NCBI GenBank assembly: GCA_032622095.1
Contig: CP136061.1
Location: 260,432,077-260,496,076 of the forward strand
DNA: 64,000 nucleotides
Reading direction: 5' to 3'
From: Siphonodentalium dalli
Taxonomy: Eukaryota; Mollusca; Scaphopoda; Gadilida; Siphonodentaliidae
The notes beneath the pieces were generated by a model. That model was given only the letters and a program-made list of their open reading frames with translations, had not been told where the DNA came from and ran no database searches. Positions within the stretch are counted from its first letter, which is position 1. Every line of letters starts with the position of its first letter. Made by a program: the position numbers and the translations under genes. Shown in pieces: positions 1-64,000 of the stretch.

Positions 1-903
1 TCCTCCTTGCAGCTTTGTAATCGCGTGAATGGCATTCCAGTCAGGGTTGTTGCTTTGTGGGGAAATAGGATTGTCACTGGCGTGTTCCCGTGAATTTTAT
101 GACTCGCTTTTCGGCGTTATTGTAAAATTGCCTACACTCGGGAATGAATCGCATTTAACTCTGATGAAAGTGTCTCAGTTTCGTCCGCTGAAACAACTAT
201 GATTTATTTAAGCATTTATGCTACTTTTTCATCGATATTGCTAAAGCACCATTTCATCAAAGCTTCGCATTTCCAACATTAGCAATATAGTTTCCGTTCC
301 GTTTCTTTTAATATCTTCGAAAATGTCAATGTGTAACATTCATAACACGAATAAATTGGCTGACGCTGTTAACCTTTGCTCCCTGACGCTGTTGACCTTT
401 GCTCCCATGCTTGCGAAAACATAATAGGTATAAACGGTATTACTCTTTCTGAGTATTGCAATGCACCAAATAGAATAGTATATGACTAACAGTATCTTAC
501 TTGGTATATAAGATTCGCGACCATTCATCTAAATACTGCATGGTATGAGGTTTAAAGCTGCTGCATGATGCGTGACGTAATGCGTTTCGTTTTAACCACG
601 GACACAGTACATGTTTTATAACGTTGTCGTTGCAAACACAATCACGTTTAGCAACAGCAGTTGAGCCTTCCTTCATTTACCTTCCCGCATTTATGTATGT
701 GGACGAGTTTATCAGTAACTAATCAGTAATATTCATTGCATATACCCAAGACAGGAGTTTGCTTGTGAAACTGTTCTCTGCCTTGTATTGACTTGACATG
801 CAGTGGCGTGGGACGACAATAGTTGCTGAAAATGAAGCTTAGACCTAACAAATCTAACCAGCACGCATAATGTAGATATATTCGATAGGGAAATGCGTAA
901 ATT
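1..903. other. Non-coding sequence, no gene seen
   Basis: AT-rich sequence with only short chance reading frames. The one structure seen is a 22-bp tandem duplication (TGACGCTGTT(A/G)ACCTTTGCTCC) at about 361-405. Confidence 0.6.
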
Positions 904-1114
904 GTCGATAAGGCCTCGTTCACCGCCTGTCGATAAGTCCTCGTTCACCGCCTGTCAATAAGTCCTCGTTCACCGCCTGTCGATAAGTCCTTGTTCATCG
1001 CCTGTCGAGAAGGCCTCGTTCACCGCCTTTTCACCGCCTGTCGATCAGGCCTCGTTCACCGCCTGTCGATAAGGCCTCGTTAACCGCATGTCGATAAGGC
1101 CTCGTTCACCGCCT
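904..1114. repeat. 25-bp minisatellite, 8 copies plus an 11-bp partial
   Basis: The unit reads GTCGATAAGGCCTCG followed by TTCACCGCCT. Eight 25-bp copies plus one 11-bp fragment (1029-1039) account for the whole 211 bp. Copies differ at a few sites, for example AAGG/AAGT. Minus-strand reading frames here are by-products of the repeat. Confidence 0.95.
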
Positions 1115-2439
1115 GACATTTCTTTATAGAAAGCTACAATGTGCGAGAAAACTTTTGCTAAAACGCTTACAAAATACAAAATTCACATATACCACAGCGA
1201 CATGTTACTGTATACGTGCATGGGAAGTTAAACCTATGTAGTTCCACCAGTATCGATGGCACTGTTAGAAAATGTCCATTTTCAAACTGTACAAAGTTGC
1301 CGAAAATCGCTGCCGGCACATGCACACATTGTTTGGTAACTGATTTTTTTTTAACAGTGCATGCTTCCGAATTTGGCCTGTTATTTACAAGACAAAATAC
1401 GGTATCATATATAGCTAAAGAGGAACCTGTAATTGTATCGCAACAATCAATCATCCAAGTATTTGAAGGCAATTTTAGTACCACCGTTACATGTACGTGG
1501 AACACTACATATACGTGTATTTTACTCCCCATCTCATATATTGTATTTAGTAACGAAGCTTTTTATTCGCATGTTGCCGTTCATTTTCTGTCACCATTAA
1601 GTTTGCTATGACGAAATGCCTGCTAAAAACAAAACACAATTTTGCCGATGTGTGACCATACACTATAAGACGTTCTCAGAAACTTTCAGCGTCGAACCAG
1701 TCAGTCTGAGACTGCGCAATATAATATAGCTTTTCACAATTCGATTAGCTTTAGTTCCGAGCTCATTACAGTCGAGGATTTCTAAACAATGCCCCGAAAC
1801 CTTCGCGGGATGACATACCAACAGACGGCGATCAGCACTTAATAAAGAGCTTAACCTCTTCAGCGGATAATCCAATTATCGTGCTTAAACACTCGTCGGT
1901 AGAGCGGAACTTTACCGAACACTTCCGATTGTTTACCATTCAACCCCTCATCGTGTTGAGATCGGTACCTACATAGTACCTATCTATACAGACGCCAATT
2001 ACCACATTCCTCCTTTTGTTAAAATTGACACATCGTTAACTTGTAATTACCATGCATCTTGCTACAAATGACCAACGTGGCGTCTCTTATAATGACCTTC
2101 AAGTAAAACGTGTCTTCGGGAAGTTTTGTCAAATTATTAGTTTGCTTTATAGCCATTCATCCTGGGTATTATAGGAGTAGATGTACGCTTATCAGTGTAT
2201 ATATGAGCCAGCGTTGAACTAGTGACATTCGTTCTGCAAGACGAAAGCAAAATAGTATATACTACTGAAATATACCCCTTATCGACTGAAATTTTCAACT
2301 ATACCCCTTATCGACTGCAGATTTAATTCCACTGAAGTGAGCAGACTCAGCAGACCATATACTTCTTTATTTCACCGCAGTCGTGCAAGATTAACACAAT
2401 TCATGTACGTCCAACCAACAGCGGAGAATATGATACAAT
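1115..2439. other. Non-coding sequence, no recognisable gene
   Basis: Two overlapping open frames on opposite strands (1216-1611 plus, 131 codons; 1167-1532 minus, 121 codons) have no domain, motif or splice context that I recognise. A short duplication of TATACCCCTTATCGACTG lies at about 2270-2320. Confidence 0.5.
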
Positions 2440-3015
2440 TTAACAAGTTCTTTATTATAAATATACCCATTGTAAAACATATATGAAATGTTCAGGTAAT
2501 AGTTTCAAATAACCGCCATCCAATTGGCGTTTGTTGAACTTATCATCTGAACACTTCCCACCAACGAATATGAATCCTTCCTCACATGTATTATCGATGT
2601 GCTTGTCTGAAATATGCTTCTTTGTGAAGGGATGAATATAGATTATTCCAATGTATACTTTTATAACTTAGTGGGCAGCCTGTTCTTCTTAAAATCAGCA
2701 CATTATATGCGTATAATATAACTTATTTTAGGTATAGATAATCTGTCTATAAAATTGTCTCATTTTGAGTCGATATATTGTGCTGGAAATGAGAACATTT
2801 TAGTCATATTATCGACTGACAATGAGGCGATTCTAAGCAGATTATATGCGCACAATGACACAAATAATCCGACTGTTCAGGTTCACGCTCTTTAACGTGT
2901 TTTTTCACTACGGCCCGCAACATAAAACGAAATAACGAGTAAGAGCCCATTTTCTACTTATTTCATAATCAAATAATCACATTATGTACCTATTTCACAT
3001 TATAAGTCGATTATG
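2440..3015. repeat. Dispersed repeat family R1, copy 1
   Basis: It shares ordered blocks with 13718-14085, 31059-31332 and 60500-61435. The blocks include GAAATGTTCAGGTAATA, TGTTGAACTTATCATCTGA, AATCAGCACATTATATGCG, CTCATTTTGAGTCGATAT, a TTTTTCACTACGGCCCGCAA block and CTTATTTCATAATCAAATAA. The copies are diverged and interrupted, and no terminal inverted repeat or coding capacity is evident. It could be a degraded transposon or LTR fragment; class unknown. Confidence 0.65.
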
Positions 3016-6010
3016 TGCGTATTTTTTCAAGGATATGTTGGAATGGGAGAGTGAGGGAATACACCGGGGCGGGCCAAAAAGTTAGCCATGAAATCAAAAG
3101 CAGATAACCCTCGGACTTTTCTCTATATACACGTGTATCCACTATATCTTTATGTGTCCACCATCCCGATGAACCACTAAACTAGTAAGATGGACATTGC
3201 TATCCATTTATAAGTCGTATATATATTCTCCTACAGAGGTGCACTGATTTAGATAGGTACATTTTATACGGTAGTATGCAAAACAATATATTGTCAGCAG
3301 ATGTCTACATGCTTGTGACCTAGGCTGACCTCTATAAGAAGATTACCCACAAATCTAATCGTGTTTTCAGTGACCGTTAAATCCTGTGTCCTCGTGTAAT
3401 AACAATTGCATTCCAGTTCATATTAGTCGGAAAGTCTGCATAATACATTTCGAACGAATATATATATACATCACAACCTATGTATGGACACATGGGATTC
3501 GACAATGTGGCGACGGCTGGACAATTTTAAACACTTCAATGACGACAACAGCTGTATGTATGGCTCATATTGTTTCGTGTACACCGTGACCATGATAATA
3601 GTCAATTTAGCCTTAGCATATACAGCACAAAATAGTGTGCAATAAGCCACACACTCGATATCAACACGTGGGGTGGGGGCATAGTGGTGATCCATGGTGA
3701 ATTACGTGAAACGGATTAATATCAATCGATATAAATCCTGGAGACTGACCAAGCAGGCCTCAACAATAATCATCATGAACTGAGAAACAGTACATAGAGT
3801 AGATTGCACCATTTCGATTTATTTTATAACAATATTATCTAAACATTGATAGTTGTCTTATGTTGACTTCTTCAAACTTTCAATGATCACGATAGACGTA
3901 TGTAATGCGATTCTCCGTTGCATAATTAGTAGGTTCGGTGTGTCGCGGTGATTCATCGCTGTGTATAGTGACGTTTGAATAAAACTGCCACCATCTTAAT
4001 TACAACATATCGCTCGCTAATCCTCGCCACTCAACATTTCGGTGTTGCGAGGGTCACCGTGAATCAATTTTCCAAAAAAGTCGCAACGGTGTTGAGTGAT
4101 TTGCTGATCACGCACTCTTTGCATACTGTACATCTGCCTTTATGTTGTCTTCGACAAACTTTTACCAAAATTTCATTGGTCTTGCAGCCATTGACTTGGG
4201 TCGAAATAGAAGATATAGTGTTAAAAGTCGTTGCATTACCGTTCCTCTCATATTGAAGGGAATTTACTCGCATAGACAGTCGATCGTATACATGAAGATA
4301 TATTTCTAACAGACAACGATGAACAGTACTCATAATACGGTTTCGTATTTGGCGATACGGCGACAAGAACGCTGTGTGTGTAGAATAATTGCTGCATATA
4401 CTAACTTGATAACCCGAAACGGAACAAGATAAAGCTTTGCTTACATTTCGTATATTCACGTACGATATTGGCACGCATTTGATAACGAAATTGCAGTCAT
4501 ATATGATTGGGATCAAAAGAAATAGTCGCAACAAAAATGTCACATACTGCATTAACAAAAGGACAAAATGTCAAATGCAGTTTGTTCACAAAGCGATATT
4601 CATGTTTGTGTATGTTCTGCTCTAAATGGCAACATCTTCAATTCAGAGACGCGACTTGAGAGCTGGTATATATCACCATATAATGCTTCGACATTCACCC
4701 ATTTGCATTAATTAACACTATTCAAAACAAGCATCGATATTTTGATAATAATGCGACCTGGTTGTGAAGTATGTCGGGTAAATTAAAATGCAGAGTTGTC
4801 AAATTTTAAATATCACTTTCGATTTCATAGGTTCGTTTATTTCTTGTCATCGAAACAACTTTTATTTCGGATTTTTAAGGTGTGTTATTCCTCACGGCTA
4901 TATTTTTTTGGAGGAACAGCCACCATAAAACAACATAATGTCTGAAAAGATGAACCACTATTGAGTGTTTATGTCCGTCATAGTATTGCAAACTTGGTTG
5001 AATAATATGCATGTTATTTGTTGTTTTGGTCCTTCATACGACAAAAAAATCGTTAATAAATTATGCAATGGAAAATGTTGTATTTATTTTCTCACAGACA
5101 ATCATGATTTCAGACTGTAAGTTGAGCTCAGACATTAGTTGGGTTCATAAGCTAGATATGTAGTGCCTTTATTTCTATTTCATGTCAAACTCTCCAACGA
5201 CCAGCCTTGATTATTGTTGTTTTTATTTTGTTTAAACCACTGTTTTTCATGATGAGAACTTAGATATCACAGTGTGAGGGTGAACATGTGTTGTTATAAC
5301 ACCATAGCATACATCGGTTATAAAGGATGATGATTTTCACCTTCAAATTGCTAGTTTGAAATTTAGATTTTTTGAAAATTCACGAATGCATATATATAGG
5401 TCGCCTCCTAAGTATCTCAAATCTAACGCATTTAATCAACATTATCACAAATTATATGATATATTATATCTTATAAATTACTACTGTATCGAATTGACCT
5501 TTAGACTGAACGGGTGGTTGTAGCATAGAACGTAAACTTGAGGATCGCAGGCGTATCTATGTGTCTAACGTGTCGTTGATGACGAACAATCTAAGGAAAC
5601 TTCCCTTTGTGGGTGACTGCAAGAGACATGGGGCCGTATTGAGATGTAAATGCGCGCAGTTTGAAATTGAAATAACGTGGTATGGAATTAGTGTTGTGTT
5701 GCATGCTCGATGATCATGTTGGTGGGACTCACGCTGGGAACAACGTGAACGCTGGAGTGCTTGACTTCATTCGACAAAACAGTCACGTGACCGCATGACC
5801 CCAGTGCAGACCAAGACAATGGAGGACAGATATATCGAATATTCATTTCATGTATTTCTTCATTCCTCGTATATAGGCTGCTGTCAGCAAAGAATATCAG
5901 ATCCATGTGAATAAATTAACTTCAGAATTTTAGAGTAAGCAATTTAAATTAACATACCGAGTAAACTTGTCACCAATATGAGCTCATTTTTTTCAGGAGA
6001 CAGGCTGAAC
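3016..6010. other. Three-kilobase AT-rich stretch, no gene seen
   Basis: No repeat structure, splice-bounded exon or protein motif was recognised. The longest frame (4064-4558, minus, 164 codons) overlaps others on the opposite strand and looks like chance. Introns or intergenic DNA would both fit. Confidence 0.5.
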
Positions 6011-7774
6011 TCGTACCCTCTCTAGCTGTTGTCCTGTCACTCAGTCCGTCTAACCTGTATATCCATCTCTCATACCCTCTCTCTAGCTGTTGTCCCGTCA
6101 CTCAGTCCGTCTAACCTGTATATCCATCTCTCATACCCTCTCTCTAGCTGTTGTCCCGTCACTCAGTCCGTCTAACCTGTATATCCATCTCTCATACCCT
6201 CTCTCTAGCTGTTGTCCTGTCACTCAGTCCGTCTAACCTGTGTATCCATCTCTCATACCCTCTCTCTAGCTGTTGTCCCGTCACTCAGTCCGTCTAACCT
6301 GTGTATCCATCTCTCATACCCTCTCTCTAGCTGTTGTCCCGTCACTCAGTCCGTCTAACCTGTATATCCATCTCTCATACCCTCTCTCTAGCTGTTGTCC
6401 TGTCACTCGGTCCGTCTAACCTGTGTATCCATCTCTCACACCCTCTCTCTAGCTGTTGTCCTGTCACTCAGTCCGTCTAACCTGTGTATCCATCTCTCGT
6501 ACCCTCTCTCTAGCTGTTGTCCTGTCACTCAGTCCGTCTAACCTGTATATCCATCTCTCATACCCTCTCTCTAGCTGTTGTCCTGTCACTCAGTCCGTCT
6601 AACCTGTATATCCATCTCTCATACCCTCTCTCTAGCTGTTGTCCTGTCACTCAGTCCGTCTAACCTGTGTATCCATCTCTCATACCCTCTCTCTAGCTGT
6701 TGTCCTGTCACTCAGTCCGTCTAACCTGTGTATCCATCTCTCACACCCTCTCTCTAGCTGTTGTCCTGTCACTCAGTCCGTCTAACCTGTGTATCCATCT
6801 CTCATACCCTCTCTCTAGCTGTTGTCATGTCACTCAGTCCGTCTAACCTGTGTATCCATCTCTCACACCCTCTCTCTAGCTGTTGTCCTGTCACTCGGTC
6901 CGTCTAACCTGTATATCCATCTCTCATACCCCCTCTCTAGCTGTTGTCCTGTCACTCAGTCCGTCTAACCTGTATATCCATCTCTCATACCCTCTCTAGC
7001 TGTTGTCCTGTCACTCAGTCCGTCTAACCTGTATATCCATCTCTCATACCCTCTCTCTAGCTGTTGTCCCGTCACTCAGTCCGTCTAACCTGTATATCCA
7101 TCTCTCATACCCTCTCTCTAGCTGTTGTCCCGTCACTCAGTCCGTCTAACCTGTATATCCATCTCTCATACCCTCTCTCTAGCTGTTGTCCTGTCACTCA
7201 GTCCGTCTAACCTGTATATCCATCTCTCATACCCTCTCTCTAGCTGTTGTCCTCTCACTCAGCCCGTCTAACCTGTGTGTCCATCTCTCACACCCTCTCT
7301 CTAGCTGTTGTCCTGTCACTCAGTCCGTCTAACATGTGTATCCATCTCTCGTACCCTCTCTCTAGCTGTTGCCCCGTCACTCAGTCCGTCTAACCTGTGT
7401 ATCCATCTCCATACCCTCTCTCTAGCTGTTGTCCTGTCACTCAGTCCGTCTAACCTGTGTATCCATCTCTCACACCCTCTCTCTAGCTGTTGTCCTGTCA
7501 CTCAGTCCGTCTAACCTGTATATCCATCTCTCACACCCTCTCTCTAGCTGTTGTCCCGTCACTCAGTCCGTCTAACCTGTGTATCCATCTCTCACACCCT
7601 CTCTCTAGCTGTTGTCCTGTCACTCAGTCCGTCTAACCTGTATATCCATCTCTCATACCCTCTCTCTAGCTGTTGCCCTGTCACTCAGTCCGTCTAACCT
7701 GTATATCCATCTCTCATACCCTCTCTCTAGCTGTTGTCCTGTCACTCAGTCCGTCTAACCTGTGTATCCATCTC
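6011..7774. repeat. 59-bp satellite array, about 30 copies
   Basis: The unit contains CTCTCTAGCTGTTGTCCTGT, CACTCAGTCCGTCTAACCTG and (TATA or TGTA)TCCATCTCTCATACC. A shift of one base per 60-base line shows the 59-bp period directly, and 1764 bp divided by 59 gives 29.9 copies. The first unit and one near 6990 lack CTCT; another near 7405 is shortened. Variation is concentrated at a few sites (CATACC/CACACC, GTATATCC/GTGTATCC, GTCCTG/GTCCCG). Open frames inside on both strands are repeat artefacts. Confidence 0.98.
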
Positions 7775-8068
7775 GGGAAGAACATTTTGATTTTTCGGCA
7801 ACTTGTTGACTGAAACATTCGTCGGCATTTTTCACACAGACATCTGTTGTAATCATTAATCTGTCGACAAACAAACATAATGCCAGCGTACCTGTTCCAC
7901 CATCCCTGTTCATACCGAATAAAATCAAATCGAAAACAATGGTATTCAAGCGAATTAGATCAGAATTAATATGGATCGCGATAGGACGGCTGTAGTATAA
8001 TCGTTGGCAAGGCATCTGGTCAAAGGACCTTTTAACCTCTATCTTAAAGATGCCCGTCTAATTTGACA

Positions 8069-8296
8069 CCATAAAACGACCATATTTACGTCGTCTATAG
8101 CATAAAACAATCATATGTTATGTCTCCTATACCATATACTAACCATATATACGTCTTCTATAGCATACATGTTGTATAACAACAATATGTACGTCACCTG
8201 CAGCATACAACCATCAAATGTACGTCTTCTATACAATAACACAATCATATGTACATATGTACGTCTCATGTGCCACAAAACTATCATATTCTGTAC
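8069..8296. repeat. Degenerate tandem repeat around CAATCATATGTACGTC
   Basis: About six imperfect units of roughly 30-45 bp carry the shared core ATAAAACAATCATATGTACG followed by TCTTCTATAGC. The array is old and diverged. Confidence 0.7.
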
Positions 8297-8456
8297 TAGA
8301 TCGGACTCATGAGCCGATTAATAAGAGGTTTTGGTGACCAGGTATCGACTTTCAACGAAGAACTTTGAACACATTTAGATGTGTTGTCAGCCTAGAAACA
8401 AAAATATAATAACGTACGTCACTGCAGGTAAAGGTCCCAGCTCGATATTGCACGAT

Positions 8457-8690
8457 TTAACCCTTTTAGTGCCAGTGACCGATCTCATCGGCCCTAATTT
8501 ATGATCTGTAGAGTGCCCTAAACAAAATAAAAAAAATGAATTGTTTTTTTTGTTTTTTTTTGGGGGTTAGGCCAATGCATTCTCTTATATATGCGAGGCG
8601 ACCTATGGTCGACTCGCATATATAAGATAATGCATTGGCACAGGGTATATGGGTCGACACAAAAATCGGAGCTGGCACTCAAAGGGTTAA
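8457..8690. mobile_element. Family B non-autonomous TTAA element with the 67-bp hairpin
   Basis: A 226-bp body lies between two TTAA tetranucleotides (8457-8460, 8687-8690). The termini are inverted repeats: CCCTTTTAGTGCCAG on the left and, reversed, CCCTTTGAGTGCCAG on the right. TTAA targets and CCCT-type ends are hallmarks of piggyBac-group transposons. Inside, 8572-8638 is the 67-bp hairpin module, flanked by TTAGG on the left and CACAGGGTA on the right. There is no coding capacity, so movement would need a transposase supplied in trans (inference). Its terminal repeats differ from family A although the internal hairpin is the same. Confidence 0.8.
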
Positions 8691-11600
8691 GTGACTGTGA
8701 GCTATTTTGTTTTGTGTTGCTTACAATCATGGACTATCTTCCGGGTAATTAATTCAATGTTTATTGCGACATTGGCTCAGAAAAGTCACAGACAAGCATG
8801 AAATCTCTAACTGGGACCACCCATAATATGAAGTAGATTATTGAGGAACAAGTATCAACAAAGAAATATATTCCCTGCCTTGTTTGTTCAATGTTATAAA
8901 GTTCCCTGTCAGGACGGGTCAGAACATCAAAAAGTTCTCAGGTTTTATACTTGTGGAATATGATTTCTATACGTCCGTATTTAGAGTATAGATATTCATG
9001 ACATGATCTATCGCTGCGTGATGATGGGACGGCCAAATGTTTGTTTAAAATTGTTACAAGACACCGTATTGAAACTTTCGGTCAATGACCTGATTTTGGA
9101 TATAACAAGACTGTAAATCGAAGGGCATTCTGGGTAAGGCAAACTTGACGACAATGAAGCGGATCGCATTTGGGAATTAAACCGAATCAGTGGGGACAAT
9201 GAGCTAATATCGGGTATTTGTTTGGGTTGATGAGTAGCTCCCGTATACACAACAGACATGTTGGTCCATTAAATCAAACATCGTCGACAGATAAAGAAAC
9301 GGAATAAATTTGAGAATTATTGTCCCTGTGACCTGATCGGGTCACGGGTAACGTGATCCCTGGTTATTACGCCGATATCCTTTTTTCCACCTGTATCAAC
9401 GCTTAGCTTTATAACTGCACATGACGCGACGCCGGTGTATGCTAATTCCAGCCTCGACATTAGAGCAATTTATAAGAATTTTATCGTCCATTTAGATTCT
9501 ATGTAGCGTGTAATTAAGGGTTTTGATGCGATTTGCACACATTCCGTCGCATAGACAGATTGAGGTGTAGCGGATAATCATTAGTTTAGTTCATTGTTAC
9601 AACCAGGCACCTGAAGCGAGACGCTGTTTGGTTACCTGGGTTATAGCGTGCCTCGCCCAATATTATATCCAGATTGCTCAGTCGGTAAGGTGCAAGGCGC
9701 ATTAGGCCAGCTTAATCCGTAAATTGATGGTGAAGCTGTTTCTAATAAACGCGCAATTGTGATTCGCACACAGGAATATAACCTGATTCGTGTATCTGGA
9801 CAAGTGTGTCGGTTATATACTTTCCAGGGATCGCTGTATGGTTTTTATGTTCTGGGGAGTGATTTCACGGTGGGCTGTCTGTCCTCGTACAACTGATGTC
9901 GTGATATTGCCGCAGCCTGACGACTGAAATGGTCATAAACCCCAAACAAACTGCAACGAAGAAAGCTCACTCAACAGCACTTAATATTATATGTACATGT
10001 AGAGATAACACTGAAGATGACAAAGCCAAACATGATGAATCTATTGAGATTAACATTATGCATAACTATTTGTTGGGTGGATCGGCATTATTTCTAACCA
10101 ACACTTAGATGCATGCGTGTACTTCTGACCAATTTAACTCCGTTTGGGTTTTTTCGTTCGCCTAAGTACAATTCCGTTTGACTCGAGGATTCGGGGATTC
10201 GAGACTATAATTTACCAAGTGATACGCGAATTATAATCAGGTTGACTGTTACCAATCGTCTGGCGTGAGGATGTAAGCTAGCCACAGATACTCAGACACG
10301 CTTTAGCGAAAAATTATAATATATTGGCTTGATCCACCACATGCTGGACCAAGATGCTTTTATATCAATTTATTTAGATTCAAGAAGACAGGGCCGACTG
10401 TTATAAATAAATACCATAATCTGCATATAAATTCCCTTGGTCGTGGAGATGCCAGGAACACAGATGATAAGAATCAATTTAAGGGTAAACAAAAAGCCAA
10501 GTGCGAACTTGAGTACATCGGACGATGTAACGTATCCTCGTGGCAACAGGGCTCTAATGGGTCCCGCGTGCCCGGAGCTATCCCTCGGTGTGTTTGATTA
10601 TCGCTCGGTCACACGAGCACCCGCTTCCATTATTTGGGTTACAGTCACCGGAGTGCGAGCGCCACTGGAAGCAGATCGCATAATCCTGCTGCTATTGTTT
10701 GTTTATAATCTTTGCATTCTGGGAATTTCCTGCAGAATGTCCCAATAATTTCGACGAAGGGATATAATTCAACACAGCAGGTCACCATCGTCCTGAACGT
10801 ATGGAACGTGTTTATGCACACAAAAAAAAACAGGTTGATGTGGTCTCTAAAAACTTGATAAAAATTAGTTAATTGAATGTTAATTATATGGCGTTCCCTC
10901 GTGGTGTAAAGTAATAACGGGGTGTAGTTATGCACAAGTCGCCCTTTGCGACATTAGACCACAACTCAGAGGTTAATGGAAAGGGCGATGTTTAGACAAA
11001 ACGAATTAGGTTTAAATTGTACATGTAGTTTCGAGAAACCTCACAAAACTAGTTAATTGAAATTATAAGATGCGAGGCTGTCAAATGATGCAAAGTACAA
11101 TGTGTTGTTTAAACCCGGGATGAAAACATCACCCGTTTCTTTTGGAGTAAAGTTTCTAGTTCGCGTCTGTTTGCGGTAAAATCATGGCACGGATTTCCAA
11201 CTTTCCGCACGCGAATGTTGTGCGATAGATGCGTTTGAGTAACAGGGATTTCTGAGCACTAAGCTAGATTGGATACTCATCCCTCATTCTTGGCATAATA
11301 CTGGCAACGATTGCATCTTACTTCCCAAACAAACCGCTAAATGCTGTGACGTTTTATATCCCCCAGCGGCAAATTGTTGGCCACAAGAATTATGCTCAAA
11401 GTAATTACCGACGAATCAGGTCTAATGAGTTCCGTCTCATCTACTTCCTCGTTGTCGCCGATTGGAGGCGAGAGGCCTCGTTGTCGTGGCCTTATATTAT
11501 ACAATAAATCTAATTATGTCATGTCTCAAGAATGTTTCCTGGGTTCTGGTCATGTTCGCAATGTATCGGTTTTACGTTCACCAGAAACCATAGGTGAAGC

Positions 11601-12104
11601 AGCGACGTGCCGACAGGGGGTGTCTACCCCTCAACTTTGGTTATAATGTTCACCAGTTGCAAATGGCATGTCTGTCACATTATTAGTTGGACACTTTACA
11701 CCATAGAAATTGTTAAAAATTTGTCTCATTGTTTTATTGTTCAGTAATTAGTTGGCAACGAGTTGTTTTTATACAAACAGTAGCATATTTGTTTTACTTT
11801 TGGTAAACAAATTTAGGTCTGAAATGGCCACCAGTTAGGAATTTTCCGATCCTAGGGGGTGTCATGTTGGAAATGGCCAACATATATGGAAAGCATCTTA
11901 TATACCAGATAAGAGTTCCCCCGGTGTACAAATGGTATTTCAAGGGTTTTAGTGGGTGCAATTGGAAAACACCCGGCAATGTTGACCCCTCTAACAACGT
12001 CCCTGATGTGACGGCATAAATACAGGGTGGATCATTCTTGGTTATCTTCCAAATCTGGAGAATAAAAATTATATTACCCTCACTGCGCACTCCGAACCAT
12101 ATGT
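8691..12104. other. Single-copy-like stretch, no gene recognised
   Basis: No array or transposon end was recognised. A small inverted repeat (CCTGTGACC / GGTCACGGG) lies at 9329-9352. Segments near 9300-9700 and 10500-10700 are richer in GC and CpG than their surroundings and could be conserved regulatory or unrecognised exon sequence. Open frames of 90-122 codons (10437-10748, 11374-11646, 11794-12162 minus) show no familiar motif. Confidence 0.45.
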
Positions 12105-12468
12105 ATGTGACCCGCCATATGAAATCCAGTCGTAAGTCGGGATTTTTTTTACCCTGTGTCAATGCATTCTCTTATATATGCGAGTCGACCAAAGGTCGCC
12201 TCGCATATATAAGAGAATGCATTGGCCTAACAATTTGTTTTCATTTTTTTTTAAATAAATGTTTCTTACAATTGTTAGGACATAAAATAAAAAAAAACAT
12301 CCATTACCCTGCAGGGAGCCCCACACATATATAGAAGCATATAGAAGAGTGTCGTCTGCTCATGTTTGTCTGGGGCTCTGTATGGGTGAAGTTATAAAAT
12401 TGTTAAAGAATACAAGAACAAATTATTAAAATTGTAAAACAATTACGATTTGATTTGATATGAATTAT
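12105..12468. mobile_element. Family C hairpin element, copy 1
   Basis: The left end is TATGTGACCCGCCATATGAA followed by ATCCAGTCGTAAGTCGGGA, shared with the copy at 18695. Next come ACCCTGTG, a full 67-bp hairpin (12159-12225), an AT-rich spacer, and a second imperfect hairpin (about 12305-12390) built from GGGAGCCCCACACA and TGTCTGGGGCTCTGTATGGG. The right end, GTAAAACAATTACGA plus TTTGATATG, looks like a shortened inverted copy of the left end, so the second 67-bp hairpin appears to be deleted. Non-coding. Confidence 0.7.
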
Positions 12469-12471
12469 AGA

Positions 12472-12551
12472 TGTCTAATTAGTCTATATGATGATATATT
12501 TGACACACCTGTGTCTAATTAGTCTATATGATGATATATTTGACACACCTG
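12472..12551. repeat. 40-bp tandem duplication
   Basis: Two adjacent copies start TGTCTAATTAGTCTATATGA and end TTTGACACACCTG. They are identical, so the duplication is recent. Confidence 0.95.
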
Positions 12552-13310
12552 AGGATCATACACGTGGTGTTTAATCATGTCCAACATAAACTAATATTCA
12601 GTTGTCCTATGCTATATGCTAGATCAATGAGATATGACATTCGGGTCGATTTGGGGGGTATTTTGATTACAACAGATTTTGATATTTGTTTCTCGCAATT
12701 ATTATAGCATTACATCGTATAGTATTTACCCTGTGAGAAGACATTTTGACTAATAGTTATCGGGTGAAGACTTGAAGTATATATGTATAATGAGAAAAGT
12801 CATACACTATATATGAAACTATCAATAAGTACACACACCCTCTGAGACTATATCGGTTATTGTACAGTTAATATACAGGGGGGGGGGGAATACTCACGTA
12901 ATATTCACACATGCAATTTACAAGATTGCAACATGCCTGGGTTATATATACGACTCCCAGAGTATCACGTTTTAATGCTCGCGGATGAGTGTTCATTTTC
13001 CGCTAATAGAACCCAATATTCCCAATCAAAGCGGCTCTCGATGCGTGTTTTATGGACGCGGCTTACCCTTCTAACACATAGCATCATATGAACCTTTAAA
13101 CTTACGCTAATTTTCTTTTGATATATCCCTGTTAATTGATATTTCACTTTGATTGCCGCTAGACAGAAGCTGTCAGTAAGGATCACAGAGGATATAGGTA
13201 TATTGGGTATACAAAAAAGTACGATCGCTTTATTCAGGAGCTTGCATAGAAATAGGAATTGCGCTTTGATTAATTTCCTGTTGATGTAGCTTGTTATCTT
13301 ATAAAATATG
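12552..13310. other. Non-coding sequence, no gene seen
   Basis: AT-rich sequence with a G-run at about 12880-12888. The 73-codon minus-strand frame (12965-13186) is not recognised. Confidence 0.5.
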
Positions 13311-13437
13311 ATATGATGTGGTATTCGGTTGGGTTAGGGTTAGGGTTAGGCCCGTTATGGTTAGGGTTAGGGTTAGGGTTATGGTTAGGATTAGGGTTAG
13401 GGTTAGGGTTAGGGTGCTATGATGTGGCATTCGGTTG
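13311..13437. repeat. Interstitial telomeric (TTAGGG)n tract flanked by a 20-bp direct duplication
   Basis: About 14 TTAGGG-type units run from 13329 to 13415, with a few variants (GGTTATGG, TTAGGA, a GCCCG interruption). The tract lies between two near-identical 20-bp copies of TATGATGTGG(T/C)ATTCGGTTG, at about 13312-13331 and 13418-13437, with one mismatch. The G-rich strand reads left to right. The layout matches telomere repeat inserted at a break with duplication of the target, as known for interstitial telomeric sequences. Confidence 0.9.
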
Positions 13438-13717
13438 TTTTCACACAAAAAATTTGGAGGTCATTGAAAGACGTTATCTACTGTAACCGACTGAATTGTT
13501 TGAATGCGTGGGAAGCAGATCTGCATGTAAATGCTTTATGACACACCAGACTGGTCTCCCGAAAATGAACCTGTTGTCGGCTTATGAATCGGATTTATTT
13601 GGTGTAAACAATATTTATTTAAAAAATCAAACATACCACACAAACACAATGTATATATAGATACATAGAGATTTAGGAAGATGATTGGACAACAAGCAAA
13701 ATGCTTTGTTTGAGGTT

Positions 13718-13935
13718 CACAACCGGCGTAGAATCGCCTCATTTTGAGTCCATACCAGACTGGAAATGAGAGTGGTTTAGTGCCATTATCGACTCATAAT
13801 GAGAGTGTTTTAGTGCCATTATCGACTCATAATTATGTTTAATAAGTTCACTATGGGCGGTCAATAACACGAATAAACAAACTCACGACTTACTAGATGT
13901 ACGCTCTCTCTCTCTCTCCCCTCTCCTCTCCTCTC

Positions 13936-13983
<48 letters not shown>

Positions 13984-14085
13984 TCTCTCTCTCTCTCTCA
14001 AATGTGTTTTCACTATGGCCCGCGCCTTAAAATGAAATAACGGATATAAGTCCGTTATCGGCTTATTTATAGCTCGCAGAAATCT
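13718..14085. repeat. Dispersed repeat family R1, copy 2
   Basis: Blocks shared with 61150-61435 include GGCGTAGAATCG, CTCATTTTGAGTCCATA, AATAAGTTCACTATGGGCGG, ACAATAACACGAATAAAC and TATCGGCTTATTT. The block GTGCCATTATCGACTCATAA is locally duplicated (13781-13833). A (CT)n tract has expanded inside it. Non-coding. Confidence 0.7.
13903..13999. repeat. (CT)n-rich microsatellite
   Basis: Nearly pure CT/CCTCT repeat, about 95 bp, inside R1 copy 2. It creates a false R/E-rich minus-strand frame. Confidence 0.95.
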
Positions 14086-14279
14086 ACTCGATGTTAAATG
14101 CGTCATCCCAAGTTATGTCAGCTACTGGTTTTTTGTTTGTTCTTCATCCAGACCGAGTTTGAATCCAGACCAGGGCCAATTTTATTACAGTTTACAACAT
14201 TAGAACATTCAGTTTTCAAACATACCGCTATATACCGCTGTCTTTGTGTGCGTACCTTTTGTTTACATAATGGTATACT

Positions 14280-14660
14280 CGTCGCAGTATTCTATAGTCC
14301 TAATGTTAAAGTTGCACAATCCGATTCGATTGACTCCAACAACAATAACAACAACAACATTTCTTCGAAAAACGCTTTAGATATAAGAATCGATTAATTA
14401 CCAAAAAATAATGATAACCACTGTCAACTATACAGTACAGACTTTCCCAAAACGTGCCATATCTCAACATTTGTTCAACGTAATTAGATATCGAGAGTAT
14501 GTCGGTCGGCTCGTCGAATATTTTCTAGGCCGCCAAATATATATACCAGGTCGTGAAAAATAACGTATGTCAAAAATCAATATCGCATAACTTTTAGCCT
14601 TGATGGGTGGGTTCCTCGACTCGAATCAACTATTGTTTACAACAGAAGCCACATAAATTA
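14280..14660 (-). repeat. Dispersed repeat family R3, copy 1 (reverse orientation)
   Basis: Read on the minus strand it matches 53975-54320 block by block: TTTGGCGGCCTAG, AATATTCGACGAGCCGACCG, CTCGATA, TTGAACAAA plus TGTTG, GACAGTGGTTA, ATCGATTCT and GAAGAAATGTTGTTG. Related, more diverged copies are at 19890-20290 and 41060-41310. No coding capacity or clear termini were seen. Class unknown. Confidence 0.7.
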
Positions 14661-14772
14661 TAATTTAGAGGCGTTAGTTCGGATTACGTATATTTAAATG
14701 CGTCATCCTGAGTAATATCTCATGTCGGATACTGATTTTATTTGTTCTCCCTCCAGACCGATTTTGAATGCA

Positions 14773-14865
14773 GATCTTTCCCATGACATCGTCGATATTA
14801 TCAGACCTTTCCCATGACATCCTCGATATTATCAAACCTTTCCCATGACATCGCCGATATTATCA
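14773..14865. repeat. 31-bp tandem repeat, 3 copies
   Basis: The unit reads GACCTTTCCCATGACATCGT then CGATATTATCA, with single-base differences between the three copies. Confidence 0.95.
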
Positions 14866-15225
14866 GAATGCCCTTGATAGCATTACAGATGAACCTTATT
14901 TCGAAATTTAGTAATCGACTTTGCGCAATGCTGTCTCTCTGTCACAACGATTCTTTTATATGCTGATATAGGCCCCCTCCAGACAACCATTGAACGTGGT
15001 ACAGCGAAGACAGCGTGAAGCCTTTGTGCATTTGCGAGGTACACCTACATATAATTGCAGCCGATAAGAAGTCGCTGTAGTCAGATATGTCTGCCCTTTG
15101 TTCTGTGGGCCGTGTCCCACAAAAAACCATTCAATGATTTTATTCTAGCTGCAGTCTTTTTCAAATCGGCTATCAGACTTCACAATCACTGACGTGCACT
15201 AAGTTATTTCACGCCCGGTGCAATC
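14866..15225. other. Non-coding sequence, no gene seen
   Basis: Only short chance frames are present. No repeat was recognised. Confidence 0.5.
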
Positions 15226-15412
15226 GACCGAAGCCCCAAAAATTATGAATCGCATGCAGTCTATATATAGCGATGTTTTATTTTAGAATATGTAGCTCCA
15301 CCTGGTGGAATGTAATGACCGGACCGAAGCCCCAAAAGTTATGAATCGCATGCAGTCTATATATAGCGATGTCTTATTTGAGGGTATATATACAGATCCA
15401 CCTGGTGGAATC
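15226..15412. repeat. About 96-bp tandem duplication
   Basis: Two copies start GACCGAAGCCCCAAAA (15226 and 15322) and share CGCATGCAGTCTATATATAG and CCACCTGGTGGAAT. Confidence 0.9.
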
Positions 15413-15546
15413 TTACAGACCCGTAAGATTAACTTCCAAATTGAAAATGTCAGCTGTATCCGGAACTGAGATAATTATCAGACGTATACATCATGTCGCA
15501 CAATATATAAATACTCACCTTCCATATATAGTCCGAAATTGAGGAA

Positions 15547-15685
15547 CAGTAAAACCTCTTCAAACCAAACACCATTCGGACCGACCATTCTGTTCGATGT
15601 AGAGAGGTGTTCGATTTATAGAAAATCGCACAGTGATCGGAATGTATTGCCATCGTTACTAAGCATTGTCGAAACACAACCAACT
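15547..15685. mobile_element. Possible pogo/Tc5-like MITE end, truncated
   Basis: The sequence starts CAGTAAAACCTCTTCAAACC and contains GTAGAGAGGTGTTCGATTTA, an arrangement seen in short elements with CAGTnnAACCTCT-type termini. This resemblance is from memory and is weak. The right end is missing because a family A hairpin element begins at about 15686. It could instead be unique sequence: the minus strand also shows a good donor-like GAAG|GTGAGTA at 15516-15519. Confidence 0.25.
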
Positions 15686-16003
15686 GTCTCAATAGAACCA
15701 TACAAATATGGATATCATTGGAACCGGCTCCTTGACCACATTGTGATAGTTACAGTTATACCCTGTGCCAATGCATTCTCTTATATATGCGAGTCGACCA
15801 TAGGTCGCCTCGCATATATAAGAGAATGCATTGGCCTAAAAAAAATCTTTTTTTACCATTTTTTCTTACATTCTTCAACAATTTTATAATTTTTAGTGTG
15901 TTAAGCCAATGCATTCTCTTATATATGCGAGGCGACCTATGGTTGACTCGCATATATAAGAGAATGCATTGGCACAGGGCCGTTCTGTTGGGTAAAGGGT
16001 TAA
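15686..16003 (-). mobile_element. Family A TTAA hairpin element, 5'-truncated, reverse orientation
   Basis: It matches the complete copy at 52573-52973 from CTGTCTCAATAGAACC onward, so about 75 bp of the long arm and its terminal repeat are missing. Both 67-bp hairpins are present (15768-15834 and 15906-15972), separated by the usual AT-rich spacer. The right end, TGTTGGGTAAAGGG plus TTAA (16000-16003), is intact. Loss of one terminus would make this copy immobile (inference). Confidence 0.85.
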
Positions 16004-17029
16004 GTACCAAATACAAATAGCAATAGATAAAACATGGTATAATCAGGTTTAATAAGAACTAAAATACAATTAGCTCTATAAGGTTCAATGGTCACATATC
16101 CGCTCGGAATAGAGCCCATTACCAGGGCCTGGAACTCACATATCACTGAAAGTATGACATCGCCACAGTGATCTTCCTTGCCTTATACCTGTATACACGA
16201 ACGGTATCAAATATGTTATACATGTATATGGACTCGCAGTAGTCGTGGCATATTCACCAATAAACTAAAATATGCTAACAACATGTACAGGAATGGATGC
16301 AGGATAATTTATCGAGATCATAACAGGCGTATGTTGAATGTGTTGGATCTGTTAAGATTGTCACTGTCCTCTACCGCAATGGACAACATATGGTATGCAA
16401 TGTTCGCCAATAGTCTTTGCCCAACGGGTGGGTTTCACTGAACAATTGTATGATTTACCTGTCTTTGCATTTGAGCTACATTGTATTTGAAGTAAAGAAG
16501 GCTAGAGTTCTGTGCAATTCCACTCTTTTTTTTAAAGAATGAAGGTTCTGACTCCCGAGTTTGTAGATAAAAAGTGTCGATCACCATCTGTTGTGATGCC
16601 AGAATTCCGTGCGTTGTTGATCACTCATCCTCGCGGTGATATCTGGGTAATCTCTCTATCCTACTAATTGAGGTATGCACCTTAGTGATGAGAAGGAAGC
16701 CAGACATACGAATGGCACTCTCGCAGATTCACACAAAACAACGCAGGTTCTCGCGATAATATCTGCGGCATATGCCGCGTGATGCATTACCGCGTGTTAA
16801 CGTTATAGATTGTAAAACAATTAACCCTGTTACTATTTTAGGAGACGAAACTGAAACCTGGGTATTCGGCTGCAAACTATCCACGTGGAAATAGATTCAT
16901 ATCGGACTTATTTTATTATGAAATACACAGTGAGCTTGTACCCGTTTTTTCTGTTGAATGGCGCGGGCCGCAGCGGAAACACATTATAAAGAGCGTCACA
17001 GCGTCCCCAGGCAGGACCAGTGGAACAAC
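16004..17029. other. Non-coding sequence, no gene seen
   Basis: Short open frames only (longest 87 codons, 16178-16441), with no recognisable motif. A small palindrome GCGGCATATGCCGC lies at about 16765. Confidence 0.5.
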
Positions 17030-17343
17030 TTAACCCTTTACCCAACAGAAGGGCCCTGTGCCAATGCATTCTCTTATATATGCGAGTCGACCATAGGTCG
17101 CCTCGCATATATAAGATAATGCAATGGCTTAACACATTAAAAATTATAAAATTGTTAAAGAATGTAAGAAAAAATGAGAATGCATTGGCACAGGGCATAA
17201 CTGTAACTATCACAATATGGTCAAGGAGCCGGTTCCAATGATATCCATATTTGTATGGTTCTATTGAGACATACCGAAGATATTTTAGGCTGTTGAAGCT
17301 TTATTTGGCCGGTTTTTGGCCGTTTTGTTGGGTAAAGGGTTAA
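17030..17343 (+). mobile_element. Family A TTAA hairpin element with internal deletion
   Basis: TTAA at 17030 and 17340 flank CCCTTTACCCAACA and TGTTGGGTAAAGGG ends. The first hairpin is whole (17061-17127), with one base change in the last arm. Of the second hairpin only GAGAATGCATTGG (17176-17188) remains, joined to the spacer at AAAAAAT. The long arm (CACAATATGGTCAAGGAGCC onward) is complete. At 314 bp it is about 85 bp shorter than full copies. Confidence 0.9.
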
Positions 17344-18694
17344 CACATCACTAAACGTCTAGTTCGGAAGTTCGGACCCCCGTCCGTAAAGATCGATTTG
17401 TTGCCGTATACTGGCATGATATTCTCCATATTCGTGATTTTGCGAAAGGTCTCTAATATTACTATCCCATCCGGACGAACTTTATCGCTTATTATACATG
17501 GTAACATTCTGCTGGCTCGTGGTCTATTTTTCTCAAATTTCGTATTTGGTTTGGTATTCTCTGAGCCAATACTCTACCGTAGTAATGAACTCACGGAATA
17601 TAAAGTTTATAGCACGAGATTACAACCCACTACTCGGACGGGGTCACACGTAATATAACGTTTAATACAAGATTACAACCCGCTACGATGACGGGGTCAC
17701 ACAGCGGTGACCTAACGTGATACCCAATAAATCTTATCAATAGTCAGCATTGTGATTAGAGCGACTAATCGCGACTGATCGCCCGACACAATAACCGATT
17801 ACACGGGCGATAACTTTCTGCGAAACCTAGCCAGAGTGGTCAATTGTCAGGGACAGGAGCCGGTCAATCATCGAATGATTAAACGTCAGGTTCAATAAGC
17901 TAATTTTGGGAGGAATAACGTTGACTAATTACCCGTGGAGCGGAATGACATGCGGTTGCCTTATTGGTTATTACGTCATTTCAATCCAAAGGATTGGTCT
18001 TTTTCACACTGCGACATGGGAGGGGGGGGGGGGGTTCAGGGCACGTATGCCGGGGTGGGTGGGTGGTCGATGGGACCAACAAACAATTATTTTCGCAACT
18101 CAAAATGTTTTTTCCTAAAAGTTTTTTGACTGTTTTTGCAATGAGTTTGGCTTAAAACGCCGTAGAATAAGAGAAATAATGTAATTCTAACTGCTAAACT
18201 GACTGCAGGCAGTTATCGTGTTGTATTTTGTTGCACATTTTGAAATCCAAGGTGGCCGCTGGCAGCCATGTTTTTGTTTGCCGAATGACCCCAAAATGAC
18301 TCGTTGCTATTTACATGTCAATGTTAACATCCATGACAAATAGTATGCACAGACATTCAGATACAGCTGTTTACAGTGAATTTTCCCACGCAAATCTCTG
18401 TTGTAGTGTTAAAAGGGGGTGGGTGTCCAACAATGGTCGGAAAAAACTACCGAAAACGGAACAAAATTTGGACGCGGGGATGGGTGGGTCACAACAAGGG
18501 TCGAAAGGTAAGAATCAGCATAGATGTCTGAAATTTTTCCGACAACCCACCCCCCCCCCCCTGACTATGAGCGAAAGTCCAAATAACTATAATTCTAGGC
18601 GAATTCACATACATGTGAACAGACTAGTCAGATTTGTGCCCGAATTTGCCGTACTGAAGTTTCAATTGATAAAACAATTGAAGAAATAACCACA
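17344..18694. other. Non-coding sequence with small duplications, no gene
   Basis: A short imperfect duplication (AGATTACAACCCACTAC ... GACGGGGTCACAC) lies at 17617-17702. A G-homopolymer run is at about 18020-18033 and a C-run at about 18548-18560. No gene is recognised; the glycine-rich frames at 17906-18155 come from the G-run. Confidence 0.5.
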
Positions 18695-19078
18695 TATGTG
18701 ACCCGCCATATCAAATCCAGTCGTAAGTCGGGATTTGTTTTACCCTGTGCCAATGTATTCTCTTGTATATGCGAGTCGACCATAGGTCGCCTCGCATATA
18801 TAAGAGAATACATTGGCCTAACAATTTTTTACAATTTTAATAATTTTTTCTTGTATTCTTTAACAATTTTATAATTTCACCCATACAGAGCCCCATGCAG
18901 ACAAACATGAGCAGACGACACTCTTCTATGAGCTTCTATATATGTGTGGGGCTCCCTGCAGGGTAATGGATGTTTTTTTTATTTTATGTCCTAAAAATTG
19001 TAAGAAACATTTATTTAAAAAAAATGATAAAACATTGTTAGGCCAATGCATTCTCTTATATATGCGAGGCGACCTATG
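18695..19078. mobile_element. Family C hairpin element, copy 2, truncated at right
   Basis: The left end TATGTGACCCGCCATATCAA is followed by TTTTACCCTGTG and a full hairpin at 18750-18816. An AT spacer follows, then the GAGCCCC hairpin (about 18880-18965, from CACCCATACAGAGCCCC to GGGGCTCCCTGCAGGG), a second AT spacer, and the first half of a second 67-bp hairpin from 19043. This stops at the loop (GCGACCTATG, 19078), where unrelated sequence begins. The full hairpin carries paired changes in both arms (GTATT opposite AATAC). This copy shows the fuller family C order: end, hairpin, spacer, GAGCCCC hairpin, spacer, hairpin. Confidence 0.85.
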
Positions 19079-19566
19079 TATATTGCTGCGCAGTATTAGA
19101 ATATACATATAGCCGCGTTGTGACCAAAACATGTACATTACTATGAAGCATTCGATACATTGATGTGGTCTGCACATGTAAATTACATAATCATCTACTG
19201 TATACTTTGAGAACTACGTAAATATATGTGTAAATATATGTATATGTGTATATTTGTCCTCTATAGAATCGAAAGCGGCTGGCTCGATTGAGCTCAAACT
19301 TCCCATCTAATGGTAAAATCACACGGGAATCGTCGTCGCGGCGTTTTGGAGAAGCTCTGAGCACTCATTCTCCACTCCCAATCATCAAAATCACCGTCCT
19401 CGGCACTGTGGGGGTTAAGGGAGTAACGCTCTTTATATTGACCAAATTTGGCGTTGTTAACCGAGTAACGCTCTATATTGCCATCGGCGTCGCTAAACGG
19501 TCACCTATGCGTACGAATGCGTACGAAACTACGGTTGCAAAACGCACCGGAACCGGAATGCATTTA
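19079..19566. other. Non-coding sequence, no gene seen
   Basis: A frame at 19288-19572 (94 codons) is not recognised. AGTAACGCTCT(TT)ATATTG occurs twice (19422, 19464). Simple TATATGTGTA-type sequence lies at about 19220-19250. Confidence 0.45.
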
Positions 19567-19730
19567 TCTTGATTAAAAAGGCAGAATTAACTCATTGGAA
19601 AACAATAAATGCGTGCCGTGTGATTCTTATGTCTGTCGTTCCTAGGAACGGGGGAGATTTTCATCGAATCATACCTCTTTTAGGGACGTGTACAAAGGCA
19701 GAATTAACTCATTGAAAAACAAACGAGAGG
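19567..19730 (+). repeat. Direct-repeat block flanking the pearl-like element, left copy
   Basis: It contains two AAAGGCAGAATTAACTCATTG units (19575 and 19694) separated by GTGTGATTCTTATGTCTGTC, CGTTC and AATCATACCTCTTTTAGGGA. The same ordered blocks recur at 21898-22130. The pair brackets the pearl-like element, so the duplication may be an older element that was split, or a host segment duplicated by it. Confidence 0.75.
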
Positions 19731-19889
19731 CCGATCACGATCGGCAGATGTTTAACCCATACCTTGGCGATAACGATTAGCTATTTTCATAAATCCTTAC
19801 ACCAACCTTTTCAACAATTCACACCTTACTATTAAAGCTACTCGATCCGATTAAGCACCCCTCAGTTACTATTTATTTGGCTTCAGGGG

Positions 19890-20290
19890 TAACAAATATT
19901 TTATTCAAATCGAGGAACCCATTCATCAAATTCAGAGTAAGCAGATATCAATTTTTTAAATCCATTATCTTTAACCACCTGGAATATTTAGTGGCCGTAT
20001 GAAAGTCGATGAAGATGGATAACTCTATAATCAAGTGGCTTTTTTGTGTCAGATATATGACAAAGCAGCAAAATTTCATTGTACAAATGTTGATAAATAA
20101 CAGGTGTTGGGCAATTTTATACTATAGTGGACTGTGGTTAGCATTATTTTTGGGCAATTAATCAATTCTGATAACTGAAGCGGAATTGTTGTTGGAATCT
20201 GATGATATGGGGACCATCAAATTGGTTGAGTACCTTTAAGTTCACAAGTGGCATAAGCCTTATTGGGCACCTTCCATATGAACATGGATA
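19890..20290 (+). repeat. Dispersed repeat family R3, copy 2
   Basis: Blocks shared with 41060-41310 and 53975-54320 include TCGAGGAACCCATTCATCAAA, ACCTGGAATATTTAG, ATGTTGATAAATAACA, GTGGTTAGCATTATTTT, AATCTGATGATATGGGGACC and TTGAGTACC. It is more diverged than copies 1 and 4. Confidence 0.65.
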
Positions 20291-21335
20291 TGGCATTTGA
20301 TTCCAATCCATTAAGTCAGTTTAAAATAGATATATAGTCTTATAGAGCTCAGACAATGGTCAGACAGAAGAACCGTACATAATAGTTAAAGATATTTTTT
20401 TTTTTAGTAAAATATGATTGATAATGATTGGATATAACATACTTTAATGCATAATTATGAGATAACTAGAGGTGGGATATGAGATTGAAGATATTAAATT
20501 CATTACATTGGATAGCATACTGTATGTCTATGGAATGGGTGTGTTAATTTTGTTAATATTTTAAAGCAATTAAACCAAATGACTCTCTCTATACAGGTTA
20601 GGGGTCTGTTATCATAAACTATGACTTGAAATATAATATAATCAATGACAAATATTTGAGTTATTAAATGAGATAGCAAGGAGTTGATCTTAATCACACT
20701 AATGAACTGATCAAAATAGTCTATAAATGCATGTATATGGATTTAGAAGCCCACACAATAAGTCAGTCTCAAGAATACAAGCAACATTATTATTATCCTG
20801 CACCCCAAATGCAATAGAGGGAATTTCAAAATAAGACAATTCCTCTAATGTTTTAAGAAATCCTTACTGAACCTGGCTCAAAGTGAAAGATATAATTTAA
20901 TATCTGCCTATCAGATATCATTTGTCTATGGAATGGGTTAATTTTAATCCCAAAATCCATGCAAGACCAGGGAGCTACTAGTATGTTGGAGTTGATAAAT
21001 CCTGAGAAGTCACTCTCAACACACTATGGAAATGCAATAAACAACATATAGCTATTAAAGTGCAGCAGTGAATATCAGATTTCTTTATCAATAATAGAGA
21101 TTATCTCTAGTCTCCATTACTGATACCAGAGCTGTAAGCTGCTACAGTTATATATTTTAAGCAAATCTCAAATCTGTTCAATTCGTAGTTAACAAGAGAG
21201 AGAGAACTTCATGGCATTGTAACTGGATATGCTATCTCTGTGTCTGCATAGCATTGTGAAACTGATTTATTAGATATTATCTAGACAGTGCCACCTGTGT
21301 ATCTTTGATATATTTTAGCCATGAATAAAATAATC

Positions 21336-21776
21336 AAAGGGCCATAACCCCATTAAAAAGTACTGGATCAAACCCATATTCGAACTTGATCTGTATTTTG
21401 AGTTGAGAAACTCACATATAAAATTTGGTTCCTATCAGTGAAAAAATTGTAGATTTATCGAAGCATTCATGAATTATAAGTCAAAGGGCCATAACTCCAT
21501 TAATAAATATCATATCAAACCCATATTCGAACTCGATATGTATTTTTGGCTCAGCAACTCACATACCAAATTTGGTTATGGTCAGATAATTTTTTTTTGA
21601 GTTATGGCAGCATGCATGAATTCTAAGTCGAAAAAGGGCCATAACTCAGTTAAAAAAACTCGGATCAAACCCATATTCGAACTCGATCTGTATTTGGTGC
21701 TGAGAAATTCATATAAAAAATTTGGTTCTGATCAGATAGAAAATATTTCAGTTATCGCACCATGCGTAAAGTGTCT

Positions 21777-21777
<1 letters not shown>
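21336..21777 (+). repeat. Three-unit tandem core of the pearl-like element
   Basis: Units of about 147, 150 and 145 bp each begin AAAGGGCCATAAC. They share TCAAACCCATATTCGAACT, CTCACATA and AAATTTGGTT. The last unit runs into the tetranucleotide tract. Confidence 0.95.
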
Positions 21778-21811
<34 letters not shown>

Positions 21812-21834
21812 GGCGGACGGACGGACGGACGGAC
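21778..21834 (+). repeat. (ACAG)n(GGAC)n tetranucleotide microsatellite
   Basis: About eight CAGA units switch to about five GGAC units. An ACRG tract directly after a tandem core is a diagnostic feature of pearl-like elements in bivalves. Confidence 0.95.
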
Positions 21835-21897
21835 TAACGACGAGTGGTCAATCCGGGCAACGACACTATGTTTACCATACTATGGTATGGGTAAACA

Positions 21898-22215
21898 TAA
21901 AAATGCGTGTTGTGTGATTCTTATGTCTGTCGTTCTTAGGAAGGGGGGGGGGGGAGAATTTCATCGGGTCAGTTTTTCCGCCCTAGGGACCGCCCGATGT
22001 ACCGTAAATCATACCTCTTTTAGGGACGGGTACCATCATTTCTCTTGATTAAAAAGGCAGAATTAACTTATTGAAAAACAAAAAATTTAATTATAAAATT
22101 AAAAAGGCAGAATTAACTCATTGAATAACAACAAATAAAATAAAATAATTAATTATAAAAAAAAAATTTAATTAAAAAAAAAACACGCCAGTGGCGGGCT
22201 AACCAGCTAGTTATA
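21898..22215 (+). repeat. Direct-repeat block flanking the pearl-like element, right copy
   Basis: It matches 19605-19730 (GTGTGATTCTTATGTCTGTC, AATCATACCTCTTTTAGGGA, AAAAAGGCAGAATTAACT at 22051 and 22101). A G-run and about 40 bp near 21980 have no counterpart on the left. After an A/T-rich tract the block ends in GGCGGGCTAACCAGCTAGT, which resembles a transposon end but is unassigned. Confidence 0.7.
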
Positions 22216-22479
22216 ATATATATAGAGACCCAACGTGACCTGCATAATTACGTCACATTACATCGGGTTCTCATTTTGAAAACAAATTTAGTTCCAGCGC
22301 ACTGCGGCGGTAATTAAACTTCATTTTGATGGCTGTTGTATATTTCGTCTTTAATGTGCGTGTGGCTAGATATCTTTTAAGATGAGCAAGTAATCGACTT
22401 TAAATCAGTTGTCAGATTTTATATTTATTGTTCGTCTGCTTCGTTATGATGCACGATATGTACATCCTTCTTATTTTAA

Positions 22480-22830
22480 TGTACATGTTAAAGTGATGTC
22501 GAACTCTCCGGTGTGGCGATCAAATAGAAATGGAGTAATTTTTAGAAATAGTATATCCATATTGACAACACACACGGTCATTCTTATGTCGGAATTAAAT
22601 GCAGTGACTCTCGATGGCGAAATCGTGTTCGTTAATTTATCGCCGATAGATGCGAACCGAATCGAGTAGTAAATATTTACAATTGAGCGTAGTTCTGACG
22701 ATGTTTTCTATGGATTGGTACGGTCGATTTGTTTCAAATATTCGGCGATGTTAGTAGAATGTTACATTCCTCCAGTTTTATGCACCGAATAAGTCCATAA
22801 TATGTCTTTATGTATTAATCGGCCCACTCG
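22480..22830 (+). repeat. Dispersed repeat family R2, copy 1
   Basis: Blocks shared with 46410-46785 include CATATTGACAACACACAC, TTATCGCCGATAGATGCG, AATCGAGTAGTAAATATTTA, CAATTGAGCGTAGTTC, GACGATGTTTTCTATG, TGGTACGGTCGATTTG and CATAATATGTCTTTA. Other copies are at 56750-56970 and, reversed, 42065-42190. The 86-codon frame across it is not conserved between copies. Confidence 0.8.
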
Positions 22831-24291
22831 AAATGTCATGTAGAAAATGTATACAGGGAATTATTCCTTTTATTTCACTGTTCAGTTGTCTCTTATAGTT
22901 AGCAGAGTTATCAAGTATCTACCGAAACAAATTACATCCAAAATAAACAATTCTTGTTTATGTCAGCTTATATTTCTGAACATCATTTCAGGTGAATAAT
23001 ATAGACCATCACAATGTTTACTTTTATCAAGATCCAAGCAGAGTTCAGTCCCCTGGACTTATCGCTGCCAGCACCTACACATAATGTGAAGAAATTACTC
23101 ATTTATTTATTTGAGACTTGTGTAGATTACAATTCATTTGTCATTATTCTGAGTAACTGAACTGTCCATATCAATTTGGAAATTGTCTAGATCAAGCCAG
23201 AATGAATTCTAATTGCCATACCACTTCAATTTACAATTTTCGATTTAATTAAGATAATACACATGTCTGCAGTGATCAGACATTGCGTAGCGAGGGGACT
23301 GAACTCTGATTTTCAGCTTGAACTTTTATAACTGGTGGTAAAATTCATTTAGTAAAGACAGGGTTAAATTGAACTCCGTGTGCTGTGCGCGGCGGTGTAG
23401 TTACTGGGACATTAAAACCACAGCACCATGTTCAAGGATAACTTCATTACTAAATACACCGCGAGTAACATGGAAACATGTCGGCAATAGCGGGTCGCGA
23501 TAAACACGGGGTCGACCTTCATATTGCGGATTTTAAGAGAGATACGAATCTATGATTTGAATTCCCATCCCACCTCTTGGATATTCGTGATTGAATGGGA
23601 GACGCTCTTCAGAAAACGTTAGTGCACTCAAAAGTATACGGAAGAAAAAACGACGCGCTGATATGACTAATAACTCGAGAGCACTTGTATAACAAAACTG
23701 TTAAATATAGACCTATCTTATTCAATTTCGTGTGAAAAGGTGACTTTTTTCTAATTAAAACTCAAGAGGGCATGGAATTTTTTTAATTACACGTTTTATC
23801 GTACCTTTTTGTTATACTGTCTGCATATTCATCAAAACTGCCTTCGCTCAGTGTGAATATATCTAGTCGATACCGCGATGTGAATTTTTGCCCCTGTAAA
23901 GTTCCCGTGGTAATTACAGGTTCAAGGAATTCAAACTTGTTGTTCGTCCAGACAAGAAGTGAAAAGTCGATCGCTTTATGTACTCAATATTCACTAACCT
24001 ATTTTGTTACCTCAATTATGATCATGCCTAGTTATGTGTTGATTGTAACAATTTACGACAAAATCGGAATGTGTTTTAAAGGTTTTTTTTCCGTGAGAAT
24101 TGGGAACTCGACTCGTTTTATATCTGATTATTTGGCATTGATTGTTGTTCTCTCGCTCGATAATGATTCGGACTATAGTAATATAGTAATGTACATTGTC
24201 TGGTTGTGTTATTTTAGAGGCGGTTCACCGTAGCTATCAATAAAACAAAGCATACCGACGAAGCACAAGCACCGAACTCTTGACATAAAAT
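22831..24291. other. Non-coding sequence, no gene recognised
   Basis: A 126-codon plus-strand frame (23853-24233) has no recognisable domain, and codon composition does not stand out. No arrays or transposon ends were seen. Confidence 0.5.
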
Positions 24292-24498
24292 GCTTTATAA
24301 GTAATCGACTCCCCAACCACAGCATACAGCATAATTATGGGTAATTTTTCAAGATTTAGTCGGAAATATGGTTTTTGCCATTCATCGGAAAGCTCTCGCC
24401 GAGAGCTTTCCGATGAATGGCAACAAGCCATATTTCCGACTAAATCCTTAAAAGTTACCCATAATTCTGCTGTGGTTAATGAGTCGATTACTTAGAGC
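24292..24498. repeat. 207-bp foldback (long imperfect inverted repeat)
   Basis: The arms are about 100 bp each. The centre is a perfect 22-bp inverted repeat, GCCATTCATCGGAAAGCTCT plus CG at 24377-24398, mirrored at 24400-24421 with a one-base loop. Outward, GATTTAGTCGGAAATATGG, ATAATTATGGGTAA, ACCACAGC and AAGTAATCGACTC all have reversed partners, with small indels. No TTAA or clear target duplication was found. It could be a foldback MITE or a hairpin RNA locus. The 64-codon minus-strand frame here is an artefact. Confidence 0.9.
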
Positions 24499-25210
24499 AT
24501 TACTGTGTGTATAGGAGACGCAATGTATTCTCACGATTTCAAAACTAATCATGGCCCGGTCTCAGAAACGTTTTGTACAATCAAAGTTCGGACCCAACAG
24601 GAGATCCACTCGCTGTTCTTCTTTCATTCAACTTGTTGCTTAAATGCTTTAGTTCATGACATGTTGAGTGGTATTATACTAATTCTTCCCGTGATCCTCG
24701 TCATCGATGGACTGATAACCGTAGCGGATTGCTTTTCGTCGTAAATTCGATACAATGATAGATGACCCCTGTGATATCAATAATCGGTACAATATGACAT
24801 GCTAATAAGTGTGGTCTCGGTGTGACTTCCCAGCGGATACCTGCACGGCGTACGATGAGGGGCATGAATCGCTCGTCGGTTGAGATAATATCAGCGCATT
24901 ATTCATGTTGAGCATTGTACTCGTGGTGTAAATTCGTCTTTATCGCGACGATAATCAGACATCAGAACAACATTATCTCACAAACAGGCGAAGACTAAAT
25001 TGTCCGACGGCAATCATAAATCTCAGTAGGAATTATCACACATTCATGTGATTTTAGTACGCACGTACTTGTCTAGGCAGGATTTCAAATTGCATGTAAC
25101 TTGACAATTACAATTTAATTCCGTTTTATTTGGTTGAACATATTTATTGTGACCCGCAACGTATATATACATTACTCATATTATTATAGACATAGATAAT
25201 TGTGTGGGCA
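24499..25210. other. Non-coding sequence, no gene seen
   Basis: The 79-codon frame at 24505-24744 is not recognised. The sequence is CpG-containing and otherwise unstructured, up to the retrotransposon remnant at 25211. Confidence 0.45.
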
Positions 25211-25692
25211 CAGAGGATCGGAGCACAAGTTGCGGAACTTATCAGAGCCCCTCTCCTGCTCGACCGTTTTAATCGCCTTGGTATAAGAGTCTTAACAACA
25301 TAAAAGGTACTTTTCGGTGACCCAAGCGTCTCTTATGAAACTAATACTGAATTATTCAAGATAGTACAGTCATATATCAATGCTACCAAGAGATTCGAAG
25401 AATGACCTTAATCGTATATTAAAACCTCAAACATGCAGTGCTCTTCAATTCAGATGGATAATATGTGGTAGAGAGTCCCTTCCTGTCGCCAGTGGATCAC
25501 GGATGACGGTTTTTCTCCAAATTTACTTGCTTTGATTGTTTTTGTATCGTGCTGTAATTGTCGTCTTTTGTATGTATATCTATTATTTGTAACATTTGTA
25601 GGGAGAGGAGCAACCGTAAGTTTTGTAACTTGTGCTCCGATCCCTTAAGCTGAGTTTAGCTTAATAAATATGTTTAAACTATAAAGCCCCTC
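25211..25692 (+). mobile_element. Truncated non-LTR retrotransposon 3' end with an inverted 3'-UTR piece
   Basis: After the reverse-transcriptase tail (25253-25405) comes a 3' untranslated region. It contains GGAGAGGAGCAACCG, GTAACTTGTGCTCCGATCCC and an AATAAATATG tail, similar to the tail of the copy at 28190-29160 (ACTTGTGCCCCAATCCC, AATAAAATATG). At the left edge, 25213-25256 reads GATCGGAGCACAAGTTGC...CCTCTCC. This is the reverse complement of the element's own 3'-UTR at about 25609-25655. Such a 5' inversion is known from twin priming during target-primed reverse transcription, though the inverted piece here comes from the 3' end. Confidence 0.75.
25253..25405 (+). pseudogene. Non-LTR reverse transcriptase, last about 50 codons, with in-frame stop
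   Basis: The translation begins LDRFNRLGIRV, reaches an in-frame TAA near 25304, and resumes KVLFGDPSVSYETNTELFKI to end SYINATKRFEE and a TGA stop. It aligns with the C-terminus of the ORF at 28134-28673 (KLDRVNLKVS...MKLFSITQQYIAATKRF). The two are therefore different copies of one retrotransposon family. Truncation and the stop make this a dead remnant. The catalytic reverse-transcriptase region is absent. Confidence 0.75.
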
Positions 25693-26157
25693 TCCTCTGG
25701 CTTTCGACTGCTAATAAATGTATTTAGAGATAGGTTCAAAATTTGTGTTAAAGTGGCTGCTGCACATACTGTTGGTGTTTGGAGTGGCTATGCATGGTCT
25801 CGCGTTAGGGGGTAGGGTAACATTTACGAGAAGCGGTCTGTCGAGGAAATAAATAAATGGACTGTCTCGAAAATGCGGGTATTTATTGTTTCACTGTAGT
25901 GCGGAATTCTGTTTTATTAATTTGAATTGTTTGTTAGCATGCGCGTATAGTCGACATTTAAGTTGCAATATGCCTTAACATATACAAGTATATGAATAAC
26001 ACACACAAGACACGTTGTAATATTTACATAATAGATTCAACATATACATATATACGAAACAATACATTTAGTTCAACTAAAATTGGTATTGGTGTGACTA
26101 TATAAATTGAGCGTAATGAAACAAAACTGACCCTAGTATTACTAGTGTGAATTGAAA
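25693..26157. other. Non-coding sequence, no gene seen
   Basis: AT-rich, including TATACAAGTATATG-like simple sequence. The copy of AAGCCCCTCTCCTCTGG right after the retrotransposon tail may be part of its target or of a second tail. Confidence 0.45.
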
Positions 26158-26595
26158 TTTACCATGGTATGGTGGTGCATGGTATGTGGAAACTTACCAT
26201 GATAAATGTATATTTGCCATGGTATATGTATATTATGATCTTTTAATATGGTGTGTAATAGCTATACAAGATGAGAGCGTAGTAAAGTTTACCTTGGTTT
26301 ACATATATATCTAACTTACCGTGGTAACCATCATTTTACCATGGTCTTACCACGATGGTCTTAACATGGTAAACGATAATTTAGCATGGTAAAACGGTGG
26401 TACATTTCTCACCATGGTAAATGTATTTGACCTTGTCATTATGTTGGATTACCATGGTAATAGTAAAGTACCTTATTTTACGTATATATAGTAATATATA
26501 ATTTACCGTGGTATCCAGCATTTTACTGTATATGCTCTTACCATTGTACATCGTAAACGGTAGTTTACCATGGTAAAACCGTGGTAATGTCGTAT
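26158..26595. repeat. Cluster of ACCATGGT palindromes
   Basis: Six exact CCATGG palindromes occur, mostly within TTACCATGGTAA-like 12-mers (26161, 26216, 26339, 26411, 26451 and 26567). About ten one- or two-base variants (ACCGTGGTAA, ACCATGATAA, AACATGGTAAAC, AGCATGGTAAAA) lie among them. Spacing is irregular, so this is not a simple tandem array. Confidence 0.8.
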
Positions 26596-28133
26596 ATGGG
26601 TATAGCTATTACTGAATATAAGAATCTATAAGTAAATGCCCGACGAAACCAAAAAAAGCGGCTGTCGTTTACGACATACCTTGATTGGTCCATGCAATCT
26701 ATCATATTTGCCATCTGTCAATAGACACAGCCTCACGATTAAATCGCGAATAATCATCGGATACAGTTCGCTTTCAAATTGCATCTTGTCTTTGGTGATG
26801 ATGTGGTACAATTAAATATGATTTGTCCAATAGTCCACCATAGAACCAACATCTGTATGTCGTATAATTTATACCACAAATGAGTTATGTCTGACACACG
26901 AAGCCATAAAGAGGACATTGTTATATCGACTTTAAAGGGCGGTAGTTTTAACGTTTTGAAATGTTTTTAAAACTCCCAAATGAACACCTCATATAAAGAG
27001 CGTCCACGTTTTCGTTGCCCAAAATAGGTAGATAATAACGAGCGTTGTCAATTATGATGTTATGTTATAGTATTCGACATATTAATTGTGAATGCGTTGC
27101 CTTTGTGATAGGAATGATGGTGATGACTGGTACGCCAAAAATTGGTCTAGGAAATTCTAAATTATTTGGCATCAACGAATAGTGTATCTTTAACACGTTG
27201 TAATGACAACACACCATTGTGTTGCTGTCCATCGTGCGCGTTTGTGATTGGTTGATCTCCGGTTTTGCTTTCCATCGCGCGTGTGTGATTGGTTGATCTC
27301 CGGTTTAACGTTTAATTGAAAAAGCAAACTAGTGTTTCCGTGCGTCTGGGAAGTTTGACGTTCGATAACGTGCGGCATGATCAAAGCGTGTAGATAGAAA
27401 CGTGTATCAAATGTGATGTTTTGCTAATGATATCATTGGAGATGGCCGGGGCGTTAAAACATTTACTGTTTCCCGAATAATTTTCCGTTTTTCTCGAAAT
27501 AAATTGAGGGTATTATGACGTATATATACATACGCCCCAACTTTTTACCACAAATTTACAAAAAATGCGACCGGAACAGAACAAGCGGACCAACCTCAGC
27601 GTGAGGCAAAAATACCTGCCCGTGATTTATATTAGGTGCCGATGGTTCCCTATCAGCTAATTAGCACGTGGGTTTTTAATGAAGTCATAAAACAGTGCAC
27701 CCAATCTCTGCCTATAATGATGATCTACCTGGCGCACACTTCTCGTTTCTTTGATTGCACACATCCTCCTGCCATACACCCCATGCAGACGGTATGCCTC
27801 ATTGCAGGGGGATAATTACACACGTCGCTAGTTTTTGTCCCATAACTCCTCGCCTGCTATTACCCTGCCATTAACACTGCAAAGAAATGCCAAAAAAATG
27901 CGGCGTTGAGTGATGGTTTGTCTGTCGGAGAGGCTGATCGAATGCAGGAATGCTCCGTTTGTTAGAAGGTGGTTGAAGGAAACCAATAATTATAACGAGA
28001 GTGAGCTGACCCTTGTCTGCTCCCCTCATGTCTGTTGTCGCTTATTTTCTCTCTTTTCCGTTATTCTCTATATAATGTTGCACATGTTACTGCAAGGAGA
28101 ACAATTACTAAGGTTTAGTCATGTCTTGAGCAT
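26596..28133. other. Non-coding sequence with a 42-bp duplication
   Basis: Two copies of a block ending GTGATTGGTTGATCTCCGG lie at about 27227-27305. No gene is recognised. The stretch 27600-27900 is less AT-rich and may hold conserved non-coding sequence, but no motif was identified. Confidence 0.5.
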
Positions 28134-28673
28134 GTGCTGCCGTTTCCAATTAAAGGATGCACGACACCGAACACCCATTATAATTATATGCTAATAAGAG
28201 CGCCACCTGTGGTCCGTACTATAACACCCCTGTTAGAATGGAATAAGCTTCCCAAAGTAATCACCGATGCTGATCAATCTTCTACCTTTAAAACCAACTT
28301 GTATCATATAGATCCCACAATCAGCCCCCCTCTACATTTCTATGCTGTACGCAGGAAATACAACATTTTTCATTGTCGCATACGTAATTTTTGCATTGAA
28401 CTCCGATGTGATATGTTCAATAATTATATCGCTGACAGCCCCGCATGCTCATGTGGAAATAGATCTGAAGACGCATATCACTATTTCTTCATGTGCCCAT
28501 TGTACCAACGTGAGCGCTCAGTTCTCTTTGAGAAACTAGACCGCGTAAATCTCAAAGTAAGCCATATTTCAGAACTCATGTGTGGATTACCTTATCTCTC
28601 GTCCCAACAAAATATGAAACTATTTTCCATCACACAGCAATATATTGCAGCGACTAAGCGTTTTGACCCCTAA
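28134..28673 (+). pseudogene. Non-LTR retrotransposon reverse transcriptase, C-terminal tail
   Basis: The frame is open and ends at TAA, but it holds only the last part of a retrotransposon ORF2. Similarity begins near residue 28 (VRTITPLLEWNKLP). WNKLP at 36-40 is typical of the segment after the RT thumb. A Cys/His cluster follows: C105-x-C107-x8-H116-x4-C121, with the context SEDAYHYFFMCPLYQRER. This resembles the zinc-binding tail common in invertebrate non-LTR elements. The end, SITQQYIAATKRFDP, matches the copy at 25253-25405. The RT active site and endonuclease are missing, so the copy is 5'-truncated and inactive. The first 25 residues are probably not part of the element. Confidence 0.8.
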
Positions 28674-29160
28674 TGATTATATTTATCTTATTTGCGAATC
28701 TATACTTGCTTCCGGAATTTCAACTTTTACCTCACAAGTGGACAAACCTCCCATTCAAACATCTCATTCTGATTTATCATCTGTATTGCCTTCCATGCAG
28801 AGCACAACAATAACAAAATAGAGAACGAATCAAGTGTACCATTATATTTAACACCCAACATAAAAGTGCTTAGAATAGATAATATATTGGCACTTGTCAA
28901 TCATTCCAACATTAATAAAATAGTGACATTCTTCAAATACAATTTTTCTCACAGATAAAAAGCAATCTCATGTTGGATCATCTCTGGAAGCCGCTACACA
29001 CTATATATCCCATAACTTCTCACCATGTAAATAAGTTTGTACCGTCATCTTGATCACATGTGTGTTACAATATTGTATTAGGAGAGGGGCTTCATAAGTT
29101 GCAAAAACTTGTGCCCCAATCCCTTTTGTATATTTTGCAAATAAAATATGTTTCAAGTTA
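28190..29160 (+). mobile_element. 5'-truncated non-LTR retrotransposon copy including the 3' UTR
   Basis: The RT tail is followed by about 480 bp of 3'-UTR ending ACTTGTGCCCCAATCCCTTT ... AATAAAATATGTTTCAAGTT. The terminal 90 bp match, in reverse, 59318-59380 and 59645-59700, and more weakly 25600-25690. The exact 3' terminus is not defined and no target-site duplication was found. Confidence 0.7.
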
Positions 29161-30710
29161 AGACCCCTATCCGTATAAACTATATATACAATTCTAGTTT
29201 ATATGTATGCAAATTAATGGTTCATAACCATGTGCCTACATATATAGCGTGCATGGGACGAAAACTTAATGTTAATATTAATAAACCTATATATCATAGG
29301 AAAGAATATGGACCAGTGTATTATAATTATCGATTATATAGTACTCAATATTACGTCTTTCATGTGTTTCTCCAAGGTCACCATCTATAACTCTATTGCC
29401 GTCTTTTTGATGTTGTGGAATTACTGCATGGAGCAGGTCCTGGATTGTCAAACCAAAGAAATATAATGGAAAGTTGATGTTTACACATTCGTATGCGAAT
29501 ATTACTTTTTCTGCACTGACACGACATGGCATAGCACTTGATTCGTGTAATCGTAGACCGTTGTATATAAATCTCATCTCGGTATCAACGAAAGACAACG
29601 CGCTGGTTTGCTCTTAACAATCCAGATGCATATGGCCGCGAAGCTCTGAATGGCGCGTGGACGACATCCAGAAGAGCTACGTAAGCAGACATGCATTTGT
29701 ATATAGGCACCCGTTGGTGTCAAGGGGTGGAACCCCATGCATATGCTTTTTGATTTCATCACCCCTCCTGTTATCACAATGTGACCAGTCGTGTATATCA
29801 TATATAAGGCCACGATCAACATTATAGTCCAGAGAAGACATCATAATGCTAGTCGATGATCTGCAAAATGTACAAATGGCTCGGGCTAACCTCATGCAGT
29901 GTCAAAGTAATCAGATATACATTCAAATTCCCCTGGCGCCATTACTCGTTACACATATGTTAACGCCCGTATGATCAGAAAGGGACATCACTCCACTGAT
30001 CAAGGTCATCGGGTTCATCGTGGATCCTAAACCACATTCACCAAGTCATTCCAGGTACCAGACTCTCACCATCCCGGAGTGGTAGACGCCTTCGTGGTAT
30101 CGTGGATGTACGGCTTATGTCTGCTCCGCGCCAATCGGAACAGACCAGAACTGTTCAAAAGAGCTCACCTAAGATCTAAACAGCGACAGCTGTTTACCAA
30201 ATTTAATCAGCATTCAGCACCACAGTCAGGTGAAACATTCCAGGTAGCAGAATACCGTGATAGTATACTGCAGAGAGAGACTGGGAAATTAAGCAGATTA
30301 CCATGGAGTATTACGGTATTAAGTGTATGTGGGTCTGTTACTGTAATAATGCTCTAAGGTATCCATGGCTTACCGTCCTCAACTCCGATACGAACAGATT
30401 AACTTCTTCGTACGACTATTTTGTTGCTATTCCCGCCACTTTGAGATCAAATATATTATAACTTATATTATATATATAGTATTCTCCAATCTGTTTCGAA
30501 CATGCATGTCCATATACTCTCATTACATTGACGTATGCCTAGTTGTATTAAAAAAACGTTTACCTATATAATATTTTCATATTCCCCTATTATGCGGCTG
30601 ATTTTTTTTTTTTTTTGCTATCGCTGTAGATTTTGTTTTTGTGGGACTCGCGGATATGCATCGCTCTTCATCTTTGTATAATATGTCTGGTTATTCAGCT
30701 TGTTCTCCAT
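29161..30710. other. Non-coding sequence with one weak coding-like frame
   Basis: The frame 30034-30357 (plus, open from about 30034) contains a hydrophilic stretch (RPELFKRAHLRSKQRQLFTK) with natural-looking composition. It has no recognised domain and no clean splice signals. Poly(T) lies at about 30602-30615. Nothing else was recognised. Confidence 0.4.
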
Positions 30711-31058
30711 AATATCAGTACGGTATATGGTCTTATGATATGATTTGTACGGTATATTATGATATGATTTGTACGGTATATGGTCTTATGATATGATTTG
30801 AATATCAGTACGGTATATGGTCTTATGTTATGATTTGAGTATCAGTACGGTATATGGTCTTATGTTATGATTTGAGTATCAGTTCGGTATATGGTCTTAT
30901 GATATGATTTGAATATCAGTACGGTATATGGTCTTATGATATGATTTGAATATCAGTACGGTATATGGTCTTATGATATGATTTGAATATCAGTACGGTA
31001 TATGGTCTTATGATATGATTTGAATATCAGTACGGTATATGGTCTTATGATATGATTG
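30711..31058. repeat. 37-bp minisatellite, about 9 full copies plus short units
   Basis: The unit is AATATCAGTACGGTATATGG followed by TCTTATGATATGATTTG. Units two and three are shortened (no AATATCAG), and two copies read GTTATGATTTGAG. Edge units are the most diverged. Confidence 0.95.
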
Positions 31059-31332
31059 GTTTTAGGTTCATAGTTGGCTTAGAATCGACTTATTGTGAGT
31101 ATACAACGAACTACAACGAGAGTGCTCGAGTGCCATATCGATTCATAATTACTTATAATAAGTAATAATAATAAAAACAGGACTAAACCAACTCACGACT
31201 CAGATATGTTTAAAAGCAGATGAAAGATAAATAACAGTTCAGAAGGAGCCCTATTTATTGAGGGAAATGTTTTGGTAATAAGTTCAATAAACTATAGCCG
31301 TTTGTTGATCTTATTATCTGATCATCGCATAT
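31059..31332. repeat. Dispersed repeat family R1, copy 3
   Basis: It carries GGTTCATAGTTGGCTTAGAA, AAACCAACTCACGACT, GAAATGTTTTGGTAATAAGT and TCAATAAACT...TTATTATCTGATCA, shared with copies 2 and 4. It lies between two minisatellites. Confidence 0.6.
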
Positions 31333-31714
31333 GGAATAACTACTCATCGATGATGCTTTAGTATAGAAAGGGTTAAACTTATTATCTTAACCTTCCCTAT
31401 GGGATAACTACTCATCGATGATGCTTTAGTATAGAAAGGGTTAAACTTATTATCTTAACCTTCCCTATGGGATAACTACTCATCAATGATGCTTTAGTAT
31501 AGAAAGGGTTAAACTTATTATATTAGCCTTTCCTATGGGATAACTACTCATCAATGATGCTTTAGTACAGAAAGGGTTAAACTTATTCTCTGAACCTTTC
31601 ATGTGGGATAACTACTCATCAGTGATGCTTTAGTATAGAAAGGGTTAAACTTATTATCTTAACCTTTCCTATGGGATAACTACTCATCAATGATGCTTTA
31701 GTATAGAAAGGGTT
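31333..31714. repeat. 68-bp minisatellite, 5.6 copies
   Basis: GGGATAACTACTCATCGATG occurs at 31401, 31469, 31537, 31605 and 31673, with a variant at 31333. Each copy continues CTTTAGTATAGAAAGGGTTA. A related single unit is at about 60650-60708 inside R1 copy 4, so the array probably grew from the R1 edge. Confidence 0.95.
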
Positions 31715-31792
31715 AATCAAATAAGTTGTGTCCGGGTGTGGTTTCTGCTTGAAGCATAGTGCCAACTCTGTCGACAAACATGAAGGTGTCCT

Positions 31793-32218
31793 GTGGCGCA
31801 ACAAGACTCATTTATTGAATTGAACGTTGTCTCGGTGTTTAGTTTTTATATCGCTGTCATGTCGTTTATTAATTCGCTCAACGAAGACTTGCAGGAAAAT
31901 GCCACTTCATCAAGCTATTTGTCACTGTGGGGCAGGGAAACTGTTGACCGATTGTTCATAACTCCACTTATTGACATTGATCCCGCATATAAACCACAGA
32001 TCACACACGCTGTTACGTTTGATGTAGGGTACTTGTCTAGTTTTCTGGAAGCATTTCATGTCATGCATTTAATTCTGTCGAACGCTTGGAAAACTTGTCA
32101 CCGGAATTAAATGAGTTGCTCGTAGACCATAGTGAGGCGTTAATTGTTTTTAATTCAATGCCACAAAACAATCTTAATAATAGTGCCGCCATACGAACAA
32201 TGCCACCACAACAGATAT
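31793..32218 (+). pseudogene. Coding-like stretch with an apparent frameshift, not recognised
   Basis: A first frame (31793-32110) gives a protein-like sequence including SFINSLNEDLQENATSSSYL and LWGRETVDRLFITPLIDID. After about 32065 the neighbouring frame becomes protein-like (SVERLENLSPELNELLVDHS, then PQNNLNNSAAIRTMPPQ) and stops at about 32217. A switch between two plausible frames suggests a decayed coding sequence with an indel near 32060. No family was identified, and chance cannot be excluded. Confidence 0.2.
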
Positions 32219-33560
32219 AATAGGCGTAAAGTATTTCTGGACATGCACTGCTTGAACATTCATCTTAAATTCTAATTGTTGTTAGCTCTATCGAAGATCA
32301 GGCGCCAGTGTGCGCTCTGTCGCGTGCCGGTCGTTCTCAATTGGGTGCAAATGTCATTGGACATCACACCACAAAAGTCTTATGATTCAAGGGATTCTTT
32401 TACACACAATTATGAGGATAAATTATATCAAGGAATATGAAATGATATCAAAGATTTTGGTTTTGGTCCGTGTCATGATCTATTGATGCGAAACATTGAG
32501 TGGTTTAATTAACACGGTACGCACCAAGTGCACTTCATTAGCACGTGCCATGACAACAATGGGGCCTTGATCACGTGCCATAACAACAATGGGACCTTGA
32601 TGTGCTTTATTGACATATTTATATTGAAATCCGAAAAAAAGTGAATTCCTTTTATTTGATATTATTTTGTGCATGCATTTGGCTTCAGTCCCGTTCATGC
32701 TTTTCTATAATTTTATTGTCATTTGAGTAAGGCTCTTCCTCCATTCGCTGTCGGTTATCGATGTATTTTATTGCTAACGAGCAATTAAGAACTGACCCTC
32801 GCATTTGTCAGTGCCGACCACATGGGCTTAGTTTTGAGGGGGCGACATTAGTATCCTATATCACCCCCCACCCAACACCTCACTAAGTCGGCAAATGTGT
32901 ATATAGAACATGCATTGAGCTCTCACATGAATTCCAACAAGGACACTCATGTACAGTATGTACACATACACACGGGCTGTGGTACAACGCTTGCTTTAAA
33001 TATTGTTTATGTATCAACCAGAATTATATGTAACATGGACATACATGATATGGAAATATGAATCTGGTAGAAAGGGGGACGACAATACGCACATGGTTTT
33101 TGGGTGTCACTCTCCCCACGAATGTGTCCCGTAGAATGCATGTATATATAATACTTCCTGCGATTTTGAGTTAATATCGGGGCATGACAGCAGATATATA
33201 CATCGGATATTTCATGGGTTCTGGTATTAGGAATAAGATGAGTGTTCAGGGGGAAGAAGATGACGATGGACGGGTAAGATGACGGAGAAGAGGGGGTTGT
33301 AACGAATTATTTGTTTTGTTTCGCGCTAAAGGTATGGTACACTAAATATGCTAACCGATTTATAATAGAGCAATTAAAACTACGCCTGTGGAAATCTGGT
33401 CTGATGTATATAGGGAAGTTTGGGGTCCGTGGCTACTACGTACAATTTAACACATGACGTGGCTTATCTTAATTAAAGTTTTTTTCCCAATAACTTACTA
33501 TACTTAAAACTGAGACCGTCGAGTTTGGTATATCCGCAAAAGCTCGACGTTGTTAGTGTT
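32219..33560. other. Non-coding sequence, no gene seen
   Basis: A tandem duplication of CACGTGCCATGACAACAATG... (about 33 bp, two copies) lies at 32541-32605. The rest is unstructured. Confidence 0.5.
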
Positions 33561-33680
33561 ATGGGCGAAGCAGAGACCGCCCTGAATGTTAACTCCACCG
33601 GGGAATCACTCCACGTAGAAACCACCGACATTAAAACCAGCTTCGCTATCGTTATGATAGTATGTCTGTCATTTGCATAA
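33561..33680 (+). CDS. Candidate first coding exon or small ORF, unidentified
   Basis: A 39-codon frame begins MGEAETALNVNSTGESLHVE, has an N-glycosylation-type NST, and ends in a hydrophobic run (TSFAIVMIVCLSFA) before TAA. A good donor-like site, ATA|GTATGT, lies at 33659/33660, so an exon of 33 codons ending in phase 0 is also possible. An acidic, glycosylated start followed by a hydrophobic segment would fit the N-terminus of a membrane protein. No neighbouring exon that continues it could be confirmed. Codon use (GCC, ACC, CTC) is richer in GC than the surroundings. Confidence 0.25.
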   Translation: MGEAETALNVNSTGESLHVETTDIKTSFAIVMIVCLSFA

Positions 33681-34648
33681 TGAGGTCCCCAGAGGGTAAT
33701 TTAGTGATGCTATCCCGCATAGCTGGCTCTCATCACCAAATTCATCATATGGGTACCTGATTCTGCTTATGCCTCAACTGTTATGGGAGACCTACGAACA
33801 GACTGATCAAAGTCACCCAGTTGAAGTTGGTGATGTTCACCCATTAGTCACCTCGATTATGAATTTTAGCTTTTGCATTAGGGGATATATAAACTTCCAG
33901 AAGCGAAAAAGTAACTAAAACAATGTTAATTTGAGGCTATAGATACTTCCCAGAAGATGAGGCCTAAGCAGAATGACGCCCGAAGAACCTTACCAATGCC
34001 ACCCATGTTTACTTCGTCATGACCTAACTGCTGAAGCTATAATAACTCCCCAATCAACCGACTATATAACAAATGCCCATAACCAACTGGATGCTATAGT
34101 GGAATCGTTCCTGAATTGCCGGTGTATTGGAGTAAATGTGCTTATTGATTCTGAGTTATTGCATTAAGGCGGAACGCAACACATCATATCGGAAACTAAT
34201 GAGTTCACGGCGCGATACGTTTCTATATCAATCACCAGGTGTTCTTTACGCATTTATCTATTAAAACATGGATCTCACATGTTGTAGCCCCGAGCATGTT
34301 ATCAGGCCCCGGAGTCAAAGCACTCGATTTATCACCCGTAACACATCCTGACGTAACTTGTTTGTTAAGATTGAATAGCGAACATCAGACAAACGGAAGT
34401 GGGGACTTGAGAGATTACGTTCTCTGTGATGAAGTTCTTAATGTCAGATAGCTTTGTCAAGGCTGATGTGCAGGTATCTTTCTGATTTGATTAGATAACT
34501 TACGTGTGACTTTATAGGCTCATAACCTGTATACTATAGTGTCAAGTTGTCAAGTGATCTGGACAAAACTGCTGACATTTCAACAATTCGCATTAAGAAC
34601 AGAGATTATGAATGAATGAATGAATGAATGAATGAATGAATGACATAA
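33681..34648. other. Weakly coding-like region, no gene confirmed
   Basis: Two plus-strand frames (33973-34167 and 34239-34451) have balanced composition, for example THPDVTCLLRLNSEHQTNGS in the second, but no domain and no convincing splice borders. A (TGAA)n microsatellite is at 34608-34643. Confidence 0.3.
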
Positions 34649-34795
34649 ATGCATGTTCAGTTCTACCCATTGTCGCAATTGGAGTTTTGGCACAACAACC
34701 CACTAATCCAAGAACTCCAACTGCGAAACGAGCTACTCACCACCAAGAAGACGAAGTCAATCGTACAAATCAAGAGCACAGAAAGACACTCATAG
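34649..34795 (+). CDS. Small coding-like ORF, 48 codons, unidentified
   Basis: It runs from ATG to TAG and contains FYPLSQLEFWHNNPLIQELQ and RNELLTTKKTKSIVQIK, a charged, helix-prone sequence. A longer overlapping frame in another phase (34636-34908) is proline-rich and looks less natural. It could be a retroelement scrap or an exon; nothing adjacent supports either. Confidence 0.15.
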   Translation: MHVQFYPLSQLEFWHNNPLIQELQLRNELLTTKKTKSIVQIKSTERHS

Positions 34796-35216
34796 AACCG
34801 AAAGCAACTGACACCTCGCGACTCCCCCCCCCCCCCACCAGCCTCATCAAACCACATCAAACCACGCCAACAAGCACCCCCATGACTGGGCATCTAACGT
34901 CTAAATGATTGTATTTTGGCCCTGGTCGAAGTCAAACGATGGGAGTCACGGCCTGTGACAGGAAACAACTCAACTACCTATTGTTTGGGGGGGGGGGGGT
35001 TACCGTCGCTTCATTCCGTTTTATGGGAGGGAGGAAGACCGCACAGAGGGTTATACTTTCACCTGGAAACCGCTCCACTGCAACTAGACACCACCGACCC
35101 CCGGAAAGCAACTGACAAACATGCCCATATACGCACACCATGTTATATACCCTACATGTGGATGAATCACAAATCCACAGTTATCTGGATTAAAACTAGC
35201 TTCAGCAGCGCTAGCC
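34796..35216. other. Non-coding sequence with C- and G-runs
   Basis: A C-run at about 34825-34837 and a G-run at about 34987-34999 are present. AAGCAACTGAC occurs twice (34802, 35106). No gene seen. Confidence 0.5.
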
Positions 35217-35441
35217 AACTTACATGTATATATGTCGGCCTCACACGTGCGACATGTGCATTACATGTACCAACTGATCCACCCGGACCCAACTTACAAT
35301 GTATATATGTAGGCCCCATGCATGCGACATGTGCATTACATGTACCAACTGATCCACCCGGACCCAACTTACATGTATATATGTAGGCCCCATGCATGCG
35401 ACATGTACATTGTGTGTACCAACTGATCCACCCGGACCCAA
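35217..35441. repeat. About 75-bp tandem repeat, 3 copies
   Basis: Units start AACTTACATGTATATATG at 35217, 35291 and 35366 and end CCAACTGATCCACCCGGACC. Long frames on both strands (for example 34916-35386) are produced by the repeat. Confidence 0.95.
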
Positions 35442-35510
35442 CTCAACATTGGTTAGAGTGACGTGCATGTCATCTGAAGACGTAGCTCAAGACGTCTATC
35501 CCTCTATTGA

Positions 35511-35514
<4 letters not shown>

Positions 35515-35568
<54 letters not shown>

Positions 35569-35597
35569 TCTCTCCCTCTCTCTTTCTCTCTCTCTTG
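35515..35597. repeat. (TC)n microsatellite
   Basis: About 80 bp of TC with a few CCTC and TTTC interruptions. Confidence 0.97.
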
Positions 35598-38500
35598 CCT
35601 CTCACGACAACATCAATCAGTCAATCAAGTGTATTCTCCAAACCCACAAAACAACATGGGTATTGAGATACAACATTTTAACATAAATACAATTAAGAAA
35701 TAACGATATGTACATATTTACAAATTATTACCAATATTATACTATTTCCCTTACGTCCCGACCAACCGTCCATTAAGTGGACAAAAGGAGATCAAACTTA
35801 ACCTTTGGGCTTATTATCTAACCCCCTTTCCAATCAATCCATCTATACCATACCGTCAAAATGAGGATCTCATATACATGTATACTATCAGTGTTGTTTA
35901 TAGAATTCATATTTGCATTCTACAATATATAATGTAAGCGAGAGTCACAAGCATTCCGATGAATCGACTACAAGTAATTTCCGATACCATTTCCTCCGGT
36001 GTCGCCTAGTGCGATAATCACACACAATTTGCGACTGATCAACAGTACGCGAAAAATTCAGAGCGAAACTGTCAAATATTGAGAAATACTTTAAGATATA
36101 GGAACATAATACGTCCTTTATTACAGTGGGATTAACGGAGAATAGACACACTTCATAACCGACTCTATTATCCCAAATCTGAAGCCATTATGCCTATTAA
36201 GATCAAATATTTACAGATCACTGGCCCAGTATAACCGAATGATTTAGATTATCCATGGAGAGTGACATTTATAAGAGGCCATGACGAGCACCATTGTATT
36301 CAAGCGAAGCTCTTGTTGTCGTTAACAAAGATTTATATTTTTTGAATGAGGCAGATATCTATGTTGATTCAAAATCCGTGAATGGCTCAAGCAGAAAAAT
36401 CGCATTTGATACCGTCTCTGAGGACGTGGTATTTGTAGTAAAGAACTGAATACAACCGATGACCTGTTTATCGCCACATGCGATCTCTTCGTTACAAACG
36501 TGTTGGAAATACCTTTGGTCAGTAAATTGCCATGAATCTCGAGTTCATGTGAGACAAATTTAACAAGAAAAAAAATGCATACATCAGATCACCCATGAAT
36601 TATTTTACAAAAAACATAATATTCTGTTTTTAATTCCAAACGTTTATGCATTCCATATCCAAACAAGGACATACATTAAACATATCATTCATATATATTA
36701 ATTGAGAAACAATGGACAAAACGCGAGATACATGTAACACCCGCTTATGTATAATTTATTTGGACCGGCCTTGGCTTACACTTTAGGGTGTCCCAATTGA
36801 CATCTTTCAATATATTTGGGCTCGTTGGATGGGATTTGTTTCAATTACTCTCATGGGGCAGTGATAACGGAATTTGACTGTATGTAGCTTACAAAACCAA
36901 TGGTAATTTGACAGGTACATTTACTCATATTGGTAAACCGATACCCATACGATTGTGGCTGGCACACCACCAGCTAACGTTTTCTACGATAATACCACCT
37001 TTGGGTGAAACAAAATGAATAATACACAACCTTTTAACTCAATGGAATGTTCCACATATGAACATCGTTTTGTTGATGTGATATGTTTCATACGTACTCA
37101 AGCGCTGATTATATAGGCAACAAACAGTTTTGAGCATTACTATATTACAATGGCGAAAACGTGCTTTGTAGTTTACATGTTTATATTGTGCATATATGAA
37201 GCAGTGGACTTTATGATAAGGACACAAATGTTAACACAAAACATTCGCATTCATCTCATACACTACAGAGGTACTAAACACGGTAATCATGATTACGTGT
37301 GAAGTGCAGATAGCAATAATAATCTGGTGTGCATAGAATATTCACAATGAGACGAGCAAAGGTTTATGTTCACAGCTCCGCGCAGCCCTTAATGTGACGC
37401 CTACCACTGCAGTTATGACATAGCAAATGTAGGTATGCCTTTCCTATTGTCCGTAATCGTTTGCATTTCAACTTCAAGTTGCACGGTATGCAGTCTGAGT
37501 GCACCCATGCTATTTATAACAGCTACGGATTCGAAAGTTTATACGAATTGCAGGAATTCCGTCAACCAAAACAAATATTACACCAGTGGCAGTGATTATT
37601 CTTTTATTCGGTTAGACAAAAGCGTACTTGACATTATTATTATTATTTATTAACATTTAAGAAACGCATTCTACATAATGTTCCAATGCGCTTTACAAGT
37701 AAATACAACAAAAACACATAAAACTATAAAAATACAAACAATAGGCCTACTACTATTAAATACAATTTTGTAAAGATAGATTAAGACAAAATAAAAACTT
37801 AAAATTAAATTTAACGAAAATTACTGTAAAATTAAAGCTAAATAAAATTGATATTTCAGTAAAAAATGAAAAGTTTCATTTATAAAAAAAAAAATTAAGA
37901 TAAAAGAATAAATTAAACTTTAACAACGGTGTGTATTGAAATAACAACTGCAATAACATTTCCAAAAATAACGATCTATAAATTGAAACATTTTTTGAAA
38001 AGATGGGTTTTCAGTTTTTTCTTAAATTCGGAGGTTGTTTTCGTACCTCAGGAGCACACGATTAATCAAGGACGGGCGATCGATCTCCACAATGCATCGG
38101 AGAATGTGTATAATGCATATAATACATGTACTGTCATAATATGTGTATTATTTTCTGTAAATATCTCTTTGCAATTCTCATTATTGATATGCATTCGTGA
38201 GAATTAATAGATCATCAACGCCGACCAATACGTCATCATCGCTTAACAACAATACGTCATCATCGCCTACCACCATTCGCGGTACATGTACGTCAGGTCG
38301 GAGCCAATCAGATCAGATGATAGTTGAATTTGGATTTTTGGATTGGCTGACTCTGACGTAATATTTTGTGAAAATGACGGTAGCCTTGCCCTTTGTTGCA
38401 GACTATATCGACGCACAGCCAGGGTTCAACCAGATTGCGTGGTATGTCACATGATATTGTGAGAATATTGGCGACCAAATATATATATTTGTATATGAGT

Positions 38501-39974
38501 ACATCGTCCCATTTTGGATTTCCAAAATTATCTAGTAATCACGGGCGGTGCGGTAGAAACCCATTGGGTGTATGTCCACTTTAACAGGCACGGTTTAGTT
38601 GTTGACGGTAAACGCTTTTCACGATGTTAATTGTGTCGACTTTAATCAACCATATGCCCGACTACATGACCGGAACAGTGAAATGACTGAAAGTGTGGAT
38701 ACATGTACACATATGTACGGTTTATGAGCAGACACAAGAAGCGTATATATAAGCTGTAATTGGGTAGGCAATAATGCCAAGCCAACTCCTCGGTCGGGTT
38801 GAAAATAATTTTCAGCTCATAATATTCAATTGTGGCCAAGTTATAGCCCATGCAGCGTTTGTACTATACCTATTTGTGAACAATGTGTTCAGCCCGCGGG
38901 GATAATTCTGGGAGGGTTTCAATGTCATATATAGTAAAACATACAAGTAGCAAAAACCAATAAAACAAGTGATCAAACGAGTTTTATGGCCACCGTAGAA
39001 GGTCACCGGTACACCATCGCATGGTAGGAAAACGATACAATATACTTATCAAAATACACCGACAGGCGCATGGTTAATCTCCATTATTTAAACAGTGTGA
39101 ATACAGGACTCGCGATGAAAGTAAGTCGTTTCGGTAATTTTAAATAATATCGACATTAACTTCAATGAGGTCGTTATATCATGCTGTCTGAATACACCCA
39201 AGACCAGAGAGTGTGAAATATAAATATAATTGGAAGTAGTTATCTCACAACCGGAGTTAATGTATATATATTACCTTTGTAGTCATGGTTGCCCCGTTTT
39301 AGTACAAATTAAATAAAAAAAAAGCTAACCATTAGCCACCGTTGGAGTAGATTTTTTATCAATCATGACCAGAATTTCCTTTCAACTAATACATGTATAA
39401 TCGACTGAAGAAGTGAGGCGTATATGTTGATGCACTTGCTCAGTATAATGCTTTCGTTGTTTCGTACATGTGCGATCAGATTGGCACATTGAATTGCCCC
39501 ACAACTCAAATCAAGCTTGAAAATCGATCTCTATTTTCGCCCTTGTCGGTGTTCTAATCCACTACATATATACGTGTACATATAATCTTCTCCGTGTTTC
39601 CACACACCCCTGCTCCTCTGTCGATATCTTTTCACAGGGGCCTTTGGTCGCGAATAATCAGCAGCGCATGAAATATTATTTTATGCAAACTCTCCAACAA
39701 ATTGGATTCTCCCCTGATATATATTGCATAAAAGTGGTTAATTATGCAACAGAAAATACTGCACACGTTCCATTGCATTATCAGCTACCGATTATTCTTA
39801 AGTAATTAGAAAGTAGATCTCCCAATCTCAGTGACTCGGCCTGCCATTACCCCTTTGCTCGGAAATAACATCTTCCACAAATAGAAACCATATTCGCGCA
39901 ATTCTGCAATACACGACGATGACCTTGATGTTGACGCACACATATGAATGGAGCAGCATTCATTTACTGCCTGG
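35598..39974. other. Long AT-rich stretch, no gene recognised
   Basis: No arrays, hairpin elements or exons were recognised. Around 37630-37700, TTATTATTATTATTTATTAA is followed by CGCATTCTACATAATG and CAATGCGCTTTACAAG, a motif that recurs in marine invertebrate DNA as part of a dispersed repeat (recollection, unverified). An A-rich tract follows to about 37930. ACGTCATCATCGC is duplicated at 38231-38270. Confidence 0.45.
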
Positions 39975-40122
39975 CTGTACCATATGGCTGTACTATATGG
40001 CTGTACTATATGGCTGTACCATATGCAAACTTGATCGTGCATTAAATAGTAATAAATAGTAATAAATAGTAATAAATAGTAATAAATAGTAATAAATAGT
40101 AATAAATAGTAATAAATAGCAA
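39975..40122. repeat. Adjacent 13-bp and 10-bp tandem repeats
   Basis: Four units of TGTAC(C/T)ATATGGC lie at about 39975-40026, then eight units of AATAAATAGT at 40041-40120. The second gives a YYLLLFIT-type minus-strand frame by chance. Confidence 0.9.
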
Positions 40123-40411
40123 TAATGATTTCAAGTTTAACATACGAGTCTCCATGCAAGAGACGTATTTCTCGGTTGTATATGCACGTGATTAAAATAG
40201 TCCGGCAGATATGGGGTCTAGTTATGGGAGAGGTTATTTACATGTGCAAGCGGAAATGGCGGAGCCGTTAAGATTTGCAGAGCTCCTAGACAGTTGAAGC
40301 ACAGTGCTGCACAACTCTACACTTTGGATTATGGAAATACCCCATATTGCGACGAACCATCTGCCGCTGACACCCCACAGTTGTTCTTCTCATACTTCGA
40401 AGATATGAATG
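40123..40411. other. Non-coding spacer
   Basis: No feature was recognised before the family A element starts. Confidence 0.5.
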
Positions 40412-40810
40412 TTAACCCTTTACCCAACAGAAGGGCCCTGTGCCAATGCATTCTCTTATATATGCGAGTCGACCATATGTCGCCTCGCATATATAAGAGA
40501 ATGCATTGGCTTAACACATTAAAAATTATAAAATTGTTAAAGAATGTAAGAAAAAATGGTAAAAAGTGTTTAAAAAAGATTTTTTTTAGGCCAATGCATT
40601 CTCTTATATATGCGAGGCGACCTATGGTCGACTCGCATATATAAGAGAATGCATTGGCACAGGGTATAACTGTAACTATCACAATGTGGTCAAGGAGCCG
40701 GTTCCAATGATATCCATATTTGTATTGTTCTATTGAGACAGACCGAAGATATTTTAGGCTGTTGAAGCTTTATTTGGCCGGTTTTGGCCGGTTTGTTGGG
40801 TAAAGGGTTA
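40412..40810 (+). mobile_element. Family A TTAA hairpin element, near-complete
   Basis: TTAA (40412-40415) and CCCTTTACCCAACA start the element; TGTTGGGTAAAGGG ends it, followed by TTAG rather than TTAA. The hairpins are 40443-40509 (loop variant CATATGTCG) and 40591-40657, the second in inverted orientation. The spacer between them is AT-rich (ATTAAAAATTATAAAATTG). The long arm carries GTGGTCAAGGAGCCGGTTCC and TTGGCCGGTTTTGGCCGG. Non-coding; false frames read through both hairpins. Confidence 0.92.
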
Positions 40811-41059
40811 GTATTAATATGAAAATATATATTGATCTAAGTCCAAATGATTGTGGTGTCGGTTCGGATGCAAAAATGCTAGGTCAGAACAAAAAATTTA
40901 TAATCCACGGCGATAGCATATCGTTGACAGTCTCTCTTATTCGTGTACCACATATAAGACTCATCCAAACGTTTGATGTGCCATCTTACACTCTTATATA
41001 CATGTATACTGCCTACCCGCTATACTAAATCTACGTCTCGGACAAAATTGAGGATGAAG

Positions 41060-41310
41060 ATGGATACTGTCAAATTTCGTGATACTTTGTTGATAATACG
41101 GCCATATTTTATTGAAAAAATGTTGATAAATAGCAAGTTTTGGGAAATTTGATACCATAGTTGACAGCGGTTAGCATTATTTTGTTGCAATAAATCGATT
41201 CTGATAAATAAAGTGTATTTTGAAGAAATGTTGTTGTATCTTGATGTATGGGGACCGTGTGATCGGATTGAGTACATTTAATAGTACGCAAGCACTATCA
41301 CATCGTCAGT
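41060..41310 (+). repeat. Dispersed repeat family R3, copy 3
   Basis: It shares ATGTTGATAAATAGCA, GTTGACAGCGGTTAGCATTA, AAATCGATTCTGATAAA, GAAGAAATGTTGTTG, ATGGGGACCGTG and GGATTGAGTAC with the other R3 copies. Confidence 0.7.
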
Positions 41311-42064
41311 TTACTCACACGCGACCGAAAACTACCCTCCTTAGCTTTGTGCTTGGTATCCGATCCCCTCCATACAACTATTATTCATATATGATAAATA
41401 TTGCTACACCAAGAGATGAAGTAATAGAGCCCCGTATATGTTATGATGAGGGTTCGCTTCCTGCTGTGATAATGAATGTACGCAACAACACGACGATATC
41501 ACAACAAGCAAGTTCTTTTTTTTTCTCTCGCTCAACAAAAATATAACTCCTCGGCTTACAAAGAGGCCAATCTGCCATTGTATAATTACTGTGTCCTATC
41601 GCATGCTTTAAGAGGGAATGTGACCCGGTTCACGCGGACAGTTGCGTTATAACGAGATTTATTGTCTGATTGCGCGACTGTTTATCCTTTGCTGACCATT
41701 GAGGTTGAGGGCGATTTCGGTGTAATCAGCAATAATTCCGTAGATTTATGGATATCATAATTTCCCTTTGGACGCGAAGTAAGAATATAAGGATGCGGGA
41801 ATACTTGGTATTATGAGTGTTGGTAATCGCTTTGCGCCGATCAATGCAAATAAACGACGAACAATAGCACTTATCACATGGACCAAAGAGTATGAGTTTT
41901 ATGACTCCTATTTAGGTGTTGTATAGTATGCGTATCGGACTCACGGTCATACATCTGGACCAACATTCGCCGCACTTTGCGGAGCCGCTACTATAATAGT
42001 TCCTTGGAATTGACATACAAAAAAATAGTAACATGCACATATATACGAATGTCCTAGACGCTAT
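41311..42064. other. Non-coding sequence, no gene seen
   Basis: The end of the 108-codon frame 41220-41546 overlaps R3 and is not conserved. Nothing else was recognised. Confidence 0.5.
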
Positions 42065-42190
42065 TTTATTATTAGTTATTTTGTGTGACATTGTAAATAT
42101 TTACATCTCGATTTGGGACGCAACTATCGGCGATAATCTAACAAATGATTTCGCCATCGAGAGTCATTGCAATTAATTAATATATAAGCA
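42065..42190 (-). repeat. Dispersed repeat family R2, partial reverse copy
   Basis: On the minus strand it reads TGACTCTCGATGGCGAAATC, TTATCGCCGATAGTTGCG, AATCGAGATGTAAATATTTA. These blocks match 22600-22680 in order. Confidence 0.7.
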
Positions 42191-42267
42191 TGACGGTGTG
42201 TATCGTCAATTTGGATTAATATTCGTACCAAATAATTAACTTTACGCAAGATTATTCTTAATTTCTA

Positions 42268-42666
42268 TTGTATCACCCTACCGTACTGTTTCACATCACT
42301 TTAAGAACAAATATAATTATATCGACACAGAATGTTGTACCCAACACATACTTTATATATATCAGATTTATGGAGGCACGGACTCCGTATAATTACATAT
42401 CGTCTCTTCGACTTCTACCCAATAATATATGGACATATTGTCCTGGTTTAGTTAATCAATACAATATTGGCATTGGAACAGGCGGCCACTTTAATTCGAC
42501 AATGCATTTCCATTCTTATCTGGGGCCAAGGAATACTCCGTGTTTACAGTCGATTGTTCTCAGCTCATATCGAGTAACTGATCATATTCCCAGCAATCCC
42601 GGACCAACAGAGGCATCGGGTGCTCTTAGAATTTACACAGCCTTGAGTGATAATCACAGAGTTTAA
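42268..42666 (+). pseudogene. Possible N-terminal remnant of a non-LTR retrotransposon ORF
   Basis: The 132-codon frame ends with SIVLSSYRVTDHIPSNPGPT then EASGALRIYTALSDN. In CR1/L2-type and related elements a GD(I/V)xxNPGP motif sits just before the endonuclease domain, followed by a strand like LxIxxxNV. NPGP here is at residues 110-113, and the preceding hydrophobic run plus arginine fits. The frame stops soon after, so the endonuclease is absent. It lies 1.4 kb upstream of an RT tail on the same strand (44049-44453), which could be the other end of the same decayed element. Based on one short motif, so tentative. Confidence 0.25.
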
Positions 42667-44048
42667 ATGTTGCCAATTGAAACCAATTATGTTACAACTG
42701 TCATAGATCTTCTCCTCTGCGCACGCAGTTAATTGATGTAACGCTGTTTATTTATTGTGCTTGTGGGTTGTTGGTTCCTGGGAGCTGTCGACGGATACCC
42801 TATTTATTGTACTTCTACGACGGTGGTTCGAGCTTTCTGTAGACATATTCTGTCAGCATCGGTCTGTATAAGATCGACAAACGTTTCCCACGTGTTGCTC
42901 ATGCCGGGTAAACATATAACACGAGCTCACACTGATTCAGTTATCATAGGGTTCATCCACACAGCTGGCAAACTTGCTTGGCAAGTTTTCATGAAATTCT
43001 TCAAAGACGGCTATTTATTGCACACCCATTCGTTTATTTAAAGCCACGGGCGCGTTCCTTGCAGAAATATTCATATTTGTTCAAATCGCCATCAACAGAA
43101 GGAATATTAAAATATCTATAGTATTGTTCATATGCCTAACATAATCAACGCGTAAATAGTATATTGTCGTCAAGACGTACGATGGTGTACGTAAACAAGA
43201 GCCTGCTCGTGTTACAGAAGTTTTTCTTCTGTTTACATTGCACCGCGTAATTTTATTGGTTAATCACACGCACACATGATATAAACGCTCTTTATTATTT
43301 CCATATAAGGAAAACAGTAACAAATAACGCTCTTTATGTTTACCATATCCGGATCTAATCAAAAGCCAGGTTCTTTTTTGCTTTTGTTTACATAACAAAG
43401 GAAAAAACATTTGACAATAACATACTGTTTATGCCATATTTCTGATTGGTATAAGAACAAACTCTGTCTATATTTTACTCTTATTTCTGCTTATGGCGGT
43501 TTTTGACGGAGGTAAATATTTAAACAGCATACCCACCGCCAACACCGCCCTTATCTTTAAGAAATAACTGACAGATCGATTGGAGTCATTTGATTTTGAC
43601 CAGCAGAGTAATTCAACAATGTGTGTGTGAATCCCGAAGGTAAGGGAAGATAAATGGGTAAACAGTTTTATAGAAAGAAATGTCTTGGTGCAGTCTCATG
43701 TTATGCATATATTCGTAATATGCTATTAAGCGATATACAATTAACTTAAATTGTTCATGTAAATACTATAACATCACAAAGGAGAGTATATCGTCATGTT
43801 CTTATTTATGATATTCTAGTTGTTGGTAGAACATATCCCACATGTACATGTGGATTTTTATGTAAATTAAAACAACTTACTTCCGTTTCATCATTCAGAA
43901 TATCTTCGTTTTATCAGGTAATAATTCATTGATGAGACAGCGTTAGTGGGATATAACTGAGTTCAATTCGTGAATTTGAGTAGAGCTGGCAACATTGTCA
44001 GGCAAATTCTTCATATATGGCTATCTATTGCACAACTTTGATTGATAA
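42667..44048. other. Non-coding sequence, no gene recognised
   Basis: Frame 42757-43041 is not recognised. CTGGCAAACTTGCTTGGCAA at 42965 and AGCTGGCAACATTGTCAGGCA at 43984 are loosely similar. If 42268-44453 is one old retroelement, this is its eroded interior, but no RT motifs were found. Confidence 0.4.
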
Positions 44049-44453
44049 TTGCGTAATAATTATGTCTCTTCCGTTGTTTTATCTCTTATATATAGTAACA
44101 TTTATATCAGTGCGGACAGAAGTCGGCTTCTTATAGTAACAGATTCAATTCTTCACACACCATCAATAGAAAATAGAATCGTTTTTACTAGACTGCGTAT
44201 AAGTAATCATGAACTGGCTATTGAAAAGGGACGCCACACCCAACCACCGACGGCATTGGAACAAAGACTATGTATATTTTGTTCCGATGATGCTATTGAA
44301 GATGAAAAACACTTTCTTTTGGAATGTAGTGCTTACCGCACACCGCGGCTCGAACTAATAACTCGTATGAAGACACAGTTCCCAGACTTTGAAAACATGA
44401 CACAAACTGAACAGCTTGTCAAAATACTATCCAACGATATTTCAAATTCATGA
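44049..44453 (+). pseudogene. Non-LTR reverse transcriptase, C-terminal tail, second family
   Basis: The 134-codon frame contains RIVFTRLRISNHELAIEKGR at about 43-62, then a Cys/His cluster: C75-x2-C78-x9-H88-x4-C93, in the context IEDEKHFLLECSAYRTPR. The run of TRLRIxNHxLxIExGR, P, CxxC, and IEDExHFLxxCxxY is the conserved tail of reverse transcriptases from many marine-invertebrate non-LTR elements. It differs from the family at 25 and 28 kb (CxC spacing, no ATKRF end). The catalytic region is missing upstream. A tail with ATAATCCGAAAATTATTTTC and AATAAATGAAGACG follows the stop, to about 44535. Dead 5'-truncated copy. Confidence 0.75.
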
Positions 44454-44540
44454 CTTCAATATGTCATATAATCCGAAAATTATTTTCCGCACGCGATGAG
44501 CATCGCCTCATAAGCAATGAATAAATGAAGACGAGACGAC

Positions 44541-46409
44541 CCTATGCACATTCAGCTTTACTTAAATGGTTATATATTACCATCTATTATTATATCATTT
44601 ATTGTATTGTTCAATGTACAACTATATATTAATATGTTTGCATACTGTCCTTATAAGGATGTTTTGCATATTAAACTTATCTATGTTGTCAACTGTTGGA
44701 CATGTATATATCACAAGTAGTTTTTCATTCATATCATAGCTAACAAAAGCCCCTATGACAAATTGCCTGCAAAATTGTCAGCCAAATTTGCCTGTTTGTG
44801 AAAGTAACCTAATGTGCTGTCGACCTATATCACCAATTAAGAGAAGTAGGATATCTACATCTACAACGTCATTTTTGCGGTTACAGCTTTCGCCGACAAA
44901 GGATGCGATGACGATCTAACCTGCCTCAACTGAAATACCATAACTTTTTGAGAGCGCATCTTACATCTTAATTGAATACAAATCGCTATATCATGTTCAT
45001 TTTATGCCACATCCACGCACGACATGAAATGGAATTAATTTCGGGTATTTAATACATCGGCGCAGTACATCCCCCCAGTTGTAGTTAAACAGCTTCGCAT
45101 GGTGATAAGCATCTCGACAATATAATAAATTCCTCGAATTTCGACGATTATTCTCTCTCTCCACTTCACTGCGCGACATCTTACGACTCGACAAAGAATC
45201 TTTTGTCACTTTTAATGGTAATTTTACCGATACGAAAGCTCTTGGTCTCTATTGCGTCGACAACAGGTTGATGACATATATATACATATGTATAAAGTTG
45301 CTTTATATTTCTATATTTAGGATACTATTGCGTTTGGATGATAAAAAAAATGTACTCAACGAGGTCCATATGTCGATCGATGACCATTATCTTCGTCGTT
45401 TCTTTTTATATATTTAAAGAAGAAAAACATATTTTTGTTACGCTCATTCTTGGGTACAGAAATGTTCAAATCGTAAATTCGATTCAGTAACTAGGATGGG
45501 CTGTCTTTCTAGAGTAATAAATTTAACATATCGTTCCCCTCATTGTGTCATGTCCAGGGATGGCACTGTGCTAGGTGGTGTGTAAATGCGCCTTTGCTGT
45601 GCTACATAACCAAGACCGTGGGCCAAATAAACTCTCTCAGTTTGTAAATGTTCCTTTTTTATCAGCCAACAATACTCTTTAATGCTTTATTGGTCTTAGA
45701 CGTCCATACGACATGTAAGCAACATGCCGAACACTTGCATGACCTGCAGAAGTTATGATTTCTTCTATAAATGTTACATGTATTTCTACCCTTATATTCG
45801 CTACATTAATGATGTATGCCACACGAAGTATACGTTCCCGCTTCTGTCCCGTCGTGCATAAATACCACCGACTGAGGCCACCGTGGCATGAACTGTCCGC
45901 ATAATGGCCTATCAGGGGAGCTCATCCATGCATGATGCGGCCACATAATGCCATCCTATGGGACACAAACCATGTATGATGTGACCAACACATGTCCAGT
46001 TGTATCAAAGTTGAACGCGTCCATTCATCGTTCACTGTTTGATCTCACTTCCATACTATCGTGTAGCAGATGATATATTCATGTGCGAATTACATCCATT
46101 CTATTTCACTCAAGTAGCGCTATTTTCATAACAAAGGGCACCTGCATTCTTCTTTGAGAAAAATACGTTCCGTTTCGAATGTGACAGTTGTAACATCCAT
46201 GTCAATAATAGTACTCGAATTTATAAGGGAGCACATGCTAAGTCGCGAGTTCTGTATCCCTATTGTAGTGTAAAGCTTGATGGTGCATGAATGTAAAGTT
46301 GTTGGTGTAATAATATACGGCGCAACCAGCAGCCCAATAGCATTGCTGGATATGAAAATCAACATATTATATTGCCCCTGAATTCAAATTAATAAATCTG
46401 CTTTCTTGT
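44541..46409. other. Non-coding sequence, no gene recognised
   Basis: No repeats or exons were recognised. Local similarity between CATGCATGATG (45929) and CATGTATGATG (45972) suggests a small old duplication. Confidence 0.45.
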
Positions 46410-46785
46410 CCATTAAAGTGATATGAAACATTCCGGTATGGTCATCAAATATAAATGGAGAATAATGTTGTTCACAATTAGGTAGTGATTTTTACAAATA
46501 TTATGTCCAAATTGACAACAAACATCGTCATTCACCGACTATCGATGTCGAAAAATCGTTTTCGTTAGTTTATCGCCGATTGATGCGTCCCGAATCGAGT
46601 AGTAATTATTTACAATTGAGCGTAGTTCAGACGATGTTTTCTATGCAGTGGTACGGTCGATTTGCTTCAGATTTTCGGCAATCTTCGTAGAATGCTACAT
46701 TCATTCAGTTGACATAGCGCCTGTATACTAACTTTATCAGATTTACGCACCAGAACAAGTACATAATATGTCTTTAATGGATGTA
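46410..46785 (+). repeat. Dispersed repeat family R2, copy 3
   Basis: It aligns over its whole length with 22480-22830, with the same block order (CAAATTGACAACAAACA, TTTATCGCCGATTGATGCG, AATCGAGTAGTAATTATTTA, ACGATGTTTTCTATG, TGGTACGGTCGATTTG). It has an extra CATAGCGCCTGTATACTAAC shared with 56750-56970. Confidence 0.8.
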
Positions 46786-46850
46786 AATGTTTAATAAGAC
46801 GCCATTTGTCAAAGCAGCATCGGGACAACCTCGAAGTCCTTCATATATTC

Positions 46851-46852
<2 letters not shown>

Positions 46853-46944
<92 letters not shown>
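46853..46944. repeat. (GA)n microsatellite
   Basis: About 90 bp of uninterrupted GA, translated as an RE repeat in the chance frame 46787-47077. Confidence 0.98.
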
Positions 46945-46947
<3 letters not shown>

Positions 46948-47900
46948 TTTGTATGGGTCATTTCACGATCAAGTTATGCACGTAATCTCCCCCCACATGT
47001 TTTTGGTTATTGTCTTTCGTGTCTTGCAAGGCTATCCATATGTCTTCTCTTTCTGCACATTGAGAGGAAAACAATAAGTGGTAAAAGTAATATCTTTACT
47101 GCCAGTGCATTATATTGTTTGACTGTCCAACGCAGAATTTCCCTAACATGCATCATTGCCCATTTTTTTCAACAACAGAAATGTTAGGTAGAACTTTCGG
47201 TCCTAAACTTTCAGTTCGCGTTTTATCTAAATAATTGGGGAGATTTTCTATGTTGCTCATACTTATTTTAGTTGTATAACACTTATATATAATTTGTTTG
47301 TCATTTTCTTTTTAAAAGGGTAGTACCCTGCACAACAAAGCCATACATATGAAAATATTTACTCATAAAATAAACAACACTTAATTTATGAACACTCAAA
47401 TACCCACGGTCATGGGAAAATAAGAGGAGACATTTGAGGGTGGTATCATAATTTTCGGGTCGGTGAGACAAAATGTTCAACATGATCGTGAAATGACCCA
47501 GATACATGTAGGGATCCTAACTGCGGAGATACATGTACATGGTATATAATTATAATTAAGTCTTATCCTAGAAAGGGGCACACAATATATGCTTCAGTCA
47601 GCTGTTTCAACAGGTAAATTCATGTAGATGATATAAAAAATATGTGCGAAACACCCACTTGTAAATTGAAAGGTGTAACCTGTTGATAAATATATTTGGT
47701 ATCACCTATGCTGTCGGCCTGTGTTATGGCCAACCACATTCGCTTCACCACCGTGTATCAGGGGGTCAGTAAGGCGATGTTTTTATAATGCTTTACTTGC
47801 ATTAAGACACACACACGTCGGTTTAGATACATCATTCCCACCAATCATCTGCCATGTCTTATTCGTTGATATGGAGATGCACAGCTGTCCTTCGGCTGAA
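46945..47900. other. Non-coding sequence, no gene confirmed
   Basis: A short GC-richer stretch at about 47705-47770 (TYAVGLCYGQPHSLHH in one frame) precedes a donor-like CA|GTAAGG, but no acceptor is visible. Nothing else was recognised. Confidence 0.45.
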
Positions 47901-48112
47901 TTTTTTTTTACCCTGTGCCAATGCATTCTCTTATATATGCGAGTCGACCATATCATGTTTTTTAAATAGATGTTTCTTGCAATTTTTAGGACATAAAATA
48001 AAAAACATCCATTACCCTGCAGGGAGCCCCACACATATATAGAATCATATAGAAGAGTGTCGTCTGCTCATGTTTGTCTGGGGCTCTGTATGGGTGAAAT
48101 TATAAAATTGTT
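47901..48112. mobile_element. Family C hairpin element, copy 3, with stem-bounded deletion
   Basis: ACCCTGTG leads into the first half of the 67-bp hairpin (47918-47952, up to the loop GACCATA). This joins directly to TCATGTTTTTTAAATAGATG, a spacer that in the copy at 53876 lies outside the hairpin. The GAGCCCC hairpin (about 48015-48100) follows. The deletion therefore removed the second hairpin arm exactly from the loop. The TGTGACCC end is absent. Confidence 0.85.
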
Positions 48113-49180
48113 CGCTGACAGCGCTTGATTTACTCGCCAATGTTTCGTCGTAAATAATTCGCCGAGAAACAAATTAAATTAACTAAATATGCGCTCGTTA
48201 TACCTTCGTGCATAAAGAGTCCCATCACCAAAACAAGTCACATACTATTTCAACACCTGCACATGATATAATACAAAGCATGCAATTGCAATACCCTAAT
48301 TATCTTAAGCAAATATGTGTAAATACAATTCTTTAATGCGAACAAACGTACAAGTTAGCGTATGTCCAAAAACCAGATGGTGTACCACACCGTGCCGCAA
48401 ATGTCTTGAGTTCCAATTACTGAGGAGTTACACATATGGCATGTTAATGAAACACCGCATTGCCATGCATCGAGGGCATCATGAATGCCTTGCTATAGAC
48501 TATAGTGTACTCACATATAATGTTCGCAAACTCTTGATAACTATAACAATTTTGAAGAATATAAGATTCGACAAACTTGTTTTCTGTATTTGTTTTTCAA
48601 TGTTTGCCCCCAGACCTTGAGACAAGGGCATTTAGAAGAACAACACGTGCAGCTATAGCACTACATATAGATCATATCTACAAAAACACTTATCATCTCG
48701 CAAAACAGAACATTTGAATACCACAATCATGGCAGTTTACGACCTGAAATCAAAGTTGAAGTATACTATTAGTTTTAATTGTTCGAACCTCGAGGGTATG
48801 GGACTGTTAGCTTGCCCAATTTATGTGACTATTTTCGTTTCACAGTGGATAGAAAAGAACACAACACTTTTTTTTAAAGCATAAACGCTATCGCGTGTAG
48901 ATTTATGAAGCATTCAGGGGGAACATAGAATAATTTGTTCACGAAGTACACATGTGCGACCTCGTGCAGTTGGTGGGGGTTGGTAAATGATATTGTCCAC
49001 TTCAACCTGCAACCTGCAACACTATAAACCCGATATCAGTGTTACCATTGCAAAACATACATATACGTATAGTGTTAAATACTATTATCTGGATTGTTCT
49101 GAACTTCGTAATTAAATGATAAAAACATAACGCAGAAATAGTTTGCCTTTGTAGTAAGAACTATGCTCTTTTATTTTCTA
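48113..49180. other. Non-coding sequence, no gene seen
   Basis: Frame 48315-48620 (101 codons) is not recognised. AACCTGCAACCTGCAAC is a short direct duplication near 49005. Confidence 0.5.
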
Positions 49181-49404
49181 TAGGGGTATATGACGCACAT
49201 AATACATTTCTATAGGGGTATATGACGCACATAATACATTTCTATAGGGGTATATGACGCACAGAATACATTTCTATAGGGGTATATGACGCACAGAATA
49301 CATTTCTATAGGGGTATATGACGCACAGAATACATTTATATAGGGGTATATGACGCACAGAATACATTTATATAGGGGTATATGACGCACAGAATACATT
49401 TCAG
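49181..49404. repeat. 32-bp minisatellite, 7 copies
   Basis: TAGGGGTATATGACGCACA recurs every 32 bp at 49181, 49213, 49245, 49277, 49309, 49341 and 49373. Progressive variants run along the array (CACATAAT to CACAGAAT, then TTTATATA). Confidence 0.97.
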
Positions 49405-49871
49405 AATACATTTCAATAAAAAAAACACGCCATGAACACACAGGCAACCCAGTCAATCATTGACAAACATACAAGATCCGTATTATCTTTGCCTAGAAGC
49501 TCAAAGGGGTTCTAACCAACTTCGCGTTAGTGTTTTATTTCGAAAACTATGTACATGTATGACACCACCGTAGTAATATCTCAAGCTCAGGTGCAATGAT
49601 GAGCCTAGCCTGAACGGAACTGATGTGCGCCTTCACGCCGGTCGAGATTTTGGCAACCACTTGTTTATTCTCAGATATTATTACGCCACCGTAGTGTGGT
49701 GTTTATTGCTTTTGGTTTTTTTGTATCGCATGGGCGATCGATAATTCACTGGGTGATTGTACATTCGGCAAACCTCGTCAGATTCCGTCACCGTTTCATC
49801 GTACCGATAATTACGAGAGTACAACTAAGATTGGCACATGTGTTTACGTCACCGGTGTAATTGTGGGGACA
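49405..49871. other. Non-coding sequence, no gene seen
   Basis: Nothing recognised beyond a partial array unit at the left edge. Confidence 0.5.
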
Positions 49872-50640
49872 TGCTTCTATTATGAAGGTTTGCTATCCCG
49901 AAGGTCCGCTATTCCGAAGGTTCTCTATTCCGAAGGTTTTTGTTATTTTTAGGTTAATTCTATATTTTAAAGTATTGAGACTAATTTGAGAGGGTTCATT
50001 TTCACAAAGATTCTTTATATGGAGTGTGCGCTCACATCCGAACTGATCATGCGCGCACACCGATACAGATACAGGAGGAAATAACTTAACTTAGAACATT
50101 AAATGTGATTTTGTTTTGTTTTCGCTGGTTTTCTTGAGATTTTATGTCATTACGTGGGCCCATACCTTTGAATTCTTGGCATATACTATGAATGTTGTGG
50201 TATATATGGACCCTCCCGCATTGGGACATGACATAGGTTCAGTTGACTTAAGTGGTGTTCTGTGTGTGCTCCAATTTGGAGTTCATTATTTTAAGGGCCA
50301 AGTTTAGAATTTTATGGGTCCATACCTTTGAACTCTGGGCATATAATATGAATATTGGGGGGCATGGCTCTATTCCGAAGGTTCACTATCCCGAAGGTCC
50401 ACTATTCCGAAATTTCTCTGAATGTTCGCTATTCCGAAGGTTCACCAATCCGAAGGTTCGTTATTCCGAAGGTTCTGTGTTCCAAAGATTTTTTTTATTT
50501 TAAGGTTAATTCTATATTCTAAAGTAACGAGAGGGTTCATTATCACGAAGATTCTTTTTATGAAGGAAATAACGTAAAACATTAAATGTGATTTTGTTTT
50601 GTTTTCGAGGGTTTTCTTGAGTTTAATGTCATTACGTATG
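49872..50640. repeat. Duplicated CCGAAGGTT-rich unit
   Basis: Two related units (about 49872-50150 and 50358-50640) share runs of (C/T)TATTCCGAAGGTTC. They also share AAGGTTAATTCTATATT, GAGAGGGTTCATT, ACATTAAATGTGATTTTGTT and GTTTTCTTGAG. The block between them is itself a smaller duplication (CCATACCTTTGAA...GGCATAT at 50160 and 50322). It may be a transposon whose ends carry CCGAAGGTT repeats; class not determined. Confidence 0.8.
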
Positions 50641-51099
50641 ACCTTATTTCTCATTACATATTCACGCCAAGGAGCCCACACAATTGCTATGTTACGATGC
50701 GATTTAATGTGATTATGTGTGACCTAATATCTCAATAATCTGAGGCAAGAGTACGCCTGCTAAAGGCGAATTATAACAGTTGGGGGTATAACGCTCAATA
50801 AATACTGGAGGCTATAACAAACTGCGCAGTAGAATATCGCTGAATGGACGAGTATGAGATGAGCCTAAATGCAATTGTGACTTTGTTTAAAGGCCCACTT
50901 AATTTTCGAGTCATTAATTTTTTATAGTATATACGGTTTTAATAACAATTTATGCCATAAAATTTGAATAAACTACTATAATTCATCACCATTTGAAAGG
51001 CAGAATACTTCTATCTCCTAGTTTGAAACACCTTCAAAATACCGCGTCGTATATCTAGCAATTAGCAACCAACATGTCCTCCTCGGCTTTCCATAGATT
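50641..51099. other. Non-coding sequence, no gene seen
   Basis: Nothing recognised. Confidence 0.5.
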
Positions 51100-51615
51100 T
51101 CAACGTAATTTGATACCTATGGGTATTTGTGTCCGGGAAGTGTTTTGAACGGGTCAAATCGTGACCCCGACCTGACCTTGACCTTTAAAACTGTCAATGC
51201 AAGGTCAATTTGGGTAAAACGGACAAATTTCGGCGAAATTTGATACTAGGGATACTTTGGTCTGAGGAGAGTTTTGAACGTGTCAAATCGTGACCTCGGC
51301 CTGACCTTGACCTTCAATATGGCCAATCAAAGGTCAACTCGGATAAAACGGATAGATTTCGACGAAATTTGATACCTATGGGTACTTTTGTCGGGGGGGG
51401 GGGGGGTGTTTTGGACGGGTCAAATCATGACTCTGACCTTACCTTGACCTTCAAAATTGTTAATTAAAGGTCAAGTTGGGTAAAACGGACGGATTTCGAC
51501 GAAATTTGATACCTATGGGTAGTTTTCTACGGGTGGGGGTGTTTTGGACTGGACAAATCATGACCCTGACCTGACCTTGACTTTCGAAATAGTCAATTAA
51601 AGGTCAAATCGCACC
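51100..51615. repeat. About 130-bp tandem repeat, 4 copies, with TGACCTTGACCTT motifs
   Basis: Units begin TTTGATACCTATGGG at 51109, 51239 (variant), 51368 and 51506. Each contains GGGTCAAATCGTGACC, TGACCTTGACCTT and GGTCAA...GGGTAAAACGGAC. G-runs have expanded in unit 3 (about 51395-51407). The reverse of TGACCTTGACC contains TCAAGGTCA, the extended half-site of monomeric nuclear receptors. Confidence 0.92.
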
Positions 51616-52572
51616 TTTCACCGGAAAGCAGATGTGAAACAGCCCGGGTGAAGTCGGGCCTATCAGCTTGTGTAATAAAGAAGACAGTTTGATGAAAGTA
51701 ATGTATGCCACGGGAAAACTTGAAATATGGAAGTACGCAAATTTCCCGCATAAAATTTGAAAGCTAGTTTATAGAATAATTGTATTATTATTTATATTTA
51801 TGGCTAATAATACGATCTTGGTGGCGTTACCATTTCTGACTATGGTTTTCTTGTTAAAGTTGTTGTCGTGACGAGATGAGCTATGGGCAATATTTCCCAT
51901 AGCCCGGGTAACTGCCCTGGGTGGTGCGTACACACGATAGTGATAGCATGCCGTTGGCCGTATATTCTGTTTGTGAGAACGCTGCGATCTGGATCAGTTC
52001 CCTGGGTGTAAAAGAATGAGCATACAAGGTGGTCCTCCTCCATTTACTCACACAGGTTCAGCACACACTAAGGTCGCACAATACAAGACCTGCAAATCTA
52101 GAAAATCAAACGCCGAATAGAGCAGAATAAAGGATTTGTATCAATATTTATTCAGACTGATGGAGGACATGGACACACATGGGTGTGCAATTAAGATTCT
52201 AGTATTATATCTGTTACCTGACTTATTACTAGGCTTTGGGACCTGTGGTTTGTGCCCCCAGGGTTGTAGAGCGAAGAGACCTTACATGCGGGGTAAATAT
52301 TCTATAACATACCTTATATTAAATTGCGATATTTTTGTATAATTATCTTGGGCTATGGACCGGGACCTACACTTGAAGCCGTTGACTTAATTTCACTTGG
52401 CATATATTGGACTTCAAAAGAGTCGCTTGCATTAAAGTTCACCCGCCAACAGAAAAAAATGAAACGTGAATTGAAACATGTCAACACACGCCGCCCATAT
52501 ACGGGTCTGAGAACAGCAAATACAGATCTTTATGCTGTGGTCAGCAATGTCCTAGCTTGGGATATAATCCAC
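51616..52572. other. Non-coding sequence, no gene confirmed
   Basis: Frames 51840-52043 (minus), 52136-52342 and 52324-52614 (plus) overlap or run into the neighbouring element and show no known domain. Confidence 0.45.
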
Positions 52573-52973
52573 TTAACCCTTTACCCAACAAACCGGCCAA
52601 AACCGGCCAAATAAAGCTTCAACAGACTAAAATATCTTCGGTCTGTCTCAATAGAACCATACAAATATGGATATCATTGGAATCGGCTCCTTGACCACAT
52701 TGTGATAGTTACAGTTATGCCCTGTGCCAATGCATTCTCTTATATATGCGAGTCGACCATAGGTCGCCTCGCATATATAAGAGAATGCATTGGCCTAAAA
52801 AAAATCTTTTTTTTAACACTTTTTACCATTTTTTCTTACATTCTTTAACAATTTTATAATTTTTAATGTGTTAAGCCAATGCATTCTCTTATATATGCGA
52901 GGCGACCTATGGTCGACTCGCATATATAAGAGAATGCATTGGCACAGGGCCCTTCTGTTGGGTAAAGGGTTAA
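52573..52973 (-). mobile_element. Family A TTAA hairpin element, complete, reverse orientation
   Basis: TTAA at 52573-52576 and 52970-52973, with CCCTTTACCCAACA and TGTTGGGTAAAGGG termini. The long arm comes first here (GGAATCGGCTCCTTGACCAC), then hairpin 52727-52793, AT spacer, hairpin 52876-52942, and the short arm GGGCCCTTCTGTTGGG. At 401 bp it is one of the most intact copies and a good reference. Confidence 0.95.
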
Positions 52974-53626
52974 ACATAGCAGAGCCGTACGGACCATGGG
53001 GCTGGGAGGGCTTCAACCCCCAACGTTTTGAAAGCTAAACATTCAGAAAAATATTTGAGATATTGTTGGTAAATTTCTGGCAAATTGAATGGTATTTCAT
53101 GGGAAATTGTGGAAAAATTACAGTATTTTTTCACATTTTTGTCCGAATTATTCATATTTAAGGTTAATTTGAATCTATTTTATTATATAAATATGTGCAT
53201 ACACAAGTAAATTCTACAAAAATCTGTGTTACAACCATGTAGATATCATGTAAAAACATTTCGAACAAAAAGTGTCAGCCCCACCCCCTCTAAAATTTCG
53301 GGCGCCCGTACGGCTATGCACATAAACTTCTAACTAGCCAGTCAACCCCGCACTATGATTATGATTATGATTATGATTATGGTCGGATTAGCCACCTCAT
53401 GTTTATTTCGAATACATATGGATGTTTAAATGAACATGGCTCATTTGAGCCTCCAACTTTGGTAAGAGAGATAACAGTTTCCTCGACTCAAATAAAACAT
53501 TTTTTACCCCCCCCCCCCCCTCCTGATGCGGAAGAAATAATATATTAGGGAAGTTTTTCATTGGCGTGCATATAAGGTCGTATACAAACATTTAACGTAT
53601 GTATCTATCTACATGTATGTTAGACT
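52974..53626. other. Non-coding sequence with simple repeats
   Basis: (GATTAT)n at 53353-53382 and a C-run at about 53507-53521. No gene seen. Confidence 0.5.
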
Positions 53627-53704
53627 TCGAAACCCGACCGCGATGTAACAACGACCACATTTTCAGGTTTCAACTCCCATGGGGCTTTAAAGATACATAA
53701 TCCG

Positions 53705-53956
53705 AATTAACGCTCCCACCCATACAGAGCCCCAGACAAACATGAGCAGACGACACTCTTCTATATGCTTCTTTATATGTGTGGGGCTCCCTGCAGGGTA
53801 ATGGATGTTTTTTATTTTATGTCCTAAAAATTGTAAGAAACATCTATTTAAAAAACATGATAAAAAATTGTTAGGCCAATGCATTCTCTTATATATGCGA
53901 GGCGACCTATGGTCGACTCGCATATATAAGAGAATGCATTGGTACAGGGTAAAACA
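53705..53956. mobile_element. Family C hairpin element, copy 4
   Basis: It starts CACCCATACAGAGCCCC (GAGCCCC hairpin, about 53717-53800, ending GGGGCTCCCTGCAGGG). The spacer ATGTCCTAAAAATTGTAAGA and a full 67-bp hairpin (53876-53942) follow, then TACAGGGTAAAAC. The TGTGACCC-type ends are missing on both sides. It shows the undeleted form of the junction lost in the copy at 47901. Confidence 0.85.
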
Positions 53957-53974
53957 ATTAGTACTATATTAGTT

Positions 53975-54320
53975 GGATTCGGGGTAAATATATCTGATTC
54001 GATTCGAGGAACCCACCCATCAAAGATCAGAGTTATCAGACATTGATTTTTCAGCACCTGGAATATTTGGCGGCCTAGCAAATATTCGACGAGCCGACCG
54101 ACTCTCGATACTAAATTGCGTTGAACAAAATGTTGATATTTTGTACTATATCTGACAGTGGTTAAATTTATTTGTTGGTAATTGATCGATTCTATTAACA
54201 AAAGCGTCTTTTGAAGAAATGTTGTTTTTGGAATCTTATGATAGCGGGACCATCGAATCGAAGTGTGTACCTTAATGTCCGCATACACAATTTCACTTAT
54301 GCATCGACTTACACCTGTGT
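53975..54320 (+). repeat. Dispersed repeat family R3, copy 4
   Basis: Blocks include TTCGAGGAACCCACCCATCA, TTTGGCGGCCTAG, AATATTCGACGAGCCGACCG, TTGAACAAAATGTTGATAT, GACAGTGGTTA, TGATCGATTCTATTAA and GAAGAAATGTTGTT. It is the copy closest to 14280-14660. Confidence 0.75.
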
Positions 54321-54701
54321 GTTGATCATCGAAACCCGACCGCGATGTAACAACAACGACCACAATGTCAGGTGTCAACCCCCACGGGGTTTTAATATCG
54401 AAGCTGAAATAGTTGATCTTCCTTTTAGCCCAACTGACATTCGATGCTGACTCGCAGCTGCATAGAACATTAACTGTGAATGCAGATTAAACTGCTGTTG
54501 TCTGATTGTCGTACATATTAATTTGCCCAGTAATATTGAGGAACGTTATTCTATATTGTGTGAAAATTGCACCTACGCGAGATATGAGTCGTATTACAGT
54601 TCAACATGAACACCATGTTTGCTGCACAATAAACGCGAGAGCAAAAAACTGAGATTATTATAATACAAATTGCATCACACAGGATCGCTCACTAGATGTC
54701 C

Positions 54702-55164
54702 TTAACCATTTACCCAACAGAACGGCCCTGTGCCAATGCATTCTCTTATATATGCGAGTCGACCATAGGTCGCCTCGCATATATAAGAGAATGCATTGGC
54801 TTAACACATATTAAAAATGATAAAATTGTCAAAGAATGTAGAAAAATATTATAAAAATTGTTACAAAATGTAAGAACAAATTATAAAATTGTTAAAGAAT
54901 GTAAGAAAAAATGGTAAAAAGTGTAAAACATTTTTTGTTTAGGCCAATGCATTCTCTTATATATGCGAGGCGACCTATGGTCGACTCGCATATATAAGAG
55001 AATGCATTGGCACAGGGCATAACTGTAACCATCACAATGTGGTCAACGAACCGGTTCCAATGATATCCATATTTGTATGGTGTTAGTGAGACAGACCGAA
55101 GATATTTTAGGCTGTTGAAGCTTTATTTGGCCGGTTTTGGCCGTTTTGTTGGGTAAAGGGTTAA
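54702..55164 (+). mobile_element. Family A TTAA hairpin element with expanded spacer
   Basis: TTAA at 54702 and 55161. The left terminus has one change (CCATTTACCC). The hairpins are 54733-54799 and 54944-55010. The spacer between them is about 144 bp instead of about 82 because the motif TATAAAATTGTTAAAGAATGTAAGAA is repeated about 2.5 times. The long arm is complete. Confidence 0.95.
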
Positions 55165-55261
55165 TTAAGAGATTTATCCCACAGGGAGCCTCACACAGAT
55201 GGAAGCATGCACTGCAGAGTGTCGTCTGCTCCAGTCTATGTGAGGCTCTATAAAGGGTTAA
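55165..55261. mobile_element. 97-bp TTAA-bounded GAGCCTC hairpin, abutting a family A element
   Basis: It starts at a TTAA directly adjoining the TTAA of the previous element and ends AAAGGGTTAA (55252-55261). The core is an imperfect hairpin, GGGAGCCTCACACAGA ... TCTATGTGAGGCTC, with middle GAGTGTCGTCTGCTC shared with the GAGCCCC hairpin of family C. It looks like a solo relative of the family C internal hairpin that carries a family A/B-like right end. Confidence 0.65.
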
Positions 55262-55390
55262 TTGGGAAACTATTCGCGTGGTTATATATGTAGTTTATTT
55301 TGCTCACCAGCTGTAATAAACCCTTCTCATTGTATGTATTAATTAGCAACATGTTATTCGCCTCAATAAACTAATAGCTGTCCGCATCAT

Positions 55391-55625
55391 AAGTAACAAA
55401 ACGTCGGCCAATTAATAAAAAACACGGCCAATAAGTAACAAAAAGTCGGCCAATTAATAAAAAACACGGCCAATAAGTAACAAAATGTCGGCCAATTAAT
55501 AAAAAACACGGCCAATAAGTAACAAAAAGTCGGCCAATTAATAAAAAACACGGCCAATAAGTAACAAAAAGTCGGCCAATTAATAAAAAACACGGCCAAT
55601 AAGTAACCAAAAAAATCGGCCAATA
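55391..55625. repeat. 42-bp tandem repeat, about 5.5 copies
   Basis: The unit is AAGTAACAAAAAGTCGGCCA plus ATTAATAAAAAACACGGCCA plus AT. 42 is a multiple of three, so minus-strand frames stay open (repeated YWPCFLLIGRLFVT). This is an artefact, not a gene. Confidence 0.95.
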
Positions 55626-56269
55626 AGTATAGAAATGGTATGGGGCCTCAGGCCAATATGACAGACCTCGGCCTGCATCATACCTCGGCTAATACAAAAC
55701 AATTAATAACATATCATATTTCTTGGCCAAAAAGTACGTTCAGTTCAGACTTACTGTTTGTGCGCGACTCTCACCGATCACATTATCACGTGACTATTCT
55801 TTAACATTACGAACAATGCTCACATAACTTCACAAATATGTGTGGGTCACCAAACTTGACTCCATGACGCCCATAATTCAACGCATGCAAAATGTTTCTT
55901 TTAATCCATATTAGGATACTATGATGTTAATAAGAAAGTTAAACATTCGTGAGACACATACGCCGTTTGGTGGTTATATAGGTGTCAAATACTCTATTTC
56001 ACGCATTGGTGCATCTGTGTTTATTCTTTATCTACCCATAATTTGATAATTTCCAAAGTACCCTGTGACCAGCGTACCCACAAAATTGCGTCGATGTTTA
56101 ACTGAAGGTCAGGGTTGTTTAAACACATTATTCAACAGTGTAGCGACCAAAGCGATCATCAGTAATCGCCCCGTTTGTCGTTTAATATTTTCAAAAGCAT
56201 CGTAACTATTTTGGTTTCAAAAACGCAAATTGGTCGATCTGTTGTGAATCTAAACAAAATAAATAAGTA
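55626..56269. other. Non-coding sequence, no gene seen
   Basis: Nothing recognised beyond residual GGCCAATA motifs at the left edge. Confidence 0.5.
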
Positions 56270-56740
56270 GATCGGCCACCGCTGTTCTCGAAATCAGTGT
56301 GAAATATCCACCCCGCCCAGACCATGTTTGCCTGTGTGAACCACCTGTTCTGCGTAAGTAAAATTAGGAAGGACCAGTGGTTACGATGTGCTCTTATTAT
56401 CCACCCGCCCAGAAAATGTTTGCCAGTCTGAATTACCCACCCCGCCCAAGACCATGTTTGGTGTAAGCCGAAATATCCACCCCGCCAAGACGATGTCTGC
56501 CAGTATGAATTGCCGACCCCGCCCATACCATGTTGGTGTAAGCCGAAATATCCACCCCGCCAAGACGATGTTTGCCAGTGTGCATTACCCACCCTGCCCA
56601 GACCATGTTTGTCAGTACTAGTGTGAAACACCTGGTTGGTGTAAGGTGAAATATACACCCGCCAAGGCCATGTTTGCCAGTGTGAAACACGTACCTGTTT
56701 GGTGTATGTGAAAATATCCACCCCATCCAGACTATGTTTG
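56270..56740. repeat. Degenerate tandem repeat of CCACCCCGCCnAGACCATGTTTG
   Basis: About 10 imperfect units of 35-75 bp, each with CCACCCCGCC(C/A)AGAC then ATGTTTGCCAGT. A 171-codon minus-strand frame (56206-56721) covers the array and reads as WQTSSWRGGYFGLHQ-like repeats. It has no start context, splice sites or known domain, so I treat it as repeat-derived. The neighbouring 42-bp array produces the same kind of frame. Confidence 0.85.
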
Positions 56741-56749
56741 CCAGTGGGA

Positions 56750-56970
56750 GATGAAAATATTTACAATTGAGCGCAGTTCAGATTTTGTATTCTATGGAGT
56801 GGTACGGTCGTTTTTTTTTAAATTTTCGCCAATTTTAGTTGAATGCTACTCCCCCTGTTGCCATAGCGCATGAGTACTAACTTATCAATTTCACGCACCC
56901 GAACAAGTCCAAAATATTTCTTTAGTATGTTAGACCGCACAGGGTGAAATATTCCCTGCGGAAGATCATG
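56750..56970 (+). repeat. Dispersed repeat family R2, copy 4 (partial)
   Basis: It begins AAAATATTTACAATTGAGCG and shares AGTTCAGA, TTCTATGGAGTGGTACGGTC, ATTTTCGCCAATTTTAG, GCCATAGCGCATGAGTACTA and GAACAAGTCC with 46610-46770. Confidence 0.75.
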
Positions 56971-57019
56971 ATAGATGTACTCAGTAATCCCAAACTTCGT
57001 CGTTATTTTTTGCCCTGCA

Positions 57020-57458
57020 TTAACCCTTTACCCAACAGAAGGGCCCTGTGCCAATGATAAACTACCATACCCTGATGGTAAGCTACCATACCCTGATGAT
57101 AAACTACCATATCCTGATGATAAACTACCATACCCTGATGATAAACTACCATATATATGCGAGTCGACCATAGGTCGCCTCGCATATATAAGAGAATGCA
57201 TTGGCTTAACACATTAAAAATTATAAAATTGTTAAAGAATGTAAGAAAAAATATATGCGAGTCGACCTATATGGTCGACTCGCATATATAAGAGAATGCA
57301 TTGGCACAGGGCATAACTGTAACTATCACAATGTGGTCAAGGAGCCGGTTCCAATGATATCCATATTTGTATGGTTCTATTGAGACAGACCGAAGATATT
57401 TTAGGCTGTTGAAGCTTTATTTGGTCGGTTTTGGCCGGTTTGTTGGGTAAAGGGTTAA
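57020..57458 (+). mobile_element. Family A TTAA hairpin element with a minisatellite in one hairpin and a converted second hairpin
   Basis: TTAA at 57020 and 57455 and both terminal repeats are intact. In hairpin 1 (57051-57204) the left arm is interrupted after CCAATG by about 4.5 units of ATAAACTACCATACCCTGATG and resumes at ATATATGCGAG. Hairpin 2 (57252-57303) lost the outer left arm; its core reads GCGAGTCGACC-TATAT-GGTCGACTCGC, a perfect palindrome, whereas normal copies carry one G/A mismatch. The long arm is normal. Confidence 0.92.
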
Positions 57459-59317
57459 TGTTACTACTACGAATAGCTAAGCGTAGTCGTAACTATATCC
57501 ATGAGTTGTGAAACCTCCCTATTTTCATTCATTCCCAGCTTTGATAGATTCAAAATCTAGAACTGTCGTATACCAATGAGATTTCATCTCACCTTATAAT
57601 CTTCTTTTCACGGCTATCGTACAATGTATAAACTTGACATTAGACATGCATATAAGGAAATATCTTCGATGAGATAAGAGTTATTTGATGTAAAGATATG
57701 AACTGTGTATGTGTTATCTCTACAAACCACCCTGACGCCTTAAACTATGACAGGTTTATATACTGTAAGCGTCTTGATATCACATATCTATCGTCGCGGC
57801 AGTATAACTACCTCGGACAGGCGACCGCGTTGACTCGACGACTACCGTGATTAAACAAATATTGAGTACACAAGTGTTTACCTGACGGATTTGATGATTA
57901 AATGTTTTATAGATTGAAAAAGTAAACACGTTTATCTCCCTTAATGCCCGTGTTTACGATCGAACTATTGTTGAATAATTGACATAATTGTTTGACAGTG
58001 ATAACGAGTGTATAAAATGTTTGAAGTTTTTGCCATGCACCACATGTGGTGGTGGATCTTTCTCGTTTCAAAGTGTTGGCTCATTCTGGAGACAAAAGAT
58101 AACTAGGAGGGTAAATTGCTACCCCCGCTAAATCGATTGTGTAGTGACTGTAGTCATACAATTTTACGCTCATCGCATTCAAGCATGTTGCATGCATGCG
58201 CATGCACGCAACTGTCCAGTGTAGGTTTCCGCTATTATTTATTACCACCAAAGTTGGCTACACGAATACATACATATCGCGTACACAACAGCCGTGCTTA
58301 AATTCAGCTTTCTCAATGATTCCTCTATATGCCGCCCAAGTGACTCATTGCATGTTGGAAACGGTGGCCCTTCTGGTGCGTCGGGTACAGCATTGCGGAT
58401 TACTTGGGAACGCATTGATATATTTATAGCATATGTATAAATATAAAGTCCGCTTATAAAACAATTAATATATTCAATGTATATGTTTATACATAAATGT
58501 ATCAGGTGTATATACGTGAGCATATGTCCCTTTAATGCAAAATCATATAGCTTTACATAACACGTCCAATGCACCCACTTCGTCTTGAGTTATCATAACT
58601 GATATGATATAATTAAGTGAAGAGAACGACATTCCTAATCCCGAGACATCAGTTTTACCAACTTGAAAGTGGCTACATGGGTTGGCTATATCACCTACGT
58701 TACAAGTCAAAACGCACACATTGAATTAGCCTTGCGCTTCCTTTACTGATATACTATTGTCGATGATAATGAATTATATTCCTGTTCTCGACTCATCTCG
58801 AGACACACATTTTACCACCTGCATGCATGAAAGGTGGACACGTATACGGTTGGCGAACATTGTCGAAAACAATTTCGGGGTAAAATAAAATTCTTTGAAT
58901 CTATTATCACCAACGGTATAATGTGCACACGGAGTCAGCCTGGCTGTGTGTAGACTATTTGCATCATTAACCAACAATGCACACATATTCCCATGCGGGG
59001 AGCGTGTCCCAGGTACTACCACTATCACAAGTGCGATACAATACCTTCCCAAGTTTACCACCTACACGAGACCTCCTCTGTTCTGCAAATGTATGCATAC
59101 AAACAAGACAGGGATACTGTATACGTTATACGCCAATTAGTGAAGAATGTGATTTCGCGCCTTTTGTTCCCAGAATTGACACGATCACCTGTAGGCCAGG
59201 AGTAGTAATTATACCTGTAGAATAATTAGGGGCGGGACCAGCTTAGGTAATACGGGCAAGACTTAACGCGACATATGTTAGTTAACACTTATTTTCTGAT
59301 ATTTTCTCCGAACACTT
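57459..59317. other. Non-coding sequence, no gene confirmed
   Basis: A minus-strand stretch at about 58280-58420 reads NAVPDAPEGPPFPTCNESL in one frame and ends before a GTATGT, but nothing connects to it. Other frames overlap each other. No repeats were seen. Confidence 0.4.
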
Positions 59318-59725
59318 GACTTGAAACATATTTTAGTTGTATATAATAATACAAAATGGATCGGGGCACAAGTTTTGTCAGCAATACTTATTGGGGGTGG
59401 GGGGGGGGGGGGGGGGCTCGGTTGTTCTGTTAGGGGTACAACTCCAATCCGTCCCGCCCTCCAGCGCTGGCGATGGGAGTTCAAATATTCATGTTTCCAT
59501 CATGAACTTTGTAACTCGAAATTGTTATCTGGTGGAGTTGCCATGCAGTTACTCGCCAATGGCCGGATTTCCTCCACCACTAAAACTGGCAATGTCGTGA
59601 GATGGCATCAGTTACTAAAAGCGACATTAAACCCATATAAATAAATTGTCAACTTATGAAGCCCCTTCCAATACAAACAATTAAGCATACAACAAGATGA
59701 CACCTGAACATATTTACATGCATTA
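59318..59725 (-). mobile_element. Non-LTR retrotransposon 3'-UTR, reverse, with a nested insertion
   Basis: On the minus strand, TTGTATTGGAAGGGGCTTCA plus TAAGTTGAC and then ACAAAACTTGTGCCCCGATC and AAAATATGTTTCAAGT reproduce the 3' end at 29070-29155. Between the two blocks, about 270 bp (about 59375-59645) interrupt the UTR, bordered by ATAAGTTGAC and ATAAGTATTGCTGAC, possibly a target duplication. The insert includes a long G-run (59394-59416) and has no recognised identity. A minus-strand frame just upstream (59941-59723, ending ELWNELRRIQQNVPFYNT) may be a coding scrap but is unassigned. Confidence 0.65.
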
Positions 59726-60353
59726 TGTGTTGTAGAACGGTACATTTTGTTGGATTCTGCGTAATTCATTCCAGAGTTCATTGCTTTTGGCTATGGTTGA
59801 TTTTCTAGCCATGATTTGATGAAGTTTTTGTGGTTGTTCGTTGCGTACCTGTATATATGTGCGTGTTATACATATATTTTTACAGCAGAATTTACATATG
59901 ATTACTAATGGACCTCTTTAAATTGCCAGCGTGCATCCATCATCACTTATGTAATATTGCTATATGATTCACTATTTGTGGCCTTTAACATTCTAGTGCT
60001 GGTTCATCCAATAGATTATATTTATGATGAACTATTTACTCACAAAAGTTTGATGAAGTAAATAACTGGTTAGATTGGTCACATGTATGCTGTTGATGGG
60101 TCAAAGTTTCTCTCCTCAATGTCCCACTAGGGGATAGCCGACAGACGCAGTATATACGATAATAGCCGCTAACTCAATAACAGTCTATTGGCATATCGAA
60201 TAACGCCCACGAGGTGACTCAGGTGGTTGGGCATCTGTTATATCGTCTGCTGTTGTATTGCAGCTGATATATCGTCTGCTGTTGTATTGCAGCTGATACC
60301 GTCTCAAAACTCAGTTATTTACTTATCCTCATACAGCAAGGTTTAGAACCGAT
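59726..60353. other. Non-coding sequence with a 29-bp duplication
   Basis: ATATCGTCTGCTGTTGTATT plus GCAGCTGAT occurs twice in tandem at about 60240-60298. No gene seen. Confidence 0.5.
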
Positions 60354-60440
60354 ATACCCGGTGGCTCAGTCGATAAGGTCAATGTCGCATTAATTAGACT
60401 GAAACAAGCCGTCCAGTAATGGTTCGATTCCTGATTTGCG
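60354..60440 (+). repeat. tRNA-like promoter segment, possible SINE head or tRNA pseudogene
   Basis: An A-box-like GTGGCTCAGTCGATAAGG (60361-60378) is followed 43 bp later by a near-consensus B-box, GGTTCGATTCC (60421-60431). The spacing is on the long side but within the range of tRNAs with a long variable arm or an intron. I could not fold a full cloverleaf with paired acceptor ends, so a functional tRNA is unlikely. A tRNA-derived SINE or decayed tRNA gene fits better. Confidence 0.4.
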
Positions 60441-60499
60441 CGGATTTGTGATCTACGCATTAACAATTTATATATGTAATGATTCTACCAATCAACTGT

Positions 60500-61435
60500 A
60501 AAATTATAAAATGGAATGTTTATTAATTATTGGGAGGAACATTCTGGTTATTAAAGCAGACGACAGACAAACGAACTGATTATACAAGTGGAGAAGGGTT
60601 CATATTCATTGGTGTGAAATGTTCAGATAATAAGTTCAACAAACTCATTATCTGAGTAGTTCTTAAGGGAACTACTCGTCAAAATGAGTAGTTACTAAAG
60701 AAAGGGTTAGCCTGGCCCGAATCGTCCATCATGGCAAATCAGTTACTTACAGTGTCGGTGGCTTCTATGTGCAACAGGCTGATTTCCCCATTGACATCAA
60801 CCATATATATATGCGCTCTTTCTATCAACGATAAAAACAACGTCGTGATATATCCTAGCAGCTGACACGGCGATAAACCCCAATGCAATATACCGACCAA
60901 CACAAACCGACATTCTAAGCATTAGGTGTTGTGCACGTATGTAGCTTGTTCTCTTGAAAATCAGCACGTTATGGGCTAATAATAGCATATGATTCATGAT
61001 CGACCTCTTTAATGGTGTCATATCCCACTATATACCATAAATCGATCAATCGTACGTTTACCTATCCCATAAAACAATTAGATCCGAACCACGCATGGAC
61101 CCAATAATACTGTTCTCCCGATATGCAGCACGTTATGGGCTAATAACAGTATTTATATAGGTTCATAATCGGCGTAGAATCGCAGAATCGTCTCATTTTG
61201 AGTCCATAACCAACTTAAAATGAGAGCGCTTTGTCGACTGATAATAACTTATTATAAGTTCATTATGGGCGGACAATAACACGAATAAACCAACTAACGA
61301 CTTAGCAGATCTTTAAATGTGTTTTCAATGTGGCCTGCGCAATAAAACAGAATAAAGCAAATAAGTCAACTATCGGCTTATTTCATAATCAAATAATCAA
61401 ATATTAAACCTATGTGAATATTATAGTTCAATTTT
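60500..61435. repeat. Dispersed repeat family R1, copy 4 (longest)
   Basis: It contains GAAATGTTCAGATAATAAGT, TCAACAAACTCATTATCTGA, one 68-bp minisatellite-like unit (AACTACTCGTC...AGAAAGGGTTA), two AGCACGTTATGGGCTAATAA blocks, GGTTCATAATCGGCGTAGAA, CTCATTTTGAGTCCATAACC, TTCATTATGGGCGGACAATA and CTTATTTCATAATCAAATAA. It combines blocks found in copies 1, 2 and 3 and so best represents the full element. Confidence 0.7.
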
Positions 61436-61585
61436 ATGAACATATCTGCATGAGTATATGTTGACGTATGTGTGGGTATCGGTATGTGCGTGGTTATGAT
61501 GGTATGTTATCTACACGTTAATGCTCTTCAAAATAGTTTCCAGAATGAACACGTCATTACAAAATGCTCTTTTTCTTTCTTTCAG
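61436..61585. other. Presumed intron sequence
   Basis: It ends in CTTTTTCTTTCTTTCAG, a strong polypyrimidine tract and acceptor for the exon at 61586. Confidence 0.5.
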
Positions 61586-61680
61586 TGGAAGTAAATGGCA
61601 CGCATAACCTGATAGGGTTAATGCTCGTGGCGGTTCCGACCGCTGATGATTTCGAGCGGAAAGATATCGGAGAGTTCCAT
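61586..61680 (+). CDS. Internal exon, possible reeler-domain segment
   Basis: A 95-bp open stretch lies between a strong acceptor (TTTCTTTCTTTCAG) and a consensus donor (CAT|GTAAGTAT). Read with two bases completing a codon from an upstream exon, it gives EVNGTHNLIGLMLVAVP, then TADDFERKDIGEFH, ending in phase 0. The pattern GT...(hydrophobic) G(F/L)(L/M)(L/V)xA ... (I/V)GxF resembles the middle of reeler domains, which occur in reelin, ferric-chelate-reductase-like and defence-type secreted proteins. The resemblance is judged by eye. The exon at 62142 continues in the same phase. Base composition and codon use are clearly unlike the AT-rich surroundings. Confidence 0.5.
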
Positions 61681-61982
61681 GTAAGTATATAAGGTTATAT
61701 TCTTTTTAAGAAATTACATCAAAATGTCATAACAACTTGCACCCATATTCCTTGGAGCGCAACACTACCAACATCGCATTCGCGGTGTGAATCCCACAAA
61801 GAGGACGTCGGTTGGTTGAAATCATTCCATGTCACGTCGCACGCATGACCCATTATGTTTCCATATGGTATGGACGCAACCAGAATCTATTCCAAAGCGG
61901 GTGCCAGCTGCTCTTTTAATTTGCAAGTTGAGTGTAAATATAATAAATGAATGTAAAGTTTGTTCCGTTCCATGGAACACGC

Positions 61983-62033
61983 ATGGATGCAAGTTGGTCT
62001 GACATAATTATGTGTGGACCAACTTGCATCCAT
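61983..62033. repeat. Perfect 17-bp inverted repeat (hairpin) in the presumed intron
   Basis: ATGGATGCAAGTTGGTC is mirrored by GACCAACTTGCATCCAT with a 17-bp loop that itself contains ACATAATTATGT. It lies between the two candidate exons. It is short, has no transposon-like flanks, and is unlike the 67-bp hairpin. Confidence 0.95.
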
Positions 62034-62141
62034 TTCTTCATGAAACGTAGGCAAATCGACATCCATTTTGAAATGTTGCACGATTGTCAAAGAGTGTCTT
62101 CCGTCGGCCCAAAGTTGCGGAAGATGTGTTTTTTTCTTCAG

Positions 62142-62213
62142 ATTCCGATATTGTATAGAACATCAATATTCGTGGAAATCCAAGTATTCAGCTGCCATGC
62201 TGATTGGGGTCAG
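62142..62213 (+). CDS. Internal exon continuing the reeler-like segment
   Basis: 72 bp between TTTTTTTCTTCAG and CAG|GTAACC. In phase 0 it encodes IPILYRTSIFVEIQVFSCHA then DWGQ. This joins the previous exon without a frame break, across a 461-bp intron. In reeler domains a (Q/K)(L/V)(L/F)xC motif follows the GxF strand, and IQVFSC would fit. Downstream, a stretch after TTTCTTTTGCTTAG at 63448 is a possible further small exon but is too short to judge. A 174-codon frame (61947-62471) spans this exon; its remainder is probably intronic read-through. Confidence 0.45.
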
Positions 62214-62976
62214 GTAACCTTGGAAACACTGGCTGGTCGTATGAGTCTGTATATGGAAGTATTTACTTGCTTTCAGATATGTATATGTATATATGGCCTC
62301 ATGCATGCACGTGGGTTAACCGTTTTGGAATGGAAAGACGAATCCGTGACCTCTGAGACCCGGATGAACACTTTACGTCGCTACGCCGACAGTTTATTAG
62401 TATTAAGGGCAATTACATTGGCTTCAATTTCAAGCACGAGTGACCTTATGTCGATTGTACGTCACTCTTAAGTAGTTTAGGTTCCTCAAAGTAGGACCAA
62501 TGTGGTTTCCATCCGCATTTTATAATTCACGGAAATTAACTTTCCCAACAATTTGTCTCCTCGAAATATTTGTTGAATGAATGTATGCTGAATAGGCATC
62601 TTTAGCCAATATTTTTAAAATATATTATAGATATACATGTATGTGATCAGATAAAATAGAGGTACTGGCTCAGTATATGATGTGTTCAATAAACTGTTCA
62701 ACTGTTCACATGTGCGTGAATAAATGATTAGGTCTTATCGAACTGACCCAGTTACGATCAGAATGACTCGTCTAAATGTACATATAATACAACGACAAGG
62801 TTCGGATATCAACAGTTAGCCCCAGTACCAAGAAACAATGCATATGCAATAGTTTCACAAGTATGCCACGTCACTGAGACAACCCATAAGAGCAATATAC
62901 TGGTTAAATAAACATCGGTATTGAACTTTTGTGATTTCGGCAAAAATGGTGAACATTGTAGTGTCGTTATCCTCCA
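62214..62976. other. Presumed intron or intergenic sequence
   Basis: No further exon was confirmed. ACAATGCATATGCAATAGTT at 62837 has a close copy at 63758 (ACAATGCATATACAAGAGTT). Confidence 0.45.
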
Positions 62977-63376
62977 TTAACCCTTTACCCAACAGAACGG
63001 CCCTGTGCCAATGCATTCTCTTATATATGCGAGTCGACCATAGGTCGCCTCGCATATATAAGAGAATGCATTGGCTTAATACATTAAAAATTATAAAATT
63101 GTTAAAGAATGTAAGAAAAAATGGTAAAAAGTGTTAAAAAAAGATTTTTTTTAGGTCAATGCATTCTCTTATATATGCGAGGCGACCTATGGTCGACTCG
63201 CATATATAAGAGAATGCATTGGCACAGGGCATAACTGTAACTATCACAATGTGGTCAAGGAGCCGGTTCCAATGATACCCATATTTGTATGGTTCTATTG
63301 AGACAGACCGAAGATATTTTAGGCTGTTGAAGCTTTATTTGGCCGGTTTTGGCCGGTTTGTTGGGTAAAGGGTTAA
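62977..63376 (+). mobile_element. Family A TTAA hairpin element, complete reference copy
   Basis: A 392-bp body lies between TTAA at 62977-62980 and 63373-63376. Termini: CCCTTTACCCAACAGAACGG and, reversed from the right end, CCCTTTACCCAACAAACCGG. Hairpin 1 is 63008-63074 and hairpin 2 is 63156-63222, each the inverted copy of the other, so the unit is a palindrome of palindromes. The AT-rich spacer has no coding capacity. The long arm (63223-63372) contains GTGGTCAAGGAGCCGGTTCC and a GGCCGGTTTTGGCCGG direct repeat. TTAA targets and CCC(T) ends indicate mobilisation by a piggyBac-group transposase (inference). Confidence 0.95.
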
Positions 63377-64000
63377 TTGATATGTAGTACGGATTTAATT
63401 ATCTATAAAGCTGACAACACTTATGGCGCTCGTTTCTTTTGCTTAGATTGAGCTAAGTCATTGTGCAACATATAGGTGTGTAAGACGCACGTGGGCACCA
63501 CCGACATCATGCGTGTGTCTAACTGAGCAAGACACACCAACATCTTAGTACTATGGCCAGCAGAAAATGGCTGGTAAATGATTTTGTGATATTGACCACA
63601 TGCTCGTATTAATGGTGCACCCGGGGGAGGGTACTATTACTATAATAATTCAGGTATCCTTATATTTCTATTCTACAAATTTAACCAGCAATCGCACATC
63701 TATTCAGTCACTATTGACTAGACTAGGTAATATATTTGCACGAGGGTATGTTGCAATAAACAATGCATATACAAGAGTTTCACAAGTTTCACTCTTAGTA
63801 CTATGGCCGGCAGAACATGGTCGAGAAAAATGCTTTTACGATATTGGTGTAAACAGTATTTATTCCATATTAGTCATTATATATTACAAAAACAAGACAA
63901 ATATTAATAGTGATGATATGAATGTGATTCGACTACAAGCTTTAAGCTTTTGGGAGTCGTTTCCGATTGGCTTGTGACAAGGTCCATCCTGTGAGAGTGA
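63377..64000. other. Non-coding sequence with short direct repeats, no gene confirmed
   Basis: TTAGTACTATGGCC(A/G)GCAGAA with related sequence downstream occurs at 63545 and 63794, a local duplication of about 55 bp. The 125-codon frame 63600-63977 crosses the second copy and has no recognised motif. Confidence 0.45.

Follow-up and report, generated by a model that had tools for sequence, protein, structure and literature searches.

The 64,000-nucleotide stretch of the Siphonodentalium dalli genome analysed here (contig CP136061.1, called the window throughout) contains copies of three small transposon families, A, B and C, all of which carry the same 67-base hairpin (Table 1). A sequence check placed the 15 full-length hairpins of the initial annotation exactly where they had been reported, and BLAST recovered the same 15 together with the five rearranged copies. 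The anatomy was likewise as described: the arms are 32 bp long, the loop has 3 bases and there is a single internal T.C mismatch. The flanking motifs CCCTGTG and CCTAA or CTTAA, reported to be always present, are conserved, but single-base mutants occur, e.g. CCCTGTA beside the hairpin at 53876. The C copies in the window are truncated or rearranged.

Table 1. Hairpin-bearing elements of the window (positions counted from its first nucleotide).
Element	Positions	Strand	Hairpins and other features
Family B	8457-8690	+	TTAA; CCCTTT(T/G)AGTGCCAG TIRs; hairpin 8572-8638 toward right end; short GGCCGAT..ATCGGCC palindrome toward left end
Family C, without right end	12104-12434	+	TIR, hairpin 12159-12225, spacer, C_mid, AT-rich spacer
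Family A, outer A_R absent	15684-16003	-	hairpins 15768-15834 and 15906-15972
Family A	17030-17343	+	hairpin 17061-17127; second hairpin shrunk to 17176-17195
Family C	18695-19078	-	hairpin 18750-18816 with one compensatory change across both arms; half hairpin 19038-19078, loop break
Family A, complete, final TTAA base mutated	40412-40811	+	hairpins 40443-40509 and 40591-40657
Family C fragment	47903-48112	+	half hairpin 47911-47952, break just beyond loop
Family A, complete	52573-52973	-	hairpins 52727-52793 and 52876-52942
Family C fragment	53717-53958	-	hairpin 53876-53942 and C_mid
Family A, longer-spacer subfamily	54702-55164	+	hairpins 54733-54799 and 54944-55010
Family A	57020-57458	+	two rearranged hairpins, 57152-57209 and 57251-57311; 21-bp tandem array 57054-57153
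Family A, complete	62977-63376	+	hairpins 63008-63074 and 63156-63222

Fold and copy number of the hairpin

The predicted fold of the hairpin has an energy of -50.9 kcal/mol, compared with a mean of -11.7 for shuffled sequences (z = -13.9). In the genome searched (2.23 Gb, 9 contigs) we counted 152,002 exact hairpin-edge junctions and 81,964 exact 74-bp copies. A 20-mer of the hairpin had 157,048 exact forward and 157,062 exact reverse matches, whereas the same 20-mer read backwards had none genome-wide, and chance occurrence was rejected on this basis. Viral contigs (exact scan) and phages (blastn) gave no matches, nor did Rfam at gathering score in the window. Several families of small transposons, unlike in their ends and target marks, have as their core a single 67-base hairpin of very high copy number.

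Ends and interiors of the families

In the loci read, the core is laid out as CCCTGTG-hairpin-CYTAA ~ spacer ~ TTAGG-inverted hairpin-CACAGGG, and its hosts are A and B (TTAA), C (2 bp, mostly TA), a diverged TTAA family, D, and an intermediate, D2; D/D2 and F are the end types found beyond A, B and C. Families A, B and C have the same hairpin consensus, with the hairpins of A and B near-identical. Their outer sequences are family-specific and not alignable by eye, and the switch falls at most a few bases away from the outer edge of CCCTGTG. With the outer ends judged in this way, the internal region is more conserved between A, B and C than the TIRs. The TIRs of A, B and D (CCCTTTACCCAACA, CCCTTT(T/G)AGTGCCAG and CCCTT(T/C)CATGAC) agree with the definition of piggyBac-type TTAA MITEs in the available part of PMC2872659, i.e. 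12-19 bp starting with CC(C/T)T. The ends of C measure 52 bp. In most elements the hairpin starts ~31-54 bp inside the tip; the right hairpin of A lies ~154 bp from it.

The copies of B that were read (8457 in the window, and L002 and L007, apparently one duplicated locus) retain a single hairpin and have a small palindrome of different sequence, GGCCGAT...ATCGGCC, near the opposite end. Family C had also been taken to possess one hairpin; in all three C elements read from end to end (L016, L027 and L038) there are two. Family D is more diverged: its hairpins, with compensatory changes in the arms, are 72-95% alike to a hand-made D form. At two D2 loci (L036 and L047) the modern hairpin, together with tandemly repeated A/C spacer, is joined to a D-type left end. 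Since D carries a diverged hairpin and the modern one stands behind D-type left ends in D2, the core seems to be older than its present ends. All four family forms, A to D, retain the T.C mismatch. At L021, a D-type left end (3223) and a B-type left end (7030) have no hairpin nearby.

Target-site duplications and empty sites

TTAA flanks both ends of the complete A and B copies, with the exception noted in Table 1, and is also found at the ends of the D copies read. For the A insertion of L002, of which L007 is an apparent duplicate, 14 empty-site matches spanned the junction, 13 with equal query and subject lengths (best 108/115). No clean empty site was found for B, whose sole match was 76% identical with gaps, or for D at the four junctions searched. 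Families A and B carry piggyBac-type TTAA ends. Among the ten C copies with both ends readable (three further copies without a readable end were left out), the flanks were TA/TA in eight, TT/TT in one and TA/AA in one; one related empty site (81/100) is consistent with a 2-bp duplication. TA duplication is as expected of Tc1/mariner-type MITEs, and the TT copy is atypical for that superfamily.

Family C is a separate element, with ends of its own (52 bp) and a duplication of 2 bp that is mostly TA, and the reading of C as A nested in another repeat, raised in the initial annotation, was rejected for these reasons. The unalignable ends and different target duplications of A (TTAA) and C (2 bp), with one related empty site each, show that C is not simply an A element lying in another repeat. 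The other reservation raised there, that the ends simply diverged from those of one ancestor, is unlikely for A versus C, but gradual divergence is possible among the TTAA families A, B and D alone.

The proposal that the interior is a mobile cassette stood in part. One core does lie behind mutually unalignable ends with different target duplications, but there is no evidence that a 79-bp unit moves alone: the common block is longer and runs into the AT-rich spacer neighbouring the hairpin, which A, B, C and D2 also have in common, and no duplication was seen by eye around the core alone in the loci read. The observations fit a core that descended while the ends were replaced, rather than a cassette that was inserted.

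End types across the genome and search for an autonomous partner

The first 100 hairpin junctions listed on chromosome 1, a non-random sample with apparent tandem or inverted duplicates (an 11-kb B array; L040/L046, L041/L045, L042/L044 and L037/L039), comprised 40 of type A, 28 B, 20 C, 2 with a C core but no C end, 6 D, 2 D2 and 2 F. They were classed by eye through coordinate matching (74), by their distance from a classed partner or from one another (11, of which 2 were sequence-confirmed in L038) or as sequence (15), the sequence-read loci being L001 and 14 others. Genome-wide, and with patterns of unequal length, B had 24,355 tips versus 12,898 hairpin junctions and C had 19,996 versus 16,881. 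A strict TIR screen of the window and 200 kb of random sequence returned 14 TTAA elements; the hairpin was present in all eight with CCCTT tips and in none of the six others.

At least 128 matches to DDE_Tnp_1_7 were obtained, some genes being counted twice, with 116 of 649 candidates scored. Fourteen piggyBac loci were read, four as whole 3.6-kb stretches and ten as two flanks separated from the domain by gaps, and among them we found no autonomous copy bearing the 67-bp palindrome and neither A or D tips nor a hairpin nearby. The traces at these loci were 21-bp matches only, to A_R in L072 (E = 0.004) and to the hairpin in L082 (E = 0.08). A B-like tip, TTAACACGTTGAGTGCCGG, adjoins two piggyBac-transposase loci (L032 and L076) and agrees with the B TIR CCCTTTGAGTGCCAG at 12 of 15 positions by manual count.

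Breakpoints, covariation and conservation

Thirteen broken modern hairpins gave 17 breakpoints, hand-picked from BLAST edges and in some cases paired from a single deletion. Nine of the 17 fell near the loop, within 11 of 79 positions, an interval set after viewing (binomial P = 2e-4); the count left out L007 and L089 as apparent duplicates and the D-type hairpins, including L043. These nine breakpoints come from nine of the 13 hairpins, and without L088 the count was 7 of 14 (P = 1e-3). In L088 and L089 only the two outer arms remain, with ~1.2 kb of other DNA between them.

The two arms covary. Changes on both sides were seen in 28 cells compared with 11.0 +/- 2.3 after shuffling, and none of 500 shuffles was as high. 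The two measures least affected by relatedness gave 7 two-sided pair changes versus 4.6 (27 of 500 shuffles as high) and 22 further pair types versus 18.8 (20 of 500).

The hairpins of two A subfamilies, grouped after viewing the alignment with L021 standing alone, differ at 0/134 sites and their ends (A_L+A_R) at 10/185 (P = 0.006); this comparison left out the element at 57020, whose tandem insertion misaligns the hairpin, and the rearranged L027_4321, and with all 13 rows HP1 gives 21/747. Strong constraint on the hairpin after insertion was rejected because the whole-genome counts are close, 34,865 reaching 20 bp into the hairpin versus 33,044 reaching 20 bp into A_R (a pattern of 17 fixed and 3 two-fold sites). 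The decay estimated from these counts is ~1.0% per site for the hairpin and 1.5% for the adjacent A_R, with ranges of 0.7-1.2% and 1.2-1.8% for a C-form anchor share of 0.93-0.97, which was assumed from 96 of 100 places listed, a non-random set. Ten aligned copies showed 7 differences in 1,137 hairpin positions versus 29 in 1,460 of A_R (P = 0.003), and mild extra conservation of the hairpin is possible. By inspection, the hairpin of D copies is kept no better than the D_R end. The spacer difference between A and C is unfit as a clock, since the spacer derives from a tandem array of unequal units.

Discussion

We tentatively favour, at somewhat less than an even chance, the view that the hairpin is a palindromic core prone to recombination and that one MITE family after another is rebuilt around it. 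It would be the conserved core of a non-autonomous DNA transposon (MITE) lineage; the palindrome may extrude or stall replication and then be cut near the loop, and template-switch repair could join it to the ends of other transposons. Being the joint where new families formed, the hairpin would then be present in each of them, and each product would be moved by the transposase matching its new ends, presumably piggyBac-type for A, B and D and a putative TA-duplicating enzyme for C. This rebuilding is suggested by the family anatomy, the different target marks, the D2 joins, the breaks at the loop, the outer arms left in L088/L089 and the covariation of the arms. We infer the link from break to joint, since the mapped breaks are at the loop of the hairpin whereas the ends join it at its outer edge. 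Among the loci read, no core-only empty site and, except for D2, no half-made swap was seen. Several observations run counter to rebuilding: copying from arm to arm should erase the T.C mismatch, yet it persists in all four family forms; the contrast between hairpins and ends in the A subfamilies is not needed for a mere joint; and the covariation measures least affected by relatedness are the weaker ones.

The main rival, which we regard as possible though on the unlikely side, is that the hairpin is a cis-acting amplification signal, a palindrome bound by a transposase or a host factor, so that intact copies amplify and recombinants gaining the hairpin out-compete others. The invariant A-subfamily hairpins, the matching numbers of tips and hairpin junctions in B and C, the strict TIR screen and the arm covariation all favour such a signal, as does the binding of subterminal palindromes by piggyBac and piggyBat transposases through paired C-terminal domains, described in the available part of PMC11707139. 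The differing target duplications of A/B and C make one transposase site for all unlikely, however, and B amplified on one hairpin, the right hairpin of A lies far from its tip, none of the 14 piggyBac loci has the hairpin nearby, and the D-type and B-type left ends of L021 lack it. The ends of piggyBac and piggyBat, as far as the same source describes them, resemble those studied here in the TTAA duplication and in a palindrome some tens of bp in from the tip, but that palindrome measures 14-19 bp, and the 67 bp found here far exceed the 19-bp piggyBac site. Unlikely as well is a core acting as a transferable cis-acting unit that crosses transposon superfamilies, adopted in turn by at least three TTAA-type end systems and one TA-type and amplifying any carrier to tens of thousands of copies whatever the transposase.

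It is improbable that the hairpin is a pure passenger without a role, identical only through a recent burst from a very recent common ancestor of the A, B and C cores. The broadly similar decay of hairpin and A_R and the state of the D hairpins agree with a passenger, but the core is also present in the diverged D family, the arms covary and end swapping would be left unexplained. We give little credence to dispersed gene conversion keeping the hairpin uniform across families: the 81,964 exact copies and the common consensus despite differing flanks speak for it, and L036 and L047, with a modern hairpin beside a decayed D-type end, could fit, but conversion should wipe out private mutations in old copies, whereas the other D hairpins look no less decayed than the sequence around them and private mutations do occur in the hairpins of A. 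Very improbable is transcription of the hairpin and its processing into small RNAs (microRNA or siRNA) used by host or element; the stable predicted fold of 67 nt and the arm covariation are in line with it, but Rfam matched nothing in the window at gathering score and a loop of 3 nt is small for a pre-miRNA.

It is usual to define MITE families by their ends and to regard the interiors as filler. Here the lasting part looks like the interior and the replaceable part like the ends, even across two types of target duplication. Should the hairpin drive amplification or the exchange of ends, it would offer a concrete, testable route to new MITE families, and in genomes like this one a family tree based only on the ends would be misleading. 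The copy number also makes this genome a natural test bed for the persistence of long palindromes in chromosomes.

Within the TTAA families the CMITEs of Acropora corals are a close precedent, the only match to the pattern of a common interior among the papers listed in our literature searches, although others may exist in print. As described in the available part of PMC2872659, they are TTAA-flanked MITEs of ~100 bp in ~1,600 copies whose 13-14 bp TIRs are of several kinds, mostly with CCCTTT at the start; they have one conserved 75-bp internal region in common and are linked to piggyBac-like transposons. By description, the likeness lies in the common interior behind several TIR kinds with TTAA flanks; in that part of the source, however, no hairpin is described for the core and the flanks are TTAA only, whereas here a near-perfect 67-bp hairpin, often doubled, has 152,002 exact edge junctions (against ~1,600 copies) and also occurs in 2-bp TA-type elements. 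The new part is this crossing to a TA-type family.

Family C belongs in appearance with the MITEs that duplicate TA, which include Tc1/mariner-like and other elements: it has TIRs and TA on both sides in 8 of 10 complete copies, but TT on both sides in one. Foldback or snap-back elements likewise have inverted repeats that form hairpins, whereas here the hairpins lie inside the elements as modules, and families A and B have short TIRs of the conventional kind.

Hairpin abundance and the ends that carry it

All 15 full-length and 5 partial hairpins that the initial annotation had claimed in the window are present at the positions it listed, and the single-strand fold has an energy of -50.9 kcal/mol (z = -13.9). 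The window belongs to contig CP136061.1 (called C1 for simplicity; 260,432,077-260,496,076) of a genome of 2,226,750,531 bases in 9 contigs of 190-301 Mb each. Counted genome-wide on forward plus reverse strands as exact matches, so that mutated copies are missed, the arm 20-mer occurred 314,110 times (two arms per hairpin), the hairpin outer edge GAGAATGCATTGGCACAGGG 152,002 times and the 74-bp CCCTGTG plus hairpin 81,964 times. Exact junctions numbered 39,297 (A right), 37,112 (A left), 16,881 (C) and 12,898 (B) in the whole genome; as these patterns are unequal in length, the remainder up to the count of the bare edge includes mutated copies. The B tips (24,355, two per element) and the C tips (19,996) match the respective junction numbers. 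The first 100 junctions on C1, classed partly by hand and with duplicates among them, comprised 40 A, 28 B, 20 C, 2 C cores without a C end, 6 D, 2 D2 and 2 F. Hairpin hits on C1 also recur at regular spacings (Table), pointing to large tandem duplications carrying elements along.

In a strict screen of the window and random loci, 14 TTAA elements were obtained; the hairpin was found in all 8 with CCCTT tips and in 0 of the 6 others. Counter-cases are two left ends in locus L021, one D-type and one B-type, with no hairpin nearby.

Anatomy of the families

Family anatomy was read from the window together with 20 randomly drawn 10-kb loci and eight short loci that overlap, a set later extended to 89 loci in total. 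Family A (~395 bp) is bordered by TTAA on both sides and has a left end of 24 bp and a right end of 147 bp; between the ends lie the hairpin, an AT-rich spacer and the hairpin again in inverted orientation. In family C, TIRs of ~52 bp (TGTGACCCGCC...) enclose the hairpin, a spacer with the inserted module C_mid, the A-type spacer and the inverted hairpin. Family B carries one hairpin, in the order TTAA, short GGCCGAT..ATCGGCC palindrome, spacer, hairpin, 45-bp end and TTAA. The A, B and C sequences diverge from one another within a few bases outside CCCTGTG. The more diverged D family combines TTAA and CYCTT(T/C)CATGAC... ends with either a single hairpin or two; its hairpins match a manually built D form at 72-95%. 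In D2 (L036 and L047), the left ends are of D type, with 82% and 88% similarity, and are followed by the modern hairpin and by A/C spacer in a tandem array; the right ends lie outside the stretch read, and the TTAA is intact in L047 and mutated in L036. One further outer context, F, was seen in L037 and L039, apparently one duplicated locus. Arrays of other units were also noted (Table).

Target marks and empty sites

Of 28 joined flank pairs checked for empty sites, those of one A insertion (L002, with L007 as its apparent duplicate) produced 14 hits across the junction. Query and subject were equally long in 13 of these, and the best hit (108/115) was gap-free across a single TTAA. A C insertion (L048/L049) matched L016 at 81/100; the 6-base gap in this match lies off the junction, and the hit is consistent with a 2-bp duplication. 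Weak hits were obtained for one B (76%) and a second C (72%), and the remaining 23 of the 28 pairs gave no empty-site hit. Complete C copies were flanked by TA/TA (8/10), TT/TT (1/10) or TA/AA (1/10). On this evidence, A and C are distinct elements, each leaving its own kind of target mark. For one A element, the empty-site hits lie at or next to copies of a hairpin-less 157-bp TTAA element.

Evolution and breakage of the hairpin

In 29 distinct hairpins, picked by us from 61 full-length ones, 93.2% of cells paired and 28 cells were changed on both arm sides (11.0 in shuffles); the covariation score was 0.116 versus 0.065 +/- 0.006, reached by 0/500 shuffles, although the tool warns that kinship among sequences inflates it. 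Sturdier measures gave a weaker signal, with 7 both-side-changed pairs versus 4.6 (27/500 shuffles as high) and 22 further pair types versus 18.8 (20/500). Three pairs that set D apart from A supply 22 of the 28 cells; the window hairpin at 18750 has both arms changed in step at one site. By inspection, the internal T.C mismatch is retained in the D, A, B and C forms. Two A subfamilies differ at 0/134 hairpin sites, 10/185 end sites and 4/81 spacer sites. Decay after insertion, estimated from genome counts at ~1.0% per site inside and ~1.5% outside the hairpin, looks broadly similar, whereas ten aligned copies gave 0.6% and 2.0%. The core seems to have outlasted its ends.

Across 13 modern hairpins that are partial, with apparent duplicates counted once, 17 breakpoints were placed; 9 of them fell within the 11 central of 79 positions, an interval set after the data were seen (P = 2e-4 if uniform); without L088 the count was 7 of 14 (P = 1e-3).

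piggyBac loci and possible roles of the core

Scoring of 116 of 649 candidates yielded 128 piggyBac transposase domain matches, some genes being counted twice and many matches lying within open frames of ~500-700 aa. Neither the hairpin nor A or D tips were found at the 14 loci examined (4 whole, 10 by flanks), the only traces being 21-bp matches, one in L072 with the A right end (E = 0.004) and one in L082 with the hairpin (E = 0.08). A tip similar to that of B, TTAACACGTTGAGTGCCGG, occurred on two of the 14. Among the matches listed, 14 transposase copies with a 562-aa frame have an internal TGA, two of them also a TAG.

We tentatively favour, at somewhat below even chances, a core that is a recombination-prone palindrome and would act as the joint where new MITEs are put together. 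That it is instead a cis-acting amplification signal appears somewhat less likely. In favour of such a signal, subterminal palindromes are bound by piggyBac and piggyBat transposases (PMC11707139); it speaks against it that a single core is common to both TTAA and TA-type elements. Readings of the hairpin as a passenger, or in terms of gene conversion or small RNA, are less probable than either. Different TIRs around one interior have a precedent in coral CMITEs, for which PMC2872659 describes several TTAA MITE families with differing TIRs and a common 75-bp interior. Relative to what is described there, the new features are a core that is a hairpin with covariation, the way D, D2 and A/B/C are related, the presence of the core in a family that duplicates 2 bp as well, and the scale.

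A Bcl-2-family gene between hairpin arms

Hairpin instability is seen strikingly in L088 and L089, where two outer hairpin arms are left inside inverted repeats totalling ~390 bp, which also hold C-type ends and flank a 0.7-kb centre with a Bcl-2-family gene, interrupted in L088. The two loci share flanks and so probably derive from one event, later duplicated; the gene was possibly captured by a hairpin transposon.

Table. Coordinates of loci and repeats
Feature	Location	Strand	Description
Bcl-2-family gene	L089:638-1171	+	Pfam PF00452, E = 1.8e-13; open frame ~177 aa
Bcl-2-family copy, interrupted	L088:634-1077	+	Pfam PF00452, E = 9.6e-11
Bcl-2 loci (L089 and L088)	C1, ~4.50 and 4.55 Mb		Pfam match
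D-type left end	L021:3223		
B-type left end	L021:7030		
157-bp TTAA element	L016:3596-3756; L016:6829-6989; L021:5992-6152		CCA(C/A)AGC(A/G)-type ends
Tandem array	L021:7030-7880		~115-bp units related to C_mid (AACCCATAGAGAGCCCCACATAGAC...), directly behind the B-type left end
Single array-unit relative	window ~55161-55261		TTAA-flanked; related to the L021 array unit
Tandem array	window 6018-7774		61-bp unit, 28.9 copies, 96% match
Regularly spaced hairpin hits	C1 ~735-785 kb; 794-921 kb		every 14.56 kb and ~11.17 kb
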